A stretch of 64,000 bases of DNA from Owenia fusiformis. Its lineage: Eukaryota > Annelida > Polychaeta > Sabellida > Oweniidae. This document shows positions 1 through 64,000 of the stretch, piece by piece. The notes beneath the pieces are model-generated. The model saw nothing but the letters and a program-made list of their open reading frames with translations. It did not search any database and was not told the DNA's origin. The stretch spans positions 17,469,513 through 17,533,512 of the forward strand of contig CAIIXF020000004.1 of NCBI GenBank assembly GCA_903813345.2, in the 5' to 3' direction. A program made the position numbers and the translations under genes. Position 1 is the first letter of the stretch. Each line of letters starts with the position of its first letter.

Positions 1-1380
1 TGATCCATGTGTGAAAATTTGAAGTAAATCTTTTAAGTCGTTTCCCTGGAATTTTGATGACAAGATTTCTCTTAAAACTTCCAAGATGGCCTCCAGAATG
101 CAAAATGACCGCCCAAAAGTTTATAATCAGCTCTACAACTTCTTACTATGTAACATGTGTGAAAATTTGAAGTAAATCCGTCAAGTGTTTTTCCTGGAAT
201 TGTGATGACAAGAAAGTGAGACGCCGTGTGCCTGGCAAGCTGATGACAATATCGTACCTTTTTTTAGGTACGATAAAAACATAAATGATGTGTGTAAAAT
301 GTCAGCCATCAGGCCTGTAGCCAGGGTTTCTCTAGTGGGGTCTATATTTGGGGCATTTGCACACACGTAGCACAGCCTAAAAGATATTTCTGTCTTCATG
401 GTCAGAAAATAGTTTTAATCTATAACTGTCTGAAATTATTTGCGATAACCTAAGTGGCCTTTTGTCTTAACAATGTTTCGAGATTACTTTAACGTCAAGT
501 AATTTAAATTGTGATATTAGTATTCCATTTCATTCTGACACTTATCTTATTTTATTTAAGATTTCAATTTTTTAAAAACACAATTCAATGATATTGATCA
601 TTTCATCACTTTCAGTCTATGACACAAATCTTATTTATTTTGAGATTTAATTTTTTGTAACAAAATTATTTCATACAACTACTTTTTACAGTGACATGGC
701 TTATTACAATGCAGGACACCTGAATTTATTTGTAAAGCTAGGAAATGGGCCAAAAGTGAATTTCGCGAGACAAAAATGGTGACCATTTTGAAAATAGGCG
801 AGCTGTTGAACCAGGAGTCAAAGGGGAGTTTTCTGTCTTGATGTTGAACAAAAATAACTTAAAACAGGAATCTTATCGACAGAGGTTTTAAGGCAAATGG
901 TCCAAAAGTGGATTTCGCAAGACAGATTGACAAATCAATTTTAACTAAAATAGCTGAAAATAAAAAAACAGATATAATTTTTTGCCGATTTATTGTAACA
1001 AAATTTCATACAACTACTCTTTACATTGACATTGATTTTAACAATGCAGGACACCTGAAGTTACTTGTAAAGCCAGAAAATGGGTCAAAAATGAATTTCG
1101 CGAGATGATAAAACATAACGCATTGGCTGAAATGAGAATCTTTGAAATCTCATTCACATTTTTGCTAATGATAGCATACTGTTTTATTTTTTGGATGCTT
1201 AAAGGTGACCATATTCAGTGGTAAACAATATTTCAGATTACAATAATAGCTTTTTAATCATTAAGGGTACTGTAAAAGTATGTAGTCTTTGAATCCTGAA
1301 AATGGACACATATAACATCATCTGATTCCATCATGTAGAATACAGAAAAATATATCAAAGAGTATGGTTAGTAGATTTAG
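1..1380. repeat. Non-coding flank with dispersed and directly repeated DNA
   Basis: No exon seen. The first 420 bases carry a dispersed repeat with words such as 'ccaagatggcctccagaatg' and a hairpin 'cgtacctttttttaggtacg'. Bases 708-771 and 1043-1108 are two copies of a roughly 65-bp direct repeat (acaatgcaggacacctgaa..., ending near 'aatttcgcgag'). By position this should be intron 3' of exon 16 of the REJ gene. Confidence 0.5.
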
Positions 1381-2180
1381 ACCTCTGTCTGTATAACAGT
1401 TAATCCTCTCCAACTACATTGTACTTGTGTTGTACTCACCTAATGACTCAGGCTGACTCTGCATTACAGTAATAGAGAGTGCCTCTGTCTGTATAACAGT
1501 TAATCCTCTCTAACTACATTGTACTTGTGTTGTACTCACCTAATGACTCAGGCTGACTCTGCATTACAGTAATAGAGAGTGCCTCTGTCTGTATAACAGT
1601 TAATCCTCTCTAACTACATTGTACTTGTGTTGTACTCACCTAAAGACTCTGGCTGACTCTGCATTACAGTCATGGAGAGTGCCTCTGTCTGTATAACAGT
1701 TAATCCTCTCTAACTACATTGTACTTGTGTTGTACTCACCTAAAGACTCTGGCTGACTCTGCATTACAGTCATAGAGAGTGCCTCTGTCTGTATAACAGT
1801 TAATCCCCTCCAACTACATTGCACTTGTGTTGTACTCACCTAAAGACTCTGGCTGACTCTGCATTACAGTCATGGAGAGTGCCTCTGTCTGTATAACAGT
1901 TAATCCTCTCTAACTACATTGTACTTGTGTTGTACTCACCCAAAGACTCTGGCTGACTCTGCATTACAGTAATAGAGAGTGCCTCTGTCTGTATAACAGT
2001 TAATCCTCTCTAACTACATTGTACTTGTGTTGTACTCACCTAAAGACTCTGGCTGACTCTGCATTACAGTCATGGAGAGTGCCTCTGTCTGTATAACAGT
2101 TAATCCTCTCTAACTACATTGTACTTGTGTTGTACTCACCTAAAGACTCTGGCTGACTCTGCATTACAGTCATAGAGAGT
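1381..2180. repeat. 100-bp tandem array built from REJ exon 16 end plus its splice donor
   Basis: Eight exact-length 100-bp units; the donor-strand motif 'tgtactcacc' recurs at 1431, 1531, 1631 and so on to 2131. On the minus strand each unit reads about 60 nt of the real exon 16 end, then GTGAGT, then about 40 nt of intron. The unit at 2131 belongs to the true exon; the other seven are decoy copies lying downstream of it. Units differ by only a few substitutions, so amplification is recent. Confidence 0.9.
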
Positions 2181-2287
2181 GCCTCTGTCTGTATAACAGT
2201 CGCTTCTTCTCCAACTACTTTGTTCTTCAGCACAACATCAGCAACATCCTTTACTACTTTCATTGTTGTATCTGTGATATCCTTAAT
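2140..2287 (-). CDS. REJ gene exon 16 (post-REJ region)
   Basis: Acceptor 'cccttcag', phase 0, donor GTGAGT. Encodes IKDITDTTMKVVKDVADVV and then a segment ending MTVMQSQPESL. It is helix-rich, like the region between REJ and GAIN in polycystin-1 proteins. Its last ~60 nt and donor are the source of the 100-bp array. Confidence 0.72.
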
Positions 2288-5200
2288 CTGAAGGGAGTAA
2301 AAAAATGTCAGAAAACAAAAGCATAAAAATGTATATTATATATGTCCATCCATACATGTATTTGTACATTATAAAGTCATTCACATATTTGAAGATTTTC
2401 TTATGCATTGCATTTTCCTTATTATTGCTCCCTGCCATACTTAGGCAAGTGTCATGAGGATATGCCTTAGTCACATTTGATCTATGGCAACTGTACATCA
2501 GCTGCAGTTTAACGAAATCAAGAGAAATATGCAGCATAAATTACAGAGATAAGCAGTAGGATGGAGATTTTTTACATCAATTTTGTGAAGCTACGGATAC
2601 CGTAAAGCAAATATGACTGTGGCTTTCTAGTTTAAACAAGGCACATGATGTGAATGAGATCACACCATCAAAAAACTTTCAAAATGGCTGCCAGAAAAAA
2701 TGGCTGCCAAGAAGTTAATCAGCTCTAGAACTTTATATCCTCCATCAAGTGTGCAAATTTGGAGACAATCCGACCATTGACTTTTTCACTTGAAAGCCGA
2801 CAAGCGGTTTTCCTCAAATGGCGATGACAATATTAAGCAAAAACAATTTGATATCTTCTATTACGTGTGCGAATTTGAAGACAAATCCGATGAGCGATTT
2901 TCCTGACATGGCGATGACAAGATTTTCTGAAAAACCTTCAAAATGGCTGCCAGGAAACAAGATGGCCACCCAAAAGTTAATCAGCTCTAAAACTTGATAT
3001 CCTCTATCATGTGTGCGAATTTGGGTAAAATCCGATAAGCAGTTTTCCTGAAATGGTGATGACAAGATTTTCCGAAAAAACTTCAAAATGGCCACCAGAA
3101 AACAAGATGGCAGCCCTAAAGTTAATCAGCTCTAGAACTTGATATTCTCTATCATGTGTGCGAATTTGGAGAAAATCTGATGAGTGGTTTTCCAGAAATG
3201 GCGATGACAAAAAAGCGGGATGACCATGATCACAATCATGATAACGATCACGACCACTATCATGATGACTATGAAGACTATGTCCCACCGATGGTGTGAT
3301 AAAAATTGAAACTAGAAAAACAGCAACTCCACGGAGTAGTGAATCCCACCGAACAAACACATTTTGACAATTAGTAGCCATCTTGAAAATTCCATCTTGA
3401 ACAGAGCATATCAGCATCTAAAATTTAAACCAAATCCGTTCACTGGTATTTGAGTTACCAAATAGCACATTTTTTACGAAAAATGGTGGACATTTTGCAA
3501 AACAGCCACCATCTTGTTTAAGAAAAATGGTGGCCATTTTAAAATATAGCTGCCATCTTGAAAATTTCATAAGTAGATCTCCTTTGTCCCTAGGTAGTAG
3601 CATATAAAATTTGAACCAAATCTGTTCACTGGTATAAGTTTTTTTACAAAAAATGGCAGCCATTTTGAAATTCAGCTGCCATCTTGAAAATTCTTTCTCG
3701 AACAGGGCTACTATGTCCCTAGGCATCAGCATATATCAATTTACTGGTATTTGAGTTATGAAAGATTACGTTTCCTGAAAATTGATTCTTGAACAGAGCA
3801 ACAGTGTCCCTTGGCTTCAGCATACAACATTTGAACTAAATACATTCACTGAATCTTGACATTCACTCACCATCTTGAAAATGTTTTCACGAACAGAGCA
3901 ACTGTGTCCCTAGGCATCAGCATATAAAATTTGGATGAAATCAGTTAACTGGTATTTGAGTTATCAAAGATTAGGTTTTCTTGCAGAGAATGGTGGCCAG
4001 TTTGAAAAGCAGCAGCCATCTGGAAAATCTCTTCTTGAATAAAAGCTCCTTTGTTCCTAGGCATCAGCATATAAAATTGGAACCAAATCGGTCTACTAGG
4101 AATTGAGTTATCATAGATTACATTTTTTATGAAAAATGGTGGCCATTTTGAATTGAGCGGCCATATTAAAAATCTCTTCTCAAGCAGAGGTCCTACACCC
4201 ATAAGACATATACTTTAGTGGGAAGCGAGGGCCCTTATATAAATTTTTAATGAGATTTTTTTATATCTACAGGATGTCTACTTAAAGAATTGTGATGTTT
4301 ATCCCCCCCCAGGATGCACCCCTATTAGAGGGAATATTTTTTATTTTTCTCAGTCACTAGTGCAGCAAAGAATTCAATTTTTTCCACGATCACTAGGTCC
4401 CCTCCCCAGCTCTTTACATAAATTTTAATACCACTATTCATTGCCCATTAAACAAGTTATATTTAAAACTGTATGAAAACAGTTCATATTTTGCCCCCTG
4501 AGGTACCCACATTTGCTAATAGTCGAGCTTCATAACAGTTATTTGCATGGATATTTGTTAAAATGATTAATTAATAATATTTTCATATTTCTCATGTACA
4601 AAACTAAAAATATCAATGATACTGAAGAAATGTTAAATATTCCCCCTAATAGGTGCATCCTGGGGGAAACACTCAAAAAGAATTTCGCTCAGGAGATGGC
4701 AATGTTAACATCACAATTCTTAAAGTAGAGATCCTGTAGATATAAAAAAAATCTCATTAAAAATCTTTCGGGTGCATGGGGACTCTCGCTTCCTACTAAA
4801 ATAATAAGTCTATAAAATTTGAATCAGATCCATCAAACGATATTTGAGTTATTGCCCGAACAGACGGACAGATGGATGAATGGACCGACGGATGGACAAA
4901 CGAACGAATAAACAAATGGACGGACAGACAAATTTCCTTTATCCTCCTCGAACTTCGTTCAGTGGGATAATTACATGTATAAGGACTAATGTTGAGCGTT
5001 TTAGACCATCATTTCCCTAAGCATGGGAAAACTACCTTATTTCATGCGCTCATTTCATGTCACGATCATTTTCTTTCAATAGCATAAGCATACATGTAGA
5101 CACTTGCCTGTTTACTTGCTTGCTCAATGGTCCTTGTGTCTTTCAGTTGTGGCTTAGAGCTCTTAATCATTTTCTTGCCAGTAAGTCGATGTGTTGCTTT

Positions 5201-8200
5201 TATAGTAGCTTCCATAACATTGCTAGCTCCAGACAAGATAAGACTACAAGATAAAGTACGCAAAAGCATTCACCAGAGGGGTTCACATAGAAGAGATGTT
5301 CACTTACACAAGTTTTATTGAACATGTCTATTAAAAGAATTGTTTTTAGTTATCAATTTTAGATATTGATTTGGCAATTTTTCTCTAAAAATGTAAAGAA
5401 AGGTGTTAATGTCAACACAGTTTTGGTAAAATCAAGTTAATTTGGTTTTCGGAGGGGTAATTATGATTTTTTACAAGTCGAAAATTATGGTTCAGAGATG
5501 TTGTCCAAATCTTGTTTGTGAAGGGGTTAACGATGAATTCATAAAAACAAGACAATTTTTCTATTGATGAGTGAGGGGAACATATTAAAAGAATCTGCTG
5601 ACATGATAAATTATCTAATGATTGGTAGAGACATGATATCAAAGTAACATTTTAAATATCATTTGAAGAATGTAATCCTATTTTCTTAACTTTATTGCTA
5701 TTTTTACTGTTATTGGAAATTGTATATCAGATGTACGTTTGGCCCTAAAAGGGCATCAGTACAAAGAAAATCCTAGTACAAAGTAAGTGAAGATTAAATG
5801 TTGGTTTTCTGAAAAATAAGAGGCAAGAAAAATCATCATTTAAACATTTTAATTGTATGTGGATCGGTATGACGAAGGGGGGGGGGTAACTATAATGACA
5901 TAAGTTCATTTTTCAATAAAGACATACTGACACTATCTCTCAACAATTTTCGATCTTAAAATTTAAACACATGTTTGGCAATTTTTAAGTAATTAACTAA
6001 ATGCAGCAATGTACATGTAGTCACTGCAATTTGAATTGTAAGCATATAATAATGTATTTCATTTGATCCATGCCATTTACATGTACTGTACGCCCGGTAT
6101 TTTTCGCGTGCGATTTAGTTTCGCGCTTTTCGCGACTGTGTTAAAATCGCGAAAATTAATCGTCGCGAATTTCGCCAATTAAAGGCTGAGGTGCAACATG
6201 CCGTTGACTAAGACCTAGAAATTGTAAATCTTATCAAAATATGACATTGGGTAGGTCTTATTACTGTAGATAAGGTAAATTAGTTTACAGATCTTGAAGA
6301 TCCAGAGAATAATGGAATTTAAAACTTTGAAATCCGCGAAATTTAATGGCCGCGAAATTGGTATTTCTCAAAATTCGCGAAACTAAAACTCGCGGAAAAT
6401 ACCAGGCGTACAGTATGTCTTAGACAACTTGTTAATGAAATAAACTGGAATAGGAACAAAAAAGGGTGATAACAATAACATATCTAAAATAACAACTCTA
6501 AAATTGTTAGTTGTCACTTCTTTTAGCAGGAGGTGAACACGACATGGAAATTATGACTTGATCAGGTACAAAGTTTTCAAGTTAGAAATTTCTGATTTCA
6601 TGATATTGGGTTCTTCTGATCATGCAAGAATGTCGGTTAAGTACTGTACATGACTGTAACTAAAGTAGGTTCTTATACCCTCCTTTTATTCCCGGGAATC
6701 ATTCCTCATTATGAAGATTTGAAATGTTAGTCCCTTTGTGTTGAAATAATGTATAGTATGGATTGGTCACCTGTAGTAACTAGATGTCCATGCAGTTTAA
6801 ACTCACAACTGCCTGCCAATGGCAACCACTTTTTTATTGTTGTAAATGGACTAGACTGATCAGGTAATGGACTGAATGCCAATATGTTTAATTGTGAAAA
6901 TGATGATTTCAACCTTTTAATAAATGTGGTCACTAACCTTGCAGCATTAAAGAACATTTGAACAAAACATGTGTTTATCTATATTATGTCTGCATTTCTG
7001 CATTCTACCTTGCAATGTTCTCAATAACTTCTGGACTAATATCTTCTTTACTCTCCACTTTAAACACCAGTATTTTACTCAAGTCTTCAAACACATGTGT
7101 TGCTTTGGACTGCACATATACAAGCATAATTAGTTAGACATACAGTATGAGCAAATAACATGTGTTGCTTTGGACTGCACATATACAAGCATAATTAGTT
7201 AGACATACAGTATGAGCAAATAACATGTGTTGCTTTGGACTGCACATATACAAGCATAATTAGTTAGACATACAGTATGAGCAAATAACATGTGTTGCTT
7301 TGGACTGCACATATACAAGCATTATTAGTTAGACATACAGTTTGAGCAAATAACATGTGTTGCTTTGGACTGCACATATACAAGCATAATTAGTTTGACA
7401 TACAGTATGAGCAAATAACATGTGTTGCTTTGGACTGCACATTCACAAGCATAATTAGTTAGACATACAGTATGAGCAAATAACATGTGTTGCTTTGGAC
7501 TGCACATATACAAGCATAATTAGTTAGACATAATAACATGTGTTGCTTTGGACTGCACATATACAAGCATAATTAGTTAGACATACAGTATGAGCAAATA
7601 ACATGTGTTGCTTTGGACTGCACATATACAAGCATAATTAGTTAGACATACAGTTTGAGCAAGTAACATGTGTTGCTTTGGACTGCACATATACAAGCAT
7701 AATTAGTTCGACATACAGTATGAGCAAATAACATGTGTTGCTTTGGACTGCACATTCACAAGCATAATTAGTTAGACATACAGTATGAGCAAATAACATG
7801 TGTTGCTTTGGACTGCACATATACAAGCATAATAAGTTAGACATACAGTATGAGCAAATAACATGTGTTGCTTTGGACTGCACATATACAAGCATAATTA
7901 GTTAGACATACAGTATGAGCAAATAACATGTGTTGCTTTGGACTGCACATATATAAGCATAATTAGTTAGACATACAGTATGAGCAAATAACATGTGTTG
8001 CTTTGGACTGCACATATACAAGCATAATTAGTTAGACATACAGTATGAGCAAATAACATGTGTTGCTTTGGACTGCACATATACAAGCATTATTAGTTAG
8101 ACATACAGTATGAGCAAATAACATGTGTTGCTTTGGACTGCACATATACAAGCATAATTAGTTAGACATACAGTATGAGCAAATAACATGTGTTGCTTTG

Positions 8201-11200
8201 GACTGCACATATACAAGCATAATTAGTTAGACATACAGTATGAGCAAATAACATGTGTTGCTTTGGACTGCACATATACAAGCATAATTAGTTAGACATA
8301 CAGTATGAACAAATAACATGTGTTGCTTTGGACTGCACATACACAAGCATAATTAGTTAGACATACAGTATGAGCAAATAACATGTGTTGCTTTGGACTG
8401 CACATATACAAGCATAATTAGTTAGACATACAGTATGAGCAAATAACATGTGTTGCTTTGGACTGCACATATACAAGCATAATTAGTTAGACATACAGTA
8501 TGAGCAAATAACATGTGTTGCTTTGGACTGCACATATACAAGCATAATTAGTTAGACATACAGTATGAGCAAATAACATGTGTTGCTTTGGACTGCACAT
8601 ATACAAGCATAATTAGTTAGACATACAGTATGAGCAAATAACATGTTGCTTTGGACTGCACATACACAAGCATAATTAGTTAGACATACGGTATGAGCAA
8701 ATAACATGTTGCTTTGGACTGCACATATACAAGCAAAATTAGTTAGACATACAGTATGAGCAAATAACATGTGTTGCTTTGGACTGCACATATTCAAGCA
8801 TAATTAGTTAGACATACAGTATGAGCAAATAACATGTGTTGCTTTGGACTGCACATATACAAGCATAATTAGTTAGACATACAGTATGAGCAAATAACAT
8901 GTGTTGCTTTGAACTGCACATATACAAGCATAATTAGTTAGACATACAGTATGAGCAAATAACATGTGTTGCTTTGGACTGCACATATACAAGCATAATT
9001 AGCTAGACATACAGTATGAGAAATAGCAAATAAGACCAAAGTTGAAAATGAGATGTTTAACATGTTCATCCATGATCCAAAACTCCCATGGCAGATCTAA
9101 ATTCAACATCACATTTATAAAATTGAAATGTAATATTGCATTATGATTGCTAATACTAAGTTATCAATTGTGCTGAGGTGGAATTGAAGGATAATCCAAT
9201 GTAAGTACATGTAACAAAAACAAGGGGGATAACTCTACTATTATATTTCTATTTTTAAAGCATTTATCAACAAAGCATTAACATGCAAAATGTTACCACA
9301 TACCATTTGTTAAAGAAACCATCCACCAAATGCCAAACATTGTCAACAAAACAAATGGAGACTATAACAAAATGTCACCACTTCTTGTGGTGATATAAAA
9401 TGGTGGAAAGACAGGCCACTAACAGAACAAGTAGAGTAAGGACTGTTTTGCAAGAAGGATGTCCCGTATTGCATTACTTACCTTAGCAGAAGAGGCAAGT
9501 TCCCCACTTTCTAGTGTAACACTATGCAAGGCTCCTGCCTTCTGTTTAAGCACTTTCAGGTCATCTATGCTTGAGTTTGATACTGATGTCACCATAGAAT
9601 CACGGATCTAAAGATAAAATTAATACAAGGCATTAACATGCAAAATGTCACCACCTGCCAAATGTTAAAGATGCTGAATGTCCACAGCCAAACACAGACC
9701 ACCAACTACAAATAAGCCACACGGTGAACAGAATCGCACCCTTGAACAGAATACACTTTTCGGGATGGAAAATTCAAAATGGCCACCTTAACATTTACCC
9801 AGACTGCCTAAAAACTAATCAGTTCTAAACTTTCCATAGAAACATCTCTAAAATTTTAGGATGAATCAATGAAACCTGTAAACAACCCTCAAGAGACACG
9901 TTTTAAGGTATTACTTCACAGTGTATCAGCTTTTTTTCTACAATTCAGATTTTCCTGAAAAAATCCTGGTAAAAGATATACTGATGTATTACAAAATATG
10001 GGAAAATTGACCGTTTAGTTATTTCTAAAAAAGTTTTAATTTAACATTGCTCTCAATGGGAAATTCTTATTTATTTTTTAAAACAAGCCTTCACAGACAA
10101 GATTTTAGGACAAAAAATCCAAAATGGCCACCTTAACATTTACCAAGAATGCCGAAAAACTAATCAGTTCTAAACTTTTATAGGTAGAAACATCCCTGAG
10201 AATTTCAAATGAATCTCTCAAACGGTTTGGCTGGAAACCTGTAGACAAGATTATTCGGGACGCCCGCCCGCCCAACCGCCCGCCCGGCAAACTGATTATA
10301 ATATAGCACCTGAGGGTGCGATAAAAAAAGTTGAAGATAGCAATTGTCACCACCACATAAATTTTTCACTAATGTTTAGTTTTCACCATTTTGAGCACTA
10401 ATTTTTGGCCAAAATTGTCAAATTTAGGCAAAAACTGGCTAGAGTCCTGTGCATTGTACATGTACAAAGATGTCATTGGGTATAGCTACATGTACATGTT
10501 TTTATAGAATTTGTATGTGGAATTGTTGAATTATGGTCATCTATGGATTAGTTCTTCCCTTTGCAGGGTTTACTTGCCTGATTGAGTATAAAGGTATATT
10601 AAACTGTAATTAAGTTCCTCGAAAACCATTTCGTGAGAGGGGTTCAGTATTCCCTGGGGGTCATAACATTATAAGCTCTCTTAGAACATGTAGTTCAACC
10701 TCCCTATTATATCGTAATACTTCATTCACGTTAATGTGGAAATGTCTTATCATAGAATTCTTACCAGGCTTCTTTGCTCCAATGAAGTAGATTTTGTGAG
10801 CGTGTTGTTCTCATTGGATTCCGTATTTAATATGGCAGACACTGTCAATACAAGCTGACTGGCAGCTGGAATCAAAGTTCATAGTCATTTTCTCAAAGGT
10901 TTAGTGAAAAAATTCAACATTAACAGTATTGGATGACCAGATTATATTCTTGACAATTATATACTAGTATCAGATCATCATATCACTTTTGCAATATATG
11001 AATTGTGTAATAAGAAGATTTCTATCTTCCCATTCCTTACTTTTTATTTTCAGTCTTGAATTTGTTCCCACATTGTAAGGATATCTTGGGTTTTCTTGAG
11101 TAACAAGCTGACAAAATACAGTCATAATCATATTATGGACAGGCGACCCCAACATTTTTACCCTCTATTTTTGGAATAACTGTCCATATTGATGGAATCC

Positions 11201-14200
11201 TCTAGATTTTTCTTGTAAAAAGAAAATGGATTCAACATAGTAAGGTTAAGGAAGGGCGTTATAAAATTTTTTGTCTATTCAGTAGGTATGTTATGACATG
11301 CACAAAGTTCTATTTAGTCATATTTTCATTTCAAATATGGCGGCCAATCCGATGTCTAACAACCCTTACAAAAATCTAGGCAGTGTGCATTTTAACCTCC
11401 TGTGAAATAACCACTGGCATTTAGTAGTCATTTTGTGTTTTATATCATTCTGCATCATAATTCTATGTCTTTTGGTGTTAAAACATTAGCAGAAATAATC
11501 GAGTGAATTAGACAACAGAATTTTCGAAAACCGTTTATAAAAACTTGTATTATCATGCTAAAAGTGCGACTGTGCACCTCAATGTCAAGCTAAATTAATG
11601 TTGTGTCTAAAACACATACCTGACCTAATCGCTTGTCATTCAAGTATATATGCTTAGTAAACATAGCAAAATGATCTGAATTTTAGAATTTTGTTCAAAA
11701 CTAGTAATGCTCGCTACATGTCTTCATCATAAGTATTCATCAGACTTTGGGCATGCTCAGGAGAAAATCATCAACCAATCACACCAGTTGGAGATTACCC
11801 GATATCAGTCGGAGAAATCTGACGATCAACAGAAACTCACTTCAAAAAATCAAAAGCGGACTGACGGCGTCTTCTACTATCCTGGGATCTAAGATTTTCA
11901 GTATAGATAAGGTCTTTTGGGATCTTTTGAATGAGGGAAGTCTCTAGTTAAAAAAAGGACAATCGTATCAACTTGAAAAAAGTTGAATTTTTACGAAAAA
12001 TTTTAACATGCGCAGAAGTCCCATTTGCCATTTTGACTGTATTGAATACTGGTAAAGCATGGTTGTTGAGATCTTGTTTACATTTTGAAAAAGCTGTAAA
12101 TTAGTTTGATTTGAACTTGTATGTATTAAACCTTTCTGTTTTGGTACAACTTGAAGTTTATTTGCATCAAATTACATGTAGATACCACAATGCAGATTTA
12201 AGTTACCACCATTTTATTCAGTGGGTTGCATTTTTATTGGCTCACTCTGTACTTTCAAATTACCTTGAATTTTGCCTGATCCTATGAGGTTGTCTAACTT
12301 GCTCTCCTGGCCATTGGTTGTTACAGTGAGATTTGTCAACATCTCTACTAAATCATCTCCATCTTCTGTTATATTTGGGTACACTGTGGACTTCATATGG
12401 TAAGGGTAGACCTGGAAATCATCATTTCAGCTATAAATTTTATTAGATTCATAATGGGTTTATAAATACACACAGATGATAGACCCAATTTGTCTGTTCT
12501 GTTGAAATTAATTCTAATTTTAAATGATCAGATCTCTGAATTCCTTTTATTTCAGAAACTAAAATTAGGATTTTAATGAAAATTTGAAAAAATTGCCTCC
12601 GACGTTTGACACTCTATCTCCTCCAATTCCTGAATTGAAACAATTGAATTCTCTCCTTATTTATATGTATTATTCATAGTACAATGTACCAGACCCTGCA
12701 AGGTTTTTCTCAGCTCTATTATTACCTGCAGAGTGACAACCTCCATAGTGGTTGTTTGAAGATAATCTGTTGCGTTAATATGTATCTCTACTGTGTAGTT
12801 ATTAGCACTGTCCCCAGGAGCTAACTGAACACCCTGTAACTCTGATGCATCACTGGAACCCAGCATAGATCCTGAAATGAGTCAATTACCACAACATACA
12901 GTAAAGGCCAGTAAACTTGTATAAGTAGGTGGAACTAGGCACTGACAGTTTGATATAATGGTCAATAAAGAATGCACATGTATGTACAAAATGTATATAC
13001 AGTAAAACAAAGAGACACATGTAGCATGAAATATGGTGATGATTAAAAGCAGTATGATGTAGATTTCTATATCAATTTGAGAAGCTTGGACGCCATAGGG
13101 TCGGCGTAGAGCAAATGTGAATGAGGCTTGAGTGACTCTTTACCTGTTTGATAAAATAAAATGATGGTGCCACTTTAAACATGCATAGAGAATCCACTTC
13201 CCAAAACACAAATCTTTTTTTCCCCGCTGAGAAATGTTATCAGAACCCAGAACAGCAGTACTCTTCAATTTCCATTATATAACATTATTTTATATCATAT
13301 AACTAACCTGCATTGTCAGAATCCTTCTTATAGTAGAATTCATAAGTAACTGGGATGTCTTCATCTTGGAACTTCTCACAGTGAATGTCAAACTCATCAA
13401 ACAGAGTAACCCCAATAGATGGCAACACAGTACAAGAGCTATATGGAGCTATAGGCGGCGTATTAGTAGTAAACCCGAAAGAGGCAAATCCAGAATCCAG
13501 ACCTGCTCCACTTTTCTTGACACCTACGTTAATAATCAAAGAATTACAAATAAAAGATACATCCTCATTTTATCATCAGACATATAAAATTTTCAAGGAA
13601 AATAATAAAATGACATTTAGTGACTCTATACATACTTTACATTTCTCTTTTAAGCCACTACAAGTACAATTTCCAATAAATTAATATTATAGTATCCAAC
13701 TTTCATGACAATAAAGACAATGCGCCACACGGGAGCCTTAGATTCTATTGATCCATCTTTTTGCAATGTCCAATAAAAGAAGGTTTAGATGTTCATATGT
13801 TCATATGTTCATAAAAATTGTTGATAGTCATGTAATTAAAATACTTGTTTAAAAATAACAATGAGTATAAAGCAACATTAATCCTTTGACAGCAAGTGTA
13901 AAGCTATATCAATCATACCTGTGACATTTAATGTAAAGTTACATCTACTTGTGACAGTGAGTATAATGCTACATCATACCAGTGACAGTGATTACAAAGC
14001 TAGATCATACTTGTGTCAGTGAGCATAAATCTAAATCATACCTGTGACAATGAGTATAAAGCAAATTCATACCTGTAACAGTGAGTATAAGGCTACATCA
14101 TACCAGTGACAGTGAGTATAAAGCTACATCATGACAGGGAGTATAAAGCTACATTATACCTGTGGCAGTTAATGTAAAGCTACATCATACCTGTGACAGT

Positions 14201-17200
14201 TAATGTAAAGCTACATCATACCTGTAACAGTTAATGTAAAGCTACATCATGCATGTGACAATGAGTATAATGCTACATCATAGTGACAGTGAGTACAAAA
14301 CTACATCATGACAGTGAGTATTAAGCTACATTTCACCTGTGGCAGTGAGTATAAAGCTACATCATACTTGTGACAGTGAGTATAAAGCTAAATCATACTT
14401 GTGACAGTGAGTAAAACGTTACATCATACCTGTGACAGTGAGTATAAAGCTACATCATGACAGTGAGTATAAATAAGCTACATTATACTTGTGACAGTTA
14501 ATGTAAAGCTACATCCTACCTGTGTCAATGAATATAATGCTACATCATACCAGCGAGAGTGAGTACAAAGATACATCATACTTGTGACAGTAAGTATAAA
14601 GCTACATGATGAGAGTGACTATAAAGCTACATTTTACCTTTGACAGTGAGTACAAAGCTACATTATACCTGTGACAGTGAGTACAAAGCTACATGACAGT
14701 GAGTATAAAGCTACATTATACCTGTGACAGTGAGTATAAAGCTACATCCTTTTGGGAATATTCCTGGCTTGAAGCTTACAGCTTGACTGGACTGCTCTGT
14801 GAAGCTCATTGTAGCCCAGTCTGAAGGAAAATTTTCATTGGTGATAGGCTTTCAATTGTTGAAGCAATTCTATACATGCCATGGAATTTCTAATTAACAT
14901 TCTAAGGTATATTCATCCATGATAATACTAGGGTATGAACTTTTTAAAAAGAAGAAATTGACAAGGATACAAGTATTTGACATTTTCTCATCGCTTTTCT
15001 GAACAAAAATCCTTTAACATTTGCACATTCAATGTTACTGCGCTTCATTTACTTACCCATTGTGAAGTTGCAGCCAAGAGAACCAATTGACCAATCAAAG
15101 CTGAGATCACTCTGTTGTTGACAGTTAGTACAATGGGCTGCCATGGAGATTTTGCTATCAGAGGTCACCTTGTACTTGCAATTCTGGAGGCATCTACAAC
15201 ATATGGGATAGAAATCATGGGTTTTCAACTAGGACCATACTACACTGGATATTGTGTGTTACCCTGCATTTTAGGGATAATAACCATGACAATGGCAAAC
15301 TTCAAGCACTACGGTAACTTCTAATTCTGGAAGACACATTGACTTTTTATGAAAGTCTTAAACTACTCTTTAGGTTGATTTTTTCCTATTCTGAAATATT
15401 TATTGATAAATTGTCTTTTTTGGCACAACCATAAAATATGGCATTATTCTGAGGGACTACGAAAAGGGACTAAGATCATTTTAATACTACAGTACAGTGA
15501 AACCTGTATATCCAAACATTTTTCTAATCCAAACACCTCTTAATGTGAACACCTTTTCTTGGTTCAAATGTTATCTCCCATAGAGTCACATATAAAGAAA
15601 ACTGTGAAATGTGAACAAATGCTAATCCAATAACTCCTGGCCAGTCAAGTGTTCAGATTAACAGGTTTTACTGCATTACATATATAGGGGTTATGCACTG
15701 GGAGGTTTTGGATACAGGGAATATCCCGAGGGATATACAATATATCTTCCCGAGGGACCAAAGGGACCGAGGGAAGATGTATTGTATATCCCAAGGGATA
15801 TTCAATGTATCCAAACCGACCGTGCATAACTGGTGTATCTCATACTTGAGTGGGTTTAGGGTAGATATAACCTTTTCCACCTTTTTCAAATGACAAGATA
15901 TTTATATTCAACATTTTCGTAATATTCTTTTTGTTCCATACAATGAAATTGTAACATTTAAACTTAAAAAAATTAAATTTTAAAATTAAAACTTTTGATA
16001 TTTAAACTTTTTTAAACTTTTGAAAAATTCCCGGGAGCGGGATGGATATATTATATCTGCCCGCATTTGGCCTGGAGCGGGACATATAGAATATATCCTG
16101 CCCGCTCCTCAGATACGATATATATTCCCGGGTGATATCTACCCGAAACCCACTCAAGTATGAGATACACAGGTGTATTACATACCTAGCGAAGCATTTG
16201 TATGGAAGTCAATGGAAAAGTAGCAGGCTACATGTATATCTACCGATATTCCACGGTTACCCCGTTTTGATATTAGATTTTTTAATAACCATGACAATAT
16301 CGCAACATCATGTTTCATTTCGATTAAAATTCTACTCGCACACAGATGTGTGACGTCATTGATGTAGCTATGGGAATAAAGGTATGTAATACATCAGTTA
16401 TGTCAAAATGGCGTGAAATATGCCTTCGTTCTTGCCCAAATATAGAGCTTCCCAAGGTCAGCAAATATTGGGAAAACTCAGGCATATTTCACGTCATAGT
16501 GACATAAACTCTAAATATATTTTTTATTGTACATGTGACTCGGAGTACAAATTAGGTTTTTTCACATTGATACAGTTATTATCTCTTATTCAAGTGTCAA
16601 ATGTTTAAAAAATGTATATGGGTACTTACAAGACCTGGACATTTGGCTTCTCTGCAGGGACGACTATGATAACTTGAGAGAATGACACTGGGTCTCTCCT
16701 GCCTTTACTGATAGTCACGGTAAACACATAAGTGTCACTCTCGTTTAAAGCACTATTAGGTACAGTAAAGTTATTATCTGAAATATGTCATTGATTTTTG
16801 TATAGTTTCATCTTCATATAGTTCTCCAACTGTTGCTAAACCTAATTTCAATCCAATACTATCATTTGAGATAAACTCACAGTACAAAACAGATTTTCAA
16901 AAATTAATAGTATATATGATTTATTCCATTCTATTATATCCTTAACTTATTCTTATCTTACTCCTAATTAAACATAAATTTGCCTCGCTAATTAATCTTT
17001 GCCTCACCAAATGTCAGATTCTGGAAATATCATTAAACACATGATTCTTAATATTCACATTTAAAAATGAAAATACCTGTTAACACAAGGGAGGTATCAC
17101 TGGACCAAGTTATGCAGGTGCCATTAAAGGCCTCCTCTGTACAGTTACTCAAACCAGGTAGCTCACAGTTCCCATGAAATTTGCTACAAGACCATTCAAA

Positions 17201-20200
17201 ACTGAAAGAAACAATAAATTACTTATAACTAAGGTTAACACCCCAAGGTTTTAATCAAGAGGGGGAAAAACCCCAGGGTTCAAAGATGACAAATGCTTAT
17301 AATGTAAATCTGTATTGAGATGGCATCGTCGCTGATTGGTTTAGCGAGTCGATCGTTGATTGGTTTAAAACTAGGTCAATTTGAAAACTTTGAAAACAAA
17401 GATGGAGGGTAAGTCTTCGACAAAAGGAGGTGCGCGAAGGAAGAAATCGTATGTCATCAATTGAATCATGGGGTTTTCCCTCCTTTTGTTTTAATCCATA
17501 TAATTTGTTATCCTTGACCTCCAAAGTGAAAGGTCAACTCAATGTCATAGGCTTAGTAATAATTCAAAATAGGTGGCAAGTGGGTGTCACATCTAAAATG
17601 TCAGTTTTAGTTCACTCTATAGGTAATAGCTAACAATAACCATATAATCACTTATAACTAAGGTTTTTATCTATATAACTTGTTATCCTCGACCTCCAAA
17701 GTGAAAGGTCAACTTAATGTCATAAGCTTAGTAATTATTCAAAATAGGTGGCAAGTGGGTGTAACATGTAAAATGTCAGTTTATAGTTCACTCTATAGGT
17801 AATAGCTAACAATAACCATATAACATCTTTAAAGGTCTATGGGATTCATAGAGGTCAATCTATAACTAATTTAAGGCAAAATCTCTAACAGGTCAAAGGT
17901 CAGTAACTCTATATATAGCTTTTCCACATTTTTGTGATCCTTGCTATTTTTCATGATTCTACCCCCCCCCCCCTCCCACCTCCCCTTACAGGTCTGATAA
18001 TGTGATGTACAAATTTACTAAATAGTCTCTGATTATGTAAGCTATAAAAGAATGTAGGAATAAACTGTAAACTCACCGTAAAACATCGTCTTGTTGAACA
18101 TCAACATCGGGATCATAAGAAAGACTAGCATCAATGTGAACTGTGTCGTTTGTATTAACAGATCTGGATGAGCCTCCTTTGATAAGAGAAACCAGTGGGA
18201 GGGGTTTCACTTTAATGAAGCCCTGTAACAACATTATCTTCAGTTTTTTTCTCATTTTGGTGCACAATTATTGTGATTCCTGTATATCTGAACATCTCTT
18301 TAATGAGAACAAAGCTCTCCTAAGACTAATGTGTCTTACCTGTTTGTAAAGCACACCAACAGTCAGCCCTAAGTAAGTTGCAGTGGCTTCCAGTGTTATC
18401 GCATAAGCCCCATAGTCCAGCCCCAGCACAGCAACACTCAACTGATTCTCATGTCTCTGCACATCAGTATCATTTGGATATATCAAATTGGCAGAATTTG
18501 GATAAGGATGCGTGTCATTCAGCATAAACAGTTGCCATGAATACCCCACAGAAGAATGTCCACAACCAAACTGTACAATGCCAGTGACATGTATTGGTAA
18601 TCTTGCAAGAAAACTTGTCGGGTTAACTAACGTACTATCGTCAATCAATGTGAATGTTATGTTTCCTGCTGTACAGTTGCCCTTTACTTCAATCGTTACA
18701 ACGGCTGATACATTCTTATGCTGATTGGTCCCATGTATTATGACATCATTGCTACCAGCCTCATGGAACGTGTAATAGACAGTGTCGTTGTAACTCGAGT
18801 TTTTGCCCAATAGACTGAGGGTAGGATCATATATTTCAAACTGGAAGCCACCACCAAAGTCCCACGTAAATGTAGGAGTCTCGCCAATGTTTATCACAGA
18901 CATTACAAATGACATTTCCGTTCCAATTAGTGACACATTACCATTCAAACTCTGCAGTGTTAAACCCTTGACCTGGTTATCTGTAAGAAATTGATGCATG
19001 GTCTATATGTTTCAGTTTTATATAAAAGAGTACTAAAGTACAGTATAGCTTACCAACAATAGATAATAGTTGAGGGTTAATATAACATATAATTCATTCA
19101 GGCCCTGTATATCGCGAGCATGTTTCCGCTGACATCGCGAGCAATGAGCTCATGCTAGAAGCGGGCCTTGAGAGATATGATAAAACTGAAATATAAAATT
19201 TTCTATAAAACTCAAGTAAGTGAAACTCAGTACAACTTTATTTCATAGTACAATGGCTATTTGATTTGCTGGGCAAGTATATCTCTATATCATATCTCTC
19301 AAGGCCCCACTTCTAACATGAGCTCATTGCTCCCGATGTCAGCGGGGCCTGGATAGTCCCCGTGAAATTATAACAAGAACACAAACATGCAAAACATGCC
19401 AAGATGAAAATCTAAAATGGGCACCAAAGAATTTACTCTGTGAAAAAAATAAGCAACGTTATAATGAAAACGCTTTATTATTTTCTAAAATTTCATACAC
19501 CACCCCATCCAGACAGATTGCCTAAAATTACATTCGTATGATGTGAGACTCGACATTCACTAAGAAAGTAGAAACGTTTTGTCACTCATGATGCAAATCA
19601 ATTTTTTACGGCTTAATAAATGATAAATGGCAGTATGAGAATACCATGCCATCTTGATATTTCAAGGTTTGTTCGAAAAATGATGATGGTGACTGAAATC
19701 ACGATGTAAAGATAAAACCGCAACAAAATATTTGTAGATTTCTTTGAATTCTCTGGAAAGCCCGGTCACCCGGTTTTTAAGACAAACAAGAATATCATTT
19801 TAATCTACTCGGTGATATTGATATATGCACTCGTTCGCTTTGCTCTCTCGTGCAGATATCAATATCACCTCGAAGATAAAAATGATATTCCTCAAAATCA
19901 TAGGATATCCTATAAATATCTATATAGCATATTAATATTGTATATTTACACAGCATAATAACATTGTACATTTATATAGCATAATATTGTACATTAATAT
20001 AGCATAATAACATTGTACATTTATATAGCATAATATTGTACATTAATATAGCATAATAACATTGTACATTTATATAGCATAATAATATTGTACATTTGTA
20101 TAGCATATGTAGCATAATAATATTGTATATTTACATGTTATACTCCTCTTCTCATACAAGTCCTGGTTATATCCAAAACTAAATGTTTCACCATTCACCA

Positions 20201-23200
20201 GGCTGGTATTACCAAAGTAACAAAATGACGGGTACGATACGTTTTTATAGTCGACGGTCTTACATGTAATATTATCTGCACACCTAAAATTAGAATAATT
20301 GTTTAAAACATATTTTATATATGCATGCAGTTGCCACAAATTCAGAATTTATTATCTAATGATTTACAGTGGTATAGCTACACGGTATATGTATACAAAG
20401 TATAAATATACTTTCAAATTTTCTAACAGAAAGATAATTTTACGAGATTTGTGATGAAAAACCTTTTTGCTATTCTGATACAGTCAGATTGTTAATTCCA
20501 TAAACAACTTTGAATTTACAAAATACCAGTAATCAAAGGACCACATTGCAACAGCATTTGGAAAAATAAAAAATGTAGGTTTTGTATATTTCAAACAATT
20601 GTGCAGCAAAGCTGTGGCCTTTTGTAACTTTGTGAGTTTCAGTCATTTCGATGTTTTCAAAAATAATATAGCAGAGAAGCATCAAAATATACGACACCAC
20701 ACAAATGATACTCAAACAACAAAAGAAACCAAAATGTACAAAAGTTAGCCCATGTACATAATTTCTCCATACTGTTGCAATGTGGTCCTATAATTATCCC
20801 AATGAACAAAGTTCGGTAGTGCTATACTGAAGCCCTTCGTCCATGTCTCAGTCAGTCTTGCAGTTCGTCATTCTGTCCAGATGATAACTCAAATACTAAT
20901 GGACGGAATGTGTATATAATCGGTCATTAGTTGCAAAAAAATCTTTTTAAAATGGCCGCCACTTTGAAAATGGAATGGAATTTTTGGCGATAGTTTCAAG
21001 TTTTCCATTTTCATTTTAAACCAAAGTAATTAATATTATTGTTTGAAATTTTGGTATTTTATTCAAAACATTTATCTTTTTTACATATCACCCTATGCAG
21101 ACAGAGCCTGTGGGAAATATTGGGTGCGGCACAAATGAGCGGAGGGTTTGGAGCTAACGGTCATTTTTGAATTTAAAATTGGGATATTTCTGAAACTAAG
21201 CCGTTTTGGGACTTCAAATATACCAAGATATGTGTATTTGACACCAAATATCAATAAAATTGTGAAAATAGTAGTGCAATTCATTTTATAGCGACGCAGT
21301 ATGCCTTAAACATTTCCCAGACCTATATATTTTGAGACTATCCTTTTAATACTGCGTCCCCAGCATTCATAAAAATGGTGTTCAAGATACACTACCCATG
21401 CAAATTATTTTTGCATCTTGGAAGCCAGGCAGTATCTGTGTCATTTTATAAAAATTCGGAAATGTTCTTCAGATCTGAGCCCCCTCTAAATATTGGGTGC
21501 GGAGGTACGTTTACGGAGCTCCTCCGCACCCAATATTTAGAGGGGGCTCATACTGAAAAACATTTCCGAATTTTTATAAAATCACACAGATACTGCCTGG
21601 CTTCCAAGATGCAAAAATAATTTGTATAGATAGTGTACCTTGAACACCATTTTTTATGAATGCTGGGGACTCAGTATTAAAAGGATAATTTCAAAATATA
21701 TAGGTCTGGAAAAGGTTTAAGGCACACTGCGTCGCTATAGAATGAATTGCGCTACTATTTTCATTGTATTGATATTTGGTGTCAAATACACAACAGCGGA
21801 TTATATAAAAATGGACTGTAACAAATACCCGGATTTGTTGGTTTTTAAAAAAAATATTTTTTGATATCACTTTTTATGCCCAGCATAAAACGTGATGTCC
21901 CATTTTATGCTGGCATAAAAAGTGATGTCCCATTTTATGCTGGCATAAAAAGTGATGTCCCATTTTATGCTGGCATAAAAAGTGATGTCCCATTTTATGC
22001 TGGCATAAAAAGTGATGTCCCATTTTATGCTGAGCATAAAAAGAGATACCCCATTTTCTGCTGGTATTATTTAGTAAGTGATGTTTAAAGGTGGTTCAAG
22101 ATTTCAGACCCATCTTTCTCACATAGATTGCTGAACTTATTTTAGTTAAGAATTCTAATAGAATTAAGAATTAATAGCTGAAACTGTTCTGTTTGTCCTA
22201 GCAAACAATATCCCAATATGCATTTGAAATTCATTTTTGTCTATATGTGTTGACAGTCTGTGATGTCATCATCAATCATCACAATGGGAATTCGGTGAAT
22301 TCTATCTGTGACAGTGAGATTATCTATGATGTCACATAGTAGTTTGATTTCTAAGAAATGTGGCAGAGTTCTATCTATGACAGAGATGCTTTGTGATGTC
22401 ATCATGAATTATCTCGTTTCCATTGTGATGATTGATGATGTCATCAGAGTACTTTGTGATGTCATCGTGAATTACCTCATTTCTATTGTGATGATTGATG
22501 ATGACATCACAGACTGTCAACAAATAGACAGAAGAAGTTGAACTACAAGTTGGAAAATTGTTTGCCAGGGCAAAACAACTCAGTTTCAGCTAATAATTCT
22601 TAATTCTATTAGGAATTCTTAACTAACAATGGTTCAGCAATCTGTGCCAGAATGATGGGTCTTAAATCTTGAACTACCATTAAACATCACTTCCAAAACA
22701 ATACCAGCAAAAAATGGAGTATCTCTTTTTATGCTCAGCACAAAATGGGACATCACTTTTTATGCCAGCATAAAATGGGATATCACTTTTTATGCCAGCA
22801 TAAAATGGGACATCACTTTTTATGCCGGGCATAAAAAGTGATATCAAAAAATTACTTTTTTTAAAAATCAACAAATCCGGGTATTTGTTACAGTCCATTT
22901 TTATATAATCCGCTGTTACACATATCTTGGTATATTTGAAGTCCCAAAATGGCTTAGTTTCAGAAATATCCCAAATTTAAATTCAAAAATGACCGTTAGC
23001 TCCGCACCCTCCGCTCATTTGCTCCGCACCCAATATTTCCCACAGGCTCTGTCTGCATAGGGTGTATATATTCTGTGTTTTTCTACCCTCAGTGCAGAGT
23101 CTAGATATAAACCACCCTCTGCCTAGCAAAGACTATATTACAGTTCAACAGTCCCGCCCCAAAGATTGGTGCCTGGGACAGCCCGGGTAATAAACAATTT

Positions 23201-26200
23201 CAAAACTACCACCCTGACCCTTTCTCAACCAATGAGCAAAGTGGAAGGAACGAGTGCTTACAAGTCGTCTGTATTTCAAACAACAAACTCTGATTGGCTT
23301 AGTGAGATCAGAGATTTATTGCAAACTGAAAGAGTGAAGACAAGTGAAATCGAACAAATGCAAAGGGTAGTATTTTTCAGTCTGACCCCCAGGGGCTGGT
23401 CAGGACAACAGGATTTTTTGTTGATTCATGATTTTCTGTAAATTAATTTCTGGTAACAGGTCTTTTACGTCGGTATTACAAGGATTAAATATTCAAAATG
23501 TGTTCAATTCTAAATCTTACTGTTCAAACAAGAGGTAAAAATCATATCCATTGTGTTTAACAACATTTGTACTCAGGATACATGATTAATGTTGCATTGC
23601 ATCTTTTCGATTCCTTAGTTGAACCTATTTTAACTTATGCCTTGGAGGTGTGGATCAATGAAAAACATCTGAAGACAATAGAGACAATGCACCTATCTTT
23701 TCTTAAATGTCTGTTAGGTGTTAAAAAATCAACTGCAACACCAGCAATTTGTGGAGAATTGGGACGCTACCTGTTAAAAATACGTTTTGAAATCAAATTA
23801 ATTAAATATTGGCTCCGTTTACTTCATCTATCACCAGGAAACATTCTTCTTAAAACATATATATATGACCGTGAAATGAGTCAATTTGGTTTTAAAGGCA
23901 CTTGGTCAAACAAAGTCATTGATATTTTAAAAAAGTGTGATTTATTATCTTATTGGGATACTCAAAAGATTGATGATGACAATATTTTTATCAAGACAAT
24001 AACAAAAACACTGTATCAGAATTATAAAACTCAATGGAACAAAGATATATTAAATCACCCTGTCTTGAGAACTTATGTTAAATTCAAAAATGTCTTTGAA
24101 AGAGAGAGTTATTTAAATATCCAAAATAAAAATTACAGGCAAGCAATTTGTAGATTTAGGCTTAGTTCCCACAAGTTACATATAGAACTTGGTCGTCATT
24201 TTAAGCCAAAGCCAAAACCTGTAGATGAACGTTTATGTAATATTTGTGGTATTTTAGAAGATGAACAACACTTCATCATGATTTGTAAGAAAAACACTAC
24301 AGAAAGAAAAATTTTGTTTGACACCCTTATACAATTTAATTTTGTAGGCAGTCCTGACATTATTTTTAAAAAACTAATGTCTCACAAAAATTCTTATGTA
24401 ATTTTACATTTAGCAAAGTTCATCTATCATTCACTCAAAAAATTGGATTAATGTGTCAACGATGCATCACACTGATATTTAAATTTCTGTCAAGTTATAT
24501 TTGTATTTTACAATTATCTTGTATTCTGTATTTTACATTTGATGATGTATTTTAGATTTGACAATTGTATTTGACAACAACTTTATTTTTGTATTCAATA
24601 GTTAGTTTAGTCTTAGGTCAGTTTTGTAGATTGTAGTTTTTAGTGACCAATATGTCATTGTAATGACATCAGAGAGTCAATAAAAGATATATATATATTG
24701 GAACCTAACATTTGAATTTTTCACACAAAAAATTTGAAGTAAATACTGAGTAGTTTATATAACATCATCAATTCTAATGAATCATTAATGTTCAGTTGAT
24801 GCGTCAATGTACAGATCTGATTTTTCTAAAATATACACAATGAATGAGTATTTGCTTAACCTTCATCTGTTCTAAAATGTGTGTTACAGCCATTCTCCGT
24901 TAAGCATGAAAAATGGTGTAACTGCTTTTCCTAATGATGTTAATCAAATATATGCACTTTTATGGAATAAATTACATTTTTTATCAAAAATTATGATATG
25001 GCAGTAAAATCAAATACATATTACATGTGCAGCGTGTTACTGACTTGGAGGTGCCTGGCCTGTAGTATGTGGGGGTATCCAAAATGGCCTGTCATCGAAG
25101 TGATAAGTGGACGTGGATTTTCTGTTCATTATACACAATTGGCATACAGTCGCTATGTAACATATTAGAACGAATCTTTGATATATCTTCTTTCATAAAA
25201 ATACCTAACCTCACGATCCATCTTTTAGTCTTTCAAAAATTAAACTTTGAATTCTGTCACTCAGTTGTATCTAATTTACGGGTCAGACTATGACACTTCA
25301 ACCTGGTCTTGTATGTAAGCTTCTCAACAAGTTATTGATCGCAAACTAATCACATATTGATACCTGATCCAACAAACAAGCCTTTTTCTAATTTATGGGA
25401 CTGGCATGTAAAAAGAATGTGCAAACATATTATATCAAATCTAATACAACAGATATTTAGCGGGATATTTATAGCCTCGTTGGGTCTCTTTTTAAAACCA
25501 GCTTTATTCCCGATCATGGTTTCATATTTCTTGTATTATTATTAATTGCAATCCTAAATTAATTTACGAGATCAATTTACGGGACACACACTTTTTGAAA
25601 ATACGAAAATTAACTCAGAATTTTATTTCAATTTATTTGTTAGGACCATAGATCGTTATGCAACCAAAGAAATAAGTATGTGATGTACAATATTTGTAAT
25701 TTTAGCATTTAGGTGTCCTGTAAATTATATTAGGTTTGTAAATTAAATGTGTGTTAAAGTGTTCTGTTTATACAAAGCATCGTAACTTCTCAAATTGGGT
25801 TTGTGTAAAAAACCGGGTGACCGGGTAACCGGGTAACTGGGTGACCGGGTACCTAACGTTCCTAGCAGGGTTACAAATTCTTACATAACTTACAGGATTG
25901 GTCAAATAACGTCCATATTTCGATATTAGCCATTATCATGACCGTAAATCGAACAAAATAAGAGGAGGAGGAGATCTCTACTAGAAATTAAACAAATGTG
26001 AAAGAGTATGCACACACGTATATTGAAACATTAATTGCCGTTTATCTGTCATTTAACGTAAGATGACGTTAGTTGCTATGCTTTATTACCTACGAGTGAG
26101 TGATTGACAGGATGTTGATGATTGTTTCCTATGATGGTGATTTCTACTAGATATTAAACATCTGGAGGATATACGCACGTATCTTGAAATGTTAATAGTT

Positions 26201-27213
26201 GAATGTTTTTTATCTGTCAATTATCATACGATGTACAACTTATGACGTTGGTTGCTTGTTTTATTGCCTGAGTGATTGACAGGGTGATGATTATTTGTTT
26301 TGCTAGTTGGTTGGATGGCTTGTCCGTTGAGTTGGAGGCCCTGGTTGGAGGCCATTTGGGTGGTTGGTTGCTTGGATTTTTAAGTGGCACGTTTTAGGCC
26401 ATTCTATGAAAAAAATCAAATTCCCAACCCTGCTAGGATCGATAGGTACCCGGTCACGAAGTTACCCGGTCACCCAGTTTTTTACACAAACCCTCTCAAA
26501 TTTTGATACAAGGCATTTTTCATCCACAAACCATAGCCGCATCCATAAACTTAGTAGAACTAGAATTTTGGTTGAGGTTGAAAAGTTAATATTCACTTTT
26601 AACAGAGAATGAGCGATTAACTAATACATATTCCCATAAAAATAATCCATACTCTTAGACGGAAGAGAAAATAATAATCAAACGTAATGTGAAAAAAAAA
26701 CATTTAATTTTTTCCCTTGGTTCATTATTGCAAAGAAAAAATCTGAGCAGTGCTCGAAAATCTGATATCAAACTTAGGTAGTCAAAACTATTTCTAAGAG
26801 ATAACTGTTTTTATTCCACATGGATGAAATCATATTTATTTTCATCAAATTAATTTTTTAAAACCCTCATCATAGTTTTTGCTTCAAATCAGTTAATTTC
26901 ATCATCGTACAGAAAATTGTACTACAGTTTTTTTTGACGCTGTACTTTGATGTGATGATTAGGCATGTTTATGAAGTTTATGTTTAGTCCCTCCCCTCTC
27001 TACAGAATAATGAAATTATACATACCAATCCAGGCATGTCTCAACATCTTCAGTGGCAAAGACAAGAAATATGTCTTCAATCCGATATGAATCAGGATAA
27101 TGTCTCCATACATAGTTGCTGCTGTTGAGCTCTATATATTGTCCCTGCACTTTGGAAATTACTACCAGACTGGTAATCCATAGAAAGCACAGGCCATGTA
27201 CCAACAGTTGCAT
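2140..27213 (-). CDS. Polycystin-1/REJ-family receptor gene (PKD + REJ domains), 3' part beyond window
   Basis: Sixteen coding exons run from the ATG at 27213 to 2140, and the gene continues off the left edge. The first 24 residues form a hydrophobic signal peptide ending VQG. A short Cys-rich segment follows (about 63-109), then a PKD domain (about 125-215, motifs FTWDFG and VYYTFHEAGSND), then a REJ module. REJ motifs include YSWQLF, FEWSC, VQVLCLQNC...CTNC and NTPPIAPYSSC...FQDEDIPVTYEF. A post-REJ helical stretch comes last; a GAIN/GPS domain and membrane spans would be expected next. About 900 residues are visible. In this family (PKD1, PKD1L, PKDREJ, sea-urchin REJ) the ectodomain faces outside the cell or cilium and partners a TRPP channel; which paralogue this is cannot be told. 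Phases agree at all junctions except exon 15 to 16. Intron 1 (6.7 kb) holds hairpin elements and a dead LINE. Confidence 0.82.
2290..5110. repeat. Intronic repeat field between REJ exons 15 and 16
   Basis: Bases 2650-3230 hold several degenerate copies of a unit containing 'caaaatggctgcc' and 'taatcagctctaaaac'. Bases 3400-4200 hold degenerate units with 'tccctaggcatcagcatata' and 'ggtatttgagttat'. The field ends in 'gacggacagac'-type words and 'ttcgttcagtgggataa' (4860-4970). ORFs of 80-136 codons here follow the repeats and look non-coding. A missing REJ exon may lie hidden in this interval. Confidence 0.55.
4210..4800. mobile_element. Foldback (palindromic) element, ~590 bp
   Basis: Left arm 4210-4345 ('tttagtgggaagcgag', 'ctacaggatgtctactt', 'aggatgcacccctatta') pairs with right arm about 4630-4797 ('taataggtgcatcctggg', 'agatcctgtagatat', 'ctcgcttcctactaaa'). 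It interrupts the degenerate repeat field. No coding capacity; a non-autonomous MITE-like hairpin. Confidence 0.65.
5116..5222 (-). CDS. REJ gene exon 15 (post-REJ region)
   Basis: Acceptor 'tctggagctag', phase 2, completes the AG| left by exon 14 as Ser. Encodes NVMEATIKATHRLTGKKM and then KSSKPQLKDTRTIEQA. Donor GTAAAC leaves phase 1, as does a second possible donor 12 nt downstream. Exon 16 needs phase 0, so an exon is missing or the donor is wrong. Confidence 0.6.
5225..6083. other. Intron 14 of the REJ gene, distal part; no feature seen
   Basis: AT-rich intronic DNA with homopolymer runs (a G run near 5878). Short ORFs here lack splice support or recognisable motifs. I see nothing else. 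Confidence 0.4.
6086..6413. mobile_element. Tc1/mariner-type MITE with CGCG-rich inverted repeats
   Basis: Terminal inverted repeats start CTGTACGCC(C/T)GGTATTTT at 6086 and, inverted, end at 6413. Both ends are flanked by TA (6084-6085 and 6414-6415), as expected for a TA target. The arms are packed with 'tcgcgaa' words, unusual in this AT-rich sequence. No ORF. Confidence 0.7.
7009..7109 (-). CDS. REJ gene exon 14 (post-REJ region)
   Basis: Acceptor 'gtatatgtgcag', phase 0; donor GTAGAA leaves AG|. Encodes SKATHVFEDLSKILVFKVES and then KEDISPEVIENIA. The first 17 nt plus the acceptor are the source of the adjacent 65-bp array. Confidence 0.72.
7090..9020. repeat. 65-bp tandem array built from the acceptor and start of REJ exon 14
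   Basis: About thirty units, one of about 50 bp and two missing 2 bp. On the minus strand each reads polypyrimidine-poor intron, 'tatatgtgcag', then the first 17 nt of exon 14 (TCCAAAGCAACACATGT), then diverges. The unit at 7092-7112 is the true acceptor; all others lie upstream of it in the intron. Overlapping short ORFs through the array are artefacts of its periodicity. Confidence 0.92.
9260..9420. repeat. Short dispersed element with 'aaaatgtcaccac' ends
   Basis: Begins 'gcattaacatgcaaaatgtt' and ends 'ggagactataacaaaatgtc'. The same start and end words border the 34.98-36.58 kb satellite, and a start-only copy occurs at 9631. Probably one repeat family with variable interior. Confidence 0.5.
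9482..9607 (-). CDS. REJ gene exon 13 (post-REJ region)
   Basis: Acceptor 'tttatctttag', donor GTAAGT, 126 nt, phase 0 to 0. Encodes IRDSMVTSVSNSSIDDLKVL and then a segment ending SGELASSAK. N-glycosylation sequon NSS is present. Confidence 0.75.
9740..10340. repeat. Dispersed 'aaaatggccacc' repeat, two partial copies
   Basis: Copies at about 9765-9900 and 10100-10330 share 'aaaatggccaccttaacat' and 'aactaatcagttctaaac'. The second ends in a run of 'cgcccgcccgccc' and 'gcacctgagggtgcgataaa'. Intronic; no coding signal. Confidence 0.5.
10765..10865 (-). CDS. REJ gene exon 12 (end of REJ module)
   Basis: Acceptor 'gattccag', phase 1; donor GTAAGA, phase 0. Encodes AASQLVLTVSAILNTESNEN followed by NTLTKSTSLEQRSL. 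Resembles the alanine/leucine-rich helical region following REJ in polycystins. Confidence 0.75.
10870..12260. other. REJ intron 11; no gene seen
   Basis: AT-rich DNA with the dispersed word 'caaatatggcggccaatcc' near 11332. Two ORFs of about 60 codons at 11.7-11.95 kb have no supporting splice signals or motifs. Confidence 0.4.
12264..12411 (-). CDS. REJ gene exon 11
   Basis: Acceptor 'gatttccag', phase 0; donor GTAATT, phase 1. Encodes VYPYHMKSTVYPNITEDGDD and then LVEMLTNLTVTTNGQESKLD. Sequons NIT and NLT fit an extracellular domain. Confidence 0.75.
12726..12871 (-). CDS. REJ gene exon 10
   Basis: Acceptor 'actcatttcag', phase 1; donor GTAATA, phase 0. Encodes GSMLGSSDASELQGVQLAPG followed by DSANNYTVEIHINATDYLQT. 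Matches the 'l..G....Y.v.i...v.D' pattern of the REJ module. Confidence 0.78.
13308..13523 (-). CDS. REJ gene exon 9 (core REJ motif)
   Basis: Acceptor 'tattaacgtag', phase 1; donor GTTAGT, phase 1. Encodes the family-typical run NTPPIAPYSSCTVLPSIGVT followed by FDIHCEKFQDEDIPVTYEF. The pattern N.PP...C.v.P..G......F.i.C....D.d.P..Y.f is characteristic of REJ/polycystin-1 proteins and is the strongest family evidence in the gene. Confidence 0.85.
13890..14752. repeat. ~31-bp tandem array built from REJ exon 8 end plus its splice donor
   Basis: Roughly 25-30 units of 'catacctgtgacagtgagta' plus 'taaagctacat', some shortened. On the minus strand each reads the last ~26 nt of exon 8 (ending ACTCACTGTCACAG) followed by GTAT. 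The unit at 14722-14752 is the true exon end. Units are more diverged than in the 65-bp and 100-bp arrays. Confidence 0.88.
14722..14820 (-). CDS. REJ gene exon 8
   Basis: Acceptor 'tttccttcag', phase 1; donor GTATAA, phase 1. Encodes WATMSFTEQSSQAVSFKPGI and then FPKGCSFILTVT, a beta-rich REJ segment. Its 3' end seeds the 31-bp array. Confidence 0.75.
15057..15193 (-). CDS. REJ gene exon 7 (REJ Cys motif)
   Basis: Acceptor 'catatgttgtag', phase 2; donor GTAAGT, phase 1. Encodes CLQNCKYKVTSDSKISMAAH, then CTNCQQQ, then LSFDWSI. The spaced C..C and C..C pairs followed by an aromatic-D-W core fit polycystin REJ. Another acceptor 10 nt downstream would pair only with a weaker exon 6 donor and is disfavoured. 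Confidence 0.8.
15490..15672. mobile_element. pogo/Tigger-like MITE
   Basis: Ends CAGTGAAACCTGTATATCC (left) and, inverted, CAGTAAAACCTGTTAATCTG (right), resembling pogo-type terminal repeats. A TA flank is clear on the left only. No ORF. Confidence 0.5.
15690..16180. mobile_element. Two adjoining palindromes
   Basis: Bases 15692-15824 form a near-perfect hairpin (left 'ggatacagggaatatcccg', right 'ttcaatgtatcc'). Bases 15830-16176 form a second with arms 'gtatctcatacttgagtggg' and 'cccactcaagtatgagatac'. The left arm of the second starts where the first ends, suggesting nested or abutting foldback insertions. No coding content. Confidence 0.6.
16395..16510. repeat. Small imperfect hairpin
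   Basis: 'aatggcgtgaaatatgcctt' near 16407 pairs with 'aggcatatttcacgtcat' near 16480. Intronic, adjacent to REJ exon 6; no coding content. Confidence 0.45.
16630..16777 (-). CDS. REJ gene exon 6
   Basis: Acceptor 'gacatatttcag', phase 1; donor GTAAGT, phase 2. Encodes NNFTVPNSALNESDTYVFTV, then TISKGRRDPVSFSQVIIVV, then PAEKPNVQV. This is the 'YtF.l.v....r..s.....i.v...' strand pattern preceding the REJ Cys motif. Confidence 0.8.
17077..17201 (-). CDS. REJ gene exon 5
   Basis: Acceptor 'tgtttctttcag', phase 2; donor GTATTT, phase 1. Encodes FEWSCSKFHGNCELPGLSNC and then CITWSSDTSLVLT. The W-S-C plus paired cysteines match the REJ 'yxWsC' segment. Confidence 0.8.
17500..17830. repeat. ~170-bp tandem duplication in REJ intron 4
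   Basis: Two copies of a unit running from 'atcctt/cgacctccaaagtga' to 'aatagctaacaataacc', at about 17508-17645 and 17683-17822. The word 'acttataactaagg' also occurs near 17220. No coding signal. Confidence 0.6.
18077..18222 (-). CDS. REJ gene exon 4
   Basis: Acceptor 'gttgttacag', phase 0; donor GTGAGT, phase 2. Encodes GFIKVKPLPLVSLIKGGSSR then VHIDASLSYDPDV...DDVLR. The 'l.ldaslSyDPDv' run is the typical REJ/PKD-like segment. Confidence 0.82.
18340..18980 (-). CDS. REJ gene exon 3 (PKD domain and start of REJ)
   Basis: A 641-nt exon, acceptor 'tttcttacag' (phase 1), donor GTAAGA (phase 0). First half is a PKD domain: FTWDFGGGFQFEI, then VYYTFHEAGSNDVIIHGTNQ. Second half starts REJ with FGCGHSSVGYSWQLFML and ends TATYLGLTVGVLYKQ. 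Eight or more N-glycosylation sequons show it is extracellular. The 243-codon open frame here is the longest host ORF in the window. Confidence 0.85.
19100..19360. mobile_element. Short inverted-repeat element
   Basis: Arm 19127-19181 ('gctgacatcgcgagcaatga') pairs with 19291-19345 ('cattgctcccgatgtcagcg'). About 110 bp of AT-rich loop. No ORF; MITE-like. Confidence 0.55.
19755..19900. mobile_element. Hairpin plus orphan end of the CCGGGT element family
   Basis: 'cccggtcacccggtttttaa' at 19761 resembles the right terminus of the 25.8-kb element. It is followed by a hairpin, 19788-19896, with arms containing 'tgatattgatat' and 'atatcaatatca'. Confidence 0.45.
19915..20135. repeat. AT-rich tandem array next to the donor of REJ exon 2
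   Basis: Units of about 28 and 57 bp with 'tagcataata' and 'attgtacattta'. The array reaches the exon 2 donor within a few bases but shares little or no exon sequence, unlike the other junction arrays. Confidence 0.7.
20144..20283 (-). CDS. REJ gene exon 2 (Cys-rich segment)
   Basis: Acceptor 'attctaattttag'; the G completes the Trp codon split by intron 1. Encodes CADNITCKTVDYKNVSYPSF, then CYFGNTSLVNGETFSFGYNQ and a basic end. Two phase-1 donors are possible (exon ending 20144 or 20135). No named domain recognised; three Cys and three sequons fit a secreted module. Confidence 0.68.
20537..20789. mobile_element. MITE with 'aggaccacattgcaaca' inverted ends
   Basis: Left end AGGACCACATTGCAACAGCA, right end its inverse 'actgttgcaatgtggtcct'. 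253 bp, no ORF. No clear target duplication. Confidence 0.6.
21089..23064. mobile_element. Hairpin element F, ~850 bp, interrupted by element G
   Basis: Ends CACCCTATGCAGACAGAGCC and its inverse at 23045-23064. Removing 21793-22922 (element G and one copy of its target duplication) restores one almost perfect hairpin. Left arm is 21089-21500; right arm is about 21515-21792 joined to 22923-23064. The loop is around 'tacgtttacggagct'. Non-coding; sits in REJ intron 1. Confidence 0.75.
21793..22916. mobile_element. Hairpin element G with internal 30-bp tandem repeats
   Basis: Termini ACAGCGGATTATATAAAAAT and inverse, flanked by TACACA at 21787-21792 and 22917-22922, where the host arm has it once. 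Both arms carry tandem units around 'aaaagtgatgtcccatttta' (about six left, three right). The centre has 'tgatgtcatca' words. No transposase; non-autonomous. Confidence 0.78.
23460..24700 (+). mobile_element. 5'-truncated LINE (non-LTR retrotransposon)
   Basis: Only the 3' end of a LINE: the C-terminal part of ORF2 (23567-24451), a 3' UTR, and a terminal 'ataaaagatatatatatatt' short-repeat tail. The left break is somewhere in 23460-23560. It sits antisense in REJ intron 1. Confidence 0.7.
23567..24451 (+). pseudogene. LINE ORF2 C-terminal fragment (post-RT region with zinc-knuckle-like motif)
   Basis: 294 open codons with no catalytic reverse-transcriptase motifs. The start PILTYALEVWI and LLGVKKSTATPAICGELGR match the thumb and post-thumb region of Jockey/CR1/L2-type LINEs. 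The end has RLCNICGILEDEQHFIMIC, a CxxC...HxxxxC motif found near the C terminus of these proteins. The frame is open but the element lacks the endonuclease and most of the RT, so it is dead as it stands. Confidence 0.72.
24700..25796. other. REJ intron 1, no gene seen
   Basis: AT-rich DNA between a LINE tail and a foldback element. Short ORFs of 60-75 codons have no motif or splice support. Confidence 0.4.
25797..26493. mobile_element. Mutator-like foldback MITE with CCGGGT-repeat ends
   Basis: Left end GGGTTTGTGTAAAAAACCGG followed by repeated GTGACCGGGTAA; right end is its inverse. Flanked by an exact 9-bp duplication TCTCAAATT (25788-25796 and 26494-26502), the length expected for Mutator-like elements. 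Interior has no transposase. A second member is at 45808-46584. Confidence 0.78.
26503..27020. other. Intron 1 sequence next to REJ exon 1; nothing recognised
   Basis: AT-rich, short ORFs only. No repeat or exon seen. Confidence 0.4.
27026..27213 (-). CDS. REJ gene exon 1, signal peptide
   Basis: Acceptor 'attattttacag' places the exon start at 27220, so a 5' UTR exon lies upstream and the ATG is 7 nt inside. Encodes MQLLVHGLCFLWITSLVV, a clear signal peptide, then QYIELNSSNYVWRHYPDSYR and ETCLDW. Donor GTATGT splits the Trp codon after two bases, matching exon 2. Confidence 0.75.
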
Positions 27214-27220
27214 CTCAGAA

Positions 27221-28790
27221 CTGTAAAATAATTCACTAAGTTATTACAATTTACAATTTGTCTAATTAAAAGGTTCGATGATGGTTCATAATTATAAACA
27301 AAAAATCAAACGTTAGTTAAAACAATATATATAAAAGGAGCTTAAAAACTCAAAATTTTGAGTGTCAAAGGTCAAGGTCAAAATTGTGGTCATTTTCGTA
27401 AGTTTGACAATTACCACACTACTGTTCAAAATTTGATTTTAAACTTGTGAAGAACAGAACATTTTCTCATCAAAATCAGATGTCAAAAATCATTTTAAAT
27501 AAAAAGTCTGAATCTAAAGTCTTATTTTAATTTCTCAAATCTAGTTATTCTTCTGAACATGTTTTCTCAATAAAAAGAAGACTTTCGATAAGTCTGATTA
27601 TATCGTCACTTGGGGTTTGTGACTGGCCTACCCGGAAATTAGGTCAAATATCTGTTATGATAAAAAAAAAATTCTTGATTCTCTTTTCAATGTGTATCTC
27701 AGAAAGAGCATTTGAGAGTGTGCTATCTGTTTTTTGATTACTCTTACTGATTTTGAGATAGAGCATCCCAAAAATAGGTCAACAATAAAGTTCTACTAAT
27801 CCTTTGATATAAGTATTAGTTTGAGAGGAAATTTGCTCAGAATTCTGAATCTGAAATAGAAATTAAGATCCAACTTCTGGTTGACCTTCTATGACCTTTT
27901 ACTGGGGTCAAACTTTTTAACTCTTTTAGTCTAGCTCTTTTAGTCTTGTAGCCAGACCAAAAATCTTTTATTTTTATTTCAAAATCAAAACGATATTAGA
28001 GTAGACTAGTCTACCCACGGGCCTCTGCCAGATTACCTCTTCTTAGTAGTGTTTAGGCTCAATAAATATACTCAAGGGCAAGACACAAAGTCTTCGAAAT
28101 ATTTATATTTCCTTGATTTTGGAGTCAGTTCATCAATAAATATCACATGTCATACCTCAAATGATGCGTACTGTTGTGAGCTTGTGAGCTGGATATTACC
28201 GAAGCACTCCATTATCTATACGCTCTGAAAATTTGAAATAAAAGTCCCGGGAAAATTCGATTTACAGCTACAATAATTGATGTCATGCAAACATTCAAAC
28301 TAATATACATGTATAAAGAAGAGATTACAGGGTAAATGTTGATCACTCAATCATTAGATGGAAAAGATAAAGGTTAGTATGAGCGTCATATTTTTGGGTG
28401 GTCATTTTTTGGATGTGCCATTTTTGGTTGGTGTCTTATCTCCTCATTTATTCTTTGAGCCAGAGACATAAAAATATGTTTTATATGTCTCTGTTTGAAT
28501 CAATACCAAAAGGGGCTGGACCTGGCTCCAGATCTGTGAGTCTACCCTAAAAAGAAACCCAAAATTTTGAGTGTCAAAGGTCAAAATCTTGGTCATTTTT
28601 CTAATTTTCACAATTATCACACGAAAGTTTTTGCAAGGAATTGATTTTTATATTCTTCGTATTTCCAACAACTCTCTCACTCGAAGTCAAGATGAAAACT
28701 TTTCAAATTCCTCGACTGCACTGATTGAGACTTCCAAAAAAGGGTGATTCTTCGGCCCACGGTTATTATAAAATCTAATCCTAATTATTT
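27221..28790. other. Upstream region or 5' UTR intron of the REJ gene
   Basis: No exon could be assigned. A ~90-bp direct repeat, 'aaaattttgagtgtcaaagg' at 27351 and 28561, lies here with several GGTCA words. Promoter and first non-coding exon must be here or further upstream. Confidence 0.4.
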
Positions 28791-28829
28791 ACTCACTTCG
28801 AGAGCCATGTTAGATTTTGAAACTTACTA

Positions 28830-29642
28830 TTTTTTTCATGGCCTGAGTTCATCGCTAACATACTAAATATAAGAGTTAGCTGACGTTTGGGAGTCTGACT
28901 TACCTTCTAAGGGTTAGTACCCGAACCTAATGAAACCATATCACCTTTGTTGCGTCGATGATGATGCATAAACACAGCATTTGATAGAAATTAGTGTAAA
29001 TGCTTTTCAGACTTTTTCATTTTTCATCAATATTGACTTCCGGAAAGGCGTTGTAGTTATCACGAAATAACGCATTGACCCTTGAACTTTACTTTGTTGA
29101 TGTGTCAACCAAGCATGTCTGGTGTGAAAATTAAAATAATATTAAGCAATGTTCTACATCCGCAAAGCTAAGTGAAGTAGCCAATATTTAAAATTACCAA
29201 TTTCAAGTGAAGTACGCAACGAACGAAACTGCGTGATCTGCACTCCCAACGAAATGCTACGTAGAAATATGAGCCGTCTGCTGTATTAGTCGACTAATAG
29301 AGTAAGACCTGTTGGTGATGCTTTATAATTTAGACCAAAACATTGGAGAACAAACGAACCTGTAAATCGTGAAAACAACGAACAAATATTCGGTTTTCAC
29401 ATATGTTCGGTAATTTTTCGTATTGAAACTTCCGGAACTTAGGAAGGAAATCATTCATTTTCACGGTCAATGATTTACCTCTTGGATATTGTGGCAAATG
29501 CTCCATGGTTGACGGAACAAAGGTGATATGGTTTCATTAAGATTCGGGTTCTAACCTTTAGAAGGTAAGTCAGACTCCCAAACGTCAGCTAACTCTTATA
29601 TTTAGCATGTTAGCGACGAACTCAGGCCATGAAAAAAATAGT
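28830..29642. mobile_element. Hairpin element D
   Basis: Left arm 28830-28966 ('catggcctgagttcatcgct', 'gagttagctgacgtttggga') pairs with right arm 29513-29642. Spacer of about 550 bp is AT-rich and non-coding. Confidence 0.65.
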
Positions 29643-29659
29643 ACACTTAGATCTAGATC

Positions 29660-30062
29660 TAGTCTAGAGTCCATTTCACTGCATCATTTCGTCAGTAGAA
29701 CGGCAAAAATAAGAAATTGGGAGACCATTGTGCAATAATATATGGAAAAGTATATTCATAATGTACATGAATGACATTTGTATATCTTGGATTGCTTCTA
29801 GTCTGGCTTATAAAGTGTGTGGCCTCTTATATTTGGATGTTTCTCTGCCATGTTATTTTCAATAAGATTAACATGGCTGAAATTCTTCAAATTACAAGAC
29901 GGCACAGGCTTATTGCACAAAAAACTAAAAAATCTGAAATATACAAATGTCATTCATGTACATTATGAATATACTTTTCCATATATTATTGCACAATGGT
30001 CTCCCAATTTCTTATTTTTGCCGTTCTACTGACGAAATGAAGCAGTGAAATGGACTCTAGAC
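29660..30062. mobile_element. Hairpin element A, intact copy
   Basis: Arms of about 118 bp, almost identical and inverted: 'agtccatttcactgcatcat' from 29668, and 'gcagtgaaatggactctag' ending 30062. Contains 'attgcttctagtctggctta' in the loop. A second copy, split by element B, is at 42541-44690. The ~65-codon ORF shared by both copies follows the loop and is not thought to be a gene. Confidence 0.72.
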
Positions 30063-30063
30063 T

Positions 30064-31289
30064 AAAACATTATTCAGATGCTGTCCGACAGTCGAAAAAT
30101 CCATTTATTTTCTCATTTGGCCGTATTCTTAAGTTTTCCCCCCATATATAATAAATTTGGCCCATGACTTATCTACACCTCCTACCTTTCGTCAGAGAGT
30201 TGGGTAGAATTATGTCCAATTACATTTTCATCTTCTTAATCCTCTAAATTCAAAAATGGTGGATGATTCAAAAAAATTACATGACATGACAAGTCATTAT
30301 ATTTTGTAAACTTGACCATCATACCCGAGATTGTTAATTACATTTATTACATCGTGTGAAATTAAATATGTTTAGAATAGTTTGTAAACTGGATCATCAC
30401 ATTTGAATCTGTTTATTTATTATTTTGGAGATTTATCACTCCTTCAAAAATTTAACCATAGTTCAGTCATGGAATTCTAGCAAATTCATGGAATCTGACG
30501 TCACTTGAACAGAGAGTGAGGAGAAACTTTTCTCAAGAAAATGACTGAGTTTCTTACTGCCTATGGATGCAATTTCGAGAATCTGCCGACTGCCTAGGCG
30601 AATAGGCACACATTTGACCTAAAAAAATAAGTCATATAAATATGAGTAAGTAGACCAAATTTATCCCGTACCAGGACTATAGTCCTGTATGGAGCGCACT
30701 CTTTTGCCTGTACGATTACAACTTGGGAGAATTATCTACGCCCCTTACACTTAAGATACCTACCCCAATGTATTATAGAACTCAAAATGTAACTTCTAAT
30801 ATATTGGAACCGCCGATTGTCTGGGTATATCGGCAGAACGGGAACATTTTTCTTTTTCATCGAGAGAGATTCCATCACTTTTCAACATGGCGGTTGGATT
30901 TAAAAGGGGAATCCCCCATATGACTGTCCCGCATGTGGACCGGAAGTACCAATATGGAGGAATTTGACGGTTGAAATAAGTTAAATGTTACACGCAAATA
31001 TTGCGATCAAAAACGAAAATGTCTTCGTTCTGCCGATAAACCCAGACAATTGTGGATTCAACTACACGAAAAGAATGCTAAAATACCAAGGAATCTATTG
31101 AAGTAGGTATCTGAAGTTTAAGAAGCGTAAAAAATTCTCCCATGTTGTAATCGCACAGGCAAAAGAGTGAGATGTTCACAGGACCATAGTCTGGGAACAG
31201 GATAAGACCAAATGATTTGATTGAGGCATTTGAACTTTTTCTAAAAATTGATTTTTTGACTGTCGGACAGCATCTGAATAATGTTTTAT
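30064..31289. mobile_element. Hairpin element E
   Basis: Outer arms 30064-30103 and 31245-31289 share 'cattattcagatgctgtccg'. Inner arms 30690-30850 and 31020-31180 share 'ttttgcctgtacgatta' and 'tctgccgata'-type words in inverse. No coding content. Confidence 0.65.
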
Positions 31290-33190
31290 ATCAAAATCCA
31301 AATAGCTTTCGCAGGAAGTAAATCCTTATGCATTATCCTCAACACAACTTGCCTTTTGTAAAACCTTACGTTGAGTTCCTCGTTACAGCATTATTGTTAG
31401 ATTCCAGGATAGCTGGTAACACTTACACTGGTTCACCGTACAAATTCGAGAAATCGAGAATCAGCGAAAAAACAGAGAATCATGACAAGGATTCAGTTGA
31501 CAAAATAATTCATATGGATGAATTTAACAAGACATTAAATATTACGTACACGTTCTTTAAAATAAGTATTACAATAATCAATTTTAAATAACATAGAATT
31601 GGATATTTTAGGCATGAATATAAGCAAATTTGTGTATTAAAAGATGAGAATAGCTCTTGTCTTCATATGACGATGCGATAAAAATGCGAACGATCTCTAT
31701 ATTCTAGCAAGTGTTTATCGGGCATCGATCACGTTTAGGTCAGTTACTGACTGTGTAGGCCTACTTTGATGAAATTTCATGACCATATGCTATTTTCAGA
31801 TGATTAGCATTTCTCATCCACACCAGAGACATAAAAAACAATTAAAAATAAGCTGGAGCTTCTAAAAACAAACAAGTCACCCGGGCCAGACAAGATAAAA
31901 CCCCGCATATTAAACGGAACTCAGGTGTACCATATGCAGACCTCTATACCTCATATTCAAGATGTCAACAAATTCTGGAACGCTGCCTCAAGATTGGAAA
32001 CAAGCTAATATTTCACCGATATTTAAAAAGAGGAAGAAAAACCTATCTACCAATTACAGGCCAGTAAGTTTAACGTCCATAGTATGTAAGATACTTGAAT
32101 CCATTATTAGAGAAAGGATCCTGTCACACTTATCAGAAAACAACCTTTTGACGCAATGCCAGCATGGCTTCCTACCGTGTCGATCATGTGTAACCAATCT
32201 CTTGACGACTCTTGAAAAATGGACTGAAGTTCTCGATAGTGGTAGCAATATAGACGCAATTTACCTAGACTTTAAGAAAGCATTTGACAAAGTCCCGCAC
32301 GAGTGTCTTATAAAGAAAATTGAAAATCTTGGAATTATGGGTAATGCCCTCCAGTGGTTGAAATCCTTCCTCGGAACAAATACAGGAAATGATCAACTCG
32401 ACCCCGCGAATCGAGCCTCAACAGACAATGCTGAGAGTGGAAATTCACAATTAAGGAAACAACGAGTAATAATCAATGGAGAAGCATCGTCATGGAAAGA
32501 TGTCACTTCCGAAATCCCGCAGGGAACCGTTTTAGGACCGGTAATGTTTCTTGTTTTTGTAAATGACATACCCCAGACTGTTAACAGCCCTCTGATAATG
32601 TTTGCAGACGATACAAAACTGTACCGGGAAGTGAACACCACAGATGACTGCGACGAGCTGCAGGAAGACATCCAATCCCTAATGAATTGGACAAATGATT
32701 GGCAACTTCAATTTTACAGTGAGAAATGCAAGGTCCTAAGAATTGGTAAATCTTCTCCAGACTACAGTTACACTATGGGTAATACAGTTCTCCGGGAATC
32801 AGAATGTGAAAAAGACTTGGGAATGATGGTGGCGAATGACCTAAAGAACAAAACACACATACTGATGGTGGTAAAAAAGGCCAACCAAATTCTTGGTCTT
32901 ATCCGAAGAACTTTCCAGTTTTTGGATCCTTCAAATATGATGATGTTATATAAGGCTATGGTCAGACCACACTTAGAATATGCAAACACTGTATGGTCAC
33001 CATACTTAATACAGGATATTGAAGCTATTGAAGCAGTCCAGAGGAGAGCTACGAGATGCATACCAGGATTCCAAGATAAAGAGTACTCCCAATCACTTGT
33101 GTTCAGGCGCTTAAGAGGGGATATGCTTGAAACTTGGAAAATCCTCAATGAAAAGTATGACATTCCAATTAGCAATATATTACCTCTATC

Positions 33191-34257
33191 TAGAGGCTGA
33201 CGGTAATTCCGGTTATACGGTTTCGGTACGGAATTGAGCATTTACCGGTATTGAAATTATTAACCGGTTAACCGACGATAATCTCCGGGGAAATAAAAGA
33301 CACGTCGTTTTTTAATTATTTCGTTTAATTTCCACTTTCACGATGTGTACATTTGCATAGACATTTAGATGTCTATGTTTGGCAGTTCAGGTGTGATTTC
33401 CATGTTTGGCAGTTCAGGTGTGATGTCCATGTTTGGCAGTTCGGGTGTCGTAGCTTCATGCTCAGGCTCAGATTTAATTATTGTAGTTATGTTTGGCAGT
33501 TCCGGTGTAGTTGTAGTGTCAACGTCAGATCCAAGGAGGATTGGAAGCCAGGGTTCCAACTCGATATTCTTTAATCTCCACGCATGCGTCATTTGCTATT
33601 CGTGTCTGTATAATTTGTACGACTGCATGGAGAATGACCCGATACTCTCCAACAAAGCTATCGCTAGGTGATTGTTTTGCAGAATATCGGTGTTGCATTC
33701 TGGGAGCCAATCCTCCTTGCGTCAGATCCATAAACTGAATTATGTTTGTAATAGTCATTTACGAACAACAAGGCATTGACAACCTCAGGTTGAAGTCGTG
33801 CCCGTTTGGAAGTGATGGTGCCAGCTGCACTGAATTGGCGTCTACTTGACACGGATGACACAGGAATATAGCATTTCGTATAATATTTGTAACTTTAATA
33901 TTTTTTGATAGTATCTGAGCTTTTAATTGTGAACAAAATAAAGTACAGCCTCTCTGCTAAAGTGTTTTAGCAAACAAATAAATAAAAGAATCTGAACTCC
34001 GGTGCCTATAAACTAAATATATATTAACATACGTTAGCCATTAGAGTCCTTATCATCGTTTTGTAAGTCGGATGTAGGAAGGTTGCTATAACGTATGCAT
34101 ATAGACTTGAGAAGCTACGGAGAGAGTTAGGAACAAAGTGAGGGGGTGGCAGCGCATTGGCATTTTATCTTACATATTTTTACCGGTATTTCGGTAACGG
34201 TACGGTTATTAGCATGACGGTTACCGGTACTGGTTTCTAGTACCGTTGCGACCTCTA
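33191..34257 (-). mobile_element. Internally deleted hAT transposon
   Basis: Ends TAGAGGCTGACGGTAATTCC and, inverted, TAGAGGTCGCAACGGTACTA. Flanked by an exact 8-bp duplication CCTCTATC (33183-33190 and 34258-34265), as for hAT. Minus-strand codons 33664-33861 encode SSRRQFSAAGTITSKRARL and then VVNALLFVNDYY, the hAT C-terminal dimerisation signature. No catalytic N-terminal part is present. Confidence 0.82.
33365..33520. repeat. Minisatellite inside the hAT relic
   Basis: Four or more units around 'atgtttggcagttcaggtgt' (24-27 bp). On the minus strand it is open and reads repeated TPELPNM. Probably a by-product of the repeat, downstream of the transposase remnant. Confidence 0.6.
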
Positions 34258-34599
34258 CCTCTATCACACAACATAGGAAGGACCAGAGGCAACAATATGA
34301 GAATCTCGAAAAAACAAAGCAGATTGATTTTAAGACAAGGATTCTTTACCCAAAGGGTAGTGAACACTTGGAATTCCCTCCCCCAAGAAGTAGTGGAAGC
34401 TGATGACCTGAATCACTTTAAGAGTAAGCTTGACAGACTATGGAGCGACCACCCAGCCAAATACAACTATAGAGCCTTGAAGTAGACACAAGTCAATTAA
34501 TTGGGGTCAATGCTAAACAATTATGCTCATTTTTATCTTAAGAACGGCCAAAGGTCAAGACGACCTAAGCAGTGAAAACTATAACTATAACTAATAAGG

Positions 34600-34980
34600 T
34601 AAATAGCGAAGAGTCAAAAGGCCCACTTATTGAGGCCTTAGACTTTTTGGGCCGAATACTTTATTTTTCGACAATTTAGCCTAAAATTAAAAATTAGGCC
34701 CAAAAGGCCAAATTATTGTCAAACAAAAAAAATGTACCTTATATTTTTTAAAACGTCTTGAAATGTGCCCCTTGTTATCTTTCAGATCCGCCACTGTTCC
34801 AATATAGAAGAATTCGTGGCATGTTTGGAGACTCCTGGAAGTTAAACTGCCTCCTAAAGGGGGCCGTCATCCCCCTTTTTCAAGTTACTGGCAACATTCT
34901 CCAAGTTAACATACACAGTATTACAGCAGAGTCTCATATCTCCGATTACAGTTGGCGATCATCTCCCTGTGCCGTCCGTT
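34600..34980. other. Short intergenic stretch, nothing recognised
   Basis: AT-rich DNA with 'aattaggcccaaaaggccaa'. One 76-codon ORF without motif. Confidence 0.35.
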
Positions 34981-34984
34981 TCTG

Positions 34985-36580
34985 GTAACACTTTCAAACA
35001 AGACATTAACATGACAAAATGTCACCACCTAAAACAATTTGGTCAATTTAAAGCAAGTTGTAAAATACCTCTTTGACTTTTTTTGACATTGAGAAGGTCA
35101 TTGAAGGTCAAATGTAAAGTCAGATTTGAACTTCTGAGAACATGTAGATGATTTTGAAAAAAAAAATTAAGTAAATTTGAAGCAAGTTGAAGAAAGACCT
35201 TTTTGACCTTGAAAAGGTCATTGAAGGTCAAATGTCAAATCTAAAGTCAGATTTGAACTTCTGAGAACATGTAGATGATTTTGAAAAAAAAATTAAGTAA
35301 ATTTGAAGCAAGTTGAAAAAAGACCTTTTTGACCTTGAAAAGGTCATTGAAGGTCAAAGGTCAAATCTAAAGTCAGATTTGAACTTCTGAGAACTTGTAA
35401 AGTCAAATTTGAACTTCTGAAAAGATGTAGATGATTTTGAAAAAAAAATTTGGTCAATTTGAAGCAAGTTGAAAACAGATCTTTTTGACCTTTTTTGACT
35501 TTGAGAAGGTCATTGAAGGTCAAATGTCAAATCTTAAGTCAAATCTAAAGTCAGATTTGAATTTCTGAGAACACGTAGATGATTTTGAAAACATTTTTTA
35601 GTCAATTTGAAGCAAGTTGAAAACATACCTTTTTGACCTTTTTTGACCTTGAGAAGGTCATTGAAGGTCAAAAGTCAAATCTTAAGTCAGATTTGAATTT
35701 CTGAGAACACGTAGATGATTTTGAAAAAAAATTTAGTCAATTTGAAGCAAGTTGAAAACAGACCTTTTTGACCTTTTTTTGACCTTGAGAAGGTCATTGA
35801 AGGTCAAATGTCAAATCTAAAGTCAGATTTGAAGGTCAAATGTCAAATCTAAAGTCAAATCTAAAGTCAGATTTGAATTTCTGAGAACATGTAGATGATT
35901 TTGAAAAAAATTTAGTCAATGTGAAGCAAGTTGAAAAAAGACCTTTTTGACCTTGAGAAGGTCATTGAAGGTCAAATGTCAAATCTAAAGTCAGATTTGA
36001 ACTTCTGAGAACATGAAGATGATTTAGAAAAAAATTGAAGTCAATCTAAACAGTATTTGTTAAGTTATTGTTAGGTTGTTGACCTTTTTTGACCTTGAGA
36101 AGGTCATTGAAGGTCAAAAGTCAAATCTTAAGTCAGATTTGAATTTCTGAGAACACGTAGATGATTTTGAAAACATTTTTTAGTCAATTTGAAGCAAGTT
36201 GAAAACATACCTTTTTGACCTTTTTTGACCTTGAGAAGGTCATTGAAGGTCAAATGTCAAATCTAAAGTCAGATTTGAATTTCTGAGAACATGTAGATGA
36301 TTTTGAAAAAAATTTAGTCAATGTGAAGCAAGTTGAAAAAAGACCTTTTTGACCTTGAGAAGGTCATTGAAGGTCAAATGTCAAATCTAAAGTCAGATTT
36401 GAACTTCTGAGAACATGAAGATGATTTAGAAAAAAATTGAAGTCAATCTAAACAGTATTTGTTAAGTTATAGGAAGTTGTAAGAAATTGTTACAGACGCC
36501 GGACGCCAACCTCCAACCACCAACCGCCGGACGCCAACCGCCGTCGCAAAAAAACGGAGACCATAACAATATGTCACCAC
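34985..36580. repeat. GGTCA-rich satellite within a dispersed element
   Basis: About ten degenerate units of 120-150 bp. Each contains 'aaggtcattgaaggtcaa', 'agtcagatttgaa' and 'gaacatgtagatgattttga'. The element starts 'gacattaacatgacaaaatg' and ends 'ggagaccataacaatatgtc', the same words that border the 9.26-9.42 kb repeat. Larger blocks also repeat: 35630-36060 resembles 36080-36460. Confidence 0.85.
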
Positions 36581-37037
36581 TTTTGGTCTTGATTTCTATT
36601 AAAGTCAATACAACAAAACACAACACAACCAAAATATGTGAATATAAATACAATAGCTTAACCAAATGTTGGCGGCACATATACAGCAAGGCTAAAGAGG
36701 AGGGAAAACCCAAGAATTTAGATATGACAGTTTGTTACGTATTGGAACGTACTGGGATACAGTGGCAGATGCATTGCCTTGGATGAAAATAGGATCACGC
36801 GAAGGATATATTAACTGGAACGTCAGCATCGGTACGACTCGGAGAACAAGGCTAACTGGTTCTTTAATTTAAAACGGATTATTACCAATGATCTGAATTT
36901 ACAGTTTGATGACCCTTTGGATACGATTATGAATAAATTGATTGGTGTTCAGTTCACCTCGTGGAGTAATAAAATATGGAATGATACCCGACGGGATCCT
37001 AGACAACGTAACAAATTGAGAACATTTAGATTGTTAA

Positions 37038-37844
37038 CCCTACTATCACACCAAACTAGTTCTCACTACGTTCTCGAAAACTGGCTTCAACTGTGTACGA
37101 ACGGACTGGACGTACTAAGAACCGTTTGGGATCTATTTACAAACTTGATCGAACGTACTCGAACGGGTAGGTCCTCTAGAACTTAGACAATGCTCAAAAT
37201 GTTCTCGTGGTCGTCACGTTCTACAATTAGAACGAGTGACAACGTACTAACGACGAGCTGGACGTACTACGAACGGAACCGTAGTACTTCAATCCTACTA
37301 GGGACGTTTTAACAACGAGTTGACTGTCTGAGGACGTGTTGAGAACGAGGTAGAACTCATTGCAAACGGGTTTAAACTGATTAAGAACGTATTTAACACT
37401 GCTTATGAACGAGTTAGCAAAAATATAGCTATCACACCAAACAAGTTGCCACTGCGTTCTTCAAAACTGGTTTTAAACTGTGTGCGAACGGAATGAACGT
37501 ACGTGCAACTTTCTAAGGTCTATTTACGAACTTTATGAACGTTCTCAGACGGGAATGTGATTTTAGAATTTTGAATCGATTCAAAATTCGATTGCGACCA
37601 TACCGTTCCGTTATCAGGTCATGATGACCTTCTAGACTAAGGGACGCGTTCTACGGCGTTGCACACCGACGTGGTGCGACCTGAACGAACTGCGAACGAG
37701 ATGGACGTATTGAAGACTGTTTAAGAACGAAGAAGCTAATTATTTCAGACATATTTCCCGACCACAGCCAGATTGAGCCCGTTTTACGACGTTTTCGTAG
37801 GACTGGCAAGAACGGGTAAGAACGAGTTTGGTGTGATAGGGGGG
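37038..37844. mobile_element. piggyBac-type MITE
   Basis: Flanked by TTAA at 37034-37037 and 37845-37848. Termini CCCTACTATCACACCAAACT and, inverted, CCCCCCTATCACACCAAACT; CCC ends plus TTAA are piggyBac hallmarks. The interior is dense in 'gaacg'/'cgttc' words, and an extra copy of the end (CTATCACACCAAAC) lies at 37429. No transposase. Confidence 0.8.
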
Positions 37845-38050
37845 TTAAGAACGACTGTAGGCTAATTGTGAACCATATCTGAAGTTGAGCCTGTCTATCA
37901 TGGACCGGAGACCGTTTGCTTCACTCAGATTACGATATGGCGTAGCCCCGATTAGGATCGAGACAGGAAGATATGAACGTTTGCCCCTTGAGGAGAGACA
38001 ATGTGTTATGTGCAATGATGGAATAGAGGATGAATACCATATATTGATGA

Positions 38051-38154
38051 CTAGCCTTGCCCAAGTCGGTCTATTTTACTTATCTTGATTTCTATTATGA
38101 TAATTGATAATTCAAGATCAGATAAGTAAAAAATTACCGACTTGGGCAAGGCTA
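38051..38154. mobile_element. 104-bp hAT-type MITE
   Basis: Ends TAGCCTTGCCCAAGTCGGT and its inverse, with an exact 8-bp duplication ATTGATGA (38043-38050 and 38155-38162). Almost a simple hairpin. Confidence 0.8.
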
Positions 38155-38500
38155 ATTGATGACGTGTAATATAGTACCCCCTAAAATATTTTCCTAGGGG
38201 GGTAAAAACGCTAAAAATCAGTGTCATCGCCATCCCACAACCTAAACGTGAACGGGAAATTGTATCGGCGATTGGTCATACGTATAGGTTGGCGTTTCAA
38301 TTATATATGCTGACTAATTAATATATATGCTGACTAATTAACTCGTGCGGTAATAGAATTTCACTGTATTGATATCAATACTTGGTACTGAAGTTATTTA
38401 GGCCTATCGTTTCTGATTCATATGGTTTCTATTTATTCTATATAGTTTCTATATAGTTTTCATATAGTTTCTTATTTTCTATAGTTTCTAATTCATTCCG

Positions 38501-38787
38501 TCACATGTTTGGATTGTCGGTGTTTTTGAACGTGGGGCTTCTTGCACGACGCACATTGACACGCAACGCTAACAGTTCAATGATACAAATCACGCCCCAG
38601 ACACCAACAAGAACCCACGATGCTGCAACCAGGGAATTCATCGGTTTTGTGTAGTTCACGTCATGGGCATCTGCAAAACTCATCGTCAGCTCACTTTTCA
38701 TTTTAAGATGGATATCATTACATGTCATGGAGTTCAGAGCAGAAGTGATGTCATCTTCGGATAAGTATGTCCCGCTTTTTTCGGCAA
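38501..38787 (-). CDS. TMEM179-like gene, last coding exon
   Basis: Acceptor 'ttgaattcag', phase 1. Encodes VAEKSGTYLSEDDITSALNS and then the fourth membrane span (SLVAASWVLVGVWGVICIIE), ending in a basic tail and TAA/TGA-type stop region at 38501-38503. Confidence 0.68.
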
Positions 38788-39797
38788 CTGAATTCAAAAC
38801 ATAGCATCATGCAAAAGTATACTAATCTCTTTTTGCCTCTTTTGAACTATTCCTGTTTAGAACTACGAAACCGTTTTGGTTATATAATAAGTTCTCATAA
38901 AATGTTCCCTTCACATTCTTTTGACTTAACTTGTTTAAAATATATCTTTGTCTTCGTTACTGTTAAGCTAACTAGCCTCTGCGCTTAGGATACATTAACA
39001 TGTTTGTAAAATCTTAATTTTACTCACCCAAATATGACAGAAAGGATACTTTATTTATTACACAATTACTCGTGCGGCAATAGAATTTCATGTACAAATA
39101 AAAACTTTTAGAGACATTTTAATAGAACTTATGATTATGGATACCCTCTTATGTCATTTATGTTTTATGGCAGGTGAGAATTAATAAAAAGATAATAATG
39201 AAATTATAAAAATAGAACACATTTGTGTATGACCCGAATGCATTACCATAAACTATATACAATTTGTACATGTACCTTCTTCAATTGTCTGTCGCATGGT
39301 TGGTTTTGAAGACTCCACGAGGGAGGAACACCAAGCATTATATCCCGACGTTGCGATCACTCCAGATATGAATGCGAAGAGAAGAACAATGCATGAAAAT
39401 ATCAGCATTCCCAAACTCACCATCTTGGTCTGCATCATGTCGACAATCATTTTTCGTCTGATTATGATTATCAAGAGAATGATTCCCAGTATGAGTGGCA
39501 GTGCAATGGTTGCAATTGAGTTAATTGCAATGATGAAGTTGCATGTTGCATTACTGCTTTCATCGAATTGAAAAAGTGGCACGTTTTCCCATTTGCCAAT
39601 CACCGTTGTTTGTCCATATAGAATACATACGCCGTTTGGATAAAGTGTCTTCTGATAGAATGCTCCACTGGCGATTGCCATGGCAACAGCGGCTGTGAGA
39701 CCAAGGATCGCTGATAAAACATAGAGGACGATGCGGACAACAAGCCATAGCGGGGCTGATATACATTCACACATGCAATCCATGCTCATTTTTACTG
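38501..39797 (-). CDS. TMEM179-like tetraspan membrane protein (2 coding exons)
   Basis: Exon one runs 39797-39276 (ATG at 39789, preceded by acceptor 'cttttttcag', so a 5' UTR exon exists upstream). Exon two runs 38787-38501 with the stop at 38501-38503. Donor GTACAT and acceptor 'ttgaattcag' join in phase, giving 266 residues. Hydrophobic spans lie at about 14-41, 86-110, 122-148 and 223-246. Between spans 1 and 2 is GVCILYG...CNFI, and after span 3 ISGVIATSGYNAWC. This C-to-C and W-C pattern fits the TMEM179 family, whose function is unknown. Claudin-like or other tetraspans are possible alternatives. It lies head to head with the monoamine oxidase gene, 2.5 kb apart. Confidence 0.7.
39276..39797 (-). 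CDS. TMEM179-like gene, first coding exon
   Basis: Eight non-coding bases after the acceptor, then 171 codons plus one base. Contains membrane spans 1-3 and a Cys-rich N terminus (MSMDCMCECISAPLWL). Donor 'GAAG|GTACAT'. Confidence 0.72.
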
Positions 39798-39799
39798 CT

Positions 39800-42340
39800 G
39801 AAAAAAGATCACAATGAATTTCAATATCTTATTTGACCTTGAGATTAGCTATAGCCTTTAATATCGATTCTCATATTGTGATAGTTGACACAGAAATTGG
39901 GATTTGAATTTATTAGATTTGAGTCTTGTTGTTTTCACATATTTATGTGCATTTTATCATGATTTGTTTTGATTGACATTTTCAGTGACGATGTAAAAGT
40001 TCGAAAATCCAAAATTAATAGAAGGACCTACCTTGGTATTTAAATTGTTCACTTTTTCGTAGAATAAACTCGGAGATTACAATTGGCCCGGCGATGATTC
40101 AATATATTGCCAGATTCCAAGTCTTTTTGCATTATATGATCGTGATATTCTATGAATATACTCACTGTGAAACTGTTGGTCTTTACATATCATTTTGTGC
40201 TGAGCAAATTGCACAATATTAAACCGACGTATTGATCAGTGCCGAGTCACGTTAGTTTCCCTTTGCATTTGTTCGACTTCACTTAAAAGAGAGCTTCTAG
40301 ACTCTGCGCGCATGGGTAGGTGTTAGCTGTTAGTGCAAGTCAGTGAAAATTAAAGTCAATCAAACCTAAAAAACAAGCAGGTAAATGACCACAATGTAAT
40401 TTTATATCGAACAATACATTTATATTTTAAGTGCAAGCCATTTGGTTAATTATAAGCGTCAGTCATATTTACTCTACGGCGGTCGCACGGCGGCCGTAGA
40501 TTCACAAAATCAATATAGAAAGTCTACATCGTACTGCCTCTTGTCCCTCTTTTTATGCTCAGCTGTATCATATTACTCTCGATTTTGGGAAGTTTTGGGC
40601 GCTGTACGGTTGCCGTAGATCAAATGTGACTGAGGCATTATTTAGATCGCTCCTGTTTCACAAGTTCAAAGTTGAAATGCATATGATATTGCATTGATAC
40701 ACTTGCATTTTCATTGTCTTGCTTCCCCAGTTGTCACTTTGACGTATGGTCAAAGTAACAATAGAGAGTTTAAGCTAGCAATATTTTTCACAACGTAACC
40801 GTGAACGCAAAGCCAATGGATCAATACAGTAATGTACATGTATATAGCGCGCATACAAAACAAGCGCTACTTACACTTCAAATATCCGATCAGCTCCAGA
40901 GCTGTGTTTAGAACGGGAGATTTGCAATTTCGCGTCGGTGTCAACGCGAGTCATTATTATACTCATGTCTCTTGAATACTATGCCAGCAATTTTGATTTT
41001 GATGCACAGTATGAAGCTTGACCGAATGATTATTTATGTGAGAAAACTACACGCATTTGTATTGGTCAACTTTTGGGTACAGGTTGACGTTTCGATTTTA
41101 TATGCATTGCTCATATATGTTTTAGCTCCAAATATCTTACGAAACCAAATGTACCATAAAAAACTAGCTGTATAATCATCAATGGCACATTACATGATGA
41201 TGTATAGTCTATGCAACGGACTAAATAAACACTGTAACCGAATGATTATTTATGTGAGAAAACTACATGCATTTGTATTGGTCAACTTTTGGGTACAGGT
41301 TGACGTTTCGATCTTATATGCATTGCTCAAAGTCTCAATTATGGAGAAACTGCACAATCAGCTCGAGCTGCAATTTACTTTTGTTACGTTGGTTCTTCAT
41401 CTTGATCAAATTTTAGAATATTTTGGGCTCATATCATTCCTTGGAATGTCATATCTATTTTCCAAAAATACACCAAGTAGGCTTATATACTTTATTTGGG
41501 GAAAACCGTAAAGATTTTTACAATAATGCAATCATTTGTCTAAAAATGTTTACCATTCTTATTATTTGGGAGAATTTAAATATTTTTACATAACATATCA
41601 CGGATCTTATTTTTAGCCTTGTAAGGCACATTCGTAGATCGGGCTTGTAATTTTCTCACTCCCCTGGATCCGATTTTGCCTTGGAGAGTTTGAGTTTGTT
41701 TTCGATTTGATTTGGTCAGTAATTGATTGTACATAAGTTTGTTGAGTTGCAGATTCACTCCTGACGACTTACGTAATGCCCCCCCCCCCCATCCCCCCTA
41801 CCAGCTTTAATCCTATTTTTATTTAGATTTTATTTAATCATGGATATCTAATAAGAAAAACATGTTTTCTTGTGTCCATTAGAACCCTGCAGACACACAT
41901 AAACAATAAAATATGTGACATATCATAAAATTAGAAATTTGTAAAAACAGTACATTAACACGTGTAAAAATGGAACATGTATATGGCTAGACTAGGCTAT
42001 AAAATAAGCATTTAAAGCTTACCATATTCTATGGCCACTGAGTGTTGAATTGGCTAGAGACTCGAGTAAAGCCTTGCCTTCTTTCTTCTTGAGTAGGCTT
42101 ATAGGCCCATTATGCAGCCTAAAATTACAACTGACGATGACAAGGTGCTGCTGCACTCATTTAATTAAAATCTGGGAGTGCAAGAAATACCTGGATGAAT
42201 CTTTCTCCCCTTTTTGGATCTCATGTTGATGTAGGCCTAGTATAAACGCGAAGCAGCGCGTGATTGCCTGTGTCGGAGTTTGACTCAATAGACGAAATTA
42301 AATAGCGTTCGGTAATTTACCGTATTTTACATCCTTCGAA
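39800..42340. other. Divergent intergenic region between TMEM179-like gene and MAO
   Basis: No exon seen. It must contain the promoters and 5' UTR exons of both genes. A ~96-bp direct repeat with two mismatches lies at about 41020-41118 and 41237-41335 ('gattatttatgtgagaaaac...'). A C run is at 41781-41790. I could not identify a TATA box or other promoter element with confidence. Confidence 0.5.
41020..41335. repeat. Recent ~96-bp direct duplication upstream of MAO
   Basis: Two copies, 217 bp apart, differing at about two sites. Both happen to encode MIIYVRKLHAFVLVNF in open frames, but there is no evidence of a gene. Confidence 0.6.
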
Positions 42341-42341
42341 G

Positions 42342-42402
42342 ATGAAACAAAATACACCAACTAAGAGAGTGGATGTTGTAATAATAGGGGCAGGATTCGC
42401 AG
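42342..42402 (+). CDS. MAO: MAO exon 1
   Basis: [20 protein letters not shown] plus the first base of Gly; donor GTATAA. N-terminal beta strand and most of the dinucleotide-binding GxGxxG loop. Short non-FAD N terminus of about nine residues, as in other MAOs. Confidence 0.88.
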
Positions 42403-45400
42403 GTATAACACATAATATAATTAAATGAAACGAAAAGCTTCAATTTGGTAACGTTCGATCACCGTCTAGTGAAGTTTATTTCGAATAAATATGATTTATT
42501 TTCTGCTGTGCAAAGTTCAAATCCCCCTCCCAATTAGCCTAGATCTAGAGTCCATTTCACTGCTTCATTTCGTCAGTAGAACGGCAAAAATAAGAAATTG
42601 GGAGACCATTGTGCAATTATATATGGAAAAGTATATTCATAATGTACATGAATGACATTTGTATATCTTGGATTGCTTCTAGTTTGGCTTATAAAGTGTG
42701 TGGCCTCTTATATTTGGATGTTTCTCTGCCTTACTCACTTCGAGAGCCATGTTAGATTTTGAAACTTATGGCTCTCAAACGGAGAAGTGAACAGCTGATC
42801 AATAGCAGTGGCGTAGCTACGTGTACGCCAAGTACGCCCAGGCGTACTCTTAAGGAAAAATAAAATTTACCTGATTAATTGTGATGAAAAATAAATGTTC
42901 CAGCTGATAACGTCATAGATTAATATAGACGTGCCCTCTACTACCCGTTCCTTGATCATATGAACGCTGAAATCCGTGATGTACTCGTCCATCCTAAAGA
43001 GAGATTTGAAGCACAAAATCTAATTCCAGGCAATCTGCCAAATTTGAACGTTGGGAACTTGTTCGACGGATTCGAAACACACTTTGAGGCTGGAGATGTA
43101 CAAGAGCTTCAAAATGAAGTAACACGGTGGAGCCATAAATGGCAACAAGTTGCTCAAGGGAACATCCCAGCAACTCGTACTGACACTATTCAACAGACCC
43201 CCCAGCCTCTTTACCCCGATGTCTACACGTGTTTGGTCCAGCTGCTAACATTGCCAGTATCCACTTTCGTGGCTGAACGAAGCTTTAGCAGTTTGAAACG
43301 CATTAAGTCATACTTGCGTTCCACAATGAACGAGGAAACACTTTCTTCCTTGGCCATGATACATATCCATAGGGAACAGGATATAAACATTGATACTGTT
43401 ATTGACATGTTCGCAAATGCTAAAAAACAGAAAGATAAAATTTACTCTATAGAATCACGTACAGATTGTTAAGATCCGAAATGGAGTTGAGACGGTCGTG
43501 TAACTGTTCTTTTATTGTTAATCATCTTGTGAGCTAGATAAAAACAAACACAGAAAAAATAATAATATTTCATGGAGAATGACCACAAAAGCTTAAAACA
43601 ATGAGCCTCATACATACAGTTTTAGGTAGCCTAAAAAATAAAATCGCCTTGATAGACGGCTTCGATCGCCGATGGCATGATTATATAGAATCTGTCTATT
43701 TTGTTTCCCGAATATTATATGTTAATACAGTTAATTCATTCCCTTTAAAAAGCTATGTCAAAATGATCAAACAATACATATTTCCTTCATTGAATTAAGC
43801 CGTGTTTAGTGTGTCCCCTATCTTCTGAACACCCGGGATCTTCCTATTTTATGGAACCATCGTTTTGTTAATTTTGATAAAACCGGGAAATCATACGGGC
43901 GTACACTCGCAAAATGGGCTAGCTACGCCTCTGAATAGTGACCTTTGAAATTGAATTAAGTCGATCCGCGGCTTACTTTTGGTCTCTAACTGTGTCTTAC
44001 ATCAGTATCATCAATCCGTGTAAGTATTGGAGCGCTGGAGTACTTCTTTTTCGATCAAGACTTGTAAATTGTTCATCGAGTTAAAGTTTTACAGACCTAT
44101 TTCCAATATGGCGGTTTGCTAGGTGCGAGATACGCAACGAACGAAATGAATTTTGAGAATTAGTTAGGTTCGGACAACCTCCGGAGATTTACGAAAATGT
44201 CCGAGCAGAAACCGCCATATTGGAATTTGGCAGTTAAACGATTCACTCGACTAACAATTACAAGTCTTGATCGAAAAAGAAGTACTCCAGCGCTCCAATA
44301 CTTACACGGATTGATGATACTGATGTAAGACACAGTTAGAAACCAAAAGTAAGCCGCGGATCGACTTAATTCGATTTCAAAGGTCACGATCATTGAGCTG
44401 TCCAAATGCTCCGTGGGAAAGCTATTATATCAAAATCCAAATAGCTTTCGCAGGAAGTAATCTCTGCCATGTTATTTTCAATAAGATTAACATGGCTGAA
44501 ATTCTTCAAATTACAAGACGGCACAGGCTTATTGCACAAAAAACTAAAAAATCTGAAATATACAAATGTCATTCATGTACATTATGAATATACTTTTCCA
44601 TATATTATTGCACAATGGTCTCCCAATTTCTTATTTTTGCCGTTCTACTGACGAAATGAAGCAGTGAAATGGACTCTAGTCTCACTCTAGACCATCTAGG
44701 CCTAGCTACTTATTCCAGACTGTCTTTGATCATCATCATCGTCAACATCAGGTTACATATGATACAAACATTTACTGATCACTACATCGCATTTCATCTC
44801 AATATCAAGACTGACTGTGTACCCCCCCCCCTCATCCATCCCCCTGTGTACTTCATCTTGTTGTGGGAAGGTGAAATATTTTATACACAGGCTTGAGGCT
44901 AGATTTCAAATTCCAATACAAATCCTTCCTTGAGGAGAGGATATACGTTCAACCTATGAACTCCTGTAGCGCTATCTAATTCAGGAACACTACATATACA
45001 TTGTACCAAAGATTGCTGTTACTTTGTTAAAGAAATCAATCAGGAATCATATATCAAGGCGCTTCCTAGTGAGGACTAAGCTGATTCGGTACAATTACAG
45101 TACTGTCAACCCCCAAAGATTTTCTCGCGGGACAGATTTTTTAGACCCAGTGCCCAAAATTCGCGGGATTTTGCGGGACATCTACTAAATTGGCGGGATT
45201 TCGTGGGACATTTAAGGGATTTGCGTGATTGCGCTTATAGGCCAATTTTTTTTTATCAAATTCGCGGGATTTCGCGGGACCATTCGAGGGACAAACACCC
45301 TAATTGCGGGACAGTTAACAGGTTTACCAGCAAAAACTTCATAGAGGGACAGATTTTCTAGAAAAAGTGCCCTAAATTTGCGGGATTTCGCGGGACATCC

Positions 45401-48400
45401 ACCTAAATTTGCAGGATGTCCCGGGACATTCAAGGGATTTGCGTGATTTGGACTAATGTAAAAGCGTGTAAAAGTACTTGAATCAAACTTTCAGATACTG
45501 ATTAATCAAATAATGCATCGTTACATTGTAACTTAAATAAACGTCAACATAATTTCACAAAATACGCATAGAAATATTATTAAACTTTATTGTAATTTAT
45601 CAAAAACAAAAACCATGCTTGAGGTGTGAGTATCGTAATCTAACACGAAATTCAAAAATTTGGAACAATACTTTGCACTTCTCTGCTTCTGGCGTCGTGA
45701 CCAACTACTACCATACTGTAGGCATGGGCTTTCAATTGAAAGCCCATGATATAGGGGTTCGATTAATCTACATCAAATTATAGGGAATGAGGTTACTTTT
45801 CTAGATAGGGTTTGTAGAAAAAACCGGGTACCGGGTAGTAAATCCTCCATGCTGGGTTCAAACTTTTTTCTTTTTTTTTATTCCTTCATTCTTATTTATG
45901 TACATGTAAATGTAAATATAAATATGTACATGTAAATGTAATGCAATAATAATATAAATAATATTTACGTAGACAAACTTGGTACCCGGTCGAAAAACCG
46001 GGTACCCAAAAAACGAAATATACGAATATACAACATAATTAGATCATTAGAATTAGATTTGTTTTGAATTTACAAAAATGTAACTTCCTTCAAAATTGAG
46101 CTAGAAGCTTCAAATAAAAAGCATTTTAAGCCTCTTTTCTTCCTCTATCATCATGGTCATATTTCCATTGGTAATGAAGGGGGAGGGGGTGCGATCGCAC
46201 CATCACACCCTCTCCTGGCTACGCCAATGACATTGTAAGACGATTTGAATAACAAGTCAAATCAATTTTACTCTATTTTCAATGAGTTCGTATGTTGGTA
46301 CGTGAACATAACCAATGAAAATATGGTCATGACGATAGAGGAAGAAAAGAGCCTTAAAATATGCTTTTTATTTGAAGCTTCTAGCTCAATTTTGAAGGAT
46401 GTTACATACATTTTTGTAAATTCAAAACAAATCTTACACGTTTTCTGATAATCTAATTATGTTATACTCGTATATTCGTATTTTTCATTTTTTGGGTACC
46501 CGTTTTTTGACCGGGTACCGGGTACCAAGTTTGAACCCAGCATGGAGGATTTACTACCCGGTACCCAGTTTCTTCTACAAACCCTTTCTAGATATCAGCG
46601 TCCATTTATTGTAACTCGCGTTTGCTAACATTTGCTCAGTTCTGAGATGAAGGCCACACGGATAGTAAAAAGGCCAACATTGGAACTATTTGTGACCTAC
46701 ATCCCTATTGTCGTAATTAAAATGAAAGTTGAACCCTTCCTCTTTATTTTGATACCAAACAACAGCATGCTAGGTACTTGAAATTAGGTAAACTTTACTC
46801 CTCAAAAGTGCAAAAACTTAGCTTCTTATATAAGATAAGATAATCACCATATAGGGGATTGCAACAATTTCGGAAATTCGCGGAGGTCGAAAGCCACATT
46901 TGCGGGACTTCGCGGGACATTGCGGGACACGCGAATTAGCCTAATTTTGATCGAATTCGCGGGATAATCCCGCCATTCGCGGGACACTTGACAGCTCTGC
47001 AATTATTATGTTCCGGGTATTATGTATTCTATCCAGACTGTACTGTACAAAGGATTGAATATACTCAATTCAGACTGTCATACTGTATTCATGAGCTTGA
47101 GTATACTCATTCAGACTCTCCTAGCTGTTTATGAGCTTGAGTACAGTCCACACTCTTATTTATGACTTTGAGTATCCTCAATCCAGACTGTCTTCTTTAT
47201 GGTCTTGAGTATACTCATTCAAACTGTCTTGTTTATGAGCTTGAGTACAGTCCACACTCTTATTTATGACCTTGAGTATACTCAATCCAGACTGTCTTCT
47301 TCATGGTCTTGAGTATACTTAATCAAGACTGTCCTGTTAGTAAGCTTGAATATACTCAATTCAGATTTTCCTGTTTATAAATAGGCTTGTTTATATTCTT
47401 CAGTATTCTCAATCAAGACTGTTCTGTTTATGAGCTTGAGTACAGTCCACACTCTTATTTATGACTTTGAGTATACTTAATTCAGACTGTCCTGTTAGTA
47501 AGCTTGAATATACTCAATTCAGATTTTCCAGTTTATAAATAGGCTTGTTTATATTCTTGAGTATTCTCAATCAAACTGTCCTGTTTATAGGTTTGAGTAT
47601 TCTCAATCCAGACTGTCTTGTTTATATTCTTGAGTATTCTCAATCAAGACTGTCCTGATTATATTCTTGAGTATTCTCAATCAAGACTGTCCTGTTAATA
47701 TTCTTGAGTATTCTCAATAAAGACTGTCCTGTTTATATTCTTGAGTATTCTCAATAAAGACTGTCCTGTTTATAGGTTTGAGTGCTGCTAGGCTCCTCAA
47801 TGAAGAAGGTCTGGATGTTGTTCTCATAGAAGCAAGGGATAGAGTAGGGGGGAGAATACACACAATCAGGGTGAGTAGATGCAATGCCATAGCAACGATA
47901 TCTTAAGGGGAGGGGGTTGCAATGAGGTTATCAATGAGGCAAAAAACTAGGATTTCACATTGGGATACAGCGAGGCCTGAATGGATGGCTTCTGTATAGC
48001 CCTACAAGCTTCAAAGTGAATCCTCTTTCAAAGTTTCAAATGTTGGGCCGACTCCGGATTCTATCCCATTTACTAAAATTTATTTCTATTTAGGACCCTG
48101 TTATAAACTACACAGAGGTAGGAGGAGCCTATGTTGGGCCTACTCCAGATTCTATCTCATTTACTACAATTTAATTCTCTTTTAGGACCCTGTTATAGGC
48201 TACACAGAGGTAGGAGGAGCTTATGTTGGACCCACTCCAGATTCTATCCTATTCACTACAATTAAATTCTCTTTTAGGACCCTGTTATAGACTACGCAGA
48301 GGAAGGAGGAGCCTATGTTGGGCCCATTTCAGATTCTATCCTATTTACGACAATTTAATTCTATTTCAGGTCCCTGTTATAGGCTACACAGAAGTAGGAG

Positions 48401-51400
48401 GAGCCTATGTTGGGCCCACTCCAGATTCTATCAGTATCCCATTTACTACAATTTAATTCTATTTCAGGACCATGTTATAAACTACACAGAGGTAGGAGGA
48501 GCCTATGTTGAGCCCATTCCAGATTCTTTCTTATTTACTGTAATTTAATTCTATTTCAGGACCCTGTTATAGGCTACACAGAAGTAGGAGGAGCCTATGT
48601 TGGGCCCACTCAGAGACGCATGCAAAGACTCGCTAAGGAATTTGGAATGGAATGGAAAATTGTTCGAGAAGTAGAGAAGACAGTCCTCAGTTCAAAGGTT
48701 AGCATTTCAAATTGTAGCGGGCTATAGACATTGGCAGACCACGTCCACACTACATTGTGCCAAAATACAATCCTATTTGAAAAATGGGCCTCAGACATGT
48801 TTTGGTCATATTTTTCACATGTGGGAGATGATTGTCCTTTTGTCAACTTCAAGATCTGCCCTAAATGAAAATAAGGTATAATATGAGGTTATATAATGGT
48901 TCTTTCTGTATCACGCGGTAGGATCTCTTCGGGACGTATCGAAACCACTCCGTCCCGAAAAACCGTTAATTTGAATTTAAAACCTACCCCAGTGTTTGAA
49001 AATCAAGGATTGCGAGTCTCACACTTCACCGTTTTTCTTCAAACTTGTTCCGTACAAAGCTTCACAGAAATACCTTTCAGTCGATACATTGTTTTCGTGT
49101 ACAAAGTACCTCGTTTTAGCGGCGTTTTGGTCCCCAGCTGTGAGATAAAGCAAATTTTCATAACTTTCAACTGTAAGTCAAGTTATCTCGCCAGTCTTTT
49201 ACCCATTCTCGCCCATAATTTCAGAATGGACTCCCATTACAACCTTCCATCGCTACGTCTTGATTTTTGGGCATCAAACGCAGCAGTTTCTAAATCATCC
49301 ACACATCTCTTCAAATTTGACCAATACGCCCCGTCATCTTCCACTACGCCCCGCCGAGTCTATCACTTTACACGTAGAGTTGCATTCTAAAACAATTTGT
49401 CCATCGATGTGTCCGTTTGTAGGTTGCCATTGTCGATTCTAAATACCAATCGGATTGTGTTTTAAGATTTACCCATTCTTGTCCATTTTCAATATACCTA
49501 TAATAGGGTGGTCCAAAATCTCCCTAAAATTTAGATTTCCCGATATTGCAATATAAAGATTTAAATTACTGAACAACTGAAAATATTTTTAAGAAACGTT
49601 TAAAGTGCCCTATCCTTGAAAAAATGTGAAAATGCGAAAGGATGGGTGATGTCAATTATATTATTTTCAGCATAACGTTAGAAACATGTATCATTTTATA
49701 TGGTACACGTTTCATAATGTAATCCAATGGAATCATACAGAAGAAAGGTTGACACACAACAGTTAAAATCTTTATATTACATTATCAGACCAAGTCAGTA
49801 GATGTTGTTTATATACCAATTAGTGTTGTATGATGATGCATTCTTTATATGAATCTAGAAACGTTTTTGTGCCAATATTGCTCAATTTTTATAACATCTC
49901 CGTTATTTTGAAATTAAGCGTGGCAAAGTTTCCCGATGGATTTAGCTAAAAAAAGTGGTGCCTGTAGGGTTATTGAAAATCATACATGATGAAGAAAAAA
50001 TACATATTCCTGAAATACAACAGTTTAATTTTGAGTTATAAACCATTTATGAAAACGGCATATTTGTCAAAATTACCAAAAGTTCAAGTGAGACGCGTGG
50101 CAAAATTTCCCAGGGGTCTAGAGTGGAAATATTTGTACCAAGAGTCAATTTGTAACTAGAATCTATCAGATGACAGATTTTTGGAAAATTTTGCAGATTT
50201 GGACAACCCTAACCTATAACTTTGTTGAACCTGAAGAAACGTATCAACTTTTTGTTAAATAAAGATAGCAAATTCAGCTGTCTACTGTACCTAACTTGTA
50301 CTTTTTGCTAGTACTCAGATTGATGGATATCCTGTCGTATGACATGCGACAAACACCGGTGTAAAAGCGTAGGTGGTCCTATCAAATTATGGTCCTAGTC
50401 TCTATTGATTTATATGGTGACCTGATTACAATTATTTTCCTTATTATTTATACACAATCAGGGCTAGAAAGGGCCGTTAGGAAAGGGGACCATAATCCCC
50501 AGGGGACCATAATTTCTTTCACACCGGCTTTGTTAGTACTTTGCCTTGGATGTCATACAGTACATTTACACTGTGGCATGATTTTTAACTCATATCTTTC
50601 GTTATACCATACAAAATTACTTACTCCATGCAATGGATATATCATTTGCGGGTAACTTTCACTTCTGTTTGAAGTCCAATTACGCTCGGAAGAAAAGCTA
50701 TTGAAAATGGCGCCGGCGTATCATACTTCAAAATGTACCACTTCTTGTTTAACTTTCTAATGGCACGATATAGTGACACGATGATATTTACAAATGGTTT
50801 CAGCATAACTATGAAGGTATAAATGAGATGTTGATGTATTTGGTCTTTTTAATTCTTTTATAAAAAATAATGTTTAATTTTTTTGTCCGCTGTGACGGAG
50901 CAGTTGCAAATGTAAACTGTGAAAATGCTCCGTCACAGCGGACAAAAAATATTAATATTATTTTTTATAAAAAAATTAAAAAGACCCAATGCATTAATAT
51001 ATCATTAATACATTCAGAGTTATGCTGAAAACATATGTTAATATTATCATGTCACTGTATCATGCCATTAAAAAGTTAAAAAAGAAATGGTACATTTTAG
51101 AGTTTGATACTCTGGCGCCGTTTTCAATAGATTTTACTCCTAGCGTTATTTGACTTCAAACAGAAGTGAAGGTTACACGCAAATGATATATCCATTGCAT
51201 GGAGTAAGTAATTATCTTTGATATAACGAAACATATGAGTTAAATAATAAATCGTGAAGCATGTTTTTATGAAAAATAGCATGCTCCGTCACAGCGGACA
51301 AATCTTTCGATCCCTGCCTGTGTTGATAAAGGTAGATAGAAGTTTTATTTCAAAGGATGAATTTTAGTAAGCGTCCCATATTGTGACGTCATAGAGTTTG

Positions 51401-54400
51401 AAAAATAGAATCTGTTGACAACGACCTTTTTTGCTCATTTTTTGTTACCTTCAACTTTTCAGGTGTACATTAAACAAAAAATACGAGATCAATTTTTAAT
51501 AAATCATACATGATTATTTTGCTCTTAAACTCTAGTTTATTAATAAATAGTTGATTTTGTTCGCAAAAGTATGTGTTTTTTGTTGTATGTGGAAAAGTGG
51601 AGGACGAAAGGTTTTCAAAATTCATTAAAATAGGGCAAATTTACGCCATTCGCCTATTTTCAAGCACAGCAACACGTATATTTGTTTCACCTAAAATATC
51701 TTTTTGCGACACGTCATAGAATTAAGCAAATAGTGTTATTATCATTTAAGTAGTAACTGCATATGTTTAAAACCACTCTGTTTAAATACAGGTAAATAAA
51801 TAAATATGATGCAATGAAAATTGAAGCTTTCTGTCGAGAGCAATAGTCATCACAATAGTATAGCGTTTTTTCTTTTACATGTTACTTTTTGTACATCATT
51901 GATTGATCCGCTCTAATCTGCCCTCGGCCGATAATTTATAAATTATTTATGTTGAACATTAGCAAAACAGGATTCCAGATTTTATTGTGTTTCAAACCAG
52001 ACACTTGGTTTCCTCACAAAATCAAATACAGGACAATTACATATAATTAAAGTTAAAAAGCAACATCTTCACAAACATTTAAATCATCAATTTCATGCAA
52101 TCAGTTATAGTTATACTCCGTATGTATGCTAAACTTAAGACTGGTGTTAAGAATCGACCAAGGCAAACCTATGTAAAATTACACATCGATGAACAAAATG
52201 TTTTAGAATACAACTCCGCGTTTGTAGTCATAGACTCGGCGGGGCGTAGTGGAAGGTGACGGGACGTATTAGTCAAATTTTAAGAGATGTGTGGATGATT
52301 TAGAAACTGCTGCGTTTGATGCCCAAAAATCAAAACGTAGCGATGGAAGGTTGTAATGGGAGTCCATTCTGAAATTATGAGCGAGAATGGGTAAAAGACT
52401 GGCGAGATAACTTGACTTACAGTTGAAAGTTATGAAAATTTGCTTTATCTCGCAGCTGGGGACCAAAACGCCGCTAAAACGAGGTACTTTGTACACGAAA
52501 ACAATGTATCGACTGAAAGGTATTTCCGTGAAGCTTTGTACGGAACAAGTTTGAAGAAAAATGGTGAAGTGTGAGACTCACAATCCTTGATTTTCAAACA
52601 CTGGGGTAGGTTTTAAATTCAAATTAACGGTTTTTCGGGACGGAGTGGTTTCGATACGTCCCGAAGAGATCCTACCGCGTGTGTATATCGTGTTTATACT
52701 CGAGTGAGTATATAATATATTCACAAGTGAGCGTAGCGAACGAGTGAATATATTATATTCTCACGAGAGTATAAAATGCACGATATACAGAATGAACCAT
52801 TATATAATCTTATTATGCCACTCTATAAGTACAATTACAGTTGATTCGAACACAATCATAACAATTAAAAACCATAAAAATATCCCATAGCCAACTCAAT
52901 AATGCTGATGTTGATCTCGAACCATTTATGACGTGGCTTGATTCTAGGAAATCATGAAAATTTTCATGATTTTTCTTATTCATTAGTTCCCAGAATGCAC
53001 TTCTACAGTGGTATACGCTGGAGTGTATACGGAGGAGTTGTATACGATGAATGACGATATACCACTCTCCACTGTATATCGTTGTTATAGACCCATGTTA
53101 TACAACAGTAATTGGACTTAGAGTGGTATAAAACCCCTTATATAAAAGTTATATAATAATACAAAGTTTTTTGATCATTAAACTGGTAAATCTGAATAAA
53201 CTTTGTAAAGAACTTGATATTACTTGCTTATACATTAAAACTAGTCAAGTGGAACAGGAACACCTTTGTATGTGGAACACCTTTACAGGTGGAACAGGAA
53301 CACCTTTGTATGTGGAACACCTTTACAGGTGGAACAGGAACACCTTTACAGGTGGAACAGGAACACCTTTGTATGTGGAACACCTTTACAAGTGGAACAG
53401 GAACACCTTTGTATGTTGAACACCTTTACAAGTGGAACAGGAACACCTTTGTATGTGGAACACCTTTACAAGTGGAACAGGAACACCTTTGTATGTGGAA
53501 CACCTTTACAAGTGGAACAGGAACACCTTTGTATGTGGAACACCTTTACAATTGAAACAGGAACACCTTTGTATGTGGAACACCTTTACAAGTGGAACAG
53601 GAACACCTTTGTATGTGGAACACCTTTACAAGTGGAACACTACATAGTCTCTAGTTTCATTGACATATAATGTTTATCAAACCTTCTGAGGTGGAACACT
53701 TTATAAGAGGAACACTTTTTAGGGGAACCAAGGTGTTCCACTTACAGAGGTTCTACTTATTGCACATGTTTTTCTGTTTTCCAGACTGGATGGCAAACTT
53801 ACAAAGGAACAATACCTATTATCTATGATCCTATCAAAATATTGGACATGAACAACATATTTCAGATGTTGGAAAAGATGAGTGAAGAGGTAAGCTAATG
53901 TATCAATATTAAAAGACCCTGTGGAAATGAAAGTATTGACCCGTGGGAATTATGGGTCTCCCTTTTATATGACCCATATACAGTAGGCTAATATACTAGA
54001 AGACTGACTTGGAGCTGGATGGCTGAGTATAATTAAATAGAGTCAATATTAAGGGACCCTGTGTAAATGAAAGTATTGACCCGCTGGAATTATGGGTCTC
54101 CCTTTTATATGACCCATATAGGCTAATATACTAGAAGACTGACTTTGAGCTGGATGACTAAGTATAATTTAAATAGAGTCATATTGTAATTGTAACTAAA
54201 ACTAAGATCCTTTGCCCCTCCTTCCTTTGTCTGGACTGTTCGATTCTTCAGAAAATAGTCATAAGATGGAATGAGAGAATTTTGACAATTTTTCAAGCCA
54301 TTAAAACTTTCTTTCAACTTGTCTCTGGTCAATCTTGTCAATTTAAGTTTTATTCTCCTCACTGTCAAGTTTTCAGGTACATCTAATAGTATAAGCACTT

Positions 54401-57400
54401 GTCACCCGATTTCAGATCCCTGTAGAGGCCCCTTGGAAGGCTCCACATGCTGAGGAATGGGACAGTATGACAATGAAGGAATTCATGGACAAGCATTGCT
54501 GGACAGAGTAAGCATATACTTACTTGAATATGTCACACTGTACCTTTATGTCACACTTTATTTGAATATAAACCACATTTAGATAGCAACACAATAGAAT
54601 GAACTGTCATTTATTTTTAAGAATAATCAGCTATAACAAAGTGGGGTGAATTATTTGTCTATTGTTTTTCAAAAATGAACACTTGTCAAGCTATCCAAAA
54701 CCAGTGTGGCACAAAAGAAGATTGACTTTCACATGCTGTGCACTAAAGCTGAACTAACTATACCCTATTTACCCTTTCAATAGTTGAATTGTAAACACAA
54801 AAGAAATCAAACTTTAAACTCTACATACCCTTTTAAATGCAGTGCACTGAAGCTGAACTAATTACACCCACTCACTTCTCAATACACTTACCTCATAGTC
54901 AATACAAAAGAAATCAATTTTTCCTAAAATTGGATTATGGACCACTTACCTTTGAGTCAGAGTCAGTGCCCAGTGTGTGGTTTAAGTTAGATAAACAATT
55001 CATCTTGGGTCTTAGGAAAAAATAATGGCCTCGGGTCTTCGCCCTTGGCCATTATTTTTTCTAATCACCAAGACACATTGTTTATCCATTACATATATGT
55101 TAGACTTCATATATTAGACTTCATGTATTAAATATGTCACATTGTGCTTTATTTAATGTCACATTATATCTATATGTCACACTATACTTGAATTTATACT
55201 ATACTTGAACTTTTATGTCACACTGCACTTGAATTTTTATGTCACAATACATCTGTCAGACTGTATTAAATATGTCACATTCTGCTTAACAATAAATTAT
55301 AGTGAAATCAGCAAGGAAAATAAGTAAACTGAATACATGTACACATTTATTTATTATAGTCAACAATAAGGATAAATATTGTTTAAGGAAGCTCAAGTGG
55401 GGTCTTCAATTTACTAAAGGACAAAAAACAGCCCTTCAATACCTACCTTAACAAATGTAGCTGAAGTTTGTAACTTTGCAAAGCTTTTAGTTATTTGACC
55501 AGTCATGGGCCAATAGTGATGATTTCTCTATTGTTTTGTTTCTAATCTTCAATAACTGTCAGTGTCTTACTCCTCTCCCAATCAACTTGCGTTTTAGCAA
55601 TCAAATGGTCATAAAACCTTAGGAATAGAATAATGTTGTGAGAGTTAAGACCCTATGCATGATTGAACTTGATGGATACAATATGACAGTACAGTGCAGC
55701 CAGCTAAATGAAGACACTCAACCTGTTTTGTAGTGAGACTTACAAACTACATACCATGAGATACATTCATCCTATTGTTAAGGGAAAAGGTGTTGGACTT
55801 CGGGGAAAAATCTGTTTGATGTGGGGTTCATCCTCCATTCAGTGTTCAGATGTGGAAATGTATATAACACTGGATGGGCCCGTATCCAGAATGTGTATAG
55901 AAAGTACTTTCAAAGCACTCTCACGCTTTACCTTTCCTAAATGCTGCATGAAGGATCAGCCTCACACCCAACATCTTGCCCCGCACCCAACTTTCACATA
56001 TATGTGTTTGTTAGGTTCAGTAAGATTAACACAGCATTATTGTGTAAGGCCATTCTATGTTGTGAGGCTCATGAAGTGTCTGCACTCTACTTTATGTGGT
56101 ATATCAAGTGTTATGTGGTTTTAGGTTCAATAAGATTAACACATCATATTGTGTAAGACCATTCTATGTTGTGAGGCACATGAAGTGTCTACACTCTACC
56201 TTATGTGGTATATCGAGTGTTATGTGGTTTTAGGTTCAATAAGATTAACACAGCATTATTGTGTAAGGCCATTCTATGTTGTGAGGCACACGAAGTGTCT
56301 ACACTCTACCTTATGTGGTATATCAAGTGTTATGTGGTTTTAGGTTTAATAAGATTAACACAGCATTATTGTGTAAGGCCATTCTATGTTGCGAGGCACA
56401 TGAAGTTTCTACACTCTACCTTATGTGGTATATCAAGTGTTATGTGGTTTTAGGTTCAATAAGATTAACACAGCATTATTGTGTAAGGCCATTCTATGTT
56501 GTAAGGCACATGAAGTGTTTACACTGTACCTTATGTGGTATATCAAGTGTTATGTGGTTTTAGGTTCAATAAGAATAACACAGCATTATTGTGTAAGGCC
56601 ATTCTATGTTGTGAGGCACATGAAGTGTTTACACTCTACCTTATGTGGTATATCAAGTGTTATGTGGTTTTAGGTTTAATAATATTAACACAGCATTATT
56701 GTGTAAGGCCATTCTATGTTGTGAGGCACATGAAGTGTTTACACTCTACCTTATGTGGTATATCAAGTGTTATGTGGTTTTAGGTTTAATAAGATTAACA
56801 CAGCATTATTGTGTAAGACCATTCTATGTTGTGAGGCACATGAAGTGTTTACACTCTACCTTATGTGGTATATCAAGTGTTATGTGGTTTTAGGTTCAAT
56901 AAGATTAACACAGCATTATTGTGTAAGACCATTCTATGTTGTGAGGCACATGAAGTGTTTACACTCTACCTTATGTGGTATATCAAGTGTTATGTGGTTT
57001 TAGGTTCAATAAGATTAACACAGCATTATTGTGTAAGACCATTCTATGTTGTGAGGCACATGAAGTGTTTTCACTCTACCTTATGTGGTATATCAAGTGT
57101 TATGTGTTTGTTAGGTTCAATAAGATTAACACAGCATTATTGTGTAAGGCCATTCTATGTTGTGAGGCACATGAAGTGTTTTCACTCTACCTTATGTGGT
57201 ATATCAAGTGTTATGTGCTTGTTAGGTTCAATAAGATTAACACAGCATTATTGTGTAAGGCCATTCTATGTTGTGAGGCACATGAAGTGTCTACACTCTA
57301 CCTTATATGGTATATCAAGTGTTATGTGGTTTTAGGTTCAATAAGAATAACACAGCATTATTGTGTAAGGCCATTCTATGTTGTGAGGCACATGAAGTGT

Positions 57401-60400
57401 TTACACTCTACCTTATGTGGTATATCGAGTGTTATGTGGTTTTAGGTTCAATAAGATTAACACAGCATTATTGTGTAAGGCCATTCTATGTTGTGAGGCA
57501 CATGAAGTGTCTACACTCTACCTTATGTGGTATATCGAGTGTTATGTGGTTTTAGGTTCAATAGGAATAACACAGCATTATTGTGTAAGGCCATTCTATG
57601 TTGTGAGGCACATGAAGTGTTTACACTCTACTTTATGTGGTATATCAAGTGTTATGTGGTTTTAGGTTCAATAAGATTAACACAGCATTATTGTGTAAGG
57701 CCATTCTATGTTGTGAGGCACATGAAGTGTCTACACTCTACCTTATGTAGTATATCAAGTGTTATGTGGTTTTAGGTTCAATAAGATTAACACAGCATTA
57801 TTGTGTAAGGCCATTCTATGTTGTGAGGCACATGAAGTGTCTACACTCTACCTTATGTGGTATATCGAGTGTTATGTGGTTTTAGGTTCAATAAGATTTA
57901 CACAGCATTATTGTGTAAGGCCATTCTATGTTGTGAGGCACATGAAGTGTCTACACTCTACCTTATGTGGTATATCAAGTGTTATGTGGTTTTAGGTTCA
58001 ATAAGATTAACACAGCATTATTGTGTAAGGCCATTCTATGTTGCGAGGCACATGAAGTTTCTACACTCTACCTTATGTGGTATATCAAGTGTGGACAGGG
58101 CTTCCATAGACTCATCAGCATCACAAACGGCTCACAGGTAAGTACTAGTAGGTATACTATGTAAACATACATGCTGGTTCTGTAGTTAAACATTTTGTAT
58201 AAGATTGTAAGTAATTTTGTACCAGTTGGACTAAAACCCTATGTACCAGTGTGCTGATGATACTCTAAATGTTAAAATAGCTAAATTAGCACAAGTTATT
58301 TAAAGATTGTGAATTGGATCTTAAAGTGTAAAATTTTGGCTTTGTTCACCAAACTGTGACTTAACTGTCCTTCCTGACCCATCAGTGACCTTTGTCCAAT
58401 TAACCCTGAATCTCCTTAGCTTCTGTGGTGCCTGCAGTAGTAATTTATATGCTTTCTTCCACCTAGTCTTGTTAAAAGTGGAAGAATGCCTTTGGTATGT
58501 CCTAAAAGTGTTCCATGTAAAAATGTTTATAAGTGTACTTACAAATGTTCAAACAATGGGTCATGGGATTTTGCAGTTGTGCACTTACAGCTAGATGTTC
58601 ATAACTTCTTACAATGGGTCATGGGATTTTGAAGTTTTCCACTTACATATCTTCATACAATGGCTCATGGGATGTTGAAGTGTTCTTATTCCAGAGGAGC
58701 TCTTCTTCTACTCTAAATATAATGCACTTACATTCCTCTGCTCATTTACCCATAATGCCCATGCTTTGTATGCGATGGGTTTTCATCTTACAGTTGTGAC
58801 TTTCCTTGGCAAGAATGTATATATTAAATATATAAAAGTAAATAAAAATTACAAAAATGCATGCCATTAAAGATTATATATTTATTCATTTTTATATGAA
58901 CACTAATATTATCTATCTTAATCCATTGAGTGTATACAGTTTACTTTATAACCTTCCTGATTTTACTCTCATACTTACATCATGAGGTAAATTTTTTTCC
59001 ATCAACAGAAACAATAAAATATGTCCATATTATATAATGCATAACTCTAACAGTATCACTTGTGAATATTCCAGTTTTAAGCCCTGGACTCAGTGCAATG
59101 TTTAATGACCATTCCTTGAAGGTGTTGTTTCCAAAATTTGGACGAAATGCGCATCAAGTGTTAATTTTAGAAAACAATGTCTGAAAGGAATGGTTCGTGA
59201 TTGGTAATATAATGCATTGCACTTATATGAAATACTGTGTTCAGATTGGCTGGAATTGGACACACCTTGCGAGTGAATTATTTACCATTTGTTGAGGAAA
59301 ATCTCAAAATCATCAGGCCCTTACCTTTGGCCAGTTGACAATGTTTCATTGACACATTGATACACATTCAATTTATATTTCAAAAGCAAGAATATTCTTG
59401 TTTAACAGTTGCCATTTATAAAAATGTATAAAAGTTTAATATTGTGAATGATACATCTCCCATCTTACTTGCCCTAGCACTCCACATTGTTCTACCACAT
59501 TGAATGACTTGGAACCAATTATTTCTGACTAAGGGAAAGTTAGACCCTTGGTATGGGCTTGAAGAATAATATCTTATCAAAACATTTTTTTATTCTGGGC
59601 ATTTATTCCAAATTTTAGATTTGCAAAGGAAGTATTGACTGCAGCTACAAAATCAATTAATTGCAATGAGCTACATGAGGTATCTCTTCTTTATAACCTT
59701 TTGGGGTTGAAATCTGGAGGAGGCATAATAAGAATAACATCCATAGAAAATGGAGCTCAGGTAAAAATAATGACAGGTTGTATTCCTATAGCCCATGTTA
59801 AAGACATGTGTATGTACTATAAGAGGCCATTGCTTGAACACCAGTTGTCCTCATTCATCATTTATGAACATTAATTGTTGTCTTTGAACATTCATCATTC
59901 AACATTTATAATCTCTGAACAGTAATTGTTTCTGAACATTAATCATATATGAACATTAATTTTTTTCTGAACATTCATCATATATGAACATTTATTTTTT
60001 CTGAACATTCATCATATATGAACATTAATTGTTTCTGAACATTAATCAAATATGAACATTAATAATAGTCCTTGAATTTTTTATTGTCTATTAACATTCA
60101 TTAAGTAATGACCTTTGATAGCAAGTCGCTACTACTGCCTTTATGGCTCGGGGGTAGAGCATCTGTCTTGTGAGCAGGGGGTTGAATTTAGCACATTCCC
60201 TTTCAAGTCTTGTATCTGGCTTGATGAACAACAGATCACCGGACGGACGTGCCCAATGGTCGTGACAAATATTTGTGAGATTCATTGTCTGTCTTCATTC
60301 AATGGTTATGAACATTTGTTGTCTACTGTACAAATATTAATCGTTCATGAAATTCACTGTTCATGGCATTCATTGTCTACTAACATTCATTTGATAACAT

Positions 60401-63400
60401 TCATTGAAAGATTCTATATCAATGACATCCAGTGTAGGAACATGTCGTTACTTTATCCTTGCACGTTACATAGTTACTATTTTATATACATGTAATGTAC
60501 ATGCACTTATAATGATCATTTTTCCTCTTCCTGCTTCCTCTCTCCAGATTTGTTCATATCCATTATGTTCAAGACTGCTATTGTTTGATTGCTTGTTTGC
60601 TTATTTGTTAGTTTGTTTGTTTATTCAAGTTGTATGCTTATTTATTTATTTATTTATTTATTCAATGTTTCCTTAATTGGTGAAGGTTTGTTGCTTTTTT
60701 AGCAGTGTTTATTATTGTTTTTATTTATAGGTATATAGGCTATAATAAGATATTGGGATATTGTGAAGGAAAATATTGATATTAACTGAGGCAGCAGGAA
60801 GGGGCTGAAGAAAGATATCAGTATTTTCCCCATGGATATATCTATCGATTATCTATTCATATTGTATTTATTCTATATTCTGATTTCTAGACCCCTGCAA
60901 CACTTCAGATGATGTGATTTAATCACAAAAATACTAATCTTAATATTCTTTTGCATACATGTATATATATTTATTTTATTTATACATTGGATTTAATGTA
61001 AATATTTTAACTTTATAATTTGATCATATTAAAAACTTTGTTTACACTACATGAGGTACCTCACAACCCATTTAAAATCATGACAAATTAAGATATATTT
61101 ATGGTCGTATTAAAAACGGCAAACATGTACTCAAAAAGTATAAAATCCTGGAGAGAATGCTGATTATCGATACTCTATTTAAGGAGAGGAAACTGATCGG
61201 GGGACTTTCAACACTGCTGGAGAGAATGGCAGAGACTCTAGGGGACAAAGTCCTGCTGTCACATCCTGTCAATCGTATTGAACAGAGAGAAAGTATTGCC
61301 AGGGTCTATTGCGAGAATGGAGAAATGTATGAGGTACATACAATAAGCTTTTAAGAGGTCTTTTAATGTAGTATCAGATCTGTAGTTATGTCCTGTCAAT
61401 CGTATTGAACAGACAAACAATATTGTCAGGGTCTATTGTGAGAATGGAGAAATTTATGAGGTACATACAATAAGCTTTTAAGAGGTCTTTTAATGTAGTA
61501 TCAGATCTGTAGTTATGTCCTGTCAATCGTATTGAGCAGACAGAAAATATTGCCAGGGGCTATTGCAAGAATTGAGAAACATATGAGGTACATACAATAA
61601 GCTTTTAAGAGGTCTTTTAATGTAGTATCAGATCTGTAGTTATGTCCTGTCAATCGTATTGAACAGACAAACAATATTGCCAGGGTCTATTGTGAGAATG
61701 GAGAAATTTATGAGGTACATACAATAAGCTTTTAAGAGGTCTTTTAATGTAGTATCAGATCTGTAGTTATGTCCTGTCAATCGTATTGAGCAGACAGAAA
61801 ATATTGCCAGGGGCTATTGCAAGAATTGAGAAACATATGAGGTACATACAATAAGCTTTTAAGAGGTCTTTTAATGTAGTATCAGATCTGTAGTTATGTC
61901 CTGTCAATCGTATTGAACCAGACAGAAAATATTGCCAGGGGCTATTGCAAGAATTGAGAAACGTATGAGGTACACATCTGTTATTGCCATCCATAATTTG
62001 TGTTTTCGTGATTGCAAGTAAATTGCTGGCATTTTCTAAAATGCTCTCTGGTAGACACTTAAACAAATGATTCTTTTAATGTCAATTCAGTTGTATTGTT
62101 TTATCAATTAGAAAAGTAAGTTCATACTCTGATTAATGAAACATTAATGTAAGGTGTGTTTAATCTGAGAAAATGTGGACGCAATCTTGAAACAATAAAG
62201 TTAAAAATTACATGTTTGGTTGAGATTTGGACAAAACATTTTAACATTGTGTTAAGCATTGATGTCTGAAACTTCATATTGGACTCATGAACTCACTTTT
62301 TTCTTTGTATTTCTCATACATTGTAGGGTAAACATGTGATCAGCAGTATACCTCAAGCGCTACTAAATAGAGTGAGATTTGTTCCACCGCTGCCACCAAT
62401 GAAACTACAATTAATACAAAGGATCCCAATGGGTTCAATAATAAAAACCATGATGTTCTACAAAACAGCATTCTGGAGAGACATGAGTAAGTAGAACACT
62501 GATTTATATAGAAACTTAGACTGCAGTGCAATGCCTTAGGGCATTAAGATAAGCCATCCATTAATTTGTATATCTGTCCATCCCTCTCTTCCTTCTTTGT
62601 CAAGGTGATAACTCAAATCCCACTCGTCAGAATGGATGCTTAAATTAAAGCTGTTTTTAAACACAATTTCTTAAACAAGGGCTGAAGAGAATTCTCTACT
62701 CTTAATAAGAAGATAGCTTAACCCTTCGCAGTGATGATAAACTTTCAAATTTAAGTGGCCAGGCTAAAAAAGATGTGGCTTCATCTATACTACTAAACTA
62801 CCCTAACTAAATCCAGGGTTACAAATGTGTTACCATGTGGTAACAAAAAATAAGGGGACATGCAAAGGTTAATTGTCTGCCTTAATGATTATTTCTTCTA
62901 GATCTAAGTGGCCAGGCTGTAAGTCATGATGGGCCAGTTGGGTACACAATGCCGGATGACTTTGCGGAGGAGAAGAATAGCACACCTGCCATCATGGGCT
63001 TTATTCTGGCCAATGAGAGCAGGGATATGTGTGACATGTCTAAAGAGGAAAGGTGTGTGAATGCAATAGCACTTTGTTTTATCCAGTAATACATCATCCA
63101 TATTTCCATGAAATAAATACGCTTCTAATGTGACCAAGTCAGCTTCTTTAACCCTTTCCCAACGTGAATATATGAGGAAATGTTGGCCTGGTGACTGATA
63201 AGTAAGAGCGGTTTTTAGCTAAAAACTGGAAATGATGTATACCCGGGACCTATTCTTTAAATTTTATCACTAAAATACAATTTTAACAAGCAATATCACA
63301 TGTCAACAACTAGTCAAAATCTGGTGTAAAAATACTGAATAGAACTGGAGACATTGTCATTTCATTGATGTATGGAAATAAAAATAGTGGTCCCAAAAGG

Positions 63401-64000
63401 AGCCTATCGTCCTGAAAGGTATTACGTAATAGGGCTCCATATGGAGCCTATCGTTGTGAAAGGGTTAGATTAAGCACTACCACATCAAACATAGAACATT
63501 TGATCAAATACAATTTTACATATTATATGTTACATGTACTTCCATATTCCAGGAAGAATGCCTTATGTAAACATTATGCCAAGCTGTTCAGGTGTGACAA
63601 GTTCCTGGAACCAATCTACTATGTAGAGAAGAATTGGATGGAGGAAGAATTCTCTGGGGGCTGCTACGTTAGCTCAATGCCTCCTGGGGTCCTCACAAAA
63701 TATGGCAAGTAAGTCACATATTCTCTGTTAGATGCTACGTCAGCCCAATGCCTTCTAGGCTCCTCACAAATTCACATACAGTATTCTCTCTGGGCTGCTA
63801 AATTTTTAGCTCATTGTCCATTTTACCTGAATCTGGTCTTACAATTTATATCAATGTGTCTCTGATATTGTCACATTCTTTGGATAACACTATCATGTAT
63901 CTATTTCAGATATTTGAGGGAACCTGTAGGAAAAGTGTATTTCGCAGGCACAGAAACGGCAACATATCACAGTGGTTACATGGAGGGTGCTGTCCAATCA
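42342..64000 (+). CDS. MAO: Monoamine oxidase, FAD-dependent (3' end beyond window)
   Basis: Eleven constitutive exon positions plus one alternative exon; the joined model gives 447 residues without a phase conflict, against about 520 in vertebrate MAO. Residues 11-31 hold the FAD-binding [17 protein letters not shown], with the third Gly split by intron 1. [28 protein letters not shown] and HEVSTLY follow. GSIIK carries the Lys equivalent to MAO-B Lys296 (301). SGGCY carries the Cys that binds FAD covalently (402) and a cage Tyr (403); SGYMEG has the second cage Tyr (440). The C-terminal mitochondrial outer-membrane helix is not yet reached. The enzyme oxidises biogenic amines, producing aldehyde, ammonia and peroxide. 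Exons 6 and 7 are alternative. Four junction-derived tandem arrays lie in the gene, and introns 1 and 3 hold large transposon nests. The ATG is the only in-frame start before the FAD motif in exon 1. Confidence 0.93.
42806..43933 (+). mobile_element. Internally deleted hAT transposon within element B
   Basis: Ends CAGTGGCGTAGCTACGTGTA and, inverted, CAGAGGCGTAGCTAGCCCAT, typical hAT termini. Flanked by AATAG on both sides (only 5 bp match, shorter than the usual 8). Encodes only the C-terminal part of a transposase. Confidence 0.78.
42935..43472 (+). pseudogene. hAT transposase C-terminal fragment
   Basis: Open from about [14 protein letters not shown] (42940) to the stop at 43470-43472. The stretch [20 protein letters not shown] followed by [16 protein letters not shown] is the hAT dimerisation domain. 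It resembles ZMYM/THAP-related hAT proteins. Catalytic N-terminal domains are absent, so it is a relic. Confidence 0.82.
45100..47000. repeat. GCGGGAC-rich repeat blocks around a foldback MITE
   Basis: Blocks 45120-45445 and 46870-46995 are dense in 'cgcgggac' and 'cgcgggatttcg'. The left begins 'actgtcaa' and the right ends 'ttgacag', so they may be two ends of one element into which 45808-46584 inserted. MAO intron 1. Confidence 0.45.
45808..46584. mobile_element. Mutator-like foldback MITE, second copy
   Basis: Left end GGGTTTGTAGAAAAAACCGG, right end its inverse, with repeated CCGGGTA. Exact 10-bp duplication TTTCTAGATA at 45798-45807 and 46585-46594. Interior is one long imperfect hairpin (for example 'gaagcttctagctcaatttt' inverted). 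No transposase. Confidence 0.8.
47030..47776. repeat. ~38-40 bp tandem array ending at the acceptor of MAO exon 2
   Basis: About eighteen degenerate units around 'gagtattctcaatcaagact' and 'gtcctgtttata'. The last units contain 'tcctgtttataggtttgagt', which is the true acceptor plus the first 8 nt of exon 2. Exon sharing is short but exact. Confidence 0.75.
47776..47870 (+). CDS. MAO: MAO exon 2
   Basis: Acceptor 'cctgtttatag', phase 1; donor GTGAGT, phase 0. Encodes [20 protein letters not shown] then [11 protein letters not shown], the FAD ribose-binding Glu and the DRVGGR motif of flavin amine oxidases. Confidence 0.93.
48040..48615. repeat. 92-bp tandem array built from the acceptor and start of MAO exon 3
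   Basis: Acceptor-plus-exon starts at 48094, 48186, 48278, 48370, 48468 and the true one at 48560; spacing is 92 bp, once 98. Each copies about 52 nt of exon 3 (GACCCTGTTATAGGCTACAC...) and then intron. A partial unit precedes the first. Confidence 0.92.
48560..48697 (+). CDS. MAO: MAO exon 3
   Basis: 138 nt, phase 0 to 0, donor GTTAGC. Encodes [20 protein letters not shown] then [30 protein letters not shown] is highly characteristic of MAO. Confidence 0.93.
48885..52805. mobile_element. 3.9-kb palindromic element in MAO intron 3
   Basis: Ends TTATATAATGGTTCTTTCTG and inverted TTATATAATGGTTCATTCTG. Arms of about 550 bp (48920-49440 and 52150-52675) are nearly identical inverted copies, for example 'cgggacgtatcgaaaccact'. 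The 164-codon ORF in the left arm has a shorter mirror in the right arm and no known motif. Contains a second palindrome at 50577-51252. Confidence 0.75.
50577..51252. mobile_element. Inner palindrome with 'tccgctgtgacggagca' core
   Basis: Arms of about 330 bp around a 15-bp loop ('gcaaatgtaaactgt'). The core word occurs inverted at 50886 and 50930 and again at 51282. Possibly a separate foldback inserted in the larger one. Confidence 0.65.
53255..53645. repeat. 40-bp minisatellite upstream of MAO exon 4
   Basis: About nine units of 'gtggaacaggaacaccttt' plus 'gtatgtggaacacctttaca'. Open in several frames only because of periodicity. It does not copy exon 4. Confidence 0.88.
53785..53889 (+). 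CDS. MAO: MAO exon 4
   Basis: Acceptor 'ctgttttccag', donor GTAAGC, phase 0 to 0. Encodes [20 protein letters not shown] then [15 protein letters not shown], matching the MAO region before 'APW'. Confidence 0.9.
53904..54185. repeat. ~140-bp tandem duplication in MAO intron 4
   Basis: Two copies from 'ggaaatgaaagtattgac'-type start to 'aaatagagtca', about 92% alike. Non-coding. Confidence 0.7.
54416..54507 (+). CDS. MAO: MAO exon 5
   Basis: Acceptor 'cccgatttcag', phase 0; donor GTAAGC leaves GA|. Encodes [20 protein letters not shown] then [10 protein letters not shown]. The split Glu is completed by G from exon 6 or A from exon 7, giving Glu either way. Confidence 0.92.
54690..55095. repeat. 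Duplication and hairpin in MAO intron 5
   Basis: 'aagctgaactaa' blocks at about 54746 and 54848 are duplicated. A hairpin at 54985-55090 centres on 'cctcgggtcttcgcccttgg' with arms 'aaaaaataatgg' and 'ccattattttttc'. No coding content. Confidence 0.5.
55095..56000. other. MAO intron 5, no feature seen
   Basis: AT-rich with repeated 'tatgtcacact' words at 55130-55270. The ORF starting 55708 runs into the array and is not supported. Confidence 0.4.
56002..58105. repeat. 110-bp tandem array built from the acceptor and start of MAO exon 6
   Basis: Nineteen copies, first exon-like start at 56015 and the true one at 57996; most units are exactly 110 bp. Each has 'ttttag' acceptor, then about 95-100 nt of exon 6 (to TATATCAAGTGT), then jumps back to the intron word 'tatgtggttttag'. 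Units are over 95% alike. None but the last has the rest of the exon or its donor. Confidence 0.95.
57996..58137 (+). CDS. MAO: MAO exon 6 (alternative form a, substrate-cavity segment)
   Basis: 142 nt, phase 2 to 0, donor GTAAGT. Encodes [20 protein letters not shown] then [20 protein letters not shown] and SITNGSQ. Aligns gaplessly with human MAO-B around residues 160-206; the gate residue (Ile199) is Ile here and Gln206 is kept. Confidence 0.92.
58140..59618. other. Intron between the alternative exons
   Basis: 1.48 kb. Holds direct repeats of 'caatgggtcatgggatttt' (58555 and 58612). No other feature seen; any docking or selector elements for exon choice are not evident by eye. Confidence 0.4.
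59619..59760 (+). CDS. MAO: MAO exon 7 (alternative form b, substrate-cavity segment)
   Basis: 142 nt, acceptor 'tccaaattttag', phase 2 to 0, donor GTAAAA. Encodes [20 protein letters not shown] then [20 protein letters not shown] and SIENGAQ. Gapless with exon 6 and about 45% identical (21 of 47). Gate residue equivalent to Ile199 is Thr; Gln206 is kept. Used in place of exon 6 it keeps the frame; used after it, it hits a stop within 14 codons. Confidence 0.85.
59870..60100. repeat. Degenerate ~28-bp tandem repeat
   Basis: Units around 'tgaacattaatcatatatga'. MAO intron after exon 7. No coding content. Confidence 0.6.
60135..60200 (+). repeat. Degraded tRNA-derived SINE fragment
   Basis: 'tggctcgggggtagagcatc' has the A-box layout, and 'tgtcttgtgagcaggggg' the anticodon-arm region. 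The B box (around 'gggttgaattta') is degenerate. A functional tRNA is unlikely. Confidence 0.45.
60200..61183. other. MAO intron, AT-rich, no gene seen
   Basis: Contains 'tgttt/atttattta' microsatellite runs at 60590-60662. Nothing else recognised. Confidence 0.4.
61184..61333 (+). CDS. MAO: MAO exon 8
   Basis: Acceptor 'ctctatttaag', 150 nt, phase 0 to 0, donor GTACAT. Encodes [20 protein letters not shown] then SHPVNRIEQ and ENGEMYE. Matches MAO 'ERKFVGGSGQ...' onward. Confidence 0.9.
61264..61970. repeat. 127-bp tandem array built from MAO exon 8 end plus its splice donor
   Basis: 'tcctgtcaatcgtattga' recurs at 61264 (true exon), 61391, 61518, 61645, 61772 and 61899, exactly 127 bp apart. 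Each has about 70 nt of exon 8, the GAG|GTACAT donor (the last unit GTACAC), and, except for the last, about 57 nt of intron. Confidence 0.93.
62327..62486 (+). CDS. MAO: MAO exon 9
   Basis: Acceptor 'catacattgtag', phase 0; donor GTAAGT, phase 1. Encodes [20 protein letters not shown] then [25 protein letters not shown] holds the flavin-proximal Lys. Confidence 0.92.
62902..63052 (+). CDS. MAO: MAO exon 10
   Basis: Acceptor 'atttcttctag', phase 1; donor GTGTGT, phase 2. Encodes [20 protein letters not shown] then [20 protein letters not shown]. Matches 'AIMGFILA' of MAO. Confidence 0.92.
63553..63708 (+). CDS. MAO: MAO exon 11 (covalent FAD site)
   Basis: Acceptor 'catattccag', phase 2; donor GTAAGT, phase 2. 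Encodes [20 protein letters not shown] then PPGVLTKYG. The Cys of SGGCY is the 8-alpha-S-cysteinyl-FAD attachment residue of MAO. Confidence 0.95.
63910..64000 (+). CDS. MAO: MAO exon 12 (partial at window edge)
   Basis: Acceptor 'atctatttcag', phase 2. Encodes [20 protein letters not shown] then [18 protein letters not shown] and SGYMEGAV are the C-terminal FAD and aromatic-cage motifs. His stands where vertebrate MAO has Trp before SGY. Confidence 0.93.

Follow-up and report, generated by a model that had tools for sequence, protein, structure and literature searches.

Why do tandem repeats in two unrelated genes of the annelid Owenia fusiformis lie at the borders between exons and introns? 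The question is raised by a stretch of 64,000 nucleotides of contig CAIIXF020000004.1 (C4:17469513-17533512; hereafter the window), in which the original prediction described seven arrays, each on a splice junction. According to our analysis with TRF, all seven arrays (A1 to A7 below) are present, with ends within about 35 bp of those given earlier, and the units, printed in register, differ in length and sequence from array to array, as had been claimed. In six of the seven the unit contains the donor or the acceptor of a modelled exon, three of these clean arrays being donor arrays and three acceptor arrays. The remaining one, A4, is marginal and falls one base short, so that the placement on junctions stands for six arrays but not for all seven.

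Arrays A1 to A3 belong to a PKD1/REJ-like gene on the minus strand. A1 (1382..2200) is a donor array of 8.2 copies of 100 bp, the functional copy consisting of 61 bp of exon and 39 bp of intron, and begins within the exon at 2140..2287, which ends at 2140. The acceptor array A2 (7093..9025; 30 copies of 65 bp, with 48 bp of intron and 17 bp of exon) leads into the exon at 7009..7108, which starts in gene sense at 7108. A3 (13858..14748) is a degenerate donor array of 29.7 copies of about 31 bp with 75% matches, and begins within the exon at 14722..14820, which ends at 14722. The PKD-like exons match the REJ profile PF02010 with 65 bits in a Pfam profile search, and within the stretches compared they have relatives in one to three of the paralogues on contig C6, for which we took the three PKD-like loci L017, L018, and L019 (P17, P18, and P19). 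The A1 exon shares 86% amino acid identity with P19, 75% with P17, and 67% with P18; the A2 exon has relatives in all three, and the A3 exon is 68% identical in P19.

The other host is a monoamine-oxidase-like (MAO-like) gene on the plus strand (47775..63709), for which a spliced-alignment model gives nine exons: 47775-47870, 48560-48697, 53785-53889, 54416-54507, 57996-58137, 61184-61333, 62327-62486, 62902-63052, and 63553-63709. Taken in order, these align colinearly with MAO-B and match PF01593, and every internal splice site is canonical (GT at the eight donors, AG at the eight acceptors); the outer ends are where the model stops and not splice sites, and by the AG the first exon starts at 47776. 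The exons of both genes can thus be regarded as real, in agreement with the earlier reading. A5 (48040..48611; 6.2 copies of 92 bp, with 40 bp of intron and 52 bp of exon) and A6 (56001..58092; 19 copies of 110 bp, with 13 bp of intron and 97 bp of exon) are acceptor arrays leading into the exons that start at 48560 and 57996, while the donor array A7 (61264..61974; 5.6 copies of 127 bp, with 70 bp of exon and 57 bp of intron) begins within the exon ending at 61333. A4 (47055..47774), at the acceptor of the first modelled exon, is covered by overlapping TRF rows with units of 31 to 158 bp and stops a single base short of the last intron position (47775); one of its seven listed upstream copies reads TTTATAGGTTTGAG, and six of the seven are without a splice site. 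The predicted MAO model reads through by using the exon-adjacent copies of the units.

Two 142-nt stretches resembling a MAO exon, at 57996-58137 and 59619-59760, lie 1.5 kb apart in the same frame; both resemble MAO-B residues 158-205 and have AG and GT at their ends, with an array at the first only. To judge from their sequences, they are probably mutually exclusive alternative exons. In a muscle myosin gene (C9:37986009-37994334), one stretch of the myosin head (profile 18-84) is matched twelve times at spacings of 0.3 to 1.9 kb, apparently by a large group of alternative exons. Elsewhere in the window we observed a tandem array with units of about 124 to 136 bp outside the modelled exons (35104-36454), a LINE-like element whose long open frame encodes a reverse transcriptase domain (31914-33200; PF00078, 109 bits), and, on the minus strand, a 190-residue open frame (39253-39825) that has no match in Pfam and shows, by eye, several hydrophobic stretches. 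Two 30-bp arrays (21883-22064 and 22704-22846) with reverse-complementary units face each other, much as the termini of a non-autonomous transposable element do; locus L004 has a comparable 34-bp pair (4575-4711 and 5297-5442), which is in direct orientation.

The position of the junction within the unit varies freely, from 97 bp of exon plus 13 bp of intron to 17 plus 48, as expected for duplications with free end points. Duplication of whole exons does not describe the six clean arrays of the window, in which the exon part of the unit (17 to 97 bp) is shorter than the exon; only the A2 exon, in P18 and P19, was found repeated in units that hold both splice sites. It had also been stressed that arrays of donors follow their exons and arrays of acceptors precede them. 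This arrangement holds, but we do not accept it as evidence, since it follows automatically from the geometry: when the end of an exon is duplicated together with the start of its intron, the left flank remains exonic, and a readable exon results only if the array is on the intron side, the mirror image applying to acceptors.

The arrays place many decoy sites beside each functional one. All 7 decoy donors of A1 and all 4 of A7 are GT, the decoy acceptors of A2 (29), A5 (5), and A6 (18) are all AG, and GT is kept in 25 of the 28 aligned decoys of A3. The six clean arrays thus hold 88 intact decoys out of 91 aligned, or about 89 with the one in A4, so that the "roughly a hundred" decoy sites counted earlier was a fair estimate. 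Decoys differ from the functional copy at 0.5 to 15% of positions. Across 16 clean arrays from the window and other loci, the dinucleotide is intact in 157 of 160 copies; the three mismatches compare with 19.5 when adjacent columns are drawn at random (P = 0.0065) and with 15.2 when the dinucleotide is taken from other places in the unit (0 in 20000 draws). Copies of one array are not independent of one another, however, and A1 and its P17 relative, both among the 16 arrays, have a common origin. The decoy count includes a kinesin array in L040 (C2:23266359-23269174; 18 copies of 159 bp), a locus picked for its array and kept out of the enrichment counts below. It leaves out A4, L007, L025, L028, L031:1-415, and the P18 arrays; in A4 and L025 sites are unclear or lost, the site being absent in six of the nine L025 decoys as placed.

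Decoy retention hints at constraint on the splice dinucleotides, and the main rival explanation builds on it. By this account, the decoys, or binding sites for factors within them, aid or buffer recognition of the flanking exon, so that arrays at junctions persist while intronic ones decay. The intact decoys speak for such selective retention, and so does the presence of copies of the A1 junction in all four genes examined, namely, the window gene and its three C6 paralogues. So many intact decoys (157 of 160) would not be expected if the arrays were purely neutral, although the excluded arrays, A4 and L025 among them, weaken this point. Because of those arrays, together with the shared ancestry and non-independence noted above, we did not adopt selection on decoy sites, and selective retention appears to us unlikely, if the strongest of the rivals.

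The paralogues bear on the same matter. TRF copy numbers at the A1 junction, which compare paralogues within one assembly and not alleles, are 8.2 in the window, 4.7 in L017, and 13.6 and 3.7 in two blocks in L018, while L019 has no TRF array at this junction but three degenerate extra copies read by eye. The A3 exon, covered only in P19, has a few degenerate copies behind it in that paralogue (by eye), and the A2 exon is repeated whole in P18 (4.9 copies of 172 bp) and P19 (two copies) and is single in P17. That the A3-like copies in P19 are degenerate only, and that the A2 exon lacks an array in P17, argue against retention by selection. Taken together, the comparisons at the A1, A2, and A3 exons suggest that the arrays are long-lived and recurrent: they seem to outlive gene duplications, to turn over internally, and to have arisen at least twice at one exon.

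Whether junctions attract arrays is a question that the window itself answers poorly. In its two modelled segments, a junction lies within 6 of 10 arrays where 1.08 would be expected (P = 1.4e-4), but the window had been picked for its arrays and the PKD exon ends in this test were set by hand. Enrichment was therefore tested on 37 other loci (16 myosin and 21 kinesin; 486 junctions) of the 498-Mb O. fusiformis assembly of 525 contigs. A genome search for myosin heads and kinesin motors gave 19 myosin and 38 kinesin gene clusters, of which we took 16 of the myosin clusters and 21 of the 22 kinesin clusters with a matched span of about 2.5 to 9.5 kb (the 22nd, at C12:20.25 Mb, was left out). 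Loci were chosen before their arrays were inspected, and longer genes are under-represented. Genes were modelled by building family profiles from the loci themselves and then spliced models, and arrays were counted from a TRF period of at least 20, at least 2.5 copies, and a score of at least 100. For the null, one unit was placed at random in the locus, with the extra copies removed, and scored for a junction. Modelled exons shorter than 30 bp were ignored (one falls in an L003 array), L013:2-209, next to an unconfirmed terminal exon, was scored as non-junction, and reading of the sequence led us to accept the terminal junctions of L025, L029, and L031; in L007 and L028 only about 4 bp of exon lie inside the array.

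Of 34 arrays in these loci, 12 contain a junction against 4.53 expected (P = 1.7e-4), with 7 donor and 5 acceptor arrays among them; the myosin loci contribute 6 of 16 (2.82 expected; P = 0.026) and the kinesin loci 6 of 18 (1.71 expected; P = 0.003). The comparison of tandem repeats with random placement that had been proposed for the whole genome thus comes out positive on this sample. In L012, a myosin locus, a single intron has a donor array at its 5' end (7 copies of 83 bp) and an acceptor array at its 3' end (12 copies of 91 bp), and a third array (4 copies of 260 bp) lies at another acceptor. The kinesin locus L031 has three junction arrays, and donor arrays occur in L004 (7 copies of 129 bp), L014 (4 copies of 41 bp), and L029 (3.7 copies of 91 bp). 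Three arrays similar to A4 (L032:7446, L033:2787-2896, and L032:7132-7236) end 6 to 21 bp from a modelled exon and do not include the junction; these are possibly junction arrays beside an exon end modelled slightly short.

The excess varies with the way it is counted. It is weaker when only interior junctions are scored (9 of 32 against 4.12 expected, P = 0.008; 6 of 17 against 2.71, P = 0.02, for myosin, and 3 of 15 against 1.41, P = 0.15, for kinesin), and amounts to 12 of 35 against 4.97 (P = 7e-4) when placements inside exons are excluded, the totals of 34 and 35 differing by L004:1467-1573 (2.4 copies). Two looser settings of the array thresholds give 13 of 49 against 6.89 and 13 of 42 against 6.86 (both P = 0.007), and stricter ones give 11 of 25 against 3.95 (P = 1e-4). 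Counted per locus, 8 of the 20 loci holding arrays have a junction array (3.72 expected; P = 0.007). With a margin of 8 bp on each side, the figures are 10 of 35 against 3.94 (P = 0.001) for all loci and 6 against 3.21 (P = 0.046) per locus. Without the two richest loci, L012 and L031, they are 6 of 28 against 2.34 (P = 0.02), or 4 of 28 against 1.83 (P = 0.10) with the margin as well, P values lying between 0.01 and 0.10 for counts without these loci. Apart from the interior-junction counts, the number of junction arrays in these variants ranges from 4 to 13 where 1.8 to 6.9 would be expected, with P values from 1e-4 to 0.10. In strata by unit length drawn post hoc, 9 of 12 arrays with units of at least 40 bp contain a junction (3.42 expected). 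No excess was seen when unspliced homology hits served as the exon set (3 of 18 arrays against 3.27 expected); this set was rejected in favor of spliced models as too incomplete, with divergent exons missed.

The excess of arrays at junctions is modest, 2- to 3-fold. The original prediction had called chance placement very unlikely; an excess is indeed there, but it is not overwhelming, since units of 76 to 129 bp cover a junction by chance 12 to 38% of the time in these loci. Chance must accordingly be weighed as an explanation in its own right: duplications would fall anywhere in exon-dense genes, and the window would look special because a reader had picked it. Besides the high chance coverage, the small size of the independent excess favors this account, as does the fact that half of the junction arrays sit in L012 and L031. 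Against it stand the P values overall, in each of the two families, and per locus, and we deem it quite improbable. The suggestion of a wider process likewise survives in part, as the arrays recur above random expectation in unrelated genes (myosin and kinesin) and on other contigs, but only at this 2- to 3-fold level; R-loops, the spliceosome, and replication slippage, named earlier as examples, are candidate mechanisms for it. A general attraction of arrays to exons is not supported, since the 23 junction-free arrays lie at random distances from exons (mean rank 0.49, SE 0.06); the excess at junctions is therefore not a by-product of such attraction. That an assembler multiplied the junction sequence is barely credible, given that decoys diverge from the functional copy, that units differ between genes, and that A1 junction copies recur in three paralogous loci, even if one comparable array in amphioxus was apparently misassembled in a draft genome, according to the available text of PMC3087553.

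The structure has a precedent that the original prediction did not mention. As judged from sequence, it is the same as that of the amphioxus "mirage" minisatellites, which the parts of PMC3087553 and PMC3902484 available to us describe in Adh3, the globin genes BflGb6 and BflGb9, troponin C, and PGBD5, with units of 10 to 72, 60, 108, 150 to 160, and 157 bp. There, too, the unit spans a 5' or 3' exon-intron boundary, a good number of copies, though not every one, keep AG or GT, the copy attached to the exon is the authentic one, and copies evolve in concert within an array. The Owenia arrays share the boundary-spanning unit (six of seven in the window and 12 of 34 in the other loci), the repetition of both 5' and 3' boundaries, and, except in A4, the retention of splice dinucleotides in many copies. 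They differ in belonging to another phylum, in having units of 29 to 260 bp, and in occurring in several genes of one genome, where their excess over chance was measured and arrays were compared between paralogues. Protein matches in the genome likewise point to a lophotrochozoan, probably an annelid, and not to amphioxus: the muscle myosin head scores highest (660 to 675 bits) with the scallop and squid chains 1dfk, 1b7t, 2ec6, and 3i5f, ahead of Myosin-6/-7 (up to 620 bits) and fly muscle myosin (557 bits), and the erythrocruorin-linker family PF16915, which is not known outside annelids, has three matches above its cut-off. The GFP family gave no match, in the controls as little as here.

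We therefore think that the arrays are probably mirage-type minisatellites, that is, segments of junction DNA that were duplicated, expanded, and homogenized and are tolerated in splicing. A short segment straddling a splice junction would be tandemly duplicated in the DNA, and ordinary tandem-repeat turnover, by unequal exchange or slippage, would then expand and homogenize the array. Tolerance may come from exon definition, in which splice sites are paired across the exon: a partner site at exon distance would be available only to the copy that is continuous with the remainder of the exon, and the decoys would leave with the intron. Splicing around the arrays would then be correct. For amphioxus, evidence from Adh3 and from RT-PCR of globins suggested that arrays of this type leave splicing undisturbed (PMC3087553). 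Less securely, the excess may reflect a higher local rate of tandem duplication at exon-intron borders, a mutational bias, and not selection on decoys; we prefer this reading, since arrays seem to have arisen more than once at one exon and those without a junction are placed at random. A bolder proposal, which we consider speculative and rather unlikely, is that a transcription- or splicing-linked lesion makes these borders hotspots of tandem duplication, seeding thousands of junction minisatellites whose decoys are kept by selection and which form a reservoir for new splice sites, exons, and introns.

Related repeats are known elsewhere. In the model of Rogers (as cited in the available part of PMC3087553), introns are gained by tandem duplication of AGGT proto-splice sites, and human genes in segmental duplications hold variable tandem repeats, some at exon-intron boundaries (PMC2812944, in the text available), which makes the latter a partial precedent outside amphioxus. 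What both share with our arrays is that DNA is duplicated locally in tandem and that the duplication includes or reaches splice signals. As described in these partial sources, however, new introns are formed and the repeat is often kept in the exon, whereas in Owenia an existing junction is multiplied on the intron side and no gain of an intron is seen. Minisatellites inside introns are also reported for C. elegans, in connection with splicing decisions (PMC4039745), and for an annelid, in the first intron of an earthworm metallothionein gene (PMC12783039); the accessible text of these two reports does not describe units that span a junction.

Gene predictors will face many near-exact copies of splice junctions in genes of this kind. 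To our knowledge, mirages are known only from amphioxus, and no mirage-type arrays under that name were found outside amphioxus among the matches listed from the open-licence literature, a body of work beyond which most subscription papers lie. What is new here is the occurrence of junction arrays in several lophotrochozoan genes with a measurable excess, by which a curiosity becomes something that can be counted. With tens of equal decoys beside one used site, the arrays are natural tests of exon definition, and also of the instability of splice-junction DNA and of intron gain by duplication.

Follow-up and report, generated by a model that had tools for sequence, protein, structure and literature searches.

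A MAO-family gene with two forms of exon 6

The 64,000-nucleotide stretch of Owenia fusiformis DNA analysed here (the window) carries on its forward strand a gene of the monoamine oxidase (MAO) family, which was rebuilt from the 61-nt coding part of exon 1 (42342-42402) onwards; this first region is 76% aligned with a sister MAO gene that lies on the opposite strand of the same contig (C4), about 0.54 Mb off at about 16.958-16.969 Mb. Exon 2 (47776-47870, 95 nt) encodes a FAD-binding segment and is followed by exon 3 (48560-48697, 138 nt), exon 4 (53785-53889, 105 nt), which supplies the entrance-cavity loop, and exon 5 (54416-54507, 92 nt). Downstream lie two forms of exon 6, here called 6a (57996-58137, form A) and 6b (59619-59760, form B), for which exon 5 is the common upstream partner and exon 7 (61184-61333, 150 nt) the common downstream partner. 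The remainder of the gene comprises exon 8 (62327-62486, 160 nt), exon 9 (62902-63052, 151 nt), exon 10 (63553-63708, 156 nt), which holds the SGGCY motif with the flavin-linking Cys and Tyr398, exon 11 (112 nt overall, from 63910 to the window end at 64000 and on to extended position 64021), and exon 12, the last, which lies outside the window on the same strand and was located by contig extension. Every splice site examined in the rebuilt gene is GT-AG, and the exon sizes fit those of human MAO, with two adjacent human exon pairs fused in the window gene. P0003 (252 aa; region 61184-64000), the protein recorded in the database for this genome, begins at a methionine inside exon 7; exons 1-6, and with them the exon pair, are therefore missing from the record, which says nothing about exon 6.

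Neighbours within the gene, exons 6a and 6b are homologous, internal and equal in length, and they share their phases and have canonical splice sites. The initial annotation had placed them exactly: each is 142 nt long and bounded by AG and GT, with a codon split after base 2 on entry (phase 2) and phase 0 on exit. The identity of about 45% given there for the ungapped peptides also holds on counting, at 21 of 47 residues, and the nucleotides agree at 23/47, 27/47 and 15/47 of first, second and third codon positions, respectively. When introns between 6a and exon 7 were randomised with a second-order Markov model (n=1000) and open, AG/GT-bounded 142-nt frames were counted, the best match to 6a was 8/47, as against 21/47 for the real exon, and chance similarity of 6b was rejected.

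Translation of the splice products bore out what had been claimed for the reading frame. Isoforms containing only 6a or only 6b are each complete and open over 523 aa, from the ATG at 42342 to a stop codon ending 1506 bases past the window. Joining 6a to 6b leads to a stop within 14 codons, and skipping both breaks the frame, giving ...HCWTERGN and a stop. Since joint inclusion and joint omission both break the frame, a usable mRNA can carry only one exon 6. In the proposed scheme, exon 5 would be joined to either 6a or 6b and then to exon 7, and mRNAs with both or neither form of exon 6 would be frame-shifted and presumably destroyed.

Enzyme identity and the substrate pocket

Both isoforms match the PF01593 family, with 178.4 and 176.8 bits against a cut-off of 19.8, and the nearest solved structures in a PDB search made with isoform A alone are MAO-B and MAO-A (1.5e-124). 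Aligned to MAO-B, isoform A has the SGGCY cysteine context, the SGYMEGA tyrosine and the GSIIK lysine, which we take to correspond to the flavin-linking Cys397, the aromatic Tyr398 and Tyr435, and the active-site lysine. A hydrophobic C-terminal tail is visible in the translated isoforms.

By alignment to human MAO-B, exon 6 corresponds to residues 160-206 (S160-Q206), in agreement with the initial annotation, which had also named Ile/Thr at position 199 and Ala/Ser at position 171 as differences between the two forms. The differences in the cavity go beyond these two positions. Of the MAO-B contacts listed in a docking study (Leu164, Leu167, Phe168, Leu171, Cys172, Tyr188, Ile198, Ile199 and Gln206; PMC9737692), all nine of which lie within exon 6, seven differ between 6a and 6b, and only 172 and 206 are the same. 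The residue list of that study also includes positions 102-104 and 119, which are carried by exon 4, and positions 316, 326 and 343, which are carried by exon 9 (PMC9737692). At positions 164, 167, 168, 171, 172, 188, 198 and 199, human MAO-B reads LLFLCYII, 6a reads NLLAIYLI, 6b reads VAASIGIT, and the sister gene reads IVSGAGMG. Summed by residue volume, these eight positions amount to 1326 cubic angstrom in human MAO-B, 1230 in 6a, 916 in 6b and 828 in the sister gene; the pocket residues are far smaller in the 6b-type exons, so that a wider cavity is predicted for them. Relatives were taken from the 120 listed of 1033 matches, minus the window gene's own fragment P0003; among these 119, Trp187 is present in 109 and Tyr188 in 107, and the pair is lost both in 6b and in the exon 6 of the sister gene. 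The substitutions thus point one way, towards an opening of the substrate pocket by 6b-type exons. Isoforms A and B would have their FAD-binding and catalytic parts in common and be set apart by the 47 residues lining the cavity. Isoform A would keep a cavity of normal size, whereas isoform B, with small residues in place of bulky lining residues, probably accepts bulkier or different amines.

The sister gene and other MAO genes in the genome

The genome holds at least three MAO-type genes, namely the window gene, its sister on C4 (16.96 Mb), and a canonical-like MAO on C3. In the last of these, exons 6 and 7 are read through in one frame, so that exon 6 alone cannot be swapped. The suggestion in the initial annotation that a single gene does in this animal what two genes do in vertebrates is, with at least three MAO-type genes present, too simple.

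A single exon 6 was found in the sister gene. It is of the 6b type, 142 nt long and of the same phases, matches 6b at 30/47 and 6a at 19/47 residues, and shares with 6b an identical donor start, GTAAAAAT. The short intron 5 of the sister gene matches the start of window intron 5 (54508-57995) joined to the end of the intron between 6a and 6b (58138-59618), as if a block containing 6a had been deleted there. No match to 6a was found in the sister gene, and hence no 6a array of the kind described below. Most simply, the split between 6a and 6b predates the split between the sister genes, and the sister lost 6a; alternatively, 6a may have been inserted into the window gene.

The two genes are unevenly similar along their length. 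At the DNA level, exons 3, 5, 7, 8 and 10 are 96, 99, 93, 93 and 93% identical between window and sister gene, as compared with 84, 72 and 78% for the pocket-forming exons 4, 6b and 9. With gap columns omitted, the introns directly 3' of exons 4, 5, 6b and 7 are identical at 87/90, 60/61, 47/50 and 23/23 positions, and those 3' of exons 8 and 9 at 9/11 and 30/38. Directly 5' of exons 4, 5 and 6b the counts are 28/39, 108/135 and 84/111, and 5' of exons 7, 8 and 9 they are 22/33, 23/28 and 21/30. Exon 6b (72%) is therefore more diverged than the 50 nt of intron that follow it (47/50), and about as diverged as the intron before it (84/111), which weighs against the exon-pair reading. This pattern is suggestive of gene conversion, which may homogenise parts of both sister genes, with selection sparing the pocket exons. 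A duller reading is that 6b, exon 9 and the upstream introns are simply unconverted background. In the sister gene, SGGGY stands where the window gene has SGGCY (the Cys397 context), and the Tyr326 and Phe343 positions are changed; possibly, its product is a wide-pocketed MAO that holds FAD non-covalently.

Constraint on the two exon 6 forms

Exons 6a and 6b are equally near to exon 6 of the 119 relatives, with means of 17.7 and 18.3 identical residues of 47. Between window 6b and the 6b-type exon of the sister gene, dN/dS was 0.30/0.56 (NG86). In a simulation of neutral change on both branches, with 40 nucleotide differences, an open frame and at least 30/47 identity were retained with P 0.0005-0.001. 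For the window branch alone, where the criterion was that a neutral 6b keeps its frame and its family-profile score, P was 0.026, 0.0008 and 0.0001 if one quarter, one half and three quarters, respectively, of the differing codons had changed there. A neutral test of the same style on 6a against 6b gave P 0.059, 0.001 and 0/20000 with the share set at a tenth, a quarter or a half, respectively. On these tests, 6b is under protein-level constraint in the window gene, weakly so (P 0.026) if only a quarter of the codon changes fell there, and 6a has been constrained over its longer history; the 6a test does not bear on very recent loss. When 6b and the exon of the sister gene were used as queries in region searches, in which 16 and 7 candidates, respectively, were scored, no 6b-like protein was found; these negatives are weak given a database clustered at 90% identity and an exact-word filter.

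These results bear on whether 6b could be a relic that has yet to decay, the functional mRNA using 6a alone. Such a state of affairs would fit the loss of Trp187-Tyr188 from 6b and the stronger donor of 6a, which scores 12.7, the best of nine, vs 7.7 for 6b (by a weight matrix), but it is unlikely, as the tests reject neutral drift on the window branch except where few of the changes are assigned to it, the 142 nt of 6b contain neither indel nor stop and retain intact splice sites, and Gly188 and the small cavity residues are common to the sister gene, whose sole exon 6 found is of the 6b type. It is more doubtful still that double inclusion is deliberate, with the pair tuning expression through nonsense-mediated decay and one isoform being the real protein. 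The stop that arises within 14 codons when both exons are joined would serve such a function, yet a poison exon needs neither a MAO-like peptide of 47 residues nor matching phases nor constraint. Taken together, 6a and 6b are very probably a real mutually exclusive exon pair in a MAO-family gene, whose isoforms differ in the substrate cavity. We infer that both isoforms are made, that the choice between them is regulated, and that substrate preference is changed.

Tandem arrays and splice-site strength

Exon 6a lies at the end of a tandem array on the forward strand (56001-58092), in which a 110-bp unit occurs 19 times. Each unit combines about 15 nt of acceptor with 95 nt from the start of exon 6a; the final one supplies the 5' 95 nt of the real exon 6a, and the 18 upstream copies, which the initial annotation does not mention, are truncated. 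Two other arrays on the same strand are similarly placed. A 92-bp array at 48040-48611 repeats part of the exon 3 acceptor with 5' exon 3 sequence, its last copy being the real exon 3, and a 127-bp array at 61264-61974 repeats partial 3' ends of exon 7 with donor-like sequence. The arrays thus straddle exon-intron borders, taking in the acceptor and 5' exon (exons 3 and 6a) or the 3' exon and donor (exon 7), and the sister gene has similar partial copies at its own exons 3 and 7. In 17 of the 18 truncated 6a copies (one with a 1-nt deletion was left out of the count), 13 distinct replacement changes, 6 silent changes and 1 stop change relative to the real exon were found, near the 72, 23 and 5% expected under neutrality. 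By these proportions the truncated copies, and not 6a itself, look unconstrained. The exon-straddling arrays look like passive expansions that may leave decoy acceptors behind.

The sole donor scoring above 6 within 56001-58200 is that of exon 6a. The 6a acceptor, situated behind 18 similar decoys, ranks last of nine for its pyrimidine tract (0.53). It could therefore be asked whether the decoy-acceptor array has recently disabled 6a, leaving the gene to use 6b alone, as the sister gene, in which there is no match to 6a, seems to do. This is very unlikely, given that the 6a copy at the end of the array has an open frame, the top-scoring donor of nine and the highest family-profile score (87.0 bits vs 77.9 and 81.1), and that constraint has acted on 6a over its longer history, the sequences that look unconstrained being instead the truncated copies; a very recent loss would still be compatible with these observations.

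The same exon in other animals

For all 7021 pairs among the 119 listed relatives, identity in exon 6 was compared with identity elsewhere. Seventeen pairs are at least 95% identical elsewhere, with a mean of 0.97 in exon 6, and the one flagged outlier is from abalone. The proteins P0050 of Haliotis discus hannai and P0098 of H. rufescens (isoform X2) are 0.99 identical over the rest of their length and 1.00 in both exons 5 and 7, but match at only 29/47 residues in exon 6. Their 18 differences in exon 6, as compared with 8 scattered elsewhere, form a block that begins at residue 160 and stops by 206. As this block coincides with the borders of exon 6, the same exon appears to be swapped in abalone, in a comparison that crosses two species and consists of protein records only. 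Mutually exclusive exons over the MAO cavity, the central proposal of the initial annotation, gain support from this record pair, as they do from the constraint on 6b and from the 6b-type exon of the sister gene.

A weaker case comes from scallops: Mizuhopecten X1 (P0047) and Pecten X2 (P0116), protein records from two genera, match at 28/47 (0.60) in exon 6, as against a mean of 0.89 (sd 0.07) for comparably diverged pairs. Two such pairs, both of MAO-like paralogues from abalone, come close to this low value (P0035/P0089, 0.64 with the rest at 0.83; P0031/P0040, 0.68 with the rest at 0.84), so that the scallop case could reflect faster evolution of exon 6.

The resemblance of the abalone pair to 6a/6b lies in the exon itself, two proteins that are almost identical elsewhere diverging over this one exon, within the same limits (residues 160-206). 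However, P0050 and P0098 belong to the canonical MAO group, unlike the window gene, and both keep Trp187-Tyr188 and agree at positions 171 (V) and 199 (F), so that the change to the cavity is milder than that between 6a and 6b. In the gene tree, the window gene falls in a set of 11 that includes Priapulus (support 95/88) and lies outside the named mollusc groups, and the affiliation with molluscs assumed by the initial annotation is unsupported.

In the amphioxus Branchiostoma lanceolatum, isoforms X3 (P0026) and X4 (P0022) are almost the same from exon 7 onward but diverge throughout exons 1-6. A different exon 6 is thus set on common downstream exons, and X3, like 6b, is without Trp187-Tyr188, but exons 1-5 differ as well, making this the replacement of a block and not of a single exon. 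By analogy, 6b could be part of a separate transcript that has a 5' half of its own, for which P0022 and P0026 provide the precedent. In the window, though, one set of exons 1-5 stands out, and no MAO-like stretch that passes the search filter is present between 6a and 6b, making a second transcript extremely improbable beside mutually exclusive use of 6a and 6b within one gene.

A broader reading is that exon 6 of MAO is a recurrent, swappable pocket cassette, found in this animal, in abalone, perhaps in scallops, and in block form in amphioxus. Substrate range would then be diversified by exon choice beside gene duplication, and cassettes would also be split between sister genes, with homogenisation sparing the pocket exons. 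We consider the chances of this reading to be evenly balanced.

How exclusion could work

A segment at 59130-59153 on the forward strand is complementary to the 6b acceptor at 20/24 positions and represents a candidate pairing segment with a putative regulatory role. A pairing this good was matched by none of 300 random sequences, and seven other acceptors tested reached 13-15; the pairing was chosen from three inverted repeats, and the comparison covers acceptors other than that of 6a. In the sister gene, where with a single form of exon 6 there would be nothing to choose between, no such partner for the 6b-type acceptor was found (best 13/24). The fold of a 541-nt region, however, has a z of -0.77, and its centroid lacks the 59130-59153 stem. 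Given the z of the fold, the pairing is a lead and not a mechanism. Steric block across a short intron is argued against by the 1481 nt that separate 6a from 6b. Incompatibility of spliceosome type was also considered and is unsupported, all sites seen being GT-AG.

Relation to known systems

Tandem homologous exons whose joint inclusion breaks the reading frame are described in human genes (PMC5740500), and a convergent origin of mutually exclusive exons has been described for orthologous genes (PMC9741552). The human exon sets described there resemble 6a and 6b in being homologous neighbours with compatible lengths and frames (PMC5740500, PMC9741552). An enrichment in ion channels and transporters is reported in one of the papers (PMC9741552). 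For 6a and 6b, splicing is a prediction. In the main texts of the two papers, the terms 'monoamine' and 'amine oxidase' are absent from PMC5740500, and 'oxidase' from PMC9741552. Among the matches listed in the open-access literature (titles and abstract starts), no report of an alternative exon 6 in MAO was found. The splicing arrangement itself is ordinary, and what is new, as far as the literature searched shows, is its location in the pocket exon of a MAO and its possible recurrence.

A parallel among enzymes is human CYP4F3, in which the homologous exons 3 and 4 are mutually exclusive and exon choice has been shown experimentally to switch substrate specificity. As in the window gene, homologous exons are chosen within an enzyme, but CYP4F3 is a cytochrome P450 of unrelated fold. 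In vertebrate MAO-A and MAO-B the fold and the cavity are the same as here, with the difference that they are two genes, whereas here the choice would be made between exons of one of at least three genes. MAO holds a central place in amine signalling and is among the major targets of drugs; its pharmacology in vertebrates is founded on the differing pockets of two genes. Should the pocket be exchanged by splicing in invertebrates, a single gene could adjust the breakdown of amines from one tissue to the next. Natural pairs of enzymes that are identical outside 47 residues would then also be available, ideal material for finding out which residues determine the choice of substrate.

Other features of the window

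No Rfam family was detected in the window at gathering scores. Open frames at 31914-33200 and 42924-43472 resemble a reverse transcriptase and the end of a hAT-type transposase. Intron 3 contains a long inverted repeat with ends matching by eye (about 48930-49390 and 52190-52690), perhaps a DNA transposon, and, at 53249-53639, a 40-bp minisatellite of about ten units.
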